A DNA stretch of 41,045 nucleotides from a virus, in IMG/VR virus record IMGVR_UViG_3300035198_000017, positions 1 to 41,045 of that record, one strand, 5' to 3'. Positions 1 to 41,045 of this stretch are shown piece after piece. Position 1 is the first letter of the stretch, and every line of letters starts with the position of its first letter. The translations under genes and the position numbers were made by a program. The notes beneath the pieces were generated by a model, which made no database searches, had not been told where the DNA came from, and worked only from the letters and a program-made list of their open reading frames with translations.

Positions 1-57
1 GAATGTTCCATATTTATTCTTTTCTATAATTGCTCTCATATTTATGCCTCTAAAAAT
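1..57. other. Probable fold-back artefact at contig start
   Basis: Bases 1-64 are an exact reverse complement of 40727-40790, inside and just upstream of the last gene. The true circular sequence resumes at 58. The 7 bases ATTTGTT at 58-64 belong both to the inverted arm and to the direct terminal repeat, so the junction has microhomology, as expected for a template-switch chimera made during amplification or assembly. It should be trimmed before circularising. A real inverted end is possible but less likely. Confidence 0.8.
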
Positions 58-184
58 ATTTGTTATAAAAATAAACAATATAATGGAAAGAGGAAAAAGA
101 AATGAAACATAAAGTACAATGTGCTATATGTGGAAAGAAAGGTGTAGTGGAAATAGACAACTGGAATAAAATGATATATAGTGA
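58..184. repeat. Terminal direct repeat, copy 1 (circular overlap)
   Basis: This 127-base stretch is identical to 40919-41045. An exact overlap of 127 bases is what a de Bruijn assembler run with k=127 leaves on a circular contig, so it is best read as circularisation overlap rather than a biological terminal repeat. It covers the start of the first gene (ATG 102). Confidence 0.85.
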
Positions 185-302
185 CTGGGGCTATTTTGGT
201 AAAGTAAAAGTTAGAAACAAAGATGGAACATTCAGCATAGTTGAATATTGGGAATGTCCTAGTTGTTTAAAAGAAGTGTTACAAGCAGATGATGAAAGAT
301 AA
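102..302 (+). CDS. Small zinc-ribbon protein
   Basis: A 66-residue protein with two Cys pairs, CAIC near residue 7 and CPSC near residue 52, the usual spacing of a single zinc ribbon. Function unknown; likely a nucleic-acid-binding or protein-docking microprotein. On the circular map it follows the 40752-40973 gene, whose end overlaps its start (same ATG at 40963), so it belongs to the 3' end of the early operon. A GGAAAGAGG purine stretch precedes the ATG. Confidence 0.75.
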   Translation: MKHKVQCAICGKKGVVEIDNWNKMIYSDWGYFGKVKVRNKDGTFSIVEYWECPSCLKEVLQADDER

Positions 303-321
303 AATAAAATATGGTGGGAAA

Positions 322-528
322 ATGAATGCTACCAGTAATGAGTGTTTACGATGTAGTGTAGGGAATAATAATGAACTATGTCTCGTAAGCCGAACTGATA
401 GCATTATCCTAAAACCAATGAATGAATTACTGGAATTAGTACTTAATGGAGGAGTAACAGTTAATTATTATATTGAAAAGAAAAGAGAAAAGGATAAACA
501 AATTGAACGTAAAATACAAAGCAATTAA
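322..528 (+). CDS. Small Cys-containing hypothetical protein
   Basis: About 68 residues from ATG 322, chosen because GGTGGG lies 4 bases upstream; an in-frame ATG at 289 overlaps the upstream gene and is the alternative. The N-terminus holds a CLRC pair and a further Cys, and the C-terminus is strongly basic. No family recognised. The downstream membrane protein overlaps its 3' end. Confidence 0.55.
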   Translation: MNATSNECLRCSVGNNNELCLVSRTDSIILKPMNELLELVLNGGVTVNYYIEKKREKDKQIERKIQSN

Positions 529-685
529 AAAAACATTCATTTATAGAACATTAGGAATATTAAGTGCTTTTATTATAGGCTATGTAGTGTTTAGAAATTG
601 GGAAGGAGTAACATTCGTAACAATACTAACAGAAATAGTGCATACATTAATCTATTACATATTAGAAAAAATATATGAAAAATAA
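503..685 (+). CDS. DUF2061-like small membrane protein
   Basis: About 60 residues from TTG 503 (an in-frame TTG at 473 adds ten basic residues; neither has a strong ribosome site). The pattern T-F-x-Y-R-T-L-G near the N-terminus, two membrane helices, a G-Y-x-x-x-x-N-W turn and a C-terminal I-Y-Y-I-L-E-K match what I remember of the DUF2061 two-helix membrane family. Role unknown. It ends just before a TATA box and the first GGANN array. Confidence 0.6.
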   Translation: MNVKYKAIKKTFIYRTLGILSAFIIGYVVFRNWEGVTFVTILTEIVHTLIYYILEKIYEK

Positions 686-695
686 AGTTTATAAA
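681..695 (+). promoter_or_regulatory. TATA-type promoter AATAAAGTTTATAAA
   Basis: One of seven copies of AATAAASTTTAWA in the window. TATA box at 688-695; expected start site about 715-720. It overlaps the stop of the preceding gene and lies 37 bases before the first GGA of the array at 725, so the array would be the 5' leader of the protease mRNA. Confidence 0.65.
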
Positions 696-724
696 TGAGT
701 TAAATTATTAATTTAATATAGAGT

Positions 725-769
725 GGATTGGATGAGAACGGAACGTAGTGGACGGGGATGGAAAGGAAT
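725..769 (+). repeat. GGANN pentamer array 1 (9 units)
   Basis: Nine units in exact 5-base phase: GGATT, GGATG, AGAAC, GGAAC, GTAGT, GGACG, GGGAT, GGAAA, GGAAT. Degenerate units differ by substitution, not by indel. It sits between a TATA box and the ribosome site of the serine protease gene. A short ORF (ATG 732 to TAA 776) runs through it, but such arrays are open in all frames by construction. Confidence 0.9.
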
Positions 770-787
770 ATATTAAAAGGTGAAAAA

Positions 788-1660
788 ATGAGTGAATATA
801 TAAAAGATATTGAAATGAAACATGCTCAAATGCTGTGGACGACCATCCGAATTCGAGCTGAAAAGGCGTGGGGTAGTGGAACAGTAGTTTATAGTGGACA
901 AGATAGTAAAGGAGAATACCATAATTACGTATTAACCTGTGAACACGTTATTCATGATAACATTCATGTAGAAACAAAATTTGACCCTAGAGTAGGTTAT
1001 GATATTAAGAAAGAAACACGTATACCATGTGAAGTAGAATTTTTCTATTATGACAAGTATAGTATATGTCAAGGAGTAAGTGGTAGTACTAAAGCAGATA
1101 TAGTAGCATATAATACAGATGAAGATATAGCATTATTAGAATTAAGACGTAACGCTAAAATAGATTATGTAGCAAAACTGTTCCCTAAAGACCATTATAG
1201 TGAAATACACGTGTTTGACCCAGTATATGCAGTAGGAGCAGCATTAGGACATGAACCAGTAGCTACAAGTGGAATAATAAACTTTATGAATGAACTAATA
1301 GATGAAGGAGTAGAATATTGGATGAGTAATGCACCTATAATATTTGGAAATAGTGGAGGAGCAATATTTAGGTATAGTTCAGAAAGACAAGAATATGAAT
1401 TTCTAGGTATGCCAGCGCGTGTAGCAGTAAGTATAGCTGGATTTATGCCAGACCCAATAACACATTTAGCCTGGTTTGTACCTATAAACAGAATATATAA
1501 ACTAATAGATGACAACTTCTACCAATTCATATATGATAGTAATTGGACATTTGAGAAGTGTAATGAAGAAAGAGAAAAATGGAAGAAGGAAAGAGAAAAA
1601 CTGTTACTGGCTAAGTATGGAGGAACTCCAGAGAAAGAAGAAAAGAAAAAGTATAGGTGA
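788..1660 (+). CDS. Trypsin-like (S1/HtrA-type) serine protease
   Basis: A 290-residue protein with the chymotrypsin-fold triad. GSG at 29-31 precedes the His box T-C-E-H-V-I (His53), Asp113 lies in D-E-D-I-A-L-L-E-L, and the nucleophile Ser189 lies in F-G-N-S-G-G-A. No signal peptide or membrane helix is visible, so it should act in the cytoplasm. The C-terminal 40 residues are a charged helix. ATG 788 is chosen over ATG 758 because AAAGGTGA lies just upstream of 788 and 758 falls inside the GGANN array. Possible roles are capsid maturation, cleavage of host proteins or stress protection; context does not decide. The expected prohead protease is a separate gene at 20988. Confidence 0.88.
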   Translation: MSEYIKDIEMKHAQMLWTTIRIRAEKAWGSGTVVYSGQDSKGEYHNYVLTCEHVIHDNIHVETKFDPRVGYDIKKETRIPCEVEFFYYDKYSICQGVSGSTKADIVAYNTDEDIALLELRRNAKIDYVAKLFPKDHYSEIHVFDPVYAVGAALGHEPVATSGIINFMNELIDEGVEYWMSNAPIIFGNSGGAIFRYSSERQEYEFLGMPARVAVSIAGFMPDPITHLAWFVPINRIYKLIDDNFYQFIYDSNWTFEKCNEEREKWKKEREKLLLAKYGGTPEKEEKKKYR

Positions 1661-1665
1661 ATATT

Positions 1666-1923
1666 ATGGGATTAGAGAATGGTAAATGTGACAGTTGTGA
1701 AAAACAAACTAACTTTTTATTCCCTATAGCTGTAACAGTTGAATTACCAACTGGAGGATTAACTATGACTATACGTTATTACTGTATAGATTGTTATGAA
1801 ACATTAGTTGATGTTGCACATGATGAATTAGAGAAAGATGAAGAAGAGCAAGAAGAGGAAGAGGAAGAAGAAGAACAAGAGGAAGATACGTTATTTTATA
1901 CTATAGAATGGTCTATGACATAA
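1666..1923 (+). CDS. Zinc-ribbon protein with acidic tail
   Basis: About 85 residues. An N-terminal CDSC pair and a CIDC pair make a zinc ribbon around a beta hairpin; a run of Glu/Asp residues follows (nucleotides 1831-1890) and then a short hydrophobic end. The start is ATG 1666, five bases after AGGTGA, rather than the upstream in-frame GTG 1657. The acidic tail could mimic nucleic acid, but this is speculation. Confidence 0.7.
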   Translation: MGLENGKCDSCEKQTNFLFPIAVTVELPTGGLTMTIRYYCIDCYETLVDVAHDELEKDEEEQEEEEEEEEQEEDTLFYTIEWSMT

Positions 1924-3627
1924 ATGAATATTTTACTATGTATAACAACATATAACTCTAAGAAATTTTTGGGACGATTATTTTATTATTTAGAACAATT
2001 AAACCCTAAACCCAGTTTTACATTATTTGTTAGTACTGACTATTATCCATTTAACGACTTGTTGTATATTCATAGAAACTATAAAGTTACACCGTACAAA
2101 ATAATTAATATACCATTCTGTAAAGATGCAGTAAAGAAATTAGAATATCCATATAATACAATAGCAATAATTAGACAGGCAGGGCTAGAGTACGCTAGAA
2201 AACATAATTATGATTACATATGGTTTAATGATGATGACAACTACCCTTTAACATCTAACATGTTTGATTTATTAACAGAACATCCAGATAACTATTTAGT
2301 AGGAGCACCATATTGTGTAGATGAAAATACGGAAGCATTAACTTTAAATGGATGGAAAAAAGGAACAGAATTAACTTCAAATGATTTAATACTGATTTAT
2401 AAAAATGGTAAATTACAATATGAAAAAATAGAGAATTTATACAGGACACACTATAACGGTCGTATGATAAAAATTATAGCAAAAGATTCAATAGATATGT
2501 TATTAACTCCTAATCATAATTTTTATTATTTACATAGGATAAAAGGACATAAACAGAAAGACAGATTTGAATGGAGAATTAAAAAAGCAGAAAACATTAC
2601 TAAATCAGATAGAATAAGAATTGGGGCAAAAAACAAATATGGAAAGACGAGAATAAACAAATATTTAGCTGAATTATGCGGATGGGTATTAACTGATGGA
2701 TATATATATTCTACAAATTATCGTAACGGTATAAGCATATACCAAACATTAGAACCTCATCCAGAAAAAGTAAAAAGAATAAAGTTTCTATTAGATAATT
2801 TAAATATTAAATACATAATTCATAAAAGACAAAGATTTCATGGTGATAATTTAAGAACAGAATTTGAATTTTATTTATCAGCTAAAGACGATAATGTTAA
2901 ATGGATACGCAATATATTTCCAAATAAAAAACCTAATTATAATATATTAAATGAATGGGATAGAACTTCATTAAAAGCATTATTGAAAGGAATAATTTTA
3001 GGTGATGGTTGGAAAGATAATGAGCAATATAGAATTGTTGGAAAGACAGAATATGTAGATTTTTATCAATCATTAACAATACGACTAGGGTACAGTAGCG
3101 TTGGACAAAAAAATAATACGATTTGTAGTATAAATAAAAAACAGATAAAAGGTTTACAAAGAGCAACAATATGGAATATCTATTATAATGGGGTAGTATG
3201 GTGTCCTCAAGTATCAAGTGGGTTATGGTTAGCAAGAAGAAATGGTAAAATATTTATTACTGGTAATAGCAGGGTCTATCCTGATGGAATATTTTTAGCA
3301 TGTAAATGGGGAACATTAGAAAGAGGAAAATACTTATTAAAGAAAATACCTAATTACCCATTAGACTTTCCAGTAATGATTAGTGGAGGAGCCATGTTAA
3401 TACCTAAACAAATAATACAAGATACAAGACTAAACTTTTATCCTATACATATAGAATATTCAAGTAGTGAAGATTACGGATACTGTTTAGCTGCAAGAAA
3501 ACTTGGTTATTTATGTTTATTAGATTGTAGAGTTAAAATGCATCATGAATATATAAAAACAATACAGGACATTAAACCTTGGACTGTAAACCCTAAAACA
3601 GGTAATTACTTTGAGTTCAACTATTAA
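1924..3627 (+). CDS. Glycosyltransferase (GT-A) interrupted by an intein
   Basis: The 567-residue precursor consists of N-extein (1-130), intein (131-448) and C-extein (449-567). The spliced protein would be about 249 residues. The N-extein opens with I-L-L-C-I-T-T-Y-N, a family-2-type GT-A start, and has a metal-binding motif W-F-N-D-D-D-N near residue 105; the C-extein has S-G-G-A and a late His pair (M-H-H-E). It would transfer a sugar from a nucleotide sugar to an unknown acceptor, perhaps host surface glycans or virion proteins. The following methyltransferase overlaps it by 17 bases, suggesting joint action on a modification. The ATG directly follows the upstream stop. Confidence 0.85.
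   Translation: MNILLCITTYNSKKFLGRLFYYLEQLNPKPSFTLFVSTDYYPFNDLLYIHRNYKVTPYKIINIPFCKDAVKKLEYPYNTIAIIRQAGLEYARKHNYDYIWFNDDDNYPLTSNMFDLLTEHPDNYLVGAPYCVDENTEALTLNGWKKGTELTSNDLILIYKNGKLQYEKIENLYRTHYNGRMIKIIAKDSIDMLLTPNHNFYYLHRIKGHKQKDRFEWRIKKAENITKSDRIRIGAKNKYGKTRINKYLAELCGWVLTDGYIYSTNYRNGISIYQTLEPHPEKVKRIKFLLDNLNIKYIIHKRQRFHGDNLRTEFEFYLSAKDDNVKWIRNIFPNKKPNYNILNEWDRTSLKALLKGIILGDGWKDNEQYRIVGKTEYVDFYQSLTIRLGYSSVGQKNNTICSINKKQIKGLQRATIWNIYYNGVVWCPQVSSGLWLARRNGKIFITGNSRVYPDGIFLACKWGTLERGKYLLKKIPNYPLDFPVMISGGAMLIPKQIIQDTRLNFYPIHIEYSSSEDYGYCLAARKLGYLCLLDCRVKMHHEYIKTIQDIKPWTVNPKTGNYFEFNY
2314..3267 (+). mobile_element. Intein with LAGLIDADG homing endonuclease
   Basis: 318 residues in frame in the glycosyltransferase. 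Residue 1 is Cys131 of the precursor (C-V-D-E-N-T-E-A-L). Splicing block B is L-L-T-P-N-H-N-F. Two dodecapeptide motifs, L-C-G-W-V-L-T-D-G-Y and L-K-G-I-I-L-G-D-G-W, mark a LAGLIDADG endonuclease. Block F/G is W-C-P-Q-V-S-S-G-L-W, then I-F-I-T-G-N followed by Ser +1. The penultimate residue is Gly instead of the usual His, a known but less common variant. Both endonuclease Asp residues are present, so it may still be active. Confidence 0.92.
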
Positions 3628-4126
3628 AATATTACGTGATTCAGATGGAGGACACGTAGATGATGTATTTAATGTAGTTGCTAAACTGTTACCTGATAAA
3701 CCACAAAGAATAGTTGATTTAGGATGTGGAGCATTCAGGTGGATAAAGAAAGATTATGACATTACAAGAGTAGATATAAAAAACTTTAATGATAACATAG
3801 TTTACGATTTAAATAAAGACTTTCCATTTAAAGATAAAGAATTTGATGGAGTAGTAGCAATAGAGTTAATAGAACATTTAAAGAATCCATTTAAGTTTCT
3901 TAAAGAATGTTTTAGAATAAGTAAAGACTGGGTAATAATAACTACACCAAACATTAATAAAGTATGGGTTAGAACAACATGGTTTGGAGAGAATGCAAGT
4001 AAATATGGACATATAATACCATGCACTATTGATACATTTAAGTTAGCATGTGAAGAAAACAATTGGAAAATAGACATGGTAAGATATAGTGAAGTAAGCA
4101 TAATAGTTAAAATGACACCAATATAA
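3611..4126 (+). CDS. Class I SAM-dependent methyltransferase
   Basis: 171 residues. Motif I V-D-L-G-C-G near residue 40, followed by a strand ending V-D-I-K (acidic ribose contact), D-L-N-K-D-F-P-F, and E-L-I-E-H-L as in the Methyltransf_11/UbiE type. Substrate is unknown; its overlap with the glycosyltransferase suggests sugar or lipid-linked glycan methylation. It starts at TTG 3611 inside the upstream gene; no strong ribosome site is visible, which suits translational coupling. Confidence 0.8.
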   Translation: MSSTIKILRDSDGGHVDDVFNVVAKLLPDKPQRIVDLGCGAFRWIKKDYDITRVDIKNFNDNIVYDLNKDFPFKDKEFDGVVAIELIEHLKNPFKFLKECFRISKDWVIITTPNINKVWVRTTWFGENASKYGHIIPCTIDTFKLACEENNWKIDMVRYSEVSIIVKMTPI

Positions 4127-4137
4127 TTTTAGTATAA

Positions 4138-4186
4138 TTTAGTACTAAACTATTTATATACGAAAAACACATTATATATTATAGAG
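4138..4186 (+). promoter_or_regulatory. Late promoter with operator palindrome, capsid gene
   Basis: The perfect 12-bp palindrome TTTAGTACTAAA (4138-4149) lies 3 bases upstream of the TATA box TTTATATA (4153-4160). A second block ATTATATATTATAGAG (4171-4186) follows. The structural-operon promoter at 20440 has the same three parts at almost the same spacing (30 versus 31 bases from AGTACT to the second block). Expected start site is near 4183. Confidence 0.75.
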
Positions 4187-4250
4187 CAACTATGAAATCC
4201 TATCTATATTTAAGGAATAGGTATTATAATTTAATTAAAGGTGATTATGA

Positions 4251-5510
4251 ATGAATAGTAAAAAGAAGCTCCTAGAAGCAAAACTAGAAGATAAAGAAGT
4301 TAAAGACTTTCTAAAGACTGCAGAGGGACATCCATTCATACAAGCATGGATAAAGAACTATGAAAAGAAACTTGCTGAAGGCGAAATAGAAATGGGTGCT
4401 TTGAGAGGTCAAACAGTAGGAGATACGACTGGAGCAGGAGTGCAAACACAAGTTGCTGCTACACTTGAAATCTTTAATGCTGTAGTTAGAGGTTTTACAC
4501 GATACATGGATGATTCATGGATAAAGAGATACGCTACAGACGCTGTAGTGTTTAAAATACCTAAAGTTGAATATATGGAAGCAGTAGCTGAAATTAATGC
4601 TGGACAACTTCCACATACAGAGAAGAAAATAGATTACGTGACAATTGACTTAAGTACACCTGAATCAGAAAAAGGTGGAAAAGTCACTTGGACACGTGCT
4701 CTAATGGAAGATGTTACATTTGATGTACAAGCAGAAATGATGGAAGGACTAGGACATGCTATTGCAGTTAAAATGCAAAATGACCTTATAGGTAAAGTTA
4801 AAGACGTAGCGAACAATTATGCATGGCTTATGCCTTATGGAGCTAAAAGAAGTATTAGTTCACCTATAACATGGACTGAATTTCTAAGTACAGTTGGGGA
4901 TGTAGATAGTGGATTTGACAGATATGTCGTTACAATAGGCAGCACATCAATAAGTAACTCATATCTGAAAACTAAAGTTTCAACAAGTAATGATACTAAC
5001 GCATCAAATGTAGTAGGATACTTATTCCAAGTAAACTCAAGTACAGAAATTGTAATATTACATGGAGGTTCACATGCAGCAGTACCAGCAAGCGGAACAC
5101 TATATATTAATCCAGGAGCAAGTGCAATAGCTGTTACAGTTAGTGCTTCAACAAGTACTGGTAAAGTTACTTATGGACCAGCAGATATAGTGTTAGTTAG
5201 TCCAGACCTATATTGGGAACTACTTAACATCATACAATTAACTAACGTGTTGTATGAGGGAAGTACAGACCCAGTTAGACAAGGAGTTATACGATTAGCA
5301 TTAGGAACAACAATTATAAAGCATGGTTTACTTCCATCAAGGACAATGGTAGCATTAAATAGTGACAAGTGTATAGGAATGGTACTACGTAGAGCATTAA
5401 AGATAGAACCAGTTTTGTTCCCTGTGTGGAACGAATATGGATTCATAGGCACAATACGATACGGAGCAAGTATACTGTTTGAAGGAGCTATGCAGTGGGC
5501 AGGAAGCTAA
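4251..5510 (+). CDS. Major capsid protein (HK97 fold, putative)
   Basis: 419 residues. A short charged helical N-terminus leads into a Gly/Thr-rich linker, a segment with aromatic-rich E-loop-like character (residues 75-115), a long amphipathic helix (E-D-V-T-F-D-V-Q-A-E-M) and a C-terminal beta region ending R-Y-G-A-S-I-L-F-E-G-A, the pattern of HK97-type phage capsid proteins. Residues near 225-295 are Ser/Thr/Gly-rich, possibly a surface insertion. It has its own strong promoter and AAAGGTGAT ribosome site and is followed by a T7 tract, so it is a single-gene late unit. It is about 18 kb from the portal gene on this linear map. Family assignment rests on pattern and context. Confidence 0.75.
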   Translation: MNSKKKLLEAKLEDKEVKDFLKTAEGHPFIQAWIKNYEKKLAEGEIEMGALRGQTVGDTTGAGVQTQVAATLEIFNAVVRGFTRYMDDSWIKRYATDAVVFKIPKVEYMEAVAEINAGQLPHTEKKIDYVTIDLSTPESEKGGKVTWTRALMEDVTFDVQAEMMEGLGHAIAVKMQNDLIGKVKDVANNYAWLMPYGAKRSISSPITWTEFLSTVGDVDSGFDRYVVTIGSTSISNSYLKTKVSTSNDTNASNVVGYLFQVNSSTEIVILHGGSHAAVPASGTLYINPGASAIAVTVSASTSTGKVTYGPADIVLVSPDLYWELLNIIQLTNVLYEGSTDPVRQGVIRLALGTTIIKHGLLPSRTMVALNSDKCIGMVLRRALKIEPVLFPVWNEYGFIGTIRYGASILFEGAMQWAGS

Positions 5511-5540
5511 ACAATTAATTAGCTTCTATAATATACCCTA

Positions 5541-5547
5541 TTTTTTT
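5541..5547 (+). terminator. T-tract terminator after capsid gene
   Basis: Seven consecutive T residues about 30 bases after the capsid stop, without a strong hairpin, fit the U-rich intrinsic terminators of archaea. Further T runs follow up to 5577. Confidence 0.5.
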
Positions 5548-5577
5548 ATGTATTAAATTTTTATGTAGGTAATTTTT

Positions 5578-6264
5578 ATGTATGTAATACCAGAAAATAA
5601 AACAGTATATTTACGTGTAAGTGGACTAGCAACTTATTTATTCTGTCCCAAAAGAAGTAAAATCCAGTTATTTAATAACCCAGTAATATATAGTAAAGAG
5701 AAAGGTGCAGTAGTTAAAGGAATAAAGTTACATCAACAATATGAATATATGATGTATAATGTAGGATTTGATAGGACATTAGTAAAGTATAAGTTAGGAT
5801 GGACACCATTAAAAGTATTTGAGAAACAAGTACCGAATACTAATATAATAATTAGAGGTAAACCAGATGATTTAAGAACAATAATAAATAAGAAAGATAA
5901 CAAAAAATATACTGTATTATTAGAGCTTAAAACTACTGGTCGTAAAATGATTAGGAGAGAAATATATTGTGCTATGAAACAACTACAATTGTATATGTGG
6001 TTACTTAAAGAAAAATTAGAGGAAATAGGTTTTCCATTATGGAAGTATGGTATAGTAGAAATATACAGTCAAAAAACAGGTGAATTGTTAAAAAGATATA
6101 GTGTACAATATGATGATGATATTGAAACATGGATTAAGCATGTAGCGAAAACTTTTACTGGAGAAGAACCTTTAAATATTCCAGAAGATATTAGATACTG
6201 TAAGAAATGTCCACAAGCAATACGTAATGTATGTGAATGGTATAGGTTGATGAAAAATGGATAA
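5578..6264 (+). CDS. Cas4-like RecB-family nuclease with Fe-S cysteines
   Basis: 228 residues. An N-terminal Cys23 (L-F-C-P-K-R) and three C-terminal cysteines (C-K-K-C-P...N-V-C, near residue 210) match the 4Fe-4S frame of Cas4/AddB-type nucleases. The PD-(D/E)xK core is present: His52, Asp97/98 (R-G-K-P-D-D), Glu116-x-Lys118 (L-E-L-K) and a Q-L-x-x-Y-M-W helix. It would be a DNA exonuclease making or trimming ends. No other cas gene or repeat array is present, so it is a viral Cas4 homologue rather than part of a CRISPR locus. It lies directly before the terminase, so a packaging or recombination role is plausible. Confidence 0.88.
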   Translation: MYVIPENKTVYLRVSGLATYLFCPKRSKIQLFNNPVIYSKEKGAVVKGIKLHQQYEYMMYNVGFDRTLVKYKLGWTPLKVFEKQVPNTNIIIRGKPDDLRTIINKKDNKKYTVLLELKTTGRKMIRREIYCAMKQLQLYMWLLKEKLEEIGFPLWKYGIVEIYSQKTGELLKRYSVQYDDDIETWIKHVAKTFTGEEPLNIPEDIRYCKKCPQAIRNVCEWYRLMKNG

Positions 6265-6418
6265 AGTAGTGTTTGTATGTAAATATAGTCCAATATGTAA
6301 TTGGAAATGTGAAAGGTGTCCATACTTACTTAAAGAATTAAAAATAGTAGAATTGCAGAAAAGTGAAGAATTATATAAAGATTTCAAAAATATGAATATA
6401 ACATGTGATTGTACATGA
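6257..6418 (+). CDS. Cys-rich microprotein
   Basis: 53 residues with Cys8, Cys14, Cys18, Cys21, Cys50 and Cys52, including C-N-W-K-C-E-R-C, a likely metal-binding knuckle. It overlaps the nuclease gene upstream by 8 bases and the terminase ATG downstream by 4 (ATGA), so the three are translationally coupled. Function unknown; a small terminase or nuclease partner is a guess. Confidence 0.7.
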   Translation: MDKVVFVCKYSPICNWKCERCPYLLKELKIVELQKSEELYKDFKNMNITCDCT

Positions 6419-7647
6419 GTAGATGGGTTAATATAGAAGATTACTTTGAATACTTGACAGGATTAAAACCTACTAAAGACCAAACTGAATTACTGAAAAC
6501 TTTAACAGATATGAATAATAAGAAAATAATAATTAGTGCTGGTCGTCAATCAGGAAAAACTTTAACTTGTGCTGTAGCTGTATTATGGTATGTATTTGAA
6601 TATGAAAAACCAATAAAAGTATTATTAATTAGTGCTCAAGAAAACATATTGTATTTTCATATAAGAGAAATATTTAAGAGACATCCAGAATTTACAGATG
6701 AAATAGTAGCACAAGGAGTATATAGTTTAGTTCCCTTAAGAGGATTTGAATCTAAAAAAGGAAGTATAGTTTATGTTAAAGGAGCTACAGATAAACAGAT
6801 TAGAGGTTTACCAGCTGATGTAGTGTTTATAGATGAAGCGTGTGAATGTAAAGATGATGTTATATTAACAGCATTAGGTAATTTAAGTGGTCCAATAAGT
6901 AAGTTTATACTGTTAAGTACACCACATAAAGACAACTTGTTTACTAGATGGGCAACAGATGAAAATAGTGGATTTAAAGTACACATGTGGAGTGCAGAGA
7001 GTTTACCCTGGCATGATAAGACAATATTAGAAACTAAAAAGAAAGAAATGAGTAGTGAAAAGTATGCTGTAGAAGTTTTAGGTAGACCTCCAACTATACA
7101 GGAAAGAGGATTCTTTAGTAGGACACATATTAACAAGTGTGTAACTGAAAGTCCAATAGTTAGAGAAGGAGGCACAATAGAGATAGGTATAGATTTTGGA
7201 GAAATAGAAAGTAGTACAATATTAACTGTTATAGAACGTGTAGGAAGAATAAAAAGTAAAATATTAAATATTAAAAAGTGGAAGTTACCTCCAGAATTAG
7301 TTAGTGATGAAATCTTAGTAGAAATACGCAAGTGGAATCCAACTATAGTTAAAGCAGATAATAAACCTCCAGAATACATGAATATATTAAAGACTAAAAC
7401 TAGAAAAATAGTGTTTATAGACTGCACATTTCATAAAGAGTTAATGTTAGGACAATTACAGAAACTAATAAGGGAACATAATATATTGATACCTCAACAT
7501 GAAGTAGAATTAATAAAACAGCTAACAACTTATAAGAGAGGAATGAAAGTTGGAGATGATTATGTGGATTCTCTAGCGTTAGCTATTTATGACTATGAAT
7601 ATAAGCCTAGTTATGGAAGAATATATTTAGGAAAGAATAAACTTTAA
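6415..7647 (+). CDS. terL: Terminase large subunit
   Basis: 410 residues from ATG 6415 (the ATGA overlap decides this over the TTG at 6409). ATPase domain: Walker A G-R-Q-S-G-K-T at 43-49, Walker B D-V-V-F-I-D-E at 135-141, coupling motif L-L-S-T-P at 167-170. RNase-H-like nuclease domain: first acidic residue Asp260 in I-G-I-D-F-G, last Asp in Y-V-D-S-L-A-L-A near 385. It pumps and cuts DNA at the portal. No small terminase was recognised nearby. A TATA-type promoter overlaps its stop. Confidence 0.95.
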   Translation: MSRWVNIEDYFEYLTGLKPTKDQTELLKTLTDMNNKKIIISAGRQSGKTLTCAVAVLWYVFEYEKPIKVLLISAQENILYFHIREIFKRHPEFTDEIVAQGVYSLVPLRGFESKKGSIVYVKGATDKQIRGLPADVVFIDEACECKDDVILTALGNLSGPISKFILLSTPHKDNLFTRWATDENSGFKVHMWSAESLPWHDKTILETKKKEMSSEKYAVEVLGRPPTIQERGFFSRTHINKCVTESPIVREGGTIEIGIDFGEIESSTILTVIERVGRIKSKILNIKKWKLPPELVSDEILVEIRKWNPTIVKADNKPPEYMNILKTKTRKIVFIDCTFHKELMLGQLQKLIREHNILIPQHEVELIKQLTTYKRGMKVGDDYVDSLALAIYDYEYKPSYGRIYLGKNKL

Positions 7648-7650
7648 ATG
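7636..7650 (+). promoter_or_regulatory. Promoter AATAAACTTTAAATG overlapping terL stop
   Basis: TATA box TTTAAATG at 7643-7650 includes the terminase stop TAA. The first GGA of the next array is at 7680, 37 bases downstream, the same distance as at 688/725. A second copy of the promoter motif follows the array at 7754. Confidence 0.55.
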
Positions 7651-7669
7651 TTAGTTATTATAAATATAA

Positions 7670-7749
7670 GAGATAGAGCGGACTGGAGCGGAGTTGATAG
7701 GAGAGGATAGTAGGGGAATGGAAAGGACTGGAAAGGAGTTTATTGGAAC
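7670..7749 (+). repeat. GGANN pentamer array 2 (about 16 units)
   Basis: From 7670 the sequence divides without an indel into GAGAT, AGAGC, GGACT, GGAGC, GGAGT, TGATA, GGAGA, GGATA, GTAGG, GGAAT, GGAAA, GGACT, GGAAA, GGAGT, TTATT, GGAAC. It is flanked on both sides by TATA-type promoters, so it could also be a short independent RNA. No convincing coding sequence. Confidence 0.9.
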
Positions 7750-7753
7750 AAAA

Positions 7754-7780
7754 AATAAAGTTTAAATACTGGTTTAACTA
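7754..7780 (+). promoter_or_regulatory. Promoter AATAAAGTTTAAATA plus GGTTTAAC motif
   Basis: The promoter motif is 7754-7768 (TATA 7761-7768). Immediately after it, GGTTTAAC at 7771-7778 repeats the motif found several times in the 35.4-kb non-coding region. Expected start site is about 7790, so the mRNA for 7801 would have almost no leader. Confidence 0.6.
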
Positions 7781-7800
7781 TCTATGTAAAGTGATTTAAT

Positions 7801-8103
7801 ATGATTACAGCAAAGAAAATAAAACAGAAAACTAAAGATTGGAAACTTTATTTGTGGGGTCCACTATTCTTATTATACTATTGGTTTTTATGGCAATTAG
7901 ATTTATGTGGAGCATATTACGTATGGAAATATGGTAATAATGATTATATAGATGGATGGATATTTGAATATGTTTTAGGACATGAATTTTTTAGAGTTAC
8001 AAGTTTCTATAATGCTTGTATGATAGTATTGTTACTGTTTCCAATAATGACATTTATATTGTTTAATAGTATGTATAAAGTAGTGAGGGTACAGAAAAAA
8101 TGA
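7801..8103 (+). CDS. Membrane protein, two or three helices
   Basis: 100 residues. A basic N-terminus leads into a hydrophobic stretch (about residues 17-38, Trp/Tyr/Leu-rich); a second helix spans about 72-92, with a short polar loop between them containing a D-Y-I-D-G-W segment. GTGATT lies just upstream. It opens a cluster of membrane proteins around a papain-like protease and overlaps the next gene by 4 bases. Role unknown; egress or envelope disruption is possible from context. Confidence 0.65.
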   Translation: MITAKKIKQKTKDWKLYLWGPLFLLYYWFLWQLDLCGAYYVWKYGNNDYIDGWIFEYVLGHEFFRVTSFYNACMIVLLLFPIMTFILFNSMYKVVRVQKK

Positions 8104-8405
8104 ACATACATGAAATCTTAGATAAACACTTTACTTTCTTAAGACAATTCAATAATGTTTTAAATATTAATGTAGGAGAAGAAATAACTAAAGGTAAAAG
8201 GACAGGTAGACAAGCAATAATAGTTTATGTTAAAAAGAAGTTACCATTAGAAAAACTAAAAACTAATGAGATATTACCTGATTATGTAGATGATGTACCA
8301 ATAGATGTTATAGAATGGACAGCTGATTATGAATTGGGAAATACTACGCCTTCTTATTATAATCCTAAAATACAAAAGAAAATAGCTAGTGGTGTAAAGA
8401 AATGA
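8100..8405 (+). CDS. Protease-associated N-terminal domain protein
   Basis: 101 residues. It contains V-G-E-E-I-T-K-G-K-R-T-G followed by I-I-V-Y-V-K-K-K-L-P, then I-L-P-D-Y-V-D-D-V-P-I-D-V-I-E. This resembles a domain I know from the N-termini of bacterial trypsin-like proteases (G-x-x-T-G-x-x-x-I-x-V-F-V-x-x-K, then V-P-T-D-V). Here it is a separate gene that overlaps the papain-like protease by 4 bases. It may act as a pro-domain, chaperone or inhibitor of that protease. Confidence 0.65.
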   Translation: MNIHEILDKHFTFLRQFNNVLNINVGEEITKGKRTGRQAIIVYVKKKLPLEKLKTNEILPDYVDDVPIDVIEWTADYELGNTTPSYYNPKIQKKIASGVKK

Positions 8406-9142
8406 GTAGTGATTTAAGAGACACTTGTACTCCAGTTAGAAATCAGTTACAATGTGGTAGCTGTACTGCTTTTGGAACTATTGCAGCATGGGAACAAAAT
8501 ATGGTAGTAGAATTTAATCAAATATGGGATTTAAGTGAAAGACACTTGTTTAGTTGTAGTGGAGGAACATGTGAAACTGGAAATACTATGGATAGAGTGT
8601 TTAATACAGCTAAAGATTATGGTGTAGCATTAGAAGATTGTTGTCCTTATGATGGAGTAGACCATTTATGTAGTGACGTATGTAAAGACTGGTATGTTAA
8701 TGGAAAAAAACTTAAACAATGGAGAACAATAAAGAATATAGAAGAAATGAAAACTTTGTTAAAGAGTAAATGTTTAGTTACTACTATGACTGTATACCAA
8801 TCATTTATTAACTATAAAGGAGGAGTATATCATAAATTAAATAATGATTCATTATTAGGATACCATGCAATATGTGTATGCGGATATAATGATACTTTAC
8901 AAGCATGGTTATTAAAGAACAGTTGGGGAACAAACTGGGGACTAAATGGTTATGCATATATAAAATATGGAGAATGTAATATAGATGATGAAATGTATGA
9001 ATTAATACCAGATACAGAACCACCTAATCCTATACCTGTACCTAGTCCATGTAAAGTGGGAAACTTTATAACTAAACTGTTAAATGTATGGTGTTACTTA
9101 TTTAAAAGGAAAGGTAGATTCTATTATATGAATAAGAGGTGA
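8402..9142 (+). CDS. Papain-like (C1A) cysteine protease
   Basis: 246 residues. The papain triad is complete: oxyanion Gln15, nucleophile Cys21 (Q-C-G-S-C-T-A-F), His155 (G-Y-H-A-I-C-V), Asn173 (L-K-N-S-W-G-T-N-W-G). The core starts at residue 1 with no signal peptide or pro-segment, which the upstream gene might supply. After the catalytic domain come a Pro-rich linker (residues 203-215) and a hydrophobic, basic tail that could dock at a membrane. Many extra cysteines suggest disulfides. A proteinaceous host cell wall or S-layer is a plausible substrate; so are virion proteins. ATGA overlap fixes the start. Confidence 0.92.
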   Translation: MSSDLRDTCTPVRNQLQCGSCTAFGTIAAWEQNMVVEFNQIWDLSERHLFSCSGGTCETGNTMDRVFNTAKDYGVALEDCCPYDGVDHLCSDVCKDWYVNGKKLKQWRTIKNIEEMKTLLKSKCLVTTMTVYQSFINYKGGVYHKLNNDSLLGYHAICVCGYNDTLQAWLLKNSWGTNWGLNGYAYIKYGECNIDDEMYELIPDTEPPNPIPVPSPCKVGNFITKLLNVWCYLFKRKGRFYYMNKR

Positions 9143-9146
9143 TGTT

Positions 9147-9356
9147 ATGGGAGAAAAAATAGAAGTGAAAGAAACAGATAAACCATTTATACTTGCTTTA
9201 ATAAGTTCAGGGATAACAATATTAAATATAGTGTTTATAGCTGTGGGAGCATTAACAAACAATAAACAAATGATAGATACATGTGTAGAAACGTTAAAGT
9301 TTACTTTTCCATTAACAACAATGGCATGGACATTTTATTTTGGAAAGAAACAGTAA
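9147..9356 (+). CDS. Two-helix membrane protein, holin-like in form
   Basis: 69 residues: a charged N-terminus, helix about 13-36, short loop with N-N-K, and a second hydrophobic segment about 50-64 ending in G-K-K-Q. Size, topology and position after a protease resemble holins, but no family match is claimed. Ribosome site GAGGTGAT lies a few bases before the ATG. Confidence 0.6.
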   Translation: MGEKIEVKETDKPFILALISSGITILNIVFIAVGALTNNKQMIDTCVETLKFTFPLTTMAWTFYFGKKQ

Positions 9357-9359
9357 AGA

Positions 9360-9494
9360 ATGAATAAAGGAAGAATATATATGGAGTGTTTAGCTAAAAA
9401 TTGTATAAGTAGACAAACAGAGTGTAGTAAAGTGTGTCAATGGTGGACTTACGAATTAACAGTTATGAAGGCTAGAGGTGTAGTGAAACAATGA
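9360..9494 (+). CDS. Cys-containing microprotein
   Basis: 44 residues with four cysteines (residues 10, 15, 22, 26) in C-x4-C-x6-C-x3-C, followed by W-W. It ends with an ATGA overlap into the next gene. The ribosome site is weak. Function unknown. Confidence 0.55.
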   Translation: MNKGRIYMECLAKNCISRQTECSKVCQWWTYELTVMKARGVVKQ

Positions 9495-9586
9495 CTACAG
9501 AACAAATGTTAATACTAGTCTTAATGTTGTTATCTATATTAGGTTATGCTATAATGCTTTATTATAATGAAGTGAATAAGAAATGA
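9491..9586 (+). CDS. Single-helix membrane microprotein
   Basis: 31 residues, nearly all one hydrophobic helix (residues 6-25) with a short charged end. Overlaps of 4 bases on both sides (ATGA) support translation. It could be a membrane-lesion or spanin-like helper in the protease cassette; this is inference from position only. Confidence 0.6.
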   Translation: MTTEQMLILVLMLLSILGYAIMLYYNEVNKK

Positions 9587-9828
9587 AGGAATTATTGTAT
9601 TGTGTATCATGTGGTAAACCTATATGGAGACATAAATTAAAGACAGGTGAAGTGGATACTTTAGGTAGAAATTTATGTCAAATATGTAAGAATAAAGCTA
9701 GAATGGAGTTACAGAGGAATAGAAATAAAATTTATAAAGTAGATGAAAGTATATTTCAAGTAAATGTAAAGAAAGAATTAGATAGGTTAGCTAAAAGACA
9801 AAAACTTAAAGAGGATAAAAAGAAATGA
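9583..9828 (+). CDS. Zinc-ribbon protein with basic helix
   Basis: 81 residues. C-V-S-C-G-K at the N-terminus and C-Q-I-C-K-N near 33 form a ribbon; the rest is a Lys/Arg-rich helix. Likely nucleic-acid binding. Starts by ATGA overlap and ends by ATGA overlap. Confidence 0.65.
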   Translation: MKELLYCVSCGKPIWRHKLKTGEVDTLGRNLCQICKNKARMELQRNRNKIYKVDESIFQVNVKKELDRLAKRQKLKEDKKK

Positions 9829-10028
9829 ATATAAAGAAAGTTTTAGGACAAGTGTTTTTTCTAATAGGTTATGGTATAACGTTACATGCTATAGCTGACG
9901 AGTTATATAAGAAAGGAGGATATGCTGAAATATTAAAACCACAAGGTGAATGGATTGGACTTACACTAGTTATGTTAGGTTTTATATTGTTAATGTGGAA
10001 TTACTGGTTAAGGGATAATAATGATTGA
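9825..10028 (+). CDS. Two-helix membrane protein
   Basis: 67 residues with hydrophobic helices at about 7-24 and 43-62 and a short Lys/Glu loop between. It ends in acidic residues. Coupled to its neighbours by overlaps. Another holin-like candidate in form; no family assigned. Confidence 0.6.
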   Translation: MNIKKVLGQVFFLIGYGITLHAIADELYKKGGYAEILKPQGEWIGLTLVMLGFILLMWNYWLRDNND

Positions 10029-10290
10029 TTTAAACATTAAATATGTTGAACCTAAAATTAAAATAGTTAAAGGTAAAGGTAGACCTATTTGGTGTAGAAT
10101 ATGTTATAGAATGTTACTATCACAGCAACAATACGTGTTTTTTAGAAGCACCAATAGGGATTTACTGGATATGCTTGATATTCCATTTAAGAGACCACAC
10201 GTAACGATTTGCATAGAATGTTGGGGCGTATACAAGAGCAAAATTGAGCAAATACTCGGCAGAGGTTATGAATTATTACAAATAAAATAA
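10021..10290 (+). CDS. Zinc-binding hypothetical protein
   Basis: 89 residues. C-R-I-C near residue 26 and C-I-E-C-W-G near 64 suggest a split zinc site around a polar middle. Overlaps the upstream gene by 8 bases. The gene ends just before a TATA-type promoter (10286). Function unknown. Confidence 0.65.
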   Translation: MIDLNIKYVEPKIKIVKGKGRPIWCRICYRMLLSQQQYVFFRSTNRDLLDMLDIPFKRPHVTICIECWGVYKSKIEQILGRGYELLQIK

Positions 10291-10300
10291 ACTTTATATA
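10286..10300 (+). promoter_or_regulatory. Promoter AATAAACTTTATATA
   Basis: The TATA box at 10293-10300 lies 36 bases before the first unit of array 3 (10329). Expected start site is about 10320, so the 10422 mRNA would have a leader of about 100 bases made mostly of pentamers. Confidence 0.65.
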
Positions 10301-10320
10301 TTTGATTGTTATTAGTAATT

Positions 10321-10416
10321 ATGAAATTGGGATGGAGCGGGCAGGAGTGGACAGGAGCGAATGGGAATGGATTGGATTGGAAAGGAATGGATTGGACAGG
10401 AAAGGAATGGAGGTGA
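10321..10416 (+). CDS. Possible Trp/Gly-rich leader ORF within array 3
   Basis: ATG 10321 opens 31 codons through the pentamer array, with five Trp codons, and stops at the TGA that is part of the ribosome site GGAGGTGA of the next gene. That would allow coupling of leader and gene. Caution: a (GGANN)n array has almost no stops in any frame, and no ribosome site precedes this ATG. Confidence 0.25.
   Translation: MKLGWSGQEWTGANGNGLDWKGMDWTGKEWR
10329..10413 (+). repeat. GGANN pentamer array 3 (17 units)
   Basis: Seventeen uninterrupted 5-base units from GGGAT to GGAGG; only the second and third positions of two units (GGGCA, GAATG) and the first unit depart from GGA. The last unit, GGAGG, is itself the ribosome site (GGAGGTGA) of the gene starting at TTG 10422. 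It is the longest and cleanest of six arrays. Confidence 0.95.
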
Positions 10417-10421
10417 AATAA

Positions 10422-10940
10422 TTGAATAATAAAGATTATAAGAAGTGGACTGTTACGATACGAGGAACTAAACCGTTAATATTTAATAATCCAGCAAGTA
10501 TGAACGTGCCTAAAGGCGGTAAAGAAGTGCCAGTAGAAGCTATGTTATATTTAAATAAAAAGGGACAATTGATACAACCAGCATTACATATTATACAAAT
10601 GATTAAAGATAGTGCTTATAAAATACATAGAAAAAACGGTATGTTAGTTAACGCATATTTAGAAATAGAACCAGAAGAAATAGTGCATAAGAACCAAAAC
10701 TGGGAAATATTTGAAAGTCAAGTGGTTATAGATAAAAGCAGAATTACAAAGAAAAGACCCATGTTGAAGGAATGGGAATTAACGTTTACTGTGATTTCAT
10801 TAAATCCTAAAGAATTAACTGGTGAAATAATACGTGAAGCATTAGATTATGCTGGAACGTTTAATGGTTTAGGAGATTGGAGTCCACGTAAAGGTGGAAG
10901 GTACGGTAGGTTTGAAGTTGTACAGTTTGAAGAACAATAA
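10422..10940 (+). CDS. RAMP/Cas7-like fold candidate
   Basis: 172 residues from a TTG with a strong GGAGGTGA site. It opens with a strand W-T-V-T-I-R-G-T-K-P-L-I-F and ends L-G-D-W-S-P-R-K-G-G followed by Y-G-R-F-E-V. The pairing of a T-x-x-x-P-L-I start with a Gly-rich end that reads G-x-G-x-x-R-x-x-x-x-x-G-R-F resembles a widespread viral family I recall only loosely and RAMP-type RNA-binding folds. It lies upstream of the exonuclease and recombinase genes, so nucleic-acid binding is plausible. No CRISPR system is nearby. Confidence 0.6.
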   Translation: MNNKDYKKWTVTIRGTKPLIFNNPASMNVPKGGKEVPVEAMLYLNKKGQLIQPALHIIQMIKDSAYKIHRKNGMLVNAYLEIEPEEIVHKNQNWEIFESQVVIDKSRITKKRPMLKEWELTFTVISLNPKELTGEIIREALDYAGTFNGLGDWSPRKGGRYGRFEVVQFEEQ

Positions 10941-10959
10941 AATTCCATTTTTTATTATA

Positions 10960-11025
10960 ATGAAAGAATGGACTGGACTGGATAGGATAAGAATGGAAAG
11001 GAACGGATTGGTTTTATTTAGGTGA
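10960..11025 (+). CDS. Possible leader ORF within array 4
   Basis: ATG 10960 opens 21 codons (M-K-E-W-T-G-L-D) across the pentamer array and stops at a TGA inside the AGGTGAT ribosome site of the exonuclease gene, as the leader ORF at 10321 does. It lacks an own ribosome site. The same caution applies: pentamer arrays are open by construction. Confidence 0.25.
   Translation: MKEWTGLDRIRMERNGLVLFR
10965..11009 (+). repeat. GGANN pentamer array 4 (9 units)
   Basis: Units AGAAT, GGACT, GGACT, GGATA, GGATA, AGAAT, GGAAA, GGAAC, GGATT in perfect phase. A T6 tract (10948-10953) and TTATTATA precede it, acting as a terminator or weak TATA box. It lies in the leader of the exonuclease gene. Confidence 0.9.
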
Positions 11026-11029
11026 TTAG

Positions 11030-11719
11030 ATGAAGTGGACTAAACAAGAAGATGATGTAATTCGTAAATTATACCCTATTATGGGAACTAAAGTAAAGTT
11101 ACATCTAGAGAATAGAACTATAGATAGTATTGAACATAGAGCAAGACGTTTAGGAGTAAAGTTTATTCCAACAGGGGAAGGACCAGCAGGATTTTTAGAT
11201 ATTGAAAGTAGTGGGTTACAAGGAGACTTTAATTATATGTATAGTTGGGCTATAAAAACAGCTAATAAAAATGAAGTGTGTCATTCTATAATTAGTAGTG
11301 ATGAAATGAGGAATGGAGTGTTAGATAAACGAGTAGTGCAAGAGTTAGTTAATGCTTTACAGAATTATAAGAGAATATACACTTATTATGGAACAAGATT
11401 TGATATACCTTTTGCTAGAGCAAGAGCATTATATCATAAAATAGAATTTATACCTTACGGAGTTATTGAACATAGAGATTTATACTATTTAGCTAGAAGA
11501 GTGTTAAGGATACATAGAAATAGATTAGAAAGTGTAGCTGATTTATTAGGTATTAAAGGTAAAACACATCTTAATCCTAGAATTTGGGTAATGGCTAATT
11601 GCGGAAATGAACAAGCATTACAATATATATTGAAACATAATATTAAAGATGTTGAAGTGCTTGAACAAGTGTATAAAAAATTACAACCTTACGAAGCAAA
11701 AACAAGACGTTATATTTAA
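11030..11719 (+). CDS. DnaQ-like 3'-5' exonuclease with N-terminal Myb/SANT-type HTH
   Basis: 229 residues. Residues 3-43 (W-T-K-Q-E-D-D ... R-A-R-R-L-G) are a SANT/Myb-like DNA-binding helix bundle as in phage HTH proteins. Exo I F-L-D-I-E-S (Asp57, Glu59), Exo II Y-G-T-R-F-D-I-P-F (Asp125) and Exo III H-N-I-K-D-V (Asp207) give the DEDD metal site of RNase-H-like exonucleases. No polymerase domain. It likely trims single-stranded or recombination ends, together with RadA and the ERCC4 nuclease downstream. AGGTGAT lies before the ATG. Confidence 0.85.
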   Translation: MKWTKQEDDVIRKLYPIMGTKVKLHLENRTIDSIEHRARRLGVKFIPTGEGPAGFLDIESSGLQGDFNYMYSWAIKTANKNEVCHSIISSDEMRNGVLDKRVVQELVNALQNYKRIYTYYGTRFDIPFARARALYHKIEFIPYGVIEHRDLYYLARRVLRIHRNRLESVADLLGIKGKTHLNPRIWVMANCGNEQALQYILKHNIKDVEVLEQVYKKLQPYEAKTRRYI

Positions 11720-11720
11720 G

Positions 11721-11785
11721 GGAGTGGAAAGGATGGGAGTGGAGTGGACTGTAACGGATTGGACAGGAGTGGAATGGAATGGTAA
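11721..11785 (+). repeat. GGANN pentamer array 5 (13 units)
   Basis: Thirteen phased units from GGAGT to GGTAA with one weak unit (GTAAC), starting 2 bases after the exonuclease stop. TTATATTTA at 11710-11718 could be a TATA box. The ATG of the next gene (11779) lies inside the last GGAAT unit, so the array supplies the ribosome site. Confidence 0.92.
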
Positions 11786-11982
11786 ATAATAAAGAAAAAC
11801 CTAAAAAGATACGTGTGAAAGGATGGGTAGAAGATAATGAACCAATATCTAATATTCCTACAGTATGTCCTAAATGTGGAAGTAAACTTAAAATTGTTAA
11901 TGCTTTACAGACATCTGCAGGAATAATATTTGTGTTTTGTCCTAACAGCAAGTGTCGGTATGCAATCGAATATGAGGAATAA
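11779..11982 (+). CDS. Zinc-ribbon protein
   Basis: 67 residues. A basic N-terminus precedes C-P-K-C-G-S-K-L near residue 35 and C-P-N-S-K-C near 55. It is a standard two-knuckle ribbon. The start falls in array 5, with GGAGT/GGAAT units as the only ribosome site. Function unknown. Confidence 0.65.
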   Translation: MVNNKEKPKKIRVKGWVEDNEPISNIPTVCPKCGSKLKIVNALQTSAGIIFVFCPNSKCRYAIEYEE

Positions 11983-11989
11983 AATGGAA

Positions 11990-12004
11990 AATAAAGTTTA
12001 TATT
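11990..12004 (+). promoter_or_regulatory. Promoter AATAAAGTTTATATT
   Basis: A copy of the repeated promoter motif just after the stop at 11982. TATA starts at 11997, and the phased array starts at 12031, 34 bases downstream, as at the other array promoters. Confidence 0.65.
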
Positions 12005-12030
12005 TTAGTAATGATTATTAAATGGATAAA

Positions 12031-12075
12031 GGATGGGAAGGGATAGGAGCGTAGAGGAGAGGATTGGAGAGGATT
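12031..12075 (+). repeat. GGANN pentamer array 6 (9 units)
   Basis: Units GGATG, GGAAG, GGATA, GGAGC, GTAGA, GGAGA, GGATT, GGAGA, GGATT in perfect phase; a further GGATA at 12024 is out of phase by two. It lies in the leader of the 12102 gene, which also has a separate ribosome site (GAGGAATAATC). Confidence 0.9.
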
Positions 12076-12101
12076 AATCTAAAAGAATTTGAGGAATAAT
12101 C

Positions 12102-12296
12102 ATGAGTAGTTTGAAAGAAAAAGCAAAAACTTTAAAGAGATTGCCCTGTTTCGGAGACGCTAATATGAGTGATGCTTGTCCACAATGTCCAGACTATGAG
12201 GAATGCATTGAAGAAACTTTAAAGCGACCAGCAAAACCTGCGTTTGGAAAACGAGTAGAAAGGATTTTAATGAAAATGATGGAGGAATCAAAATGA
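12102..12296 (+). CDS. Cys-motif small protein
   Basis: 64 residues with C16 and a C-P-Q-C-P-D-Y-E-E-C cluster near residues 26-35, flanked by basic helices. Metal binding is likely. Overlaps the next gene (ATGA). Base composition from here to about 12680 looks slightly richer in G+C than the neighbours. Confidence 0.6.
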   Translation: MSSLKEKAKTLKRLPCFGDANMSDACPQCPDYEECIEETLKRPAKPAFGKRVERILMKMMEESK

Positions 12297-12580
12297 GTAA
12301 TTTGAGGAAAAGAGCTTTTAAGACATGCATAAAATGGGATTCAATTGGAAAAACTTGTTTAGAAGAACGATATGCTGTGTGGCTTGAGGATGCACAAAAA
12401 GAACTTTTGGAGTTGAAACAGAAACTACAACAATTACGAGATTTTTGGGTTACCCACATAGAACCTGTTGACGATGAACAACCGCATCCCTATTTCTTTA
12501 CTCTACGTTCTTTTACAAAGGAAGAGAAGTTGAAAGTTGAAAAGTTGTTGAAAGAGGCTAAGCAAAATGAAGTGCCCTGA
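12293..12580 (+). CDS. Coiled-coil hypothetical protein
   Basis: 95 residues. A central heptad-like stretch (E-L-L-E-L-K-Q-K-L-Q-Q-L) suggests a short coiled coil, followed by a polar segment with an H-P-Y-F-F-T-L turn and a Lys-rich helix. ATGA start overlap; no family recognised. Confidence 0.6.
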   Translation: MSNLRKRAFKTCIKWDSIGKTCLEERYAVWLEDAQKELLELKQKLQQLRDFWVTHIEPVDDEQPHPYFFTLRSFTKEEKLKVEKLLKEAKQNEVP

Positions 12581-12677
12581 TTGTGGTCAAAAAATGCGAA
12601 ACCCGGAGGAAACAGAAGAAGGTGACTATTGGTGTCCAGAATGTGGTTATCTATTCGAAGACGAGGAAGATTGCTAA
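12567..12677 (+). CDS. Zinc-ribbon microprotein
   Basis: 36 residues: C-P-D-C-G at residue 3 and C-P-E-C-G-Y near 23, a complete minimal zinc ribbon with an acidic tail. It overlaps the upstream gene by 14 bases. Confidence 0.65.
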   Translation: MKCPDCGQKMRNPEETEEGDYWCPECGYLFEDEEDC

Positions 12678-12696
12678 AAAGAGGTGAATGATAGTA

Positions 12697-13269
12697 ATGG
12701 AACGTAAAGATTTCAAGAAGTGGGTTACAGATATTGTTTATGAAAGACAGAATGGTTTATGTAGTAAGTGTGGTAGAAGTTTAGAACTGGGATTTCATAA
12801 ACATCATAAAGATGGTGATGCTAGTAATAATAGTGTAGAAAATTTAGAGTTGTTATGTCCAGAATGTCATGGAGGAGAACAGTATAAAACTTTACAGCAA
12901 CAGCGTGTTAAACACTTGCAGCAAATAGAAGATATTATTGGTTTAGCTAGTAGTGGAGAGGTTAGTGGTGCCGTAGTTGAAAAGATTACTGAACTTATTA
13001 AGTTGGGACTTAGTTTAGAGAATAAAGTGTATAGTGATGTAGAATTACCTCCAGTAAATATAAGATTACAAAGTAATATTGCTATACAACAAATGTTACT
13101 TAAAGAATACCAGAGAGGATTTGAAGATGGACTTAAAACAGCATATAATATATTGATTACAAGTATGGTTAGTAATGTTAAAGGTTTAGAGGACCAATTT
13201 AAAAATGATGACATGTTAAAGTTGGCTAAGTTATTGAAAGATTATAGAGAAGGAGGAATTAATAAATGA
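12697..13269 (+). CDS. HNH endonuclease domain protein with helical tail
   Basis: 190 residues. The HNH core spans 8-60: C-S-K-C-G (Cys22, Cys25), F-H-K-H-H-K-D-G (His36-37), an S-V-E-N-L segment and C-P-E-C-H (Cys54, Cys57, His58). The 130-residue tail is helical and may bind DNA or partners. It could be a packaging-associated, homing-type or repair nuclease. ATG 12697 is preferred because GAGGTGA ends about 10 bases upstream; ATG 12688 is too close to that site. Confidence 0.8.
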   Translation: MERKDFKKWVTDIVYERQNGLCSKCGRSLELGFHKHHKDGDASNNSVENLELLCPECHGGEQYKTLQQQRVKHLQQIEDIIGLASSGEVSGAVVEKITELIKLGLSLENKVYSDVELPPVNIRLQSNIAIQQMLLKEYQRGFEDGLKTAYNILITSMVSNVKGLEDQFKNDDMLKLAKLLKDYREGGINK

Positions 13270-13415
13270 AAGTTAAAATAAGAATAGAAGAAGTGTATGA
13301 TAGTATAGATTTAGAAAACTTAATAAAATATATACGTAAACTACGTGAACAATTTTATAGTGAAACTACGTTAGATTTTGAATTAGAAGTTAATGTGAAA
13401 GGTGTACAAGTATGA
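13266..13415 (+). CDS. Small hypothetical protein
   Basis: 49 residues, charged alpha/beta pattern without cysteines. Joined to both neighbours by 4-base overlaps, which is the main support. Function unknown. Confidence 0.55.
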   Translation: MKVKIRIEEVYDSIDLENLIKYIRKLREQFYSETTLDFELEVNVKGVQV

Positions 13416-13600
13416 GTGATAAAAAGAAATGTAAGCATTTTGAAGAATGTACCCAATTAGTTTATTATGGAGAATACACACATAGATGTGTTAATGGTTA
13501 CCCTTTTATACAAGAACAATGTTGGGAAAACTGGAGAATATGGGAAAGGTCTAATGTAAAAACGATTCCTAAAGAATGGAAAGAAAAAGAAAAGGATTAA
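13412..13600 (+). CDS. Cys-rich hypothetical protein
   Basis: 62 residues with Cys7, Cys13, Cys26 and Cys37 and many aromatic residues (W-E-N-W-R-I-W). A metal site of C-x5-C-x12-C-x10-C type is likely. It directly precedes radA. Confidence 0.6.
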   Translation: MSDKKKCKHFEECTQLVYYGEYTHRCVNGYPFIQEQCWENWRIWERSNVKTIPKEWKEKEKD

Positions 13601-13603
13601 TAA

Positions 13604-14680
13604 ATGAGTGAACCTAAACAAATTAAGTTAGATAAAGAATTATTAAAGAAAGAAAAACATATAGATAGTAAAACTCCTGAAGAAATGAATAGTGAAGTTA
13701 CTAATGAACAAGAGTATGATATTACACAGTTAAGTGGAGTCGGACCAAAAACTGCTGAAAAACTTAGAGAGAAAGGATACTTAACTCTTATTGATATTGC
13801 TACTACTAGAGCAGATGAACTTAGTGCTGTAATGGGTATTGGTTATGCACAGGCTAAAGTGTGGATTGATGATGCTTTAGATAAAGTTAGTGCTAAAATG
13901 AAGTTGCAGAATGCTACTGATTACACTAAAGAAAAGAATGATAAAACTATAATATTTACTAGTGGAAGTGAAAACTTAAACAAATTACTTGATGGAGGAT
14001 TTAAAACTGGAACAATATATGGTACTGTAGGTAGATTTGCTACTGGTAAAACACAGATAGGTTTTGAGTTAGTTGTTGATTGTTTAAGTAAAGGTTATAG
14101 TAGTGTATTTATAGAAACAGAACCAGACACGTTTCATTTAGAACGTTTACAGGAAATAGCTAATGGTAAAGGAATAAAGAATATAGACTGGAGTAAACTT
14201 TACGTATGTCCAGCAGACCAAATTCCCACAGCGAAGGCTCAATATTTACAGTATAAAATTATACAGAAAGCATTAGAAAGAGGAGAAAACATTAAACTTA
14301 TAGTAGTGGACAGTTTTAATGCTAAGTTTCGTGCTGGATGGAGTAGAACTGAAATGTTGCCTCTTAGAACACGTGAGTTTGGTGAGCATTTTACTTTAAT
14401 AGAATATTTAACAGCAAAGTATAATTTATGTTGGTATTTAACATTTCAAGCTATAGCACCTCCTAGACCAGACCAAGGATTACAAGCTAAAGTAAAGTTT
14501 GGGCAAGAATTTTATCCAATAGGTGGAGATTATGTATTGCATAGTGTTAATATCTGGTTAGGACTTAATCAGGTAAAAACTGAATTATGGACTGCTGTTT
14601 TGTTTGATTCTAGTTATATTGATAGAGGAACAGTTGAATTTGTATTATGTAAAAATGGTCTTATGGATAGTGTTAAATAA
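13604..14680 (+). CDS. radA: RadA-family recombinase
   Basis: 358 residues, close to cellular archaeal RadA. A helix-hairpin-helix domain occupies about 41-95 (L-S-G-V-G-P-K-T-A-E-K-L). The RecA core has Walker A G-R-F-A-T-G-K-T at 143-150 (cellular enzymes usually read G-E-F-G-S-G-K-T), Walker B K-L-I-V-V-D-S at 231-237, and an L2-like loop after F-Q-A-I-A-P-P. It forms filaments on single-stranded DNA and pairs homologous strands. The next gene, an ERCC4 nuclease, starts one base after its stop, so the two probably act together in recombination-dependent replication or repair. Confidence 0.93.
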   Translation: MSEPKQIKLDKELLKKEKHIDSKTPEEMNSEVTNEQEYDITQLSGVGPKTAEKLREKGYLTLIDIATTRADELSAVMGIGYAQAKVWIDDALDKVSAKMKLQNATDYTKEKNDKTIIFTSGSENLNKLLDGGFKTGTIYGTVGRFATGKTQIGFELVVDCLSKGYSSVFIETEPDTFHLERLQEIANGKGIKNIDWSKLYVCPADQIPTAKAQYLQYKIIQKALERGENIKLIVVDSFNAKFRAGWSRTEMLPLRTREFGEHFTLIEYLTAKYNLCWYLTFQAIAPPRPDQGLQAKVKFGQEFYPIGGDYVLHSVNIWLGLNQVKTELWTAVLFDSSYIDRGTVEFVLCKNGLMDSVK

Positions 14681-15292
14681 ATGATATATTGTGACGTGCA
14701 TGAACCACAACAAATTATTGATGAGTTAAAACGTAAACAGTTAAGTGTAGAAGTTAGACGTTTAGATAGTGGTGATTACGTGTTTAATGGTGTTGCTATT
14801 GAAAGGAAAACTTTACAAGATTTATTAAGTAGTACTTTTGATAGAAGATTATGGGTTCAACTAGACACTTTAAAAAACACGTATAAACATCCATTATTAC
14901 TTGTTGAGAATTGGACTGGGTTAACTGGACAAGATAATATTATTAAGGGGATATTAAGTACAATTATAACTAAGTTTAAAATACCAATATTATATAGTTA
15001 TAATTATTTAGAAACTGTAGAATGGATTAAATCATTATATATTAAGACTGGTACTAATAAAGTTACATTTTTACCAGCACCAGTTAAGAAACAAAAAACT
15101 ATACAAGATATTAAATTGGAAATGTTACAGGTTATTCCAACTATTGGACCCAAAACAGCTAAAACAATATTAACTAAATGTCCAGATATATTTAGTAAAC
15201 CTATAAATGGTAAGGAACTACAAAATATTAAAAATTTGCATAAACAAGGTAAGGAACTATTAATAGAAGTGTTAGGAGAGAATGTTAAATGA
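14681..15292 (+). CDS. ERCC4-type (XPF/Hef/Mus81-like) structure-specific nuclease
   Basis: 203 residues. The nuclease domain has D5 (I-Y-C-D), D32 (S-G-D-Y) and the hallmark E41-R-K43-x3-D47. A helix-hairpin-helix tail (I-P-T-I-G-P-K-T-A-K-T-I) binds DNA. This matches archaeal XPF/Hef enzymes without helicase domain, which cut branched or flap DNA. It is adjacent to radA, forming a recombination pair. Confidence 0.9.
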   Translation: MIYCDVHEPQQIIDELKRKQLSVEVRRLDSGDYVFNGVAIERKTLQDLLSSTFDRRLWVQLDTLKNTYKHPLLLVENWTGLTGQDNIIKGILSTIITKFKIPILYSYNYLETVEWIKSLYIKTGTNKVTFLPAPVKKQKTIQDIKLEMLQVIPTIGPKTAKTILTKCPDIFSKPINGKELQNIKNLHKQGKELLIEVLGENVK

Positions 15293-15528
15293 ATAATCAT
15301 TTTACACAGAGTGTAACACAGAAACACAGACACACACAAGCAGAGGGGAAAGAAAGGCAGGGGTTGAATAGGGATGTGAGAAATGGATTAGTTAAGTGTA
15401 AACGATGTGGAAGTGTTGATGTTTGGAGATGTGGTAAGACAATATTAAGTGGTAGAATATTACAGAGATATAAATGTAAAAATTGTGGTTTTTTATTTAA
15501 TGGTGAGGTGATTAAGTATGTTTGGTAG
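15289..15528 (+). CDS. Zinc-ribbon protein, transposase-like ribbon
   Basis: 79 residues. The C-terminal half, C-K-R-C-G-S then Y-K-C-K-N-C-G-F-L-F, resembles the zinc ribbon of IS-type transposases or regulators. The first 35 residues are polar and low-complexity, and the real start could be internal (GTG near 15374). ATGA overlap supports 15289. No transposase catalytic domain is present. Confidence 0.6.
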   Translation: MNNHFTQSVTQKHRHTQAEGKERQGLNRDVRNGLVKCKRCGSVDVWRCGKTILSGRILQRYKCKNCGFLFNGEVIKYVW

Positions 15529-15769
15529 TAATTTGAAGGGTAGGAAGAAGCGTATTATTGAGTTAGCTTATAGGCTTAGAGAGAAAGGTGAAGGTTCAGA
15601 AGATGATTTGGAAAGGATTATTGCAGAGTTTACTTTTGATTATGGAGTTAAAGAGGAAACTACGTGGAGTTACTACGACTTGTTAACTACTATTGGATTA
15701 ATAATTACAGAATATGGAAAGAACACTTGGAAATATAATGTTGAAAAGGAAAAAGAACTTAAACTGTGA
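15518..15769 (+). CDS. Helical protein, possible winged-helix
   Basis: 83 residues. R-I-I-E-L-A-Y-R-L-R-E-K-G-E-G is followed by a helix and F-D-Y-G-V-K-E-E-T-T-W-S-Y-Y-D-L-L-T-T-I-G-L-I, a helix-turn-helix-like pattern of a DNA-binding regulator. No exact family named. Overlaps the upstream gene by 11 bases. Confidence 0.5.
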   Translation: MFGSNLKGRKKRIIELAYRLREKGEGSEDDLERIIAEFTFDYGVKEETTWSYYDLLTTIGLIITEYGKNTWKYNVEKEKELKL

Positions 15770-15772
15770 AGA

Positions 15773-15787
15773 AATAAAGTTTAAATA
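15773..15787 (+). promoter_or_regulatory. Promoter AATAAAGTTTAAATA
   Basis: Exact copy of the repeated promoter motif right after a stop codon; TATA 15780-15787. Expected start site near 15808. No pentamer array follows; AAAGGAGG at 15808-15815 is the ribosome site of the next gene. Confidence 0.65.
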
Positions 15788-15822
15788 GTTGATGTTGAAT
15801 AGTTGAAAAGGAGGAAAAATAT

Positions 15823-16083
15823 ATGGAAGAAATATTAAAAAAAATATATAGAAAACGTGAAAGATACGCACAGATGTTAGTAGAAGATTCATTTATAGAC
15901 ACAAGTGGTAATAAGATACCTTTTATAGAGTTTTACCAACTGTTAGGCGAGGACATCTATAACTTAATTAAAGAAAGAATAGAACAAAAACTTAAAGAAT
16001 ACGAGAAACGAGTTGATGATGAACTATTGGAGTGTATGAAACAAGATTTTATTGATAAACTTAAAAAGGAGGGAAAATTATGA
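15823..16083 (+). CDS. Helical hypothetical protein
   Basis: 86 residues, mostly charged helix with a short middle segment (F-I-D-T-S-G-N-K-I-P-F). GGAGG lies upstream. First gene of a promoter-led unit with the OB-fold protein, which it overlaps by 4 bases; it may be a subunit of the same complex. Confidence 0.6.
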   Translation: MEEILKKIYRKRERYAQMLVEDSFIDTSGNKIPFIEFYQLLGEDIYNLIKERIEQKLKEYEKRVDDELLECMKQDFIDKLKKEGKL

Positions 16084-17180
16084 ACAAAAAGAAAATAGTG
16101 TTAGAAGAAACAGATAAACGACTAATAGAACTTGCTAAAAGAAATAATGTTCCAATAGAAACTTTACTTAAAGAATTAGATGAATTAATGACACAATATC
16201 CTAACCAGAGATTAGCTGTTAACGCTTTAATGAATAAATATAGAAAACAAGTACAATTCCAGAAAGTGATGAGTACTAAACAGAAAGCAGAACAAATAAT
16301 AGGTTTCTTAATTGGTGATATGGGATTAATAGATAAAGCAGAACAGATTAGACAGAAAGCTAAAAGGTATATTGAAGAACATGGTGTAGAGGCAGCTATA
16401 GAAGAACAGTTAGTTAACCAAGCAGGACAAATATTAGATACTAGAGAACAAATATATGGTAGACCTAACCCTAAATACTTAGAACCTTTAGACCCTAACT
16501 TATATATAAGAAGTAGAACTTTACTAGGATTCTTTAAGAAAACAAATAGTGAGGAACCATTTAAGTTTACAACAATACATACAGAAGACAATATACTGGC
16601 GAAAGCATGGAGTAATGTTAAGTTTTATATACCATGCACTACTTATGGAATAATAAAGGAAGATAATAAAGATGAAATGAAAGTAAACAGTAGTACAGCT
16701 GAAAACACTAAGACAGTATTTAGACCAGTAAAAGAGGATATAGATGTAGATAAAATAGTGATGGATTATGCAGAGAACCATTTAACTAAAATGTCAGAAA
16801 TAGAACAATATCATGAACATGTAAAAGAAGCATGGGATAGACGAGTATTAATACGTGGAATAGTTAGTTGGATAAATATTGATAAACCAACAACTTATGG
16901 AAGTATATGGATGGGACTAATGGATAGTGAAGATGAAACAGTGAGTATAAGATGTTTAATACCTGACCATTTAACTATTGACTTTGCAGAAGCTAGTGAA
17001 GTGTTAGTGTTTGGAAGAACTAGACGTTATAAAAGTAGAGATGAAAATGGAGAACTGGTTGATGCTGATGTAATAGTTGATGTACAAGCAATATACCCTT
17101 TAGTGGGATTAACAATACCTAGAGAAACAACTAATAAACAACAAGAGGAAGAAGTAGAAATAAGTGGATGGGTAGAATAA
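16080..17180 (+). CDS. OB-fold (RPA-like) single-stranded DNA-binding candidate
   Basis: 366 residues. The first 150 are helical (L-I-E-L-A-K-R-N-N and Glu/Gln-rich). The part from about 245 (R-V-L-I-R-G-I-V-S-W-I) to 345 alternates short strands with the order expected of an OB fold, including V-L-V-F-G-R-T-R. The acidic tail (E-E-E-V-E-I-S-G-W-V-E) resembles the protein-docking tails of single-strand binding proteins. Placement beside recombination genes agrees. The fold is inferred by eye. Confidence 0.5.
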   Translation: MNKKKIVLEETDKRLIELAKRNNVPIETLLKELDELMTQYPNQRLAVNALMNKYRKQVQFQKVMSTKQKAEQIIGFLIGDMGLIDKAEQIRQKAKRYIEEHGVEAAIEEQLVNQAGQILDTREQIYGRPNPKYLEPLDPNLYIRSRTLLGFFKKTNSEEPFKFTTIHTEDNILAKAWSNVKFYIPCTTYGIIKEDNKDEMKVNSSTAENTKTVFRPVKEDIDVDKIVMDYAENHLTKMSEIEQYHEHVKEAWDRRVLIRGIVSWINIDKPTTYGSIWMGLMDSEDETVSIRCLIPDHLTIDFAEASEVLVFGRTRRYKSRDENGELVDADVIVDVQAIYPLVGLTIPRETTNKQQEEEVEISGWVE

Positions 17181-17194
17181 AACAAACATCCATA

Positions 17195-17199
17195 TTTTT
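17195..17199 (+). terminator. T-rich terminator
   Basis: A T5 tract followed by TATTTTAAC after the stop at 17180 fits an archaeal U-rich terminator. No hairpin is evident. Confidence 0.35.
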
Positions 17200-17232
17200 A
17201 TATTTTAACTAACATAAAAGAGGTTAATTATA

Positions 17233-17535
17233 ATGGGATTTTTAGTAACAATTGACAAACAATTAATAAATGAGAAATACTGGAAAGAAAAGTTTATTTA
17301 TATTTATATGTTAGATTATTGCACTATAGGGATAAGTCCTATAGCTATACCAGAATGGGAAAGTAAAGGAATACCTAAAGAATTTACTACTGAAATATTA
17401 GAAACAAGAGATACTTACATTGTTAATTTACCAGATATAATAGTTAACTTTTATAGAATATATCAAAGAAAACATGTAGTAACTGGACATGCAGATTTTG
17501 TTTTAATAACAGTAACTGATAGGAATAAACAATGA
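17233..17535 (+). CDS. Hypothetical protein
   Basis: 100 residues, mixed alpha/beta with many aromatic residues. AGAGGTTAAT precedes the ATG. Overlaps the DNA methyltransferase start by 4 bases, which suggests a helper or linked function. No family recognised. Confidence 0.55.
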   Translation: MGFLVTIDKQLINEKYWKEKFIYIYMLDYCTIGISPIAIPEWESKGIPKEFTTEILETRDTYIVNLPDIIVNFYRIYQRKHVVTGHADFVLITVTDRNKQ

Positions 17536-18710
17536 TAGATATTAAACAAGTATTAGACACTATAATACAAGGAAATACTTTTGAAGTATTGAAAGAGTTT
17601 CCTCCTCAAAGTGTAGATTGTATAATGTTTAGTCCTCCATATTGGAGTTTAAGATATTATAAAATAGAAGATGTAGAAATAGATGGATGGAAAGGACAAT
17701 TTGGACTAGAACAGCATCCACAACAATACGTAGACCACATGGTATATTTATGTAAACTACTAAAACCAATATTAAAGAATGAGGGCAGCATGTGGATTAA
17801 TATTGGAGATTGTTATTACACTAAAAGTGGAAGTAATTATGCTGGTTCTACAGAACAATTTACTCAACATGCACAAAAAGTAGGATTACCAATAGGAAAT
17901 CAATTAAGAGAATTATTTAAGTCTAACTGGTTACAATCTAAACAATTATTATGTATTCCAGAAAGAATAATTACAAGATTACAAGATGAGCAAGGATGGA
18001 TATTAAGAAATAAGGTAATATGGTATAAAACTAATGCCGTACCAGATAGTGTAAAAGACAGGTTAAGAGTAACATGGGAATATTTATATCATTTAGTTAA
18101 ACAGGACAAGTATTATTATGATTTAGACAGTATTAGAGAACCATATGAAGAAGCGAGTAAAGAAAGATATAAATATGCAATAGTTAATATTTCTATAAAA
18201 GAAAAAGAGGCTCAAGAAGCTAAAATGAAAATGGAAGCACAAAAGAAGGGTTATAGTGAACATAGTGCTAGTAGAACCATAACAGGATTACATAAACCTA
18301 AATATTTAAAAATGCATCCTTTAGGAAAAAATGTTGGGGATATGTGGAGTATACCTACAAGTAGTAGTTTTTATAGGGGAATAAAACATAGTGCTACATA
18401 TCCTGAACAATTATGTATAAAACCTGTACTGGCTACATGTCCAGTTGGAACAGGTATAGTATTAGACCCATTTATAGGAAGTGGAACAACAGCTGTAGTA
18501 GCTAAAAACTTACATAGACATTTTATAGGTATAGAATTAAATAAAGAATATATTGAAATAGCTATGAAAAGAATAAATAATGAAAAAATAGAAGTTAAAC
18601 AAGAACAAATTAAAATACCTACTTGTCCTAAATGTGGACATCCATTAAGACTTATACGTAAAACGTTATGTTGTACAAATTTAAATTGTAATTATATCCA
18701 GAAGGTATAA
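17532..18710 (+). CDS. DNA methyltransferase (N4-cytosine/N6-adenine) with zinc ribbon
   Basis: 392 residues. Catalytic motif S-P-P-Y-W at 34-38 near the N-terminus and SAM motif D-P-F-I-G-S-G-T-T near 315 give the beta-class order. The C-terminus adds a zinc ribbon (C-P-K-C-G-H-P-L ... C-C-T-N-L-N-C). No cognate restriction enzyme is nearby, so it is an orphan enzyme that could protect the viral genome from host restriction. S-P-P-Y-W occurs in both N4-C and N6-A enzymes, so the base is undecided. Confidence 0.92.
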   Translation: MIDIKQVLDTIIQGNTFEVLKEFPPQSVDCIMFSPPYWSLRYYKIEDVEIDGWKGQFGLEQHPQQYVDHMVYLCKLLKPILKNEGSMWINIGDCYYTKSGSNYAGSTEQFTQHAQKVGLPIGNQLRELFKSNWLQSKQLLCIPERIITRLQDEQGWILRNKVIWYKTNAVPDSVKDRLRVTWEYLYHLVKQDKYYYDLDSIREPYEEASKERYKYAIVNISIKEKEAQEAKMKMEAQKKGYSEHSASRTITGLHKPKYLKMHPLGKNVGDMWSIPTSSSFYRGIKHSATYPEQLCIKPVLATCPVGTGIVLDPFIGSGTTAVVAKNLHRHFIGIELNKEYIEIAMKRINNEKIEVKQEQIKIPTCPKCGHPLRLIRKTLCCTNLNCNYIQKV

Positions 18711-18714
18711 TATT

Positions 18715-19200
18715 ATGAAGTATAAAATATTAGAAAAAATAAAACAGGACCAACAGCAAACAACTTTAGACGGAACTAAAAAACCAGTTAAAAAGAAACA
18801 GGTAAACTATAACACTAAAGTTTATTGTCCATTCTGTTTATATTATGGTAGACTAGATACGTTTATTTTAATAGATAGTAAAGATTACAGGTTAAAATGT
18901 CCAGAATGTGAAAATGTAATGTTAATGAAAACACTTAAAGGAATGACTAGAATGACTAAAAGTAAAATACAAGCTTATGCTAAATGGTGTTACACTTATG
19001 CTTTAGCTGGATTTTGGAATAAAGTGAATAGACCAATATGGAATGAAAGGTTAAAACAGTATGGATGGACAGGAATATTTTGGAGTACATATAGAAGGCT
19101 TAAAGGGGAAAGTAATAAAGTTTATAATGAAGAAGATGATTATACTAGTGCTAGAGAAGAAAGAATAAGACAGAAAATAGAATGTGGTGAATATGGATGA
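18715..19200 (+). CDS. Zinc-finger hypothetical protein
   Basis: 161 residues. C-P-F-C (about 38) and C-P-E-C (about 62) form a zinc ribbon around residues 38-65; a helical region rich in Trp, Tyr and Lys follows (K-W-C-Y-T-Y-A-L-A-G-F-W). Function unknown; DNA-binding is likely. Confidence 0.6.
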   Translation: MKYKILEKIKQDQQQTTLDGTKKPVKKKQVNYNTKVYCPFCLYYGRLDTFILIDSKDYRLKCPECENVMLMKTLKGMTRMTKSKIQAYAKWCYTYALAGFWNKVNRPIWNERLKQYGWTGIFWSTYRRLKGESNKVYNEEDDYTSAREERIRQKIECGEYG

Positions 19201-19667
19201 ATATAGGTTTTGATTTAGATGGTGTAATAGTAAGCCAAGATATAGCTATTTTAAGATTACTTGATAGATTAAACTTAAATAGAAAAGTTAGAGATGAAAT
19301 AGCCTATTTTTATTATACATCCAGAACATTACAATTAAATCCTTTAGATTTTATTGCAGAAAATGACACTTTATATATTATAACAGGCAGGTCTAAAAAA
19401 TACGAATCTATCACACGATGGTTTGTAACTAAATACTTTCCAACATGTAAACTTATAATATTAAATCATATAGAACCTACAAATATTGAAAAGAATAAGT
19501 TACATAGTTGGTTTGAAACACAAGCAAAATTAAAGGCTCATATTATAAACAAATATAATATTAATGTTTATTTTGAAGATTCACCAGAAGTAGTGAAATA
19601 TTTAAGAGTCATGTGTCCTAACTGTAATATAATACAGGTTAGTTGGAGGAAAATTAAAAATGAATAG
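19197..19667 (+). CDS. HAD-superfamily phosphatase (5'-nucleotidase-like)
   Basis: 156 residues. Motif I F-D-L-D-G-V (Asp6 nucleophile, Asp8), motif II I-I-T-G-R (Thr63), a later basic residue, and F-E-D-S-P near 125 for motif IV. The small helical cap and size resemble viral/deoxyribonucleotide 5'-nucleotidases, so a role in nucleotide pool control is possible. Starts by ATGA overlap. Confidence 0.8.
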   Translation: MNIGFDLDGVIVSQDIAILRLLDRLNLNRKVRDEIAYFYYTSRTLQLNPLDFIAENDTLYIITGRSKKYESITRWFVTKYFPTCKLIILNHIEPTNIEKNKLHSWFETQAKLKAHIINKYNINVYFEDSPEVVKYLRVMCPNCNIIQVSWRKIKNE

Positions 19668-19884
19668 ATTAGAAAAAATAGAGAAGATGAATGAAGATAA
19701 GGATTTAGTGAAGTTAATGCAAGAAGCATTAGAAATATTAACTTTAACAAAATTAGAATTAATAAACCTTTATAAAAAATATGGTTATGATGGAGCATAT
19801 TTTAATACAATTATTAATTTAAATTTTAGTGTAGATGACAAAAAAATACAAGTTAAACAGAAATGGAGGGCTTTAAATGAATAG
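19660..19884 (+). CDS. Small helical hypothetical protein
   Basis: 74 residues, charged helices, no cysteines. GGAGGAAAA precedes the ATG. Overlaps neighbours on both sides by 8 bases. Confidence 0.55.
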   Translation: MNRLEKIEKMNEDKDLVKLMQEALEILTLTKLELINLYKKYGYDGAYFNTIINLNFSVDDKKIQVKQKWRALNE

Positions 19885-20038
19885 AAGAAAAATTAAAGAG
19901 TTAATAAAGCAGTTACAGAAACAAATATGTCAAGAATGTTATGATGTATTTGGAGACCAAACATATAGAATATGTCAAGAATGTGCCGTTCATAAAATAG
20001 TTAATGAAATATTACAAGAATTAAACAATGGAGATTAA
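19877..20038 (+). CDS. Zinc-ribbon microprotein
   Basis: 53 residues. A duplicated I-C-Q-E-C pair at 18-21 and 33-36 forms a zinc site between two helices. GGAGGG lies upstream. Function unknown. Confidence 0.65.
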   Translation: MNRRKIKELIKQLQKQICQECYDVFGDQTYRICQECAVHKIVNEILQELNNGD

Positions 20039-20042
20039 TTAA

Positions 20043-20396
20043 TTGAAGTTGTTTCCTAAAGTAACTAAAGATTTTAATGAATATAGAAAACTTAGTGGTT
20101 CAAGTTTACAGAAACCATCCAATACAGCTAAAGGATACTATTATAATGGAGTAATATGGATTAAAGATTTAGAACCAGTAACACTACTACATGAATTTAC
20201 TCATTATATATTGAATAGTATAGGAAATACAAGTTTTTTAATGAGAAGATTATTTGATTTAGTAGATTTTATACAGGATGGATTTTATCATTATGTAAGA
20301 TATAAACAATGTAGGACACCGTTAATGAAGCAAATAATGAGGAAAGGAATATTAGAAATAATAGAAGATATAAAAACATGGATAACCTGTAAATAA
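20043..20396 (+). CDS. Zincin-type metalloprotease-like protein
   Basis: 117 residues from a TTG. L-L-H-E-F-T-H (His50, Glu51, His54) is the HExxH zinc motif, in a helix with hydrophobic flanks; a third ligand is not certain. It is smaller than most peptidases and could be a minimal zincin. The fusion protein at 36442 carries a similar H-E-L-T-H. Late operon follows directly. Confidence 0.7.
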   Translation: MKLFPKVTKDFNEYRKLSGSSLQKPSNTAKGYYYNGVIWIKDLEPVTLLHEFTHYILNSIGNTSFLMRRLFDLVDFIQDGFYHYVRYKQCRTPLMKQIMRKGILEIIEDIKTWITCK

Positions 20397-20439
20397 CAGA
20401 AAATCTTTTATAAATATTTTCTAATAAAAGTACTATATT

Positions 20440-20490
20440 TTAGTACTAATCTTTATATATACCAAAAACTATATTATATACTGTAGAGGT
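20440..20490 (+). promoter_or_regulatory. Late promoter with operator, structural operon
   Basis: Palindrome TTAGTACTAA (20440-20449), TATA box TTTATATA (20452-20459), then ATTATATACTGTAGAG (20473-20488). Same architecture as the capsid promoter. A second half-related site, AAAAGTACTAT, lies at about 20426. The first gene starts at 20502 after GAGGTGTGATAAT. T-rich sequence at 20401-20422 may terminate the upstream unit. Confidence 0.78.
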
Positions 20491-20501
20491 GTGATAATAT
20501 A

Positions 20502-20969
20502 ATGGGAAACATATTAGACCCAAGATGTGTAGTGTGTGCAGACCCATACATGGTACATAAACCAAGTGATAACCTTAAAGCTAGTAGTGACAGTACGCAA
20601 AACACAACTAGTGCATCTTATACAAAAATTAAAGAAATAACTGTAGCTGATTATGCTCCTAAAATAAATGATAAAGACATAGGAAAACTTAGAGTAAAAT
20701 TTGATTTAGCAACAAATAATGCTAGTGTAGCTGCTTATGGTAGAATATATAAGAATGGTGTAGCATTAGGGACTGAAAGAAGCACTACTGGAACAAGTTA
20801 TACTACATATAGTGAAGATTTAGAATTTAAAGCAGGAGACAAAATACAATTGTATGCTCATAGTGATGGAACAAATACAGCAAGTGTTAAAAACTTTAGA
20901 ATATATGCTGATGGAATATGTTTAAGTTGTGGATACAATGATTCTATGAGAACTAAACACTCTTGGTAA
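20502..20969 (+). CDS. Beta-rich virion protein (capsid decoration candidate)
   Basis: 155 residues. C-V-V-C near residue 9 and C-L-S-C near 144 bracket a Ser/Thr/Ala-rich beta-sandwich. The two Cys pairs could share a metal at the N- and C-termini. As first gene after a strong late promoter it is probably abundant, perhaps a capsid cement or head-surface protein. This is inferred from position and composition. Confidence 0.55.
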   Translation: MGNILDPRCVVCADPYMVHKPSDNLKASSDSTQNTTSASYTKIKEITVADYAPKINDKDIGKLRVKFDLATNNASVAAYGRIYKNGVALGTERSTTGTSYTTYSEDLEFKAGDKIQLYAHSDGTNTASVKNFRIYADGICLSCGYNDSMRTKHSW

Positions 20970-20987
20970 AATAGAGAGGTAAAAATA

Positions 20988-22634
20988 ATGAGTAAATTAA
21001 TAGAATCAAAATACACATGGGCAAAAATACCAGATGATATACCACGTAAGAATTTAGTTTTTGTTACAGCTAAAACAACTACACCAACACATCATAGTGA
21101 AGACCCAGTTTATACACATAGACTTTTTGATGAGGAAGAACTTAAAGAAAGTGCTAGAAGTTTAGCACGTAGACAAATAGGAATAAACCATATACCAGAA
21201 ATGGTACTGCCTAAACCATACCAAGTTATAGATGCACAGTATAATCCAGAAACTAAAAGTGTAGAAGCATTACTATATTTACCAGATGAATATATACAGA
21301 AAATTAAAGAAGGAAAAATAAAACATGTTAGTGTAGAATATTACTGGAGAGATGAGGAACATTTACCTGAAGGTGTAAAGTTTAAAGGTTTAGTATTTGA
21401 TAGAGTAGATTTACTTGAAGGAATGAATCCTGGTGATAAAAATACTGAAATTAAATTGTTAGAAAGTAAAAAAGCATTAATGGAGGGAGAATTAGAAATA
21501 ATGGATGAAGTTAAATTGTATGAAAGTGAAGCACAACAGTATAGTGAGTTACCATCATTAGAAGAAATAATTGTTACATCATTTAGGAAACTAGGTGAAC
21601 CATTAGGACCCTATAAAGACTTTGATGATTGTGTAGCTAATGTAAAAAGAGATAAAGGATTAAGCGATGAGAGAGCAAGGAAATACTGTGGTTATCTATA
21701 TTGGAAAATAGAGAAGAAAAGAAAGGATGTAGGTGAAGAAGCTAAAGTTGATGTTCCAGAGACAGGCGATTATGTGCATGTTAGAGTTAAAGACCCAGAT
21801 AGTTTTGATAGTGAAAGTTTCAGGTATATAGACATTACTAAAGGAATTAAAGCAGTAGTGGGATGTCCTAAAGGACACTTTAAAGGAGGAAAATGTGAAG
21901 TGGGAACAGAAGTGCAAAAGTTTGTTTTTGATAAAGATAAATATACTCCAGAACAAGCTAAGAAATGGGTAGAAGAACATAAAAGAGAAGCAATAGAATT
22001 ACCTAAAGATACGGTTGCAGCTACAGCACAAGAACCAGCTACATCAGTACATGTTGAGCCTGAAAAGAAACAAATACCTGAAATACCGAGTAATCCACAA
22101 AATGTTGGACCAATGCAATCTCCTAAAACTCCAGAACAAGTAGAAGAAGAAAAAAAAGTTATGTTAGGTAAAAGCATGAATCCTAATCCAGATACAAGCA
22201 CGTTAATACCACCACCAAGTGTACCTCCTACAGAACCAAAACTAGCTCCAAATGTAGGTCCCAATTTACCTAAACTCAATCCTTTACCTTCTAGTCCTCC
22301 TAATTTACCAGCTAGTATGATAGAAGGAAAAAAGAAAGAAAGCACTACTGAACAAAAACCACAAGAACAGAAAGTAGAACAGAAACCAGTAGAACAAAAA
22401 GTAGAGCAAAAAGTAGAACCTAAACCAGAAGATAAAATTAAAGAGTTACAAGAGGCAGTAGATAAACTACAAAAAAGCCTTAAAGAGACACAAGATAGTG
22501 TAGATAAGAAAATAAAGGAAGCTATAGAGAAAACACGTAAAGAAGAACAAGATAAAATAAAGGAACAATTAAAAAAGAAACTTTTAAGTGGATTATATTC
22601 TCATAACAAAATTGTTGAAGCAATAGAGGAATAG
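20988..22634 (+). CDS. Prohead protease-scaffold fusion (XkdF-like)
   Basis: 548 residues. Residues 20-140 resemble herpes/HK97-type maturation proteases: His68 (G-I-N-H-I-P-E) and Ser115 (K-H-V-S-V-E-Y) are candidate catalytic residues. Near 205-240 a D-F-D-D-C-V ... K-Y-C-G-Y-L segment and near 320 a Y-T-P-E-Q-A-K-K-W-V segment recall modules of XkdF-type phage proteins. Residues 340-430 are Pro-rich and 440-548 a Lys/Glu/Gln coiled coil, as in scaffolds. It would be built into the prohead and digested during maturation. The capsid gene is distant, unlike usual phage order. Confidence 0.72.
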   Translation: MSKLIESKYTWAKIPDDIPRKNLVFVTAKTTTPTHHSEDPVYTHRLFDEEELKESARSLARRQIGINHIPEMVLPKPYQVIDAQYNPETKSVEALLYLPDEYIQKIKEGKIKHVSVEYYWRDEEHLPEGVKFKGLVFDRVDLLEGMNPGDKNTEIKLLESKKALMEGELEIMDEVKLYESEAQQYSELPSLEEIIVTSFRKLGEPLGPYKDFDDCVANVKRDKGLSDERARKYCGYLYWKIEKKRKDVGEEAKVDVPETGDYVHVRVKDPDSFDSESFRYIDITKGIKAVVGCPKGHFKGGKCEVGTEVQKFVFDKDKYTPEQAKKWVEEHKREAIELPKDTVAATAQEPATSVHVEPEKKQIPEIPSNPQNVGPMQSPKTPEQVEEEKKVMLGKSMNPNPDTSTLIPPPSVPPTEPKLAPNVGPNLPKLNPLPSSPPNLPASMIEGKKKESTTEQKPQEQKVEQKPVEQKVEQKVEPKPEDKIKELQEAVDKLQKSLKETQDSVDKKIKEAIEKTRKEEQDKIKEQLKKKLLSGLYSHNKIVEAIEE

Positions 22635-22636
22635 TA

Positions 22637-22948
22637 ATGCACCAAAATTGTGACTGGTGCGGTAGAACATTAAGAGAAAGTGAAAGTGTAACTCAAAGAA
22701 GTAAACTTAATCCCTGTACTAACCAAACAACACTGTATTATTTATGTGATGACTGTAACATATTTCCAAGTAAAGAAAGTATGGAATATTATAAAGGATA
22801 CTTAGTTAATTGGGCATTACTTGATATTCCAATAGAATTAGAAAGTATAGATAGTGTATGTGTAAATGGACAATGGAATGTAACATTAAATATTCTAGTT
22901 AAATATAGTGGAGAAACAAGTTTAGTGAGGAAAAATTGGGTGGCTTAA
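22637..22948 (+). CDS. Zinc-ribbon hypothetical protein
   Basis: 103 residues. C-D-W-C-G-R and L-C-D-D-C form a ribbon in the first 45 residues; the rest is mixed alpha/beta. It sits between scaffold and portal genes, so it may be a minor head protein. No family recognised. Confidence 0.6.
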   Translation: MHQNCDWCGRTLRESESVTQRSKLNPCTNQTTLYYLCDDCNIFPSKESMEYYKGYLVNWALLDIPIELESIDSVCVNGQWNVTLNILVKYSGETSLVRKNWVA

Positions 22949-23230
22949 ATGGATAATGAGTTAGCTAATAAAATATTAGAGAAGTTAGATAAGTTAGAAG
23001 AAATAGGATTAATGCAAGTTATATTGTTAATAGAAAACAATGGATTAAATAAAAAGTTAAATTATATAAGTGGAACAGATAAAGATTTCACTATACAAGA
23101 ATTTAAAGAAGAAATGGATTATTTAGTGCAACTTACTAAATGTTTAACACAGAAAGGTGTAGTGTGTCCAATACGTGGATTAACACGTAAAATAGGTAAA
23201 GGATTAAAAGAGGAAGAAGAAAATGAGTGA
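22949..23230 (+). CDS. Helical hypothetical protein
   Basis: 93 residues, predicted mainly helical, charged ends, one C-P-I-R. It begins immediately after the upstream stop and overlaps the portal start by 8 bases. Possibly an assembly factor for the portal. Confidence 0.55.
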   Translation: MDNELANKILEKLDKLEEIGLMQVILLIENNGLNKKLNYISGTDKDFTIQEFKEEMDYLVQLTKCLTQKGVVCPIRGLTRKIGKGLKEEEENE

Positions 23231-24920
23231 AAATAAAATAGTTAAGAGGACAGAAGTTAAGAAGGGATTATTTACAAAGCTAAAAGAAAGATTATGGGGT
23301 ACGCCTACTGAACCTATACCTACCACAATTACTACTGGAAGAGCAGTATTAGGACAGGTTGAACAAGCAATAGGTGTATATGTTACTCCATCATTTAGAG
23401 AAATGGTTACTACGTTTTGGGAAGACCCAGTATTACGTGAAGGAATAATAATGTTTGCTCATCAAGTAGTTAGTACAGGATTTTATTTAACAGCTAATCC
23501 TACTTATGATTTAAAGATTAATGGTAAAACAGCATTAGATATAATTAAAGAATGGTGTGATGAAAACAACTTAGACGTTAAAATGTTAGAGATAGTTACC
23601 GAATTACAAGCATTTGGAAATAGTTTCTTTAGAATAGATGAAAAGTATGGTTTACAGAAGATACCTGTAGAGGCAGTATGGAGAGCTGTTCCAATAGATA
23701 GTGTTACACCTCTACAGGTTAAATATAATTTACAATTAGTTCCTTTATATGGAAGTATAATAATACCCTGGGGAGAATTTATACATTTTAGAATTAACAT
23801 TACAGGATATAAAGCACCATTCGGTATGGGTCAAATATACAGTTTATTATGTAAACCTACAGATAGTGAAGGAAATACTGCACCAAGCATTTATGATATA
23901 CGTTTACAAATGAGGCGTAGTTTACATGAAGGATTTAGAAAGTTTAGTTTCGGTAATGAATTATGGTCTTTTGAAGGTATGAGTAATGAAGATTTTGATA
24001 ATCAGAAAATAGCTGAAAATATAGCTAATATGAGTAGTACAGGTAATAGGATAGCAACTAACACTAAAGCAAGAGTACAAATAGCTGTACCAGAAAGAAC
24101 ACAAACATATGACAAGTTTATTGAAGCTATGGAGAATGAGTTTTATATAGCACTAGCAGAACCATCATTAAAGTTAGGTTTAGAAAAAGGTTTTACTAAA
24201 AGTACAGCTATTATTGCTAGTGAATTATATAAGAATAAACTAGCTAATATGAGGAAATGTATTAAACAACAATTAGAAGATTTATTTAAACAAATACTTA
24301 ACAAGTTAGGTTATGATGGTAAAAAAGCAGAAATACAGTTATTCTTTGGACCAGAAGAACAACCTACGTATGATAGTAAAGACATATTTAATGCTGTACA
24401 AATGAAAATTATAGGTGTAGATGAAGCTAGAGAATTATTACGTAAATACTTAAAGTGGGACTTAAAGCCTATTGAATTACCAGAAGATGCAGTTGAAACT
24501 AAAATGAATATTATGGGTACTAAAGATACTGGAATGATAGGTAAACCTTACACTCCAGTATTACCTATGAAAAGAGAAAGTTTAGTTGAACCTAAAATAG
24601 TAGTTACAGAATTAAAAGATGGATTAGCAGGGTACAATGAAGATTTCAGCACTATATATATTGATAAGTTAGTACCAGAATGGATGCATGAACCATTAAT
24701 TGAACATGAAAAACTAGAATATTATTTAATAAGTAATGGAATATCATGGGATTATGCTCATAGGAGAGCAACACAATATGAACGTATAATAGCTGAAGAA
24801 AAAGGACTTAAATGGGAAGATTATAACAAGTTATATTTAGATTTACTTAATAAAATAAGAAAAAGAGGAAGTAGTAATCCTCAAGATATAATGGTTAAAG
24901 GAGGAAAGAGTGGTAAATGA
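23223..24920 (+). CDS. Portal protein with C-terminal HExxE-like domain
   Basis: 565 residues. The central part (about 60-410) has portal-like features: R-E-G-I-I-M-F-A-H-Q-V, a W-C-D-E-N-N segment, L-Q-A-F-G-N-S-F-F-R-I, V-P-I-D-S-V-T-P, I-I-P-W-G-E-F-I-H-F, and a long crown helix region with S-T-A-I-I-A-S-E. The last 100 residues are an extra domain with E-H-E-K-L-E (His495, Glu496, Glu499) and Y-A-H-R-R-A-T, recalling small metal-dependent domains seen in other phage proteins. The portal forms the ring through which DNA enters the head. Confidence 0.85.
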   Translation: MSENKIVKRTEVKKGLFTKLKERLWGTPTEPIPTTITTGRAVLGQVEQAIGVYVTPSFREMVTTFWEDPVLREGIIMFAHQVVSTGFYLTANPTYDLKINGKTALDIIKEWCDENNLDVKMLEIVTELQAFGNSFFRIDEKYGLQKIPVEAVWRAVPIDSVTPLQVKYNLQLVPLYGSIIIPWGEFIHFRINITGYKAPFGMGQIYSLLCKPTDSEGNTAPSIYDIRLQMRRSLHEGFRKFSFGNELWSFEGMSNEDFDNQKIAENIANMSSTGNRIATNTKARVQIAVPERTQTYDKFIEAMENEFYIALAEPSLKLGLEKGFTKSTAIIASELYKNKLANMRKCIKQQLEDLFKQILNKLGYDGKKAEIQLFFGPEEQPTYDSKDIFNAVQMKIIGVDEARELLRKYLKWDLKPIELPEDAVETKMNIMGTKDTGMIGKPYTPVLPMKRESLVEPKIVVTELKDGLAGYNEDFSTIYIDKLVPEWMHEPLIEHEKLEYYLISNGISWDYAHRRATQYERIIAEEKGLKWEDYNKLYLDLLNKIRKRGSSNPQDIMVKGGKSGK

Positions 24921-25807
24921 CTGCATATTGTAGTATAGACGATGTAAAAGATAGATTGTTGATTGCTACTAGTGACACTAGTTATGATACTGCTTTAAAC
25001 AATGCAGTTAATGAAGCTAGTGTAGTATGTGACATGTTTTTAAGAGCATACACTAATGTTCCTTTAACTAGTCCCTATCCAGATGAAGTAAGATATGCTA
25101 GTGCTGATATTGCAGCAAGCATATTTAAACGTAGAATGATGCCTGAAGATGTTACACTTAGAGGAGCATTACAACCTGACCAACTTAACCAGATGGATGC
25201 TACTGGATGGTTTGCTCTAGGAATACGTAAACTAGAACAATATATTAAAAGTAAATATGTAGTGCAGGATAAACCATTTACATCTAATACTGTTTATAAT
25301 CCAGAAATATATATTGAATTAATGAGTAAAGGAGTAATTACTCCTGCTGAAGCTAGACAATATGTTACTGGAGCTACACAGGCAACTGTTAAAGAATTAA
25401 AAGATGTTATAATTACTCTTACACAAACAATTAACGCTACTCAAACATTAAATGATACTATTGCTAGAGCAGAAAACTTAACGAAAACATTAAATGAAAC
25501 AATTACTAGAGCAACTAATGAAACATTAAATACAACACGGACACAAATGCAAACTTTAACAGACAACTTAACTAAAACTATAGTGCAATCTTTAAATGAT
25601 ACTATTACTAGAGTGTTAACAGAAACAACTAACCAAACAATAAGTAAACAATTAACAGATGCTTTAAATGAAACTGTAAATAGAATAATTGCAGAAACAA
25701 GTAATAAAACAGAAACGTTAGATGCTACTAGGACTATAGGTGAATATCATAAACAGAGACAATTAAAAGTAATTAAAGGTAAAGCGGATAGTGATAGTTA
25801 TGAGTAA
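24917..25807 (+). CDS. Head-tail connector with Asn/Thr-rich coiled-coil tail
   Basis: 296 residues. Residues 1-115 (Y-C-S-I-D-D-V-K-D-R-L ... Y-A-S-A-D-I-A-A-S-I-F) match the helical pattern of gp6-type adaptor proteins that dock under the portal. Residues 150-270 are heptad repeats rich in Thr, Asn and Leu (T-L-N-E-T-I-T-R-A), a long coiled coil not usual in such adaptors, possibly reaching into the tail. Starts by ATGA overlap with the portal. Confidence 0.7.
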   Translation: MTAYCSIDDVKDRLLIATSDTSYDTALNNAVNEASVVCDMFLRAYTNVPLTSPYPDEVRYASADIAASIFKRRMMPEDVTLRGALQPDQLNQMDATGWFALGIRKLEQYIKSKYVVQDKPFTSNTVYNPEIYIELMSKGVITPAEARQYVTGATQATVKELKDVIITLTQTINATQTLNDTIARAENLTKTLNETITRATNETLNTTRTQMQTLTDNLTKTIVQSLNDTITRVLTETTNQTISKQLTDALNETVNRIIAETSNKTETLDATRTIGEYHKQRQLKVIKGKADSDSYE

Positions 25808-26066
25808 AGAACCTGAGACTGGTGTTTTGGGTAAAGATGGAGCGTTAGTCTGTAAGACTATTGGTGGAACAAGTAATGGATGTATAGGTGAATTAATACA
25901 ATTAGCGAGTACTCCATTTGAAAAAAAAGCAGTAATAGAGTTTGCTACTATAGAACGAAAGAGTGCTGAAGAATTAAGTAAAATAAAGACAGAACTTAAA
26001 TATTTAAAATGGTTAATACTAACTGTTTTAGCTACAGTTGTATTAACTAAGTTTATAGGAGGATAG
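25800..26066 (+). CDS. C-terminally anchored membrane protein
   Basis: 88 residues from ATG 25800. The middle is a charged helix, and the C-terminus (L-K-W-L-I-L-T-V-L-A-T-V-V-L) is one membrane helix ending in G-G. It resembles virion-associated or holin-like proteins but is unassigned. Overlaps the connector gene by 8 bases. Confidence 0.6.
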   Translation: MSKEPETGVLGKDGALVCKTIGGTSNGCIGELIQLASTPFEKKAVIEFATIERKSAEELSKIKTELKYLKWLILTVLATVVLTKFIGG

Positions 26067-26075
26067 TTATGGTTT

Positions 26076-26106
26076 ATTTAGACCATAAAATATATTATAT
26101 AGAGGT
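26076..26106 (+). promoter_or_regulatory. Possible internal promoter with hairpin-like repeat
   Basis: AATATATTATATAGAGGTG (26088-26106) nearly repeats 35300-35316 and resembles the downstream block of the late promoters. Just before it, TATGGT (26068-26073) and ACCATA form an inverted repeat with an 8-base gap. It could be a TATA box for the 26116 gene or a processing site. Confidence 0.4.
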
Positions 26107-26115
26107 GAATAAAGA

Positions 26116-26646
26116 ATGAAAGTAAACAAAATGGTAGTAGTTGATAGTGTAGAAACAATAGTTAAAGACAAGTATGGAAACATTAAAAGTAGACATGTAT
26201 ACCCAGATGACTATGGTCTATTACATAAGTTACTAGTGAAACTTGGATTAAGACATAACAGTATAGTTAGTGCTGGAATGGCAGCAGTTGCTGGGTTAAT
26301 ACTTACTGATGTTGGAGGTACAGCGTTTGATTATGTAGCTTTTGGAAGTAACAATACTGCAGTTACAGTTAATGATACTGCTTTAGGAACAGAAATTAAA
26401 CGTAAAGCAGGTACAGGTACAAGAGTAACCACAACTTATGCTAATGATACTGCACAATTAGTGGCATCATTTAGTAGTGCCGATGGTTTAACTGGTACAA
26501 GTACAATATGGGAATGTGGAATGTTTAATGCTGCTACTGCAGGAACAATGTTGTTTAGACAAGTGTATAGTGCTGCTGACACGTTAAATTGGGATGCTGG
26601 AGACACTTATCAACTAACACTTAAAGTACAAGTCAAGCAGGGTTAA
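26116..26646 (+). CDS. Tail or surface structural protein
   Basis: 176 residues. The stretch D-Y-V-A-F-G-S-N-N-T-A, then T-A-L-G-T-E-I-K-R-K, W-E-C-G-M-F-N-A and G-T-M-L-F-R matches a beta-sandwich pattern frequent in phage tail/fibre proteins (A-x-G-x-G-x-T ... A-L-x-x-E ... E-x-G-L-F-x-A). It is likely exposed on the virion. A pyrimidine tract follows the gene. Confidence 0.65.
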   Translation: MKVNKMVVVDSVETIVKDKYGNIKSRHVYPDDYGLLHKLLVKLGLRHNSIVSAGMAAVAGLILTDVGGTAFDYVAFGSNNTAVTVNDTALGTEIKRKAGTGTRVTTTYANDTAQLVASFSSADGLTGTSTIWECGMFNAATAGTMLFRQVYSAADTLNWDAGDTYQLTLKVQVKQG

Positions 26647-26648
26647 AC

Positions 26649-26670
26649 TCTTTATTTCTCTATTTTCTTT
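26649..26670 (+). terminator. Pyrimidine-tract terminator
   Basis: The 22 bases after the stop are almost all T and C (CTCTTTATTTCTC, TATTTTCTTT), which fits an archaeal T-rich termination signal. The following gene may be transcribed by read-through. Confidence 0.45.
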
Positions 26671-26681
26671 AGGTGATATAC

Positions 26682-27152
26682 GTGGATGTTGCATCTAAAA
26701 TCTATGATATACTCTATAATAATTGGAATATTAGTAATCCCTCTAAAACAGATATAACATGGAAGAAAGATGAGTTTGACCCTAAAGGACCATTATTTCA
26801 AGTTGTAATAGAGAATTATCCTGCTAGGAAAGTTTGGGTTGTAGATAATACTTATAGAGTTGAACATAATGTTAGAATAACTATTTATTGTAAACCTAAA
26901 AGGTATGATTTAACAACTATTGATAATACTAGAACACAATGGTTTAATATTAAAAATGAAGTGGATAGAATATTAAGAGAAAACAAGTATACTGTTACAG
27001 ATATAGATATTGTACAATTAAGAGATGGATGGAATGATAGAGACACTATTGCTGTAGGTAGAGGAATAAAGAAAGCATTTCTAGGAAAGAAACATCCTAT
27101 TATATGGTATTCAGAACAAATAGTAACCTGTATATATTATGAAGGTGTATAA
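26682..27152 (+). CDS. Tail completion-type protein
   Basis: About 156 residues from GTG 26682, preferred because AGGTGAT (26671-26677) lies 4-5 bases upstream; GTG 26673 is inside that site. V-D-V-A-S-K-I-Y-D-I-L-Y-N-N-W, V-V-I-E-N-Y-P-A-R-K and R-I-T-I-Y-C-K-P-K suggest the alpha/beta fold of phage tail terminators or neck proteins. Placement between connector and tail genes agrees. Confidence 0.55.
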   Translation: MDVASKIYDILYNNWNISNPSKTDITWKKDEFDPKGPLFQVVIENYPARKVWVVDNTYRVEHNVRITIYCKPKRYDLTTIDNTRTQWFNIKNEVDRILRENKYTVTDIDIVQLRDGWNDRDTIAVGRGIKKAFLGKKHPIIWYSEQIVTCIYYEGV

Positions 27153-27153
27153 C

Positions 27154-27600
27154 ATGATAATTTTAAGACCTAAATTAATTAAAATAGGAAAAGATGCTGG
27201 TAATGCTGTTAATTGGACAAGTGTTCGTAGTGTAAAATATAAAGAAGTTAGTCCTTGGGTACATATTGATATACCTGGAGGATTAATGGTTCATCAACAT
27301 ATTAAAAGTCCACATGTAACTGGAGAAATAAGATGTAAAGATTTTAATCAATTATATACTGCTTTATTTAATACTCCAATAGATAGTAGTAATCGTACAG
27401 CTATAGATACAACTAATTTTTACACTAAATGGCAAGTAGACTATTTAAGAATAGTAGTTGTAGCTGAAAATAAAACAGAGTTAACTTTACAAGTAGATGG
27501 ATTTAAAGTTACAAGTTTATATCCTCATAATATAGAGTTAGGAGTAGAAACAGAATGGATAGTTGAGTTTAGTGCTGACCGCATTATAAAGGAGGTATAA
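27154..27600 (+). CDS. Tail structural protein (tube candidate)
   Basis: About 148 residues from ATG 27154, 6 bases after GAAGGTG; ATG 27139 overlaps that site. Beta-rich, with W-V-H-I-D-I-P-G-G, H-V-T-G-E-I-R-C and a long strand L-R-I-V-V-V-A-E-N-K-T. Order in the operon suggests a tail-tube or tail-associated protein. Confidence 0.5.
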   Translation: MIILRPKLIKIGKDAGNAVNWTSVRSVKYKEVSPWVHIDIPGGLMVHQHIKSPHVTGEIRCKDFNQLYTALFNTPIDSSNRTAIDTTNFYTKWQVDYLRIVVVAENKTELTLQVDGFKVTSLYPHNIELGVETEWIVEFSADRIIKEV

Positions 27601-27604
27601 TATA

Positions 27605-28090
27605 TTGAGTACTCCTTATTATCCTATTAGAGGACTTGAAGATATACTTGCTAAGTTTAGGGAAGAATTAAATAATGCATTAGCTCCTATTTATGAAAGA
27701 CTTGATAGATTAGAGGATGCTGTGTTTAAAGAGGGTGTTCCTGTAGAAAGAGTAACTCCTGAAGTTGCTCCTACAGAAGGTGGAGAGGAAACTGAAAGGT
27801 TAGATAGTGATAGTTTAAGAGATTACATTATACAGGTACGTTATTTAAATATTGCTTTACGTGGTTATGGACAATTACTTAAGGAATTAGGATTACCTAA
27901 AGATATGAGACAAGCATTAACTAAAATAGAAGATATGGTTATGGTAATACTTCGTGCTATACAATTAATTAGAATATTAACATGGATGATGGAAGGAGTA
28001 TATATTGCTGGACCAATGGGATGGTTAGTTGCTGGAGGATTCTTTAGTGGAATGATAGCTTATGGAGGAAAAACTTTAGGAGGATTTTAA
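27605..28090 (+). CDS. Coiled-coil protein with hydrophobic C-terminus (mini tape-measure candidate)
   Basis: 161 residues from TTG 27605 behind a strong GGAGGT site. Residues 10-45 form a coiled coil; an acidic linker follows; the last 60 residues hold two hydrophobic helices with a Gly-rich turn ([15 protein letters not shown]). It stands where a tape-measure gene is expected and has the helix plus hydrophobic segment seen in tape measures, but it is far shorter. Function uncertain. Confidence 0.5.
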
Positions 28091-28092
28091 TT

Positions 28093-30717
28093 ATGACATG
28101 GTTAACTGGTTGGTCTTATAGAAAAAGTCACGTAATAAACAGTGCAAATAATGCTGGAACAAATTATACAGTTAAAATTAAAGTTAGTAATTTTACTTAT
28201 ATTGAGGAACCAACAAACCCAATTCTTGTTCCTGGAGCAGGTGATATTATGTATTCTCCAACTATTGTAATTGATGGCTCCACATGGTGGATGTGGTACG
28301 GAGGAGCAGATGAAGCTGGTCATTATGATTGGATATATGTTGCACAATCTACTAATGGAGTTTCATGGACCAAAGGCACAAATGGAACTGCTCTGTATGT
28401 TCTACAACCCTCTGCTTCAGGATGGGATTCTGCTCATGTTAATGACCCAACAGTTGTAAAAGTGGGAAGTACCTATTATATGTATTATACTGGTTGTCCA
28501 GCTGCTGGACAAGACAGAATAGGATTAGCAACAGCAACCTCACCATATCAGCAACCTTGGACTAAAGAAGCAACAAATCCTGTTTTAGATTATGGATATA
28601 ATGCTAACGAATACTATGTAGGACGACCAACAGTTCTTTATGAAGATGGTATATTCAAGATGTGGTATGATGGACAGACATCAGCTAATGTTTCTACGGG
28701 AATTTATTATGCTACAAGCACAGATGGTAAAACTTGGACCCGATATGGAAAAGTTATAGACGGTAGTTATGCTTCACCTACAGTTTGGCGAGATTCTGCT
28801 AATAAACTTAGAATGATTGTTAATTCTACTGAAACTACTTCGCCAAGAAAGTTATATTTATTTGAAGGAACAAATGAAACAACGTGGACGTTGAAGAAGA
28901 CTGATTTAATTCCAGCTTCTAGTGCAGCTTGGCATACAACTTCAGTAGACACAGCGTTTCTTATGAAACATCCCACCAGTGGAAAATACTGGGTTTACTT
29001 TGCAGGAGGAAATGCAACTTTTGGACATTGGAGAATTGGATTAGCGTATGAGAATGTTGATAGTGGGGAAAATGTTGCCTTAGGAAATAATGTACGTACA
29101 GATTTCGGTGATGTAAGATTCACTAGTAGCGATGGGACTACGCTTCTTGATTATTGGATGGAAAGTGAAACAGATAATGATAATGCTGTATTTTGGGTTG
29201 AAGTAAGTGATAATTTAAGTGCAGGTAACGTTACAATTTACATTTACTATGGGAATGCAACTGCTACAACAACAAGCAACGGTGCCAATACATTTCTGTT
29301 TTTTGATGATTTTAGTGGTGACTTAAGTAAATGGACAGTTGAATCAGGCACATGGTCAATAGTTTCTGGAGAACTTCAACACACGGGAGCAGGTGCAGAC
29401 AGAACAATACATGCGAATGCAACTTTGCCAAATGATTATGCAGTTCATTGGAAAGCAAAGTTTACATCAACTGCTTGGATTAATGTTTTGGCAATGGGAG
29501 CAAGATGGACTGGTACTTGGGGCGCAACTGGCTTTTCAACTTACTATGCTGACATGCGACCAGGAGACCCTGAAACTACAACATTTAAAAAATGGAGCTT
29601 AGCAAAAAGAGTGGTTACAACTGATACAGCTTTAGCTGTATCAACTTACTCTTATTCTGCGAATGTTTATTACAAAGGAGAACTCCGTGTTTATGGCACT
29701 AATCAATATGCCCTCATTAACGGTGGAACTCCTTTATCTGCAACTGATACAACGATAACTTCAGGAACTATAGGATTAAGGGCAAATATTCAGTCTGGAC
29801 AGTATGGGTATTATGATGACATTTTTGTAAGAAAATATGTTAGTCCTGAGCCTGCTCATGGAAGTTGGGGAACTGAAGAAACAGCTCCTGCTCAAGTTAG
29901 TAGGACTATTACTGAGTATTTAGCTAATTTAGATATTAAAGGTAGAGTTGCTAGTTTGTATAGAAGTAAAATTGATTATGTTGGATTGTTAGATACTAAA
30001 GTAAGATTAAGTAATATATTTAGAGTGTTTGCTGAACAATTAGGATTGTTTGATACTAAAATGAAAGGATTATTAAAAATTATTAATGAACAATTAGGAT
30101 TGTTAGATAAAAAAATTAAAATGTTAAGTAAAGTTATGAAGGATTATATTGGTTTATCAGATATAAAAAGTAGAGTAGCATCTTTATATAGAATGTTTAT
30201 TGAGTATATAGGTTTAACAGATAAAAAATTTAAAACATTGTCCAGAATGTTTAGTGAAGTTCTAGGATTAATAGATAGCGTTATACATCAAGCAATATTT
30301 GTTATTTATAGGACAATTGTAGAGTATGTAGGGTTATTGGAAAGTAAATATAAAACATTATCTAAAATAACTACTGAAAAAATTGCATTGTCAGATGTGA
30401 AAAGTAGAATAGCGTCATTACATAGAATATTTATTGATTATGTAGGGTTACTAGATATAAAACGTAAAAGTTTAAATAAAACTATTATACAATATGTTGC
30501 ATTATTAGAAAGTAAAATGAAAACGTTAAGTAAAACCATTAAAGATTATATTGGATTATTAGATGCTTCTTTACATAATAAAGTACTAATTATAACTCGT
30601 ACTGTAATGGAATATTTAGGTGTAAAAGATGCTTATAGTAGAATAATTAGTTTATTAAAATATATAAAATGGAGATATTTTCAGCATCCTAAACAACATG
30701 TTGAGGTGGAAAGTTAA
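28093..30717 (+). CDS. Large mosaic fibre-like protein: DUF2341, propeller, LamG-like, GLLD repeats
   Basis: 874 residues. Residues 1-36 (L-T-G-W-S-Y-R-K) begin a DUF2341-type domain, which resumes near 335 with [16 protein letters not shown] and I-Y-I-Y-Y-G-N. Between them about 290 residues repeat [14 protein letters not shown]-type blades, a GH43/sialidase-like beta-propeller. Residues 410-595 look like a LamG/concanavalin domain. Residues 603-865 are thirteen repeats of 17-22 residues (E-Y-I-G-L-L-D-x-K). Probably a receptor-binding or glycan-degrading tail protein. The part coded by about 28200-29880 is richer in G+C than its flanks. Confidence 0.7.
28200..29880 (+). other. Compositional island inside fibre gene
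   Basis: Codon use changes sharply within one reading frame. For example 29521-29580 has 30 of 60 bases G or C, while 30121-30180 has 15 of 60. The island coincides with the propeller, second half of DUF2341 and LamG-like region, so it looks like recently acquired receptor-binding sequence that has not adapted to the virus. Confidence 0.7.
29899..30690 (+). repeat. Thirteen imperfect GLLD protein repeats
   Basis: In the fibre protein C-terminus the pattern [RK]-x-[IF]-x-[ED]-Y-[IVL]-G-L-L-D-x-K-x-[KR]-x-L-S recurs about thirteen times in 17-22-residue steps. DNA copies have diverged. Similar E-x-L-G-L-x-D repeats occur in archaeal surface and viral proteins as far as I recall. Confidence 0.75.
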
Positions 30718-33179
30718 TGCAAACTTATACACAAATAAATAATGACCCAGCAATAGAACAGGATATAATAAGTACTGTTGTAACTCTTTTAGAGAATGGT
30801 TTACCCAGTTGTCATTTAGTAGCTAATAATTATAAAGGAAAACTTTATTTACAAAGTCTTAAATTATATAGTAAAGTTACAGTTAAGTTTGCTTATGAAG
30901 ACAATGCAAGTATTAATTGGACAAGTGTAGACCCAATATTTACTGGTAGAATAGTTGATATTAGTCCTGAAATGACTAGTAGAGGAGAAACACTTGTTGC
31001 TACAGCGTTAACAGGGGAATGTCTTAAACAGGTTAGAGTTAATAAAGAATATTTGACTGGTGTAAAAGAAGAAGTAAGTATAAGTGGAGATTATGATGTA
31101 AATGGATTAATAAATAGAATAAATCAATGGACACGTATTGGAACTAGTCCATATTTACATTTTGGTGATGCTGATTATATTTATGTAAATGTTACTTCTA
31201 GTAATGCTGAAGATGGAGATTACACTATAAAGGACATACCAATATATGAAGAATATAATGTTCAAAATTTAACTTTAAACGTTAGAGGTTTTGTTGATAC
31301 TGCAGGAGGTAATGCTACAGTTAAAATTAAAGTAACTCAGGATAATGGAACTACTTGGCAAACATTTGGAGACTTTAATTTTGATTATACTGGAATAACA
31401 AATCAAACAGTAAATGTTGTTGGAGCTATAAACATGTCTAATTTTAATAATACAAAGATTGCTGTGTTATTGTCTAGTGGTGCTAATAATACTGCGAATA
31501 CTTGTGTAAGAGTTTATGCTGTGTGGTTTCATATTGATGGTGTAGGTAGAAACTATTACCATTATAAGTTAAGAGACATATTACAAGATATAAAAAATGA
31601 CTCTATAGATAAACTGTTAGGATTAACTGTTACTCAACCAAGTGATTACACATTAAATTTAGATTATGCATATGATTATACTAAAGAATATCCATACATG
31701 AATTTTCCATTTACAGATGCAATATACACTCTTAATGAATTAATTAAAATAGGTTCTAGTATGAGTTATGTTGATAATCCTAGTAATTATAGAGGTTTAC
31801 ACTGGATAGTTCAATATGATAGTAGTATAGGGCAAAATAGGTTACTTGTTGCTCCAGTAGGAAACCATAGTGTATATGGAGCAAATAATAGTTGTTATAT
31901 AAAAGATAAATGGGATGATACTTGTCCATTAAATCCAATAGTTGTTAAAGAAGATATGATACATAGTAACTTTAAAACTGAAATACCTTTAGCTAATGTA
32001 ATATTAGTAGCAGGTAAATTTATACATCCTAAAGATGATGTTTGGACAGAAAAACTAGAAGGATGGAACTATCAGAAAGGAAATGTTGGAGGTTTTATTG
32101 CTCCTACTGTAGATTTATCTTTAAATAATACTACTACTGTTAAAGGAGTTTCTAGTTTACAGTTTAGAATTGGATTAAACTGGTTAAATCAAGTGTGGGC
32201 TATATTATATAGACCTTTTACTGTAGACCTTACTAAACTAGTGTCAACAAATATTCCTGCATTTATTAATATGCAAATATACGGTAATATGCATGGAGAA
32301 GAAATTAAATTAAGATTGTATTGTAACACTAGTGCTCCTCAATTAACATATAATGGTTCTACTTATGATTGTTTAGGTAGTTATTTTGAATATGATTTAA
32401 GTTTACATCTTCCCATTAATGCTCAGGAGAAATGGCATAAAATAGAAGTTCCAGTAACAAGTAAAGATTTAAGTAATGTACAACAAGAAGGTGTATGGAC
32501 TGCTCATAATGATAGTGGTTACAGTGCTCCTACATGGAATAATATTAAATGGTTATTAATATGGGTTAAGACATATCAGGGACCATTATTAGGTGAAGTG
32601 GACAATTGGTTGTTTGATGATATGTGTATAGTTGGTAGTTTAATTAGAGGAGCATATACAAGTGATTGTGGACAAACAAGTATAGATAATTGTACGATTG
32701 GATGTATTAAACATTATGGTATTAGAACATACACTATAAAGGATAGTTTAGCACAAACAGACAATTTAGACCCTAATGATAATAATAGTACTTTAAGTCA
32801 AATAGCATTATATGAATTGTTACGTCATAGAATACCTCGCACTACTGCAAGTATACAGATTCCATTATATCCAAGTATTAAAGCAGGACAAATAGTACGT
32901 ATTAAATATAACCAGTTAGATAATGGTACTTATGTTATTGATACAAATTTCAGAATAACTAAGGTTACACATCAATATAGTGTTGAAGGAGCTAAAACAA
33001 TATTAGAAATTACTGATGATGTTAGAAACAGTTTACCAATAAGCACTACTGACCCATATACTGTATTGCTTAGAGCAATTAATCCTGATACTCAAACTAA
33101 AACGTTTACTAGTCTTAAACAAGCAGGTAGTTTTGAAACTGGAATGAGTGTGTTATGGCATGACCCGTATAATACGTAA
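30717..33179 (+). CDS. Tail hub/baseplate protein (gp27/gpD-like) with inserted beta domains
   Basis: 820 residues. The N-terminus has K-V-T-V-K-F-A-Y and P-I-F-T-G-R-I-V-D-I-S-P, and the C-terminus K-A-G-Q-I-V-R-I-K-Y then F-R-I-T-K-V-T-H-Q-Y-S and L-E-I-T-D-D, as in phage hub proteins of the gpD/gp27 family. Residues about 150-275 and 440-640 are beta-rich insertions that look like carbohydrate-binding modules (W-H-K-I-E-V-P, W-L-F-D-D-M). The ATG shares a base with the upstream stop. It would form the tail tip and connect fibres. Confidence 0.72.
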   Translation: MQTYTQINNDPAIEQDIISTVVTLLENGLPSCHLVANNYKGKLYLQSLKLYSKVTVKFAYEDNASINWTSVDPIFTGRIVDISPEMTSRGETLVATALTGECLKQVRVNKEYLTGVKEEVSISGDYDVNGLINRINQWTRIGTSPYLHFGDADYIYVNVTSSNAEDGDYTIKDIPIYEEYNVQNLTLNVRGFVDTAGGNATVKIKVTQDNGTTWQTFGDFNFDYTGITNQTVNVVGAINMSNFNNTKIAVLLSSGANNTANTCVRVYAVWFHIDGVGRNYYHYKLRDILQDIKNDSIDKLLGLTVTQPSDYTLNLDYAYDYTKEYPYMNFPFTDAIYTLNELIKIGSSMSYVDNPSNYRGLHWIVQYDSSIGQNRLLVAPVGNHSVYGANNSCYIKDKWDDTCPLNPIVVKEDMIHSNFKTEIPLANVILVAGKFIHPKDDVWTEKLEGWNYQKGNVGGFIAPTVDLSLNNTTTVKGVSSLQFRIGLNWLNQVWAILYRPFTVDLTKLVSTNIPAFINMQIYGNMHGEEIKLRLYCNTSAPQLTYNGSTYDCLGSYFEYDLSLHLPINAQEKWHKIEVPVTSKDLSNVQQEGVWTAHNDSGYSAPTWNNIKWLLIWVKTYQGPLLGEVDNWLFDDMCIVGSLIRGAYTSDCGQTSIDNCTIGCIKHYGIRTYTIKDSLAQTDNLDPNDNNSTLSQIALYELLRHRIPRTTASIQIPLYPSIKAGQIVRIKYNQLDNGTYVIDTNFRITKVTHQYSVEGAKTILEITDDVRNSLPISTTDPYTVLLRAINPDTQTKTFTSLKQAGSFETGMSVLWHDPYNT

Positions 33180-33220
33180 AATTTATTATGTAGAAAATCA
33201 ATATATTATAGGTGATTGTA

Positions 33221-34795
33221 ATGAGTGAATTGGAAGGTAGAGGAAGAGCATACGCAGACCATATACATAAAGACATTATAGGCACTAGTATTGGTAGTTG
33301 GGATAAAATGGTTAATGAACTTGGTAACTTAGCATGGAGTATGATTGACCATGCTGCACAAGAGATTGTTGATAGTATAGGAGGAGTTATTAAACAAATA
33401 TTTGATGCTGGAGCAGTAATATGGGATACGTTGGCAACTACTGTTCAAAATATGATTAATAATGCTAGTGCTTGGATTGGAACTATTATTGAAACTATTA
33501 AAAACGCTGGTGCAGTCGCATGGAATCATCTTTCAGCTGCTCTACAAAGTACAATAAATAATGCTTCAGCATGGATAGGCACAATAATTGAAAATATTAA
33601 AAATACAGGTGCCGTAGCATGGAATCATCTTGCGACTGCTGTGCAAAATACAATAAATAATGCTGCTGCTTGGTTAGGAACAATTATTGAGACTATTAAA
33701 AATGCTGGTATAGTAGCATGGGGGCAAGTAACTCATACAGTAACAGATATATTAAATGTTATAGCTAATTGGGCTAATATGGTTACGCAGTTTGGTAAAT
33801 TTAATGGAGGAGACATTCAAGATTTAAGTATTACTAATGCTCAGATAGCTAATGCAACAATTACAGCAGCAAAAATAGCTAATGCCACTATTACAGCTGC
33901 TCAAATAGCAAACGCTACCATTACAGCAGCACAAATTGCTAATGCAACTATTACTAGTGCTCAAATTGCTAATGCAACAATTACTGGAGCTAATATAGCT
34001 AACGCAACTATTACTGATGCCCATATTACTAGTTTAGATGCTGGTAAAATTAGTACTGGCTACCTTTCAGCATCTAGACTTAACACTTCAGTAGCATATA
34101 TTACAACTAGTGCCATGATTGCTAATGCTACAATAGATAATGTTCATATTAAAAGTGGTGTAATAGGTTTTGATAAAACAAACACTAGTTTCTCTAAAGA
34201 TTCATATTTAGATAAAACTTCTATTCTTGTTGGTGTAGATGCTCTTTTAGCTTATACAACTTATGGGTATAGCACTTCAACTGGAGGTTCATTTACTCTT
34301 AAAAAAGCATATATTAAAGCTCAATCTAATAATGGAACTAGTTGGATATGGGGATATAAAGTTGTTGATGCAACATTAAATCCAATATGTAAATTTAAAA
34401 TAAAACCTAGTGGTATAGCTAGTGCATATGATAGGATTCAGGTGGGATTACGACAAATAGATGATAGTGGTTATACATATAATATTGGAGCATGGATACG
34501 TTTTGAACAACAATCTGATGGAACTAACATGATTAAGGCTTACTCTGGTAATACAGCTGGTAGTGGAGCAGCTGTTAATTTAACAACGTTTACTAATGGA
34601 ACTGAATATGTAGTTGTAATAAAAGTTAATAGTGGTTCTTCTATACAATATTATATAAATGGAACATTATATGGAACAATAACAACTTATATTCCAGCAG
34701 AAACTCTATGTGATTTCTATTTAGAGGTTGCTCCAATAGGAAGTAATTTAGTTGTTGCTGAAGTTAGAAAATGGAAATTAACGGATGATTGGTAA
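33221..34795 (+). CDS. Tail fibre with helical and ANATIT repeats, LamG-like end
   Basis: About 524 residues from ATG 33221, after GGTGAT (33211-33216); the upstream GTG 33212 lies in that site. Residues 60-185 contain three 38-residue repeats (A-W-I-G-T-I-I-E-x-I-K-N). Residues 205-275 contain seven 10-residue repeats I-T-A-A-Q-I-A-N-A-T, a trimeric fibre or beta-helix type motif. The C-terminal 190 residues form a LamG-like beta sandwich. Likely the receptor-binding fibre. Confidence 0.75.
   Translation: MSELEGRGRAYADHIHKDIIGTSIGSWDKMVNELGNLAWSMIDHAAQEIVDSIGGVIKQIFDAGAVIWDTLATTVQNMINNASAWIGTIIETIKNAGAVAWNHLSAALQSTINNASAWIGTIIENIKNTGAVAWNHLATAVQNTINNAAAWLGTIIETIKNAGIVAWGQVTHTVTDILNVIANWANMVTQFGKFNGGDIQDLSITNAQIANATITAAKIANATITAAQIANATITAAQIANATITSAQIANATITGANIANATITDAHITSLDAGKISTGYLSASRLNTSVAYITTSAMIANATIDNVHIKSGVIGFDKTNTSFSKDSYLDKTSILVGVDALLAYTTYGYSTSTGGSFTLKKAYIKAQSNNGTSWIWGYKVVDATLNPICKFKIKPSGIASAYDRIQVGLRQIDDSGYTYNIGAWIRFEQQSDGTNMIKAYSGNTAGSGAAVNLTTFTNGTEYVVVIKVNSGSSIQYYINGTLYGTITTYIPAETLCDFYLEVAPIGSNLVVAEVRKWKLTDDW
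33829..34035 (+). repeat. Seven decapeptide repeats ITAAQIANAT
   Basis: Seven consecutive 10-codon units keep the protein sequence nearly constant while synonymous codons differ between units (GCA/GCT/GCC, ATA/ATT, ACA/ACT/ACC). This indicates old repeats held by protein-level selection rather than fresh slippage. Confidence 0.8.
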
Positions 34796-34796
34796 A

Positions 34797-35015
34797 ATGA
34801 AATATAGAATAATACATCAAGACATATTTCCAAACACTTTAAATGATAATATTAAAATACAGTTTCCAACAAATACTAGTAAAGTTACACGTGTAACTAA
34901 AACAACTGATGGTCAATATATTATTGAATGGGATGTAGAACCTAGTTTAGATGTTGTTAATTATGTGCAGTCTATATTAGAAAAGAGAGTAATTACAAAG
35001 ATTGTAAAAGAATAA
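34797..35015 (+). CDS. Small hypothetical protein
   Basis: About 72 residues from ATG 34797, directly after the fibre stop (ATG 34785 overlaps it). Beta-rich, with I-K-I-Q-F-P-T-N-T and I-I-E-W-D-V-E-P. It may be a fibre chaperone or attachment protein by position. Confidence 0.5.
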   Translation: MKYRIIHQDIFPNTLNDNIKIQFPTNTSKVTRVTKTTDGQYIIEWDVEPSLDVVNYVQSILEKRVITKIVKE

Positions 35016-35025
35016 ACTTTAAATA
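35011..35025 (+). promoter_or_regulatory. Promoter AATAAACTTTAAATA
   Basis: Copy of the repeated promoter motif overlapping the stop of the preceding gene; TATA 35018-35025, expected start about 35046, 15 bases before the TTG at 35061. Confidence 0.6.
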
Positions 35026-35060
35026 ATTGAATGTGAATGTAACAAGATAGGTGTAATATA

Positions 35061-35255
35061 TTGAGTGATGAATTAAAGAGTTTAAGAGAAAATACAGACC
35101 GTAGGTTTGCTATTTTAATGACTGCTTTACAAGATTTTATGGGAGCACTTAATCAGGAACGTAATAGAATGATTAATTTGTTGGAAATACAAGAGAAAGC
35201 AGTAAGTAAAGAACAAATAGAAACTAAACCTAAAAAGAAAACAAAACAACAATAA
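35061..35255 (+). CDS. Small coiled-coil protein
   Basis: 64 residues from a TTG after AGGTGTAATA. Helical, with E-N-T-D-R-R-F-A-I-L-M and a Lys-rich end. Last gene before the main non-coding region, with its own promoter. Function unknown. Confidence 0.55.
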   Translation: MSDELKSLRENTDRRFAILMTALQDFMGALNQERNRMINLLEIQEKAVSKEQIETKPKKKTKQQ

Positions 35256-35466
35256 AACCACACTCCTATACTCTACTATACTATTACGTTTCTATTAAAT
35301 ATATTATATAGAGTGGTATTGTGGGTTTTATTGTGTGGATTATTTTTGTTTGGTTTTGTGGTTGAAAAGTTTGTACTGATATTTTTGATACGGGTCTGTT
35401 ACATGCAGGGTTTAACTGTTTATTTATATAGAATGGTTTAACTTATAGTGTATTGGAGCACTTTAA

Positions 35467-35476
35467 TTAGTACTAA
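35467..35476. promoter_or_regulatory. Operator palindrome TTAGTACTAA in control region
   Basis: Exact copy of the 10-bp palindrome found at both late promoters and at the early promoter, here without a clear TATA box next to it. It may allow looping or co-operative binding with the site at 35786. Confidence 0.55.
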
Positions 35477-35770
35477 AAATAGGTTAAACTATTAATGATA
35501 ATAAAACAGTAAACTGTCATATTTAAGAATATAATTAAACTAGCTATATAAAAATACTGGTTAAAGTTTCAATACTACCTATTAATATAACTTATACTAG
35601 TACTTTTATTATGTTTATTTATGTTTAGGGTATTGTTTGCAAAGCAGTAAAAGGTCCCATAAGCGTACTGGTATAAGATATAAAAAAGTAGTTAAAAATG
35701 TATTACTGGTTATGTTGGTATTACCTTATAGTGACATGGAAAACATCACTAGTATATCACGAGTAAGCGA

Positions 35771-35795
35771 AAGGTTTAAATACTTTTAGTACTAA
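35771..35795 (+). promoter_or_regulatory. Early promoter with downstream operator
   Basis: BRE-like AAGG followed by TATA box TTTAAATA (35775-35782). The palindrome TTAGTACTAA (35786-35795) begins 4 bases after the TATA box, between it and the expected start near 35808. A protein bound there would block polymerase. The promoter at 38909 shares AAAGGTTTAAATA but lacks the palindrome. Confidence 0.72.
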
Positions 35796-35826
35796 GAGAT
35801 TATACAGAAAAAAGGTGAAAACAAAA

Positions 35827-36024
35827 ATGACAACAACAAAAAAAGAAATAGAAATAAAATATACACATGGTTATTATATCGTTGACCAAAACATGTTTAA
35901 TGGCATTCCATCATTAATAGACTATTTGCAGAGTATAGGCTTAGATTTAGACGTAATAGAGCAATATTTACCATTAATAAAAGCTATGATACATGAAGAT
36001 AAAATATTAATAAAGAGGAAGTGA
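35827..36024 (+). CDS. Small hypothetical early protein
   Basis: 65 residues from ATG 35827 after AAAGGTGA. Mixed alpha/beta, with I-E-I-K-Y-T-H-G-Y-Y-I and a helix S-L-I-D-Y-L-Q-S. As first gene of the early operon it could be a regulator or host-takeover protein. Confidence 0.6.
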   Translation: MTTTKKEIEIKYTHGYYIVDQNMFNGIPSLIDYLQSIGLDLDVIEQYLPLIKAMIHEDKILIKRK

Positions 36025-36031
36025 AATAAAA

Positions 36032-36184
36032 ATGAACATATACCAATTTAGGCAGCAATTGAAAGAAGCTAAAAAGATGGAATTAGAGAATATGATTATT
36101 AAAGTAGGAATAATAAAGACAAAAAGAACGGTAAAAGATTTATACTATGAATGTGTAATTAAACCTAATAGGGAGGTGAAATAA
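36032..36184 (+). CDS. Small hypothetical early protein
   Basis: 50 residues: a helix of Lys/Glu residues followed by a beta hairpin and one Cys. Ribosome site GAGGAAGTGA upstream. The next gene begins directly after its stop. Confidence 0.55.
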   Translation: MNIYQFRQQLKEAKKMELENMIIKVGIIKTKRTVKDLYYECVIKPNREVK

Positions 36185-36373
36185 ATGTTGAGTAAAAAAT
36201 ACTATAAGGAAATAGCTAAAATATTAAGAGACACAAGAGCAGAAATAACCAATATACCAAATTGTACACCCGAAACAGCAATAAATCTTTTAGAACAAAA
36301 ACTTTGCGAATATTTCAAATATGACAACATAAACTTTGACAAGACAAAATTCCTAGAAGCATCAAAACTATAA
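36185..36373 (+). CDS. Small hypothetical early protein
   Basis: 62 residues, helical, with two Cys. GGGAGGTGA precedes the ATG. Its stop TAA is followed without a gap by the first base of the hammerhead ribozyme, so self-cleavage separates its mRNA from the next gene. Confidence 0.6.
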   Translation: MLSKKYYKEIAKILRDTRAEITNIPNCTPETAINLLEQKLCEYFKYDNINFDKTKFLEASKL

Positions 36374-36435
36374 GCACCCTGACGAGCCTGTGAAATTCAG
36401 GCGAAACACACCATTTATTTTTAGTGTGTCGGTGC
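36374..36435 (+). ncRNA. Type I hammerhead ribozyme
   Basis: All core elements are present in order. Stem I GCACC (36374-36378) pairs with GGTGC (36431-36435). Core CTGACGA is 36379-36385. Stem II GCCTG (36386-36390) and CAGGC (36398-36402) enclose a 7-base loop. GAAA is 36403-36406. Stem III CACAC (36407-36411) and GTGTG (36424-36428) enclose a 12-base loop. U36429 and C36430 complete the site; cleavage is expected after C36430. All fifteen pairs are Watson-Crick. The GGTG of stem I is also the ribosome site of the gene at ATG 36442, so folding would hide it and cleavage expose it. Confidence 0.93.
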
Positions 36436-36441
36436 GTAAAA

Positions 36442-37866
36442 ATGGAAGAAAAACAAATAATATACCCTATAACATTAGAATATCGTAAACATTGGAATGA
36501 ATGGGAAGCTATAAGAGAATTAATACAGAATGCTTTAGATTCAGATAAAGAAACAACTAGGATTTATAAGCAAGATGAAAATTTAATTATTGAGGATAAA
36601 GGTAAAGGTCTACAAGTAAAACATTTATTATTAGGAATAAGTGAGAAACAAGATAAAGAGAACGCAAGGGGTCAATTTGGTGAAGGTTTAAAAATAGCTT
36701 TAATAGTATTGAAACGTTTAGGTTATAATGTGGAAATAATAAGTAATAATTTACATTGCACAGTTGACACCGTAGATATTGAAGGTGAAAAATGTTTAAA
36801 GATAAACTATGAACATAATGGATTAACATTTAACGGAACAAAAATAATAATACATAACTATAAAGGACAGACTTATGAAGATAAATTTATAATGAATGGT
36901 AATAAAACAATACTGTTCCATGATGCATTTTGGGGAGACATTATAGAAAAACCAAACAGTAACATTGACGGGGAATTATACGTTAAAGACATTTATGTAA
37001 CAAAAATAAAAAATAGTGAATTTAGCTATAACTTAAAAAAGATAGATTTAGAAGAGAGCAGAAATATACCTAATGAATATACAGTTAAAAGAAATATAGC
37101 CAATGTTTGGGCATCATGTAATAACAAAACATTATGGATTAGAATGTTTAAAGCAATGGAACAAAACAGATATGAAAGACAAGCAGACTTTGAATTTATT
37201 TACTTTTCAAATAATGTAGAGAAGATAATAAAAGAAACATTTAAAGAATTATATCCTAATCATGTAGTAAAGACAAGTGACGTATTAGCTAAAGAATGTA
37301 TATGGAGAAATAAAGAAGTTATAGATTGGTTAGACCCTAATACACATGGAGACTTAATTAAACTATTGCCAACTGATAAACAGTTTTTAGAAGAATATTC
37401 TAAAGGGCAAGATATAGAAGTTAACGAAGAAACATTAAGCATTACAGAAAAGAAAAACTTAGAAATAGCAAGAAAAATAGCTAAAATGGTTAATCCTAAC
37501 TATAATGTTAAAGTTTACATTATGGGAAATAATGAAGTATTGGGAAAAGCATATAATCCAATAAGAATAAATAGAAAAATAATGGATAACACAGAACAAG
37601 TAATAAGTACAACATTACATGAATTAACACATTTATTTTATGGTATTGGAGACATGACAGTGGAACAAATACATAGACTAACAGATTTAGCAGCAATACC
37701 AATAATTAAACTTTTAATACAAATAGAAAAAGAATATGATTTTGAAACAACATTACTTGAATGTAAAGTTAAAGATTACACACAATATAAAATAAGTATA
37801 CCTAAAAAACTAATACAAGAAAAAGGATTAAAGAAAAGTGACAAAATAAAGGTGAAAATACAATGA
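36442..37866 (+). CDS. GHKL ATPase-zincin fusion with AbrB-like tail
   Basis: 474 residues from ATG 36442; the upstream in-frame GTG 36424 lies in the ribozyme. Bergerat-fold ATPase boxes: N box R-E-L-I-Q-N-A-L-D (Glu26, Asn30), G1 D-K-G-K-G (52-56), G2 G-Q-F-G-E-G-L-K (77-84). A middle region of about 200 residues has no assigned fold. H-E-L-T-H (His393-His397) is a zincin motif. The last 30 residues (I-S-I-P-K-K-L-I ... S-D-K-I-K-V-K-I) resemble an AbrB/MazE-type DNA-binding hairpin. It might be an ATP-controlled protease or an effector in a virus-host conflict. The C-terminal domain could also give autoregulation. Confidence 0.8.
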   Translation: MEEKQIIYPITLEYRKHWNEWEAIRELIQNALDSDKETTRIYKQDENLIIEDKGKGLQVKHLLLGISEKQDKENARGQFGEGLKIALIVLKRLGYNVEIISNNLHCTVDTVDIEGEKCLKINYEHNGLTFNGTKIIIHNYKGQTYEDKFIMNGNKTILFHDAFWGDIIEKPNSNIDGELYVKDIYVTKIKNSEFSYNLKKIDLEESRNIPNEYTVKRNIANVWASCNNKTLWIRMFKAMEQNRYERQADFEFIYFSNNVEKIIKETFKELYPNHVVKTSDVLAKECIWRNKEVIDWLDPNTHGDLIKLLPTDKQFLEEYSKGQDIEVNEETLSITEKKNLEIARKIAKMVNPNYNVKVYIMGNNEVLGKAYNPIRINRKIMDNTEQVISTTLHELTHLFYGIGDMTVEQIHRLTDLAAIPIIKLLIQIEKEYDFETTLLECKVKDYTQYKISIPKKLIQEKGLKKSDKIKVKIQ

Positions 37867-37997
37867 GAATAATAATAGAAATAAAAAACATGAAAGTATT
37901 AGATGTAACAATAGACAAAAACATTCAATGGGAAAACTTTATTAACTTGATAGAGCAATTATTAAACATAGAAGAGGGATTAAATAATGAAAAATAG
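37863..37997 (+). CDS. Small hypothetical protein
   Basis: 44 residues, beta strand then helix (W-E-N-F-I-N-L-I-E-Q-L-L). ATGA overlap with the GHKL-zincin gene and 11-base overlap downstream support translation. Confidence 0.55.
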   Translation: MRIIIEIKNMKVLDVTIDKNIQWENFINLIEQLLNIEEGLNNEK

Positions 37998-38310
37998 AGA
38001 TAGAATAACAAGTGAAACAGTATTTTTATGTGATGTATTAAACAAGGACGATGCTGTAGCAGATTACGATTTAAACGTTATAGCAATAGGCAGCAATACG
38101 TTAACATTAGAAACATTAATACATGAATTAAACGAAATACAAATAAATCAAACATTAGAAAATTTAGGATACATAAACACAAGAGTAACATACAAACGAC
38201 ACTTTCAAATACCAAAATACATTTCACATTTACTTAGTCCTTATGGATATAAAAGTTTAATTTATCCATGTAACAAAACAAATAAAAAGGAGCAAAAATT
38301 AGATGAATAG
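37987..38310 (+). CDS. HExxE-type zincin-like small protein
   Basis: 107 residues. T-L-I-H-E-L-N-E-I (His46, Glu47, Glu50) recalls metal-binding HExx(E/H) helices; the portal tail has a comparable E-H-E-K-L-E. A Cys and an exposed basic C-terminus follow. A peptidase activity is not certain. It sits after the GHKL-zincin gene, so both may belong to one system. Confidence 0.5.
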   Translation: MKNRDRITSETVFLCDVLNKDDAVADYDLNVIAIGSNTLTLETLIHELNEIQINQTLENLGYINTRVTYKRHFQIPKYISHLLSPYGYKSLIYPCNKTNKKEQKLDE

Positions 38311-38713
38311 ATATAGCGGAAAACAATATTGGAATAAAAAAAGAGCAGATGAAATATTATATATATTGAAAGAAGCAAATTACAACATTAACAATGTAGA
38401 CAATATCATTAAACAAAAAATTAATGAAATGGAAAACTTAGCTAAACAAATAGAAAATATGACATATGAACAATTTGAACAAATGGTTTCTAAAAGTTTA
38501 TTTGGTGTGATGTCTAAAGATTATTATATTGAAAAACTTAGAAAACAAAAAGAATCATTACAAAATATTAAACAAGCAATAATCTATTTAATGGAAAACT
38601 ATAATAAAGAACATTGGGATTGGATAGTAAAAAATTCATATAGTGGAAAAATAAGAGAAATTAAACAAGCAATAGGAAAACTTATACAAAATAGTGAGGT
38701 GAAAACATTATGA
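38303..38713 (+). CDS. Helical hypothetical protein
   Basis: 136 residues, almost entirely amphipathic helix rich in Lys, Asn and Gln. Starts 8 bases before the upstream stop. No family recognised. Confidence 0.55.
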   Translation: MNRYSGKQYWNKKRADEILYILKEANYNINNVDNIIKQKINEMENLAKQIENMTYEQFEQMVSKSLFGVMSKDYYIEKLRKQKESLQNIKQAIIYLMENYNKEHWDWIVKNSYSGKIREIKQAIGKLIQNSEVKTL

Positions 38714-38907
38714 GAAAAGAAAAAGAAAAAGAAGCTATGTTATTCATTAATAACATTCCATATTTTATGTTAGAAAGAAACTTAAATAAAATGTTGTTAA
38801 TTGAGTTATGGTTAGGAACATTAGTTATAGAAACAGAGCATGGAGAAACATTTTATGCAGGTATTCAACAAATTGAAAAACCAAAATGGAAAGATTATAT
38901 AATATAG
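38710..38907 (+). CDS. Small hypothetical protein
   Basis: 65 residues with a basic N-terminal helix and a beta region (L-G-T-L-V-I-E-T-E). ATGA overlap start, AGTGAGGTGA upstream. It ends shortly before a TATA box. Confidence 0.55.
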   Translation: MRKEKEKEAMLFINNIPYFMLERNLNKMLLIELWLGTLVIETEHGETFYAGIQQIEKPKWKDYII

Positions 38908-38908
38908 A

Positions 38909-38920
38909 AAGGTTTAAATA
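38909..38920 (+). promoter_or_regulatory. Early-type promoter AAGGTTTAAATA
   Basis: BRE-like GAAAGG and TATA TTTAAATA (38913-38920) match the early promoter at 35771. Expected start about 38943, just before AAGGTGA of the 38961 gene. Confidence 0.65.
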
Positions 38921-38960
38921 TTGCCATGTGAAAGTAATATTTAGATAAGGTGAAACAAAA

Positions 38961-39062
38961 ATGCAAAACAAAAATGGTATAAAATACCGTTACCTATACG
39001 GGATTGACGGAACAACAAAAAACCAAATACAAGATGCTAAAATACCTAAAAGATGGAGGTGA
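38961..39062 (+). CDS. Small leader-type protein
   Basis: 33 residues, basic, no cysteines, read from ATG 38961 with a good AAGGTGA site and promoter. Its TGA lies inside GGAGGTGA, the ribosome site of the next gene, giving translational coupling. GGTAT/ATACC at 38974-38986 forms a small hairpin in the gene. Preferred over the other frame starting at TTG 39004. Confidence 0.55.
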   Translation: MQNKNGIKYRYLYGIDGTTKNQIQDAKIPKRWR

Positions 39063-39066
39063 AATA

Positions 39067-39288
39067 ATGCAACAATATATTGAAAACTTAGAAAAAACAA
39101 TTAATGAAAAATTAAAGAATATAGACATTCGAGTAGCAAGACGTTATAACTATTATGCGATAGACAGTTATCATAAAGGAACAAACGACTGTTTAGACAC
39201 AATACAAACTGGAATGACACGAAAAGAGTTAATACAAACATTAGAAGCTATAAAGAGGGTATTATGGTATGAAGAAACAAAACAATAA
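39067..39288 (+). CDS. Helical hypothetical protein
   Basis: 73 residues from ATG 39067 with GGAGGTGA upstream. Charged helices with one Cys near the middle; no family recognised. Confidence 0.55.
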   Translation: MQQYIENLEKTINEKLKNIDIRVARRYNYYAIDSYHKGTNDCLDTIQTGMTRKELIQTLEAIKRVLWYEETKQ

Positions 39289-39454
39289 AGATACACATCC
39301 AATATTTAACACTTGTATATGGAGATTTGGAACAGTAAACATTAACGAAGATAAGCTACAAAAATGTGCGGAATGTTATGCTACATTAACACAAACGACA
39401 GAGTATTGTGAACACATGAAAAACTATTATTGGAATAAGGAGGTGAAAAAATGA
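39269..39454 (+). CDS. Zinc-binding microprotein
   Basis: 61 residues with C-I-W, C-A-E-C and a later Cys plus His pair (Y-C-E-H), a plausible metal site. Overlaps the upstream gene by 20 bases and the next by 4. Confidence 0.55.
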   Translation: MKKQNNKDTHPIFNTCIWRFGTVNINEDKLQKCAECYATLTQTTEYCEHMKNYYWNKEVKK

Positions 39455-39747
39455 CATATTACGACTGGAAAAGAAAACAATATTACCATTGGGAAGTTAA
39501 TGATTTCTATGAAGTAAGCAATAAATTAAGAGAATTAGCACAACAAATACCAGAAAGACTATGTGCTGAAGACTTTGATTATTACCTTATAGAATCACCA
39601 GAATATCAATATTTAATACAAAGACAAAACAGAATAAACAGAGCCTTTGCTAGAGAAATTAGAGAAATAAAAGAACAATTAAACTTTATAGAAACATTAA
39701 TTAGACAGCGTAAAGATTTAATACCTAAAGACGCTTTAATGTGGTGA
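39451..39747 (+). CDS. Helical hypothetical protein
   Basis: 98 residues. Tyr-rich N-terminus, then two long helices (I-N-R-A-F-A-R-E-I-R-E-I-K-E-Q-L) likely forming a coiled coil. AGGAGGTGA precedes the ATG. Confidence 0.6.
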   Translation: MTYYDWKRKQYYHWEVNDFYEVSNKLRELAQQIPERLCAEDFDYYLIESPEYQYLIQRQNRINRAFAREIREIKEQLNFIETLIRQRKDLIPKDALMW

Positions 39748-39751
39748 TAAT

Positions 39752-39883
39752 ATGGAAGAAATAAACTTTAAAATAAGTGAATTAGAAGCTAAATTAGAAA
39801 AATTACAAATAGAAGTACAATGGATAAAAGAGCAAATAATAAAACTAAACAGAGAAATAGACAAACTAACATTAACATTCTAA
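39752..39883 (+). CDS. Coiled-coil microprotein
   Basis: 43 residues, almost one continuous heptad helix (I-S-E-L-E-A-K-L-E-K-L-Q-I-E-V). GGTGATAAT lies just upstream. Likely dimerises; may pair with the upstream coiled-coil protein. Confidence 0.6.
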   Translation: MEEINFKISELEAKLEKLQIEVQWIKEQIIKLNREIDKLTLTF

Positions 39884-39898
39884 AAGAGGTATAACATT

Positions 39899-40162
39899 AT
39901 GCAATATAGAAAACATGGGTTATTAGAAGAATACTTATTATTAAAACTGGTAGACAATAAACATTTAACACGATACAAGTTACGATTAGAACTTAGAACG
40001 AAAGGAATATCTACATCTATATCCCAATTTTACCAATTAATAAAATATTTAATAATTAAAGATTACATAAAAATTGATAAAGATTACACTTGTATAATAA
40101 CAGATAAAGGAATGAAAAGAATAACTGAATTAGAAAGATTCATAAAGGAGAGCATATTATAA
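39899..40162 (+). CDS. Winged-helix DNA-binding regulator
   Basis: 87 residues. L-L-E-E-Y-L-L-L-K-L, helix-turn-helix K-Y-K-L-R-type (Y-K-L-R-L-E-L ... S-I-S-Q-F-Y-Q-L-I-K-Y-L), then a wing Y-T-C-I-I-T-D-K-G and a dimer helix, as in PadR-like regulators. It is the best candidate in the window for binding the TTAGTACTAA palindrome. AGAGGTATAAC precedes the ATG. Confidence 0.75.
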   Translation: MQYRKHGLLEEYLLLKLVDNKHLTRYKLRLELRTKGISTSISQFYQLIKYLIIKDYIKIDKDYTCIITDKGMKRITELERFIKESIL

Positions 40163-40179
40163 ATAAAATAGGGATAAAA

Positions 40180-40464
40180 ATGGTAATATGGTTTAATGTA
40201 GAAAAAGCTAGAGAACAACTATTAAAATACGGATATGTTTGTACGTTAAGACCTAAGAGGAGAAAGGAAGGTATAGAAGTTTTAAGTTATAATGGATTTG
40301 GAAATAAAGGTTTAGTGTATGTAATATTTATTAAAGAAATAAAAGATGATAATGAATTAAAAGAATATTTAGAGTTTAGTGGATTTGAAACGGTAGAAGA
40401 ATGGAGGAAAGAAGCTAAAGATAGTAAGTTTTTATATTATGTGTTTACTTTAGGTGAAAGGTAA
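40180..40464 (+). CDS. ASCH/PUA-like domain candidate
   Basis: 94 residues. The order C-T-L-R-P-K-R-R-K-E-G, G-F-G-N-K-G, I-F-I-K-E-I and L-E-F-S-G-F-E-T-V-E-E-W resembles ASCH-type RNA-binding domains (strand, basic loop, then G-F-x-S-x-x-x-W-like helix). RNA binding and a role in leader-RNA control are possible. GATAAAAATGG start; no strong ribosome site. Confidence 0.5.
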   Translation: MVIWFNVEKAREQLLKYGYVCTLRPKRRKEGIEVLSYNGFGNKGLVYVIFIKEIKDDNELKEYLEFSGFETVEEWRKEAKDSKFLYYVFTLGER

Positions 40465-40465
40465 A

Positions 40466-40573
40466 ATGGAAGAAAAAAATAAACCTTATATATGGGAAGA
40501 TAATCGAATAATATTACCTAAAGAGGAGAAAAGAGAAGGCTTAATTACAAAAATATGGAAGTGGATAAAATGA
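40466..40573 (+). CDS. Microprotein
   Basis: 35 residues, charged, with a Trp-rich amphipathic end (I-W-K-W-I-K). AGGTGAAAGG lies upstream; it overlaps the next ATG (ATGA). Unknown. Confidence 0.5.
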   Translation: MEEKNKPYIWEDNRIILPKEEKREGLITKIWKWIK

Positions 40574-40749
40574 GAAACAATATAGAGAAACTGAAAGAAT
40601 TAACTATTAAAATAGAAGCATATTTAAACTTAAGAAAGTTTTGTGATGAAAATAGTACTAAATGTTTGAATAAAAACAGAAATTGTTATGAGTGTAACAT
40701 TCAACAACTTATAGATGAATTAGAACAACAAATATTTTTAGAGGCATAA
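40570..40749 (+). CDS. Cys-containing helical protein
   Basis: 59 residues from ATG 40570 (ATGA overlap, preferred over ATG 40555). Four cysteines near the middle (C-D-E-N, K-C-L, C-Y-E-C) between two helices suggest a metal or disulfide hairpin. Unknown. Confidence 0.55.
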   Translation: MRNNIEKLKELTIKIEAYLNLRKFCDENSTKCLNKNRNCYECNIQQLIDELEQQIFLEA

Positions 40750-40751
40750 AT

Positions 40752-40973
40752 ATGAGAGCAATTATAGAAAAGAATAAATATGGAACATTCCTTATACTAA
40801 TTCCAACAACTGATAAACAGAAAGACCAATTAGGCAAGTTATGGCAGCAATTACCAGATATAACATTTGAGAAAAGAGGATGTATAATTGTTGAAAGAGA
40901 TAGACCAACTAAAAGCTCATTTGTTATAAAAATAAACAATATAATGGAAAGAGGAAAAAGAAATGAAACATAA
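40752..40973 (+). CDS. Small hypothetical protein, last gene before circle closure
   Basis: 73 residues, alpha/beta: I-I-E-K-N-K-Y-G-T-F-L-I-L and a C-terminal strand G-C-I-I-V-E-R-D. Its end overlaps the start of the zinc-ribbon gene (ATG 40963 = ATG 102). The inverted artefact at 1-64 derives from its 5' part. Confidence 0.6.
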   Translation: MRAIIEKNKYGTFLILIPTTDKQKDQLGKLWQQLPDITFEKRGCIIVERDRPTKSSFVIKINNIMERGKRNET

Positions 40974-41045
40974 AGTACAATGTGCTATATGTGGAAAGAA
41001 AGGTGTAGTGGAAATAGACAACTGGAATAAAATGATATATAGTGA
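40919..41045. repeat. Terminal direct repeat, copy 2
   Basis: Identical to 58-184. It contains the first 28 codons of the gene that starts at 102 (here ATG 40963), cut by the contig end. Removing one copy closes the circle at about 40,861 bp. Confidence 0.85.

Follow-up and report, generated by a model that had tools for sequence, protein, structure and literature searches.

The question raised by this locus is what six tracts of GGANN pentamers, held in five-base register in a viral genome, are for. The window that we have analyzed is the whole 41,045-nucleotide stretch of the virus record IMGVR_UViG_3300035198_000017 (positions 1 to 41,045). An earlier note, made from the sequence alone, had placed the tracts in mRNA leaders, where an oligomeric RNA-binding protein might bind with one subunit per pentamer in the manner of TRAP or CsrA, and had listed G-quadruplexes and ribosome standby sites as alternatives. 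We argue below that the arrays very probably encode guide RNAs (vrRNAs) of a CRISPR-related, VIPR-type system, with which a tailed archaeal virus would target close rivals.

Layout of the arrays

Both strands of the window were scanned for period-5 repeats, giving six GGANN arrays on the + (coding) strand and none on the − strand, in agreement with the earlier note; all features located below are on the + strand. The log-odds scores of the six range from 35.5 to 82.5, whereas the best score among 40 second-order Markov simulations is 24.6. Arrays 1 (725–769, 9 units), 2 (7670–7749, 16 units), 3 (10329–10413, 17 units), 5 (11721–11785, 13 units, from the period-5 scan) and 6 (12031–12075, 9 units) have the extents originally reported, while array 4 is longer by one unit than had been described, running from 10965 to 11014 (10 units) rather than to 11009, so that no array departs by more than a few bases from the places first given. 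Over the 74 pooled units the first three positions are G in 68, G in 67 and A in 68 cases, the two N positions are mixed, and the phase is maintained across degenerate units.

Array 5 overlaps the start codon at 11779, and an ATG at 758 lies within array 1, the relatives pointing to 789 as the true start. The structural operons are not quite free of arrays, as had been claimed, with array 2 found directly behind the terminase gene. A second promoter-like motif (7757) comes after this array, which therefore need not be the leader of the next gene. The promoter-like motif AAASTTTAWA, of which a motif scan finds 15 copies in the window, occurs ∼30–40 bases upstream of arrays 1 (684–693), 2 (7639–7648), 3 (10289–10298) and 6 (11993–12002) only, and the mRNA leaders of the earlier note are an inference. 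By eye there is no sequence common to the 3′ sides of the six arrays, only 3′-end units such as GGAAAGGA recurring, and searches of the window gave neither an Rfam family nor a tRNA gene.

The adjacent RAMP protein

Array 3 is directly upstream and array 4 directly downstream of a gene (10422–10940) for a 172-residue Vipr-like RAMP (Cas7-like) protein, assigned from homology to Escherichia phage SUSP1, from phrog_4652 and from the predicted fold. A tblastn search of SUSP1 with this protein gives a match (E 3e-8) to the protein that is flanked on both sides by the GGT-type arrays of that phage, of which we recovered one upstream and three downstream of its Vipr gene, agreeing with the publication, and PHROG family phrog_4652 is common to the two proteins. 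The AlphaFold model (pLDDT 81) shows one RRM-like core plus a Gly-rich C-terminal motif, the glycine-rich loop GLGDWSPRKGGRYGRF, and CRISPR effector-complex chains make up all of the best 50 PDB matches found by Foldseek, led by type III and VII effector subunits (Csm3/Cas7; E 1e-7, TM-score 0.63 by query length). The RAMP backbone fold is thus shared with Class 1 CRISPR effectors; however, type III and VII subunits carry a contiguous crRNA, whereas the arrays here would pair at two bases in three. A weak Cas4/PD-(D/E)XK nuclease (5578–6264) is the only Cas-like match among the scanned proteins, and no CRISPR array came to notice in the window.

VIPR, for Viral Interference Programmable Repeat, is already known from the SUSP1 clade (PMC13142463, bioRxiv 2026.04.26.720920). 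The system was described only in 2026, from experiments in bacterial phage systems; its hallmarks are ∼9–16 pentamers with a conserved GG and a hypervariable NN, of consensus GGY/NN "or a related consensus", together with a protein having a single RRM core, a G-loop and a thumb (PMC13142463). Its pentamer repeats are aligned on targets in competing viruses with a 1-nt skip and at the wobble position, and an accessory vap gene stands beside vipr; in the SUSP1 clade the guide RNA has an invariant structured 3′ tail (PMC13142463).

The link between protein and repeat extends beyond the window. Because a first broad pattern scan was dominated by simple repeats, only NN-diverse arrays were retained, and a Vipr match is present at all 8 of the heterogeneous GGANN array loci on other contigs as opposed to 1 of 230 simple-repeat loci. 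The repeat is GGA/NN in the window virus and in L074, L114, L125, L126 and L174, GGT in SUSP1 and GGC in LittleE. These counts bear on the proposal that the tracts have a structural role in DNA or RNA, as two-layer G-quadruplexes or standby sites, or are a simple repeat that has expanded. While the units are GG-rich and two-layer quadruplex motifs are possible in every array, the letters at the NN positions are mixed and carry information, degenerate units do not break the phase, and a Vipr gene is missing, with that one exception, from the simple-repeat GGANN loci on other contigs; we consider this proposal scarcely credible.

A further proposal is that a TRAP- or CsrA-like regulator of host or viral origin binds the leaders. 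TRAP (tryptophan RNA-binding attenuation protein) assembles as an oligomer on RNA at triplet sites two bases apart, CsrA reads a GGA motif such as they contain, and promoter-like motifs precede four of them. The virus-encoded protein beside the arrays, however, is a RAMP and is neither an 11-mer ring protein of TRAP fold nor a dimer of CsrA fold, these folds being unrelated to it; moreover, TRAP and CsrA sites are devoid of target sequence information, and such binding does not predict rival-gene sequence in the NN letters in codon phase. We therefore hold this reading to be very improbable. What survives of the original proposal is the geometry of one subunit per pentamer, which fits the virus-encoded RAMP, a protein of the kind that polymerizes on guide RNA, while an identity with TRAP or CsrA is unsupported.

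The neighbors of the Vipr gene, an 89-residue protein and an RNase-H-like protein, are also found in relatives, none of which has a vipr within its contig, and no clear accessory (vap) gene was seen beside vipr in the window. A search with the RNase-H-like gene gave no additional relative, capsid alignment in GTDB genomes gave no provirus or host, and named phage relatives by terminase are distant only, mostly cyanophages.

Reading of the NN letters

The NN letters alone were read with the published VIPR skip of one base and compared with the only three available contigs of relatives (L127, L128 and L129). Arrays 1, 2 and 6 match these relatives in the orthologue of each array's neighbor gene with 0–2 mismatches per 8 units. 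The first 8 units of array 1 match the start of a trypsin-like protease gene at 15 of 16 letters in L128 (5233) and L129 (1606) and at 14 of 16 in L127 (5826). Array 2 matches the 3′ end of the terminase gene in all three contigs at 22 of 32 letters overall and at 15 of 16 over its best 8-unit stretch, and the first 8 units of array 6 match the 3′ end of a small zinc-ribbon gene at 16 of 16 in L127 (14153), the only perfect guide match in the three contigs, and at 14 of 16 in L128 and L129. In the opposite direction, the sole array of L128 matches radA of the window virus (13646–13668) at 15 of 16, its first 7 units at 14 of 14.

Within 200 bases of the syntenic sites the skip-1 scores for arrays 1, 2, 6 and that of L128 are 15, 15, 16 and 15 of 16, with shuffle p values of 0.0066, 0.0066, 0.0066 and 0.013 (floor 0.0066), the matches being in part non-independent as some stretches of L128 and L129 are almost identical. 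Skips of 0, 2 and 3 reach only 10–13 of 16 there, so that 4 of the 7 arrays (the six and that of L128) have syntenic matches, and at skip 1 only. Skips 2 and 3 were accordingly discarded as reading rules, and contiguous concatenation of the NN letters (skip 0), along with reverse and complement, gave no convincing match either. All nine matched frames that were checked are in codon phase 0, meaning that the skipped base is the codon wobble position. Neither G-quadruplexes nor standby sites explain an NN match to rival genes in fixed codon phase. When the search covers all rival sequence the p values for array 2 and the L128 array are marginal (0.04 and 0.045), and array 1 reaches 15 of 16 at skip 2 as well.

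For arrays 3, 4 and 5 no targets were found at syntenic sites or in the collections searched. Exact 8-unit patterns of arrays 3 and 5 have 6 and 19 matches in IMG/VR, which we take as chance since tblastx at E 1e-5 aligned none of their contigs to the window, and IMG/VR yielded no perfect target for array 2. The arrays themselves are absent from the close relatives, an outcome that the earlier note had named as evidence against its proposal; such turnover is expected of guides that differ between rivals.

The window virus thus has in common with VIPR a homologous, virus-encoded Vipr RAMP protein of ∼20 kDa, pentamer guide arrays (9–17 units here) with hypervariable NN, the one-base skip at the codon wobble and targets in competing viruses. 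It differs in that the repeat is GGA rather than the GGY of the characterized VIPR, in that the arrays are scattered singly over 11 kb instead of being clustered around vipr as in the SUSP1 type, in that no conserved tail or obvious accessory gene is seen, in being an archaeal virus, and in that the targets are near relatives' orthologues of the array's neighbor gene, with the virus's own escape allele linked. What appears to be new is the occurrence of a GGA repeat in a virus of archaea and, above all, the linkage of guide and escape allele.

Linked alleles, relics and a possible cassette

The virus's own alleles of the targets have 4 mismatches in 8 units for array 1 (protease gene start, 833–859), 3 in 8 and 6 in 11 for array 2 (terminase end, 7573–7605) and 4 in 8 for array 6 (zinc-ribbon gene end, 11953–11979). 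In all four cases, own alleles have 3–4 mismatches to the guide as against 0–2 for rival alleles. Divergence from relatives peaks in the ∼60 bases beside the arrays; in the array 6 gene the remainder has diverged from L127 about as much as the target. Between L128 and L129, radA is identical at 638 of 640 first and second codon positions outside the target and at 13 of 16 inside. The escape changes are located in the few codons read by the guide and include first-position synonymous swaps (TTA to CTG, AGA to CGA), which can escape a code that is blind to the third base.

These comparisons also bear on the alternative of cis regulation, in which mismatches would be tolerated and the guides would act on the neighboring genes of their own virus instead of on rivals. 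The targets are orthologues of neighbor genes, and own alleles nonetheless match the guides at 12–13 of 16; however, the rivals match better in every case and the own alleles have diverged within the target patch, the opposite of what self-targeting needs. Action in cis is, in our judgment, improbable.

Behind two arrays there are relics of rival-type gene ends. Positions 7738–7781, after array 2, match the relatives at 42 of 44 bases across the terminase 3′ end and the promoter behind it, and positions 12083–12106, after array 6, match the 3′ end of the L127 zinc-ribbon gene at 22 of 24, suggesting the insertion of cassettes that combine an escape allele with a guide. Array, new allele and old allele at one place could also be the trace of a guide born beside the displaced allele that supplied its NN letters, the linked immunity being a by-product devoid of selective meaning. 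We regard this as unlikely, though less so than action in cis: the divergent patch stops just beyond the target, which fits selection for escape, and we know of no mechanism that copies sequence into an NN code.

On the preferred reading, that of VIPR guides aimed at rivals, the Vipr protein would polymerize along the RNA of an array, each GGANN unit taking up one subunit, and the complex would offer the NN pairs to double-stranded DNA, reading two bases and skipping one so as to address codon positions 1 and 2 of rival genes. During co-infection, expression of the rival's target gene would then be repressed, repression being a likelier effect than cleavage. Each guide with a known target adjoins, on the 3′ or the 5′ side, the virus's own diverged allele, and weapon and immunity, so linked, could spread jointly by recombination. 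That the arrays are expressed as RNA, that this RNA forms a complex which binds DNA and represses the target, and that linkage is of benefit are all inferred.

Homing-endonuclease marker exclusion in T-even phages and synthetic cleave-and-rescue drives likewise join a weapon to an allele of the target that resists it, a linkage that gives an advantage in mixed infections; in contrast to these, the system of the window would be RNA-guided and would probably repress rather than cleave. We are inclined to think, with considerable reserve, that GGA-type VIPR spreads among archaeal viruses in the form of self-contained cassettes of "poison plus antidote". Each cassette would combine a guide against a codon-level stretch of an essential gene with a recoded, resistant copy of that stretch; inserted at the end or start of the gene, it would leave behind, as a relic, the gene end that it had displaced.

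The raw sequence of an archaeal virus has here yielded the two-in-three code independently, and with GGA as a different repeat. Through the linkage it becomes possible to test how a virus that carries guides avoids self-harm and how guides originate and move. If the cassettes are as we propose, they would constitute a natural RNA-guided, rescue-type drive acting between viruses, and the existence of such natural drive-like elements becomes open to test.

The arrays and the genome that carries them

The window contains six arrays of GGANN pentamers on the + strand (array 1, 725-769; array 2, 7670-7749; array 3, 10329-10413; array 4, 10965-11014; array 5, 11721-11785; array 6, 12031-12075), each of 9-17 units in strict five-base register and with even degenerate units holding the phase. 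This confirms the arrays reported in an earlier note, which had placed them in leaders, perhaps with a TRAP-like oligomer bound. The window itself is a virus record of IMG/VR, 41 kb long. Array scores range from 35 to 82, as compared to a maximum of 24.6 in 40 Markov simulations. Because a RadA-like recombinase and a Hef/Xpf-like nuclease, both of archaeal type, are encoded along with a terminase, we take the window, on gene content, to be a tailed virus of an archaeon. In relatives its right end (40478-41045) is joined to its left end (100-300), as in L127 (3224-3514), a contig of a close relative, and its last 85 bases resemble bases 100-184; the genome is thus probably a circle, or circularly permuted, and nearly all of it lies in the window. 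A glycosyltransferase-like gene of 567 aa (1924-3627) includes a LAGLIDADG insert (∼2313-3266) that is missing in L127 and in a second close relative, L128, whose versions of the gene span 249 aa; the insert is therefore probably an intein. A gene for a papain-family (C1) protease (8402-9142, E 5e-37) is followed by small genes.

Vipr and the known VIPR system

A pattern scan of IMG/VR returned abundant simple GGA repeats and a few contigs with several NN-diverse arrays, and in an all-against-all protein comparison a homologue of the window protein at 10422-10940 adjoins the arrays in most of the latter. Using a family profile built from seven of the eight NN-diverse-locus sequences (L174, which comes from a Spongiibacteraceae genome, is the independent one) the protein is found at 8/8 NN-diverse loci versus 1/230 simple-repeat loci. 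Escherichia phages SUSP1 and SUSP2 encode a hypothetical protein that it matches at E 3e-8 and with which it shares family phrog_4652. The predicted structure of the window protein (pLDDT 81) is nearest to Cas7/Csm3-type RAMP subunits, every one of the best 50 PDB matches being a CRISPR effector complex chain.

As described in a recent preprint, VIPR (Viral Interference Programmable Repeat) comprises Vipr RAMP proteins and guide RNAs of 9-16 GGY/NN pentamers, aimed at competing phages; each NN pair reads two DNA bases, and one base is then skipped (PMC13142463). As a positive control the four SUSP1 arrays were recovered, with one lying upstream of the Vipr gene and the other three downstream, in agreement with the publication. 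The window system would work like VIPR, with each testable feature present save the strict GGY consensus; its repeat is GGA rather than GGY/NN, a form that the preprint covers solely by 'a related consensus' (PMC13142463).

Several other contigs are worth describing. In L114 nineteen GGANN arrays arranged head-to-tail (10493-11788), most starting with GTA(A/G) and finishing with GGAAC GGCTG, adjoin a Vipr homologue and a SNF2-type helicase gene; the stretch is a large guide bank. In the phage L126, which has four GGANN arrays, database matches to the terminase gene (9313-11862) fall in two pieces covering about half of it; the gene seems to be split by a long insert, probably an intein. L101 has a Vipr homologue (13508-14338, E 4e-37) distant from a simple GGA repeat, and arrays belonging to this homologue were not found there. 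In Mycobacterium phage LittleE (3664-5440) a Vipr homologue annotated only as a hypothetical protein is flanked by four GGC/NN arrays.

Probable targets of the arrays and the alleles beside them

Read with a skip of one base, the NN letters match three genes in L127, L128 and a third close relative, L129: array 1 fits the protease gene at its start, array 2 the terminase gene at its end, and array 6 a small zinc-ribbon gene, likewise at its end. Each matched gene is the orthologue of the array's own neighbor in the window. L128 has just one array, which when read in this way matches the beginning of radA in L127, L129 and the window virus. When the comparison is confined to 200 bases around the syntenic site, arrays 1, 2 and 6 and that of L128 reach at best 15, 15, 16 and 15 of 16 over eight units, where shuffled guides average 11-12/16 and skips of 0, 2 or 3 give 10-13/16. 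The chance of at least four matches in seven arrays, each p set at ≤0.0132, is ∼1e-6, a guide value and not an exact one as the matches share related contigs. All target matches checked start at codon position 1, which places the skipped base at the wobble position. For arrays 3, 4 and 5 a skip-1 reading of the syntenic sites and the relatives' sequence did not yield a target. When the comparison is widened to all rival sequence the signal weakens (p 0.005-0.045), and the case therefore rests on position, phase and code jointly.

Over the first eight units the own orthologous sites carry 3-4 mismatches to the guide versus 0-2 for those of relatives. Among the differences from the relatives are synonymous swaps at the first codon position: TTA to CTG, which destroys a guide match, and AGA to CGA, which happens to bring one back. 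Codon positions 1 and 2 of radA are identical between L128 and L129 at 638/640 sites outside the target and at 13/16 inside, and identity to relatives is lowest in the ∼60 bases adjoining the array, recovering past the target. Judged from these sequences, guide and escape allele are linked, an arrangement of which the main text of the preprint makes no mention (PMC13142463).

Array 2 is followed by a stretch that reproduces the relatives' terminase end at 42/44 positions, and array 6 by one that reproduces the L127 gene end at 22/24; in both cases the working gene ahead of the array bears the other allele, unlike the relic. The simplest reading is that a unit of new gene end, promoter and array would have been inserted, the old gene end being left behind as a relic. 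The L128 array also serves as the coding start of radA (14363-14427, in frame, MNGEDGNGTERKGSPKQIK...), so that the same bases may act as guide and as protein-coding sequence.

Proposed mechanism

To the arrays, protein family and fold, association, code, phase, self-mismatch and relics established by the analysis we would add the following steps. Arrays 1, 2, 3 and 6 are preceded by AAASTTTAWA motifs, from which they may be transcribed; the array RNA would then assemble with Vipr, and the complex would bind DNA and repress rival genes. Linkage of guide and allele would give an advantage.

Follow-up and report, generated by a model that had tools for sequence, protein, structure and literature searches.

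A palindrome common to the late and presumed early promoters of a probable archaeal tailed virus, and its possible part in transcriptional switching

How archaeal viruses time their early and late genes with the polymerase of the host is poorly known, and most of the viral factors characterised are repressors. Among open-licence publications we found no late-gene activator of an archaeal virus. In the Thermococcales, TrmBL1/Tgr acts through a single inverted-repeat operator, the TGM, and the same protein activates from upstream sites and represses from downstream sites (PMC4158304). Archaeal activators with upstream sites often serve weak BREs, and EarA, TFB-RF1 and the ara-box activators have their sites directly upstream of such an element (PMC5512572). 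As of 2017, AvtR of Acidianus filamentous virus 6 was described as the one regulator of an archaeal virus known to combine activation with repression (PMC5569661). In the halovirus HF2, a tailed archaeal virus, a promoter module is repeated between genes and conserved in relatives (PMC8707807). The F93 proteins of archaeal viruses are expected to bind palindromes or pseudo-palindromes (PMC4187194), and as of a 2023 review no DNA target had been identified for STIV F93 (PMC10551542). Here we compare these systems with a short palindrome found at promoters of both kinds in a further virus.

The window, by which we mean the whole stretch of 41,045 nucleotides that was analysed, is a 41 kb virus record with nearly all of its genes on one strand. 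A terminase gene was identified, along with genes for a RadA-like recombinase, an ERCC4 nuclease and an N6/N4 DNA methyltransferase. The record is that of a tailed virus that probably infects archaea; an archaeal host is indicated by RadA, ERCC4, promoters of the TATA/BRE type and an F93-like protein. There is a direct repeat near both ends, and the gene order of one relative, L005, continues across them, which indicates a circular or terminally redundant genome. The putative major capsid protein gene (4251..5510, + strand) had no match in the family libraries. Like the portal-like gene, it was recognised by other means, in this case its position near the terminase gene and its conservation in tailed-virus relatives. 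Its product is 77-80% identical to those of three close relatives (L005, L006 and L007), and a search of species genomes with it returned no provirus and hence no host. These three relatives cover the capsid promoter, and two others, G006 and G008, are more distant. L005 and L006 start a few hundred bases beyond the early promoter, and searches with the portal, a tail protein, a structural protein and the protein encoded at 36424 gave no close relative that covers 20440 or 35467/35786. Conservation was thus checked at the capsid copy alone among the four palindrome copies described below. An Rfam search gave no match.

The window contains four copies of the ten-letter palindrome TTAGTACTAA and no more, at 4139-4148, 20440-20449, 35467-35476 and 35786-35795. 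These are the positions listed in an earlier note made from the sequence, and all of them are exact. Is this more than would be expected by chance? Whole-genome dinucleotide shuffles give 0.30 expected copies, and none of 100 shuffles reached four. In whole-genome simulations some 10-mer palindrome or other reached at least four copies in 37-50% of runs, which makes the number of copies in the genome weak evidence by itself. The placement of the copies says more. All four are intergenic, while non-coding DNA makes up about 8% of the window (binomial p = 5e-5); simulated non-coding sequence is expected to hold 0.03 copies, and any palindrome at all reached four in only 2 of 500 such simulations. 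When, to avoid circularity, the two late promoters alone are used to define the motif, the two further copies within the 559-nt control region have P = 2e-6 to 7e-6. The core AGTACT is enriched in non-coding DNA as well (6 of 19, p = 0.003). Copies with a single mismatch number seven, making 11 in all against 6.3 expected, and are not clearly enriched (6 of 100 shuffles reach 11). The pattern is confirmed by the intergenic placement, the control-region test and the conservation set out next. A methylation site, in a virus that encodes a methyltransferase, is not a favoured reading, since all four copies lie at control regions.

At the capsid promoter, the palindrome (4139-4148) stands 4 nt upstream of the TATA box TTTATATA (4153..4160, + strand). 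Further downstream is a block, ATTATATA...TAGAG (4171..4186, + strand), which its distance from the TATA box suggests is the initiation region, and then a 20-aa leader ORF (4192..4254, + strand) that overlaps the capsid start codon and is conserved in the three close relatives. Palindrome and TATA box together fall in a 36-nt run (4134..4169, + strand) that is identical in the window, L005, L006 and L007, and is the sole non-coding invariant run of at least 24 nt common to these four genomes. The identity begins at ATAATTTAGTACTAA and extends through the TATA box, and further upstream the sequence of L007 is wholly unrelated. The earlier note had proposed looking for the palindrome upstream of the capsid and portal genes of relatives and had named a random distribution in relatives as an outcome that would speak against it. 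The palindrome is present upstream of the capsid gene in all three, and beyond that promoter the only exact copies are at one position, within an ATPase-like gene, shared by L006 and L007. A scan of all viral contigs for the palindrome with a TATA box likewise matched these three capsid promoters, plus 31 other places; in the printed context the others share no block of the late-promoter kind, and they look like chance. The palindrome is missing from the capsid promoters of G006 and G008, which makes it specific to one clade, and a search of these two genomes for an equivalent palindrome common to the capsid promoter and a control region gave nothing convincing.

The promoter of the structural genes carries a second copy of the same module (20431..20488, + strand), which matches the capsid promoters of the relatives at 81-84% by blastn. 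Here the palindrome (20440-20449) is 2 nt from the TATA box (20452..20459, + strand), so that the distance of 2-5 bases given earlier for the late promoters fits both. When the two modules are aligned over about 58 nt, the palindrome, TATATAC, AAAAAC, ATTATATA and TAGAG are common to both; the shared final block, also pointed out before, is real, at 4171-4186 and 20473-20488 with a shift of 1 nt. A single contiguous cluster in G006 and G008 contains the capsid, nuclease, terminase, 20988-like and portal genes. In the window replication genes separate the terminase gene from the rest, and the second copy of the module stands at the head of the detached half. The simplest history is that the late cluster was split and its promoter duplicated, which suggests a way for a virus to retain late control when its genome is rearranged. 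That the palindrome is exact in the duplicate is suggestive, although by itself this is weak, as ten positions at 82% identity would remain unchanged by chance with a probability that we estimate at about 0.14.

The halovirus HF2 offers a parallel to this arrangement. Its class I repeats are also 58 bp long and have TAGAG at the start region (PMC8707807), and like them the late module of the window is repeated between genes (4134-4186 and 20431-20488), with the position of the capsid copy kept in three relatives. Reporter assays have proved seven plus two repeats in HF2, whereas the window has two. Apart from one scattered 8-mer, the HF2 alpha, beta 10-mer, gamma core and class II strings are absent from the window.

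The other two copies lie in a long intergenic control region (35256..35826) that follows the last structural gene and precedes the presumed early operon. A hairpin where this region begins has no greater stability than shuffled sequences. The promoter before gene 35827 heads the non-structural genes and is on that ground presumed to be early. Its TATA box, TTTAAATA (35775..35782, + strand), has GAAAGG just before it, and this upstream element looks strong. The palindrome (35786-35795) is downstream of the TATA box as first reported, although the distance is 3 nt and not 4. A TrmB-like TACT-N3-AGTA at 35781 overlaps this copy and was taken as chance, because three others occur elsewhere in the window, away from these control regions. 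The remaining copy (35467-35476) is 36 nt downstream of a TATA-like box at 35423-35430.

The palindrome thus precedes the TATA box at the late promoters and follows it at the presumed early one. The earlier note had read this placement as activation from upstream and repression from downstream, and it matches the rule described for TrmBL1/Tgr, in which one inverted-repeat operator is upstream of activated and downstream of repressed promoters (PMC4158304). TrmBL1/Tgr differ in being host proteins that sense sugars and have an effector domain, and the TGM operator, TATCAC-N5-GTGATA, has no match in the window. We propose, as a reading that comes close to an even chance without quite reaching it, that TTAGTACTAA is the operator of a dimeric viral DNA-binding protein which acts positively upstream of late promoters and negatively downstream of the early one. 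The protein would be a product of the early or middle operon. Bound upstream of the late TATA boxes it would raise late transcription, and bound between the early TATA box and the expected start site it would block RNA polymerase, so that one factor would lower early and raise late transcription. Binding, direction of effect and timing are what we infer, the last from gene content only.

This proposal is favoured by the TrmBL1/Tgr position rule, by the habit of archaeal activators of serving weak BREs and by the poor BRE of the capsid promoter; the identity of palindrome and TATA box in four genomes in spite of the divergent flank in L007 also speaks for it. With a small matrix, the capsid BRE scores -5.0, against 5.4-6.0 for four of six other promoters (leave-one-out, at best estimate). 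At 0.7 the structural promoter falls in between, and one ordinary promoter scores -2.0, so the comparison is thin and the argument drawn from it weak. The sites of EarA, TFB-RF1 and the ara-box activators, directly upstream of weak BREs as proposed here, are unrelated in sequence to TTAGTACTAA, and the genes concerned are host genes. AvtR represses and activates, as we propose for this virus, but it is a ribbon-helix-helix protein that protects about 100 nt, with no winged helix and no early/late switch by position. Against the proposed two-way operator, the half-sites TTAGT and ACTAA adjoin each other, which is shorter than usual for a winged-helix dimer, with no common longer dyad evident, and the distant relatives keep an F93-like gene with no palindrome at the capsid promoter.

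Could the protein simply repress at all four sites? It would then silence early and late promoters alike and hold a quiescent state, as with F55 of SSV1, excluding TFB at the sites next to the BRE and RNA polymerase at the downstream ones. At both late promoters the end of the palindrome falls within the 6-nt BRE position, which it overlaps by 2-4 nt; F55 represses from sites that overlap the BRE or the start site, and SvtR has been proposed to restrain a structural gene until late (PMC5569661). Pure repression is possible on these grounds. We consider it appreciably less probable than the two-way switch, and unlikely overall, as no integrase or lysogeny gene was noted in passing and the poor capsid BRE would make a repressor least needed just there.

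A host regulator might instead bind the palindrome, or a variant host initiation factor use it, with the virus borrowing the timing. Archaeal viruses depend on the RNA polymerase of the host (PMC5569661), and the repeat promoters of HF2 function in a host with no other viral genes present (PMC8707807). The restriction to one virus clade and the place behind the early TATA box are more in keeping with a virus-specific regulator, and we regard a host factor as improbable. Inverted repeats with their centre near 35463 and several copies of GTTTAAC give the control region features that replication origins often have, so that its two copies might belong to an origin or a copy-control locus and the late copies be a separate, inherited promoter feature. 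Two of the four sites abut the TATA boxes of structural genes and the copy at 35786 is 3 nt from another, which makes this very unlikely. Least probable of all, by a small step, is that the late copies are one duplicated promoter, as the clear descent of the two modules would allow, and the others coincidence in AT-rich DNA, an account at odds with the two copies in 559 nt and with the enriched core.

Which protein might bind the operator of the proposed two-way switch? The best candidate is an F93-like winged-helix protein of 87 aa (39899..40162, + strand), the one picked out in the earlier note, whose fold is now predicted with confidence (AlphaFold pLDDT 87.9) as a winged helix with a long C-terminal helix. 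Chains of the PadR type and STIV F93 rank best among its structural matches (Z 12-13). A profile of its family matches STIV F93 over the full length (E 9.6e-8, positions 1-90), and the two are homologous; STIV F93 and SSV1 F93 share its fold and belong to other virus families. The curated PadR models of Pfam and NCBIfam do not match it, and its homolog in G008 reaches PF03551 only at E 0.05. In contrast to TrmBL1/Tgr it is a bare DNA-binding domain. The gene lies within the run of genes that precede the late genes. In G006 and G008 the homologs (31-33% identity) stand shortly before the capsid gene, which would be a natural place for a late regulator. An alternative candidate is a small protein (15518..15769, + strand; AlphaFold pLDDT 83) with a best structural Z of 7.8; with Z below 8, the case for a winged helix in this predicted model is weak. 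That an F93-family protein in particular is the two-way switch, an activator at weak late BREs and a repressor past the early TATA box, we hold to be rather doubtful. If true, this F93-like family would gain a DNA target, and archaeal viruses would have a second dual activator-repressor. A specific and cheap test is at hand, as it involves one 10-bp site, two classes of promoter and few candidate proteins.

A single regulator, as first suggested, is probably too simple. The placing of the palindrome at late and early control regions stands, but the switch is probably incomplete with one factor, since a second motif, GTTTAAC, also marks the control region and a middle promoter. GTTTAAC is the most enriched 7-mer in the control region of the window, where copies of GTTTAAC/GTTAAAC (35410..35489; at 35410, 35436 and 35483) flank both the TATA-like box and the palindrome at 35467. 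It is among the two most enriched 7-mers in the control region of G008, with seven copies against 0.11 expected. At the middle promoter (7761..7778, + strand) the TATA box TTTAAATA is followed 3 nt downstream by GTTTAAC, an arrangement conserved in three relatives, and from such positions the motif looks like a second operator placed for repression. This promoter comes after the terminase gene, and the block that holds the motif, AATAAAGTTTAAATANTGGTTTAACTAT, is conserved in the window and its three relatives although the genes downstream of it differ.

The motif GTTTAAC stands at the middle promoter (window 7761-7778, + strand), 3 nt downstream of the conserved TATA box. Three copies are present in the control region between the last structural gene and the presumed early operon (35410-35489), and the control region of the more distant relative G008 contains seven (15767-16193). 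GTTTAAC probably serves either as a second operator or as a repeat of a replication origin. Another possible late promoter is located at 26073-26116, where TTTATTTA is followed by ATTATATAGAGGTG 5' of the gene at 26116; the palindrome is not present there. At the capsid gene, a leader ORF of 20 aa (4192-4254) shares an ATGA overlap with the capsid start codon and is kept with few changes in three relatives. This overlap may couple translation of the leader and the capsid.

Replication and other genes occupy 7801-20400 and separate the terminase from the structural cluster; in G008 and a second distant relative, G006, the late genes that they separate here are contiguous. The sole match to the window in the first ~9 kb of the G008 contig (1-9000) is one tail-like gene, and this contig is possibly a composite. 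Several intergenic gaps of the window contain GGA-type pentamers (GGATTGGAATGGA...) in irregular, G-rich arrays, at 720-760, 10320-10420, 10960-11010, 11720-11780, 12040-12110 and, after the terminase gene, 7650-7740, where the relatives have none. A glycosyltransferase-like gene (1924-3627) is split by an in-frame LAGLIDADG insert, probably an intein, which is absent from the 247-249 aa proteins of the relatives.

Approximately 126 nt near the window start are a direct repeat of its end (within 1-183 and 40731-41045), which indicates terminal redundancy or a circle. Additionally, the first ~56 nt match 40731-40790 in reverse complement, and a fold-back assembly artefact is the probable cause.
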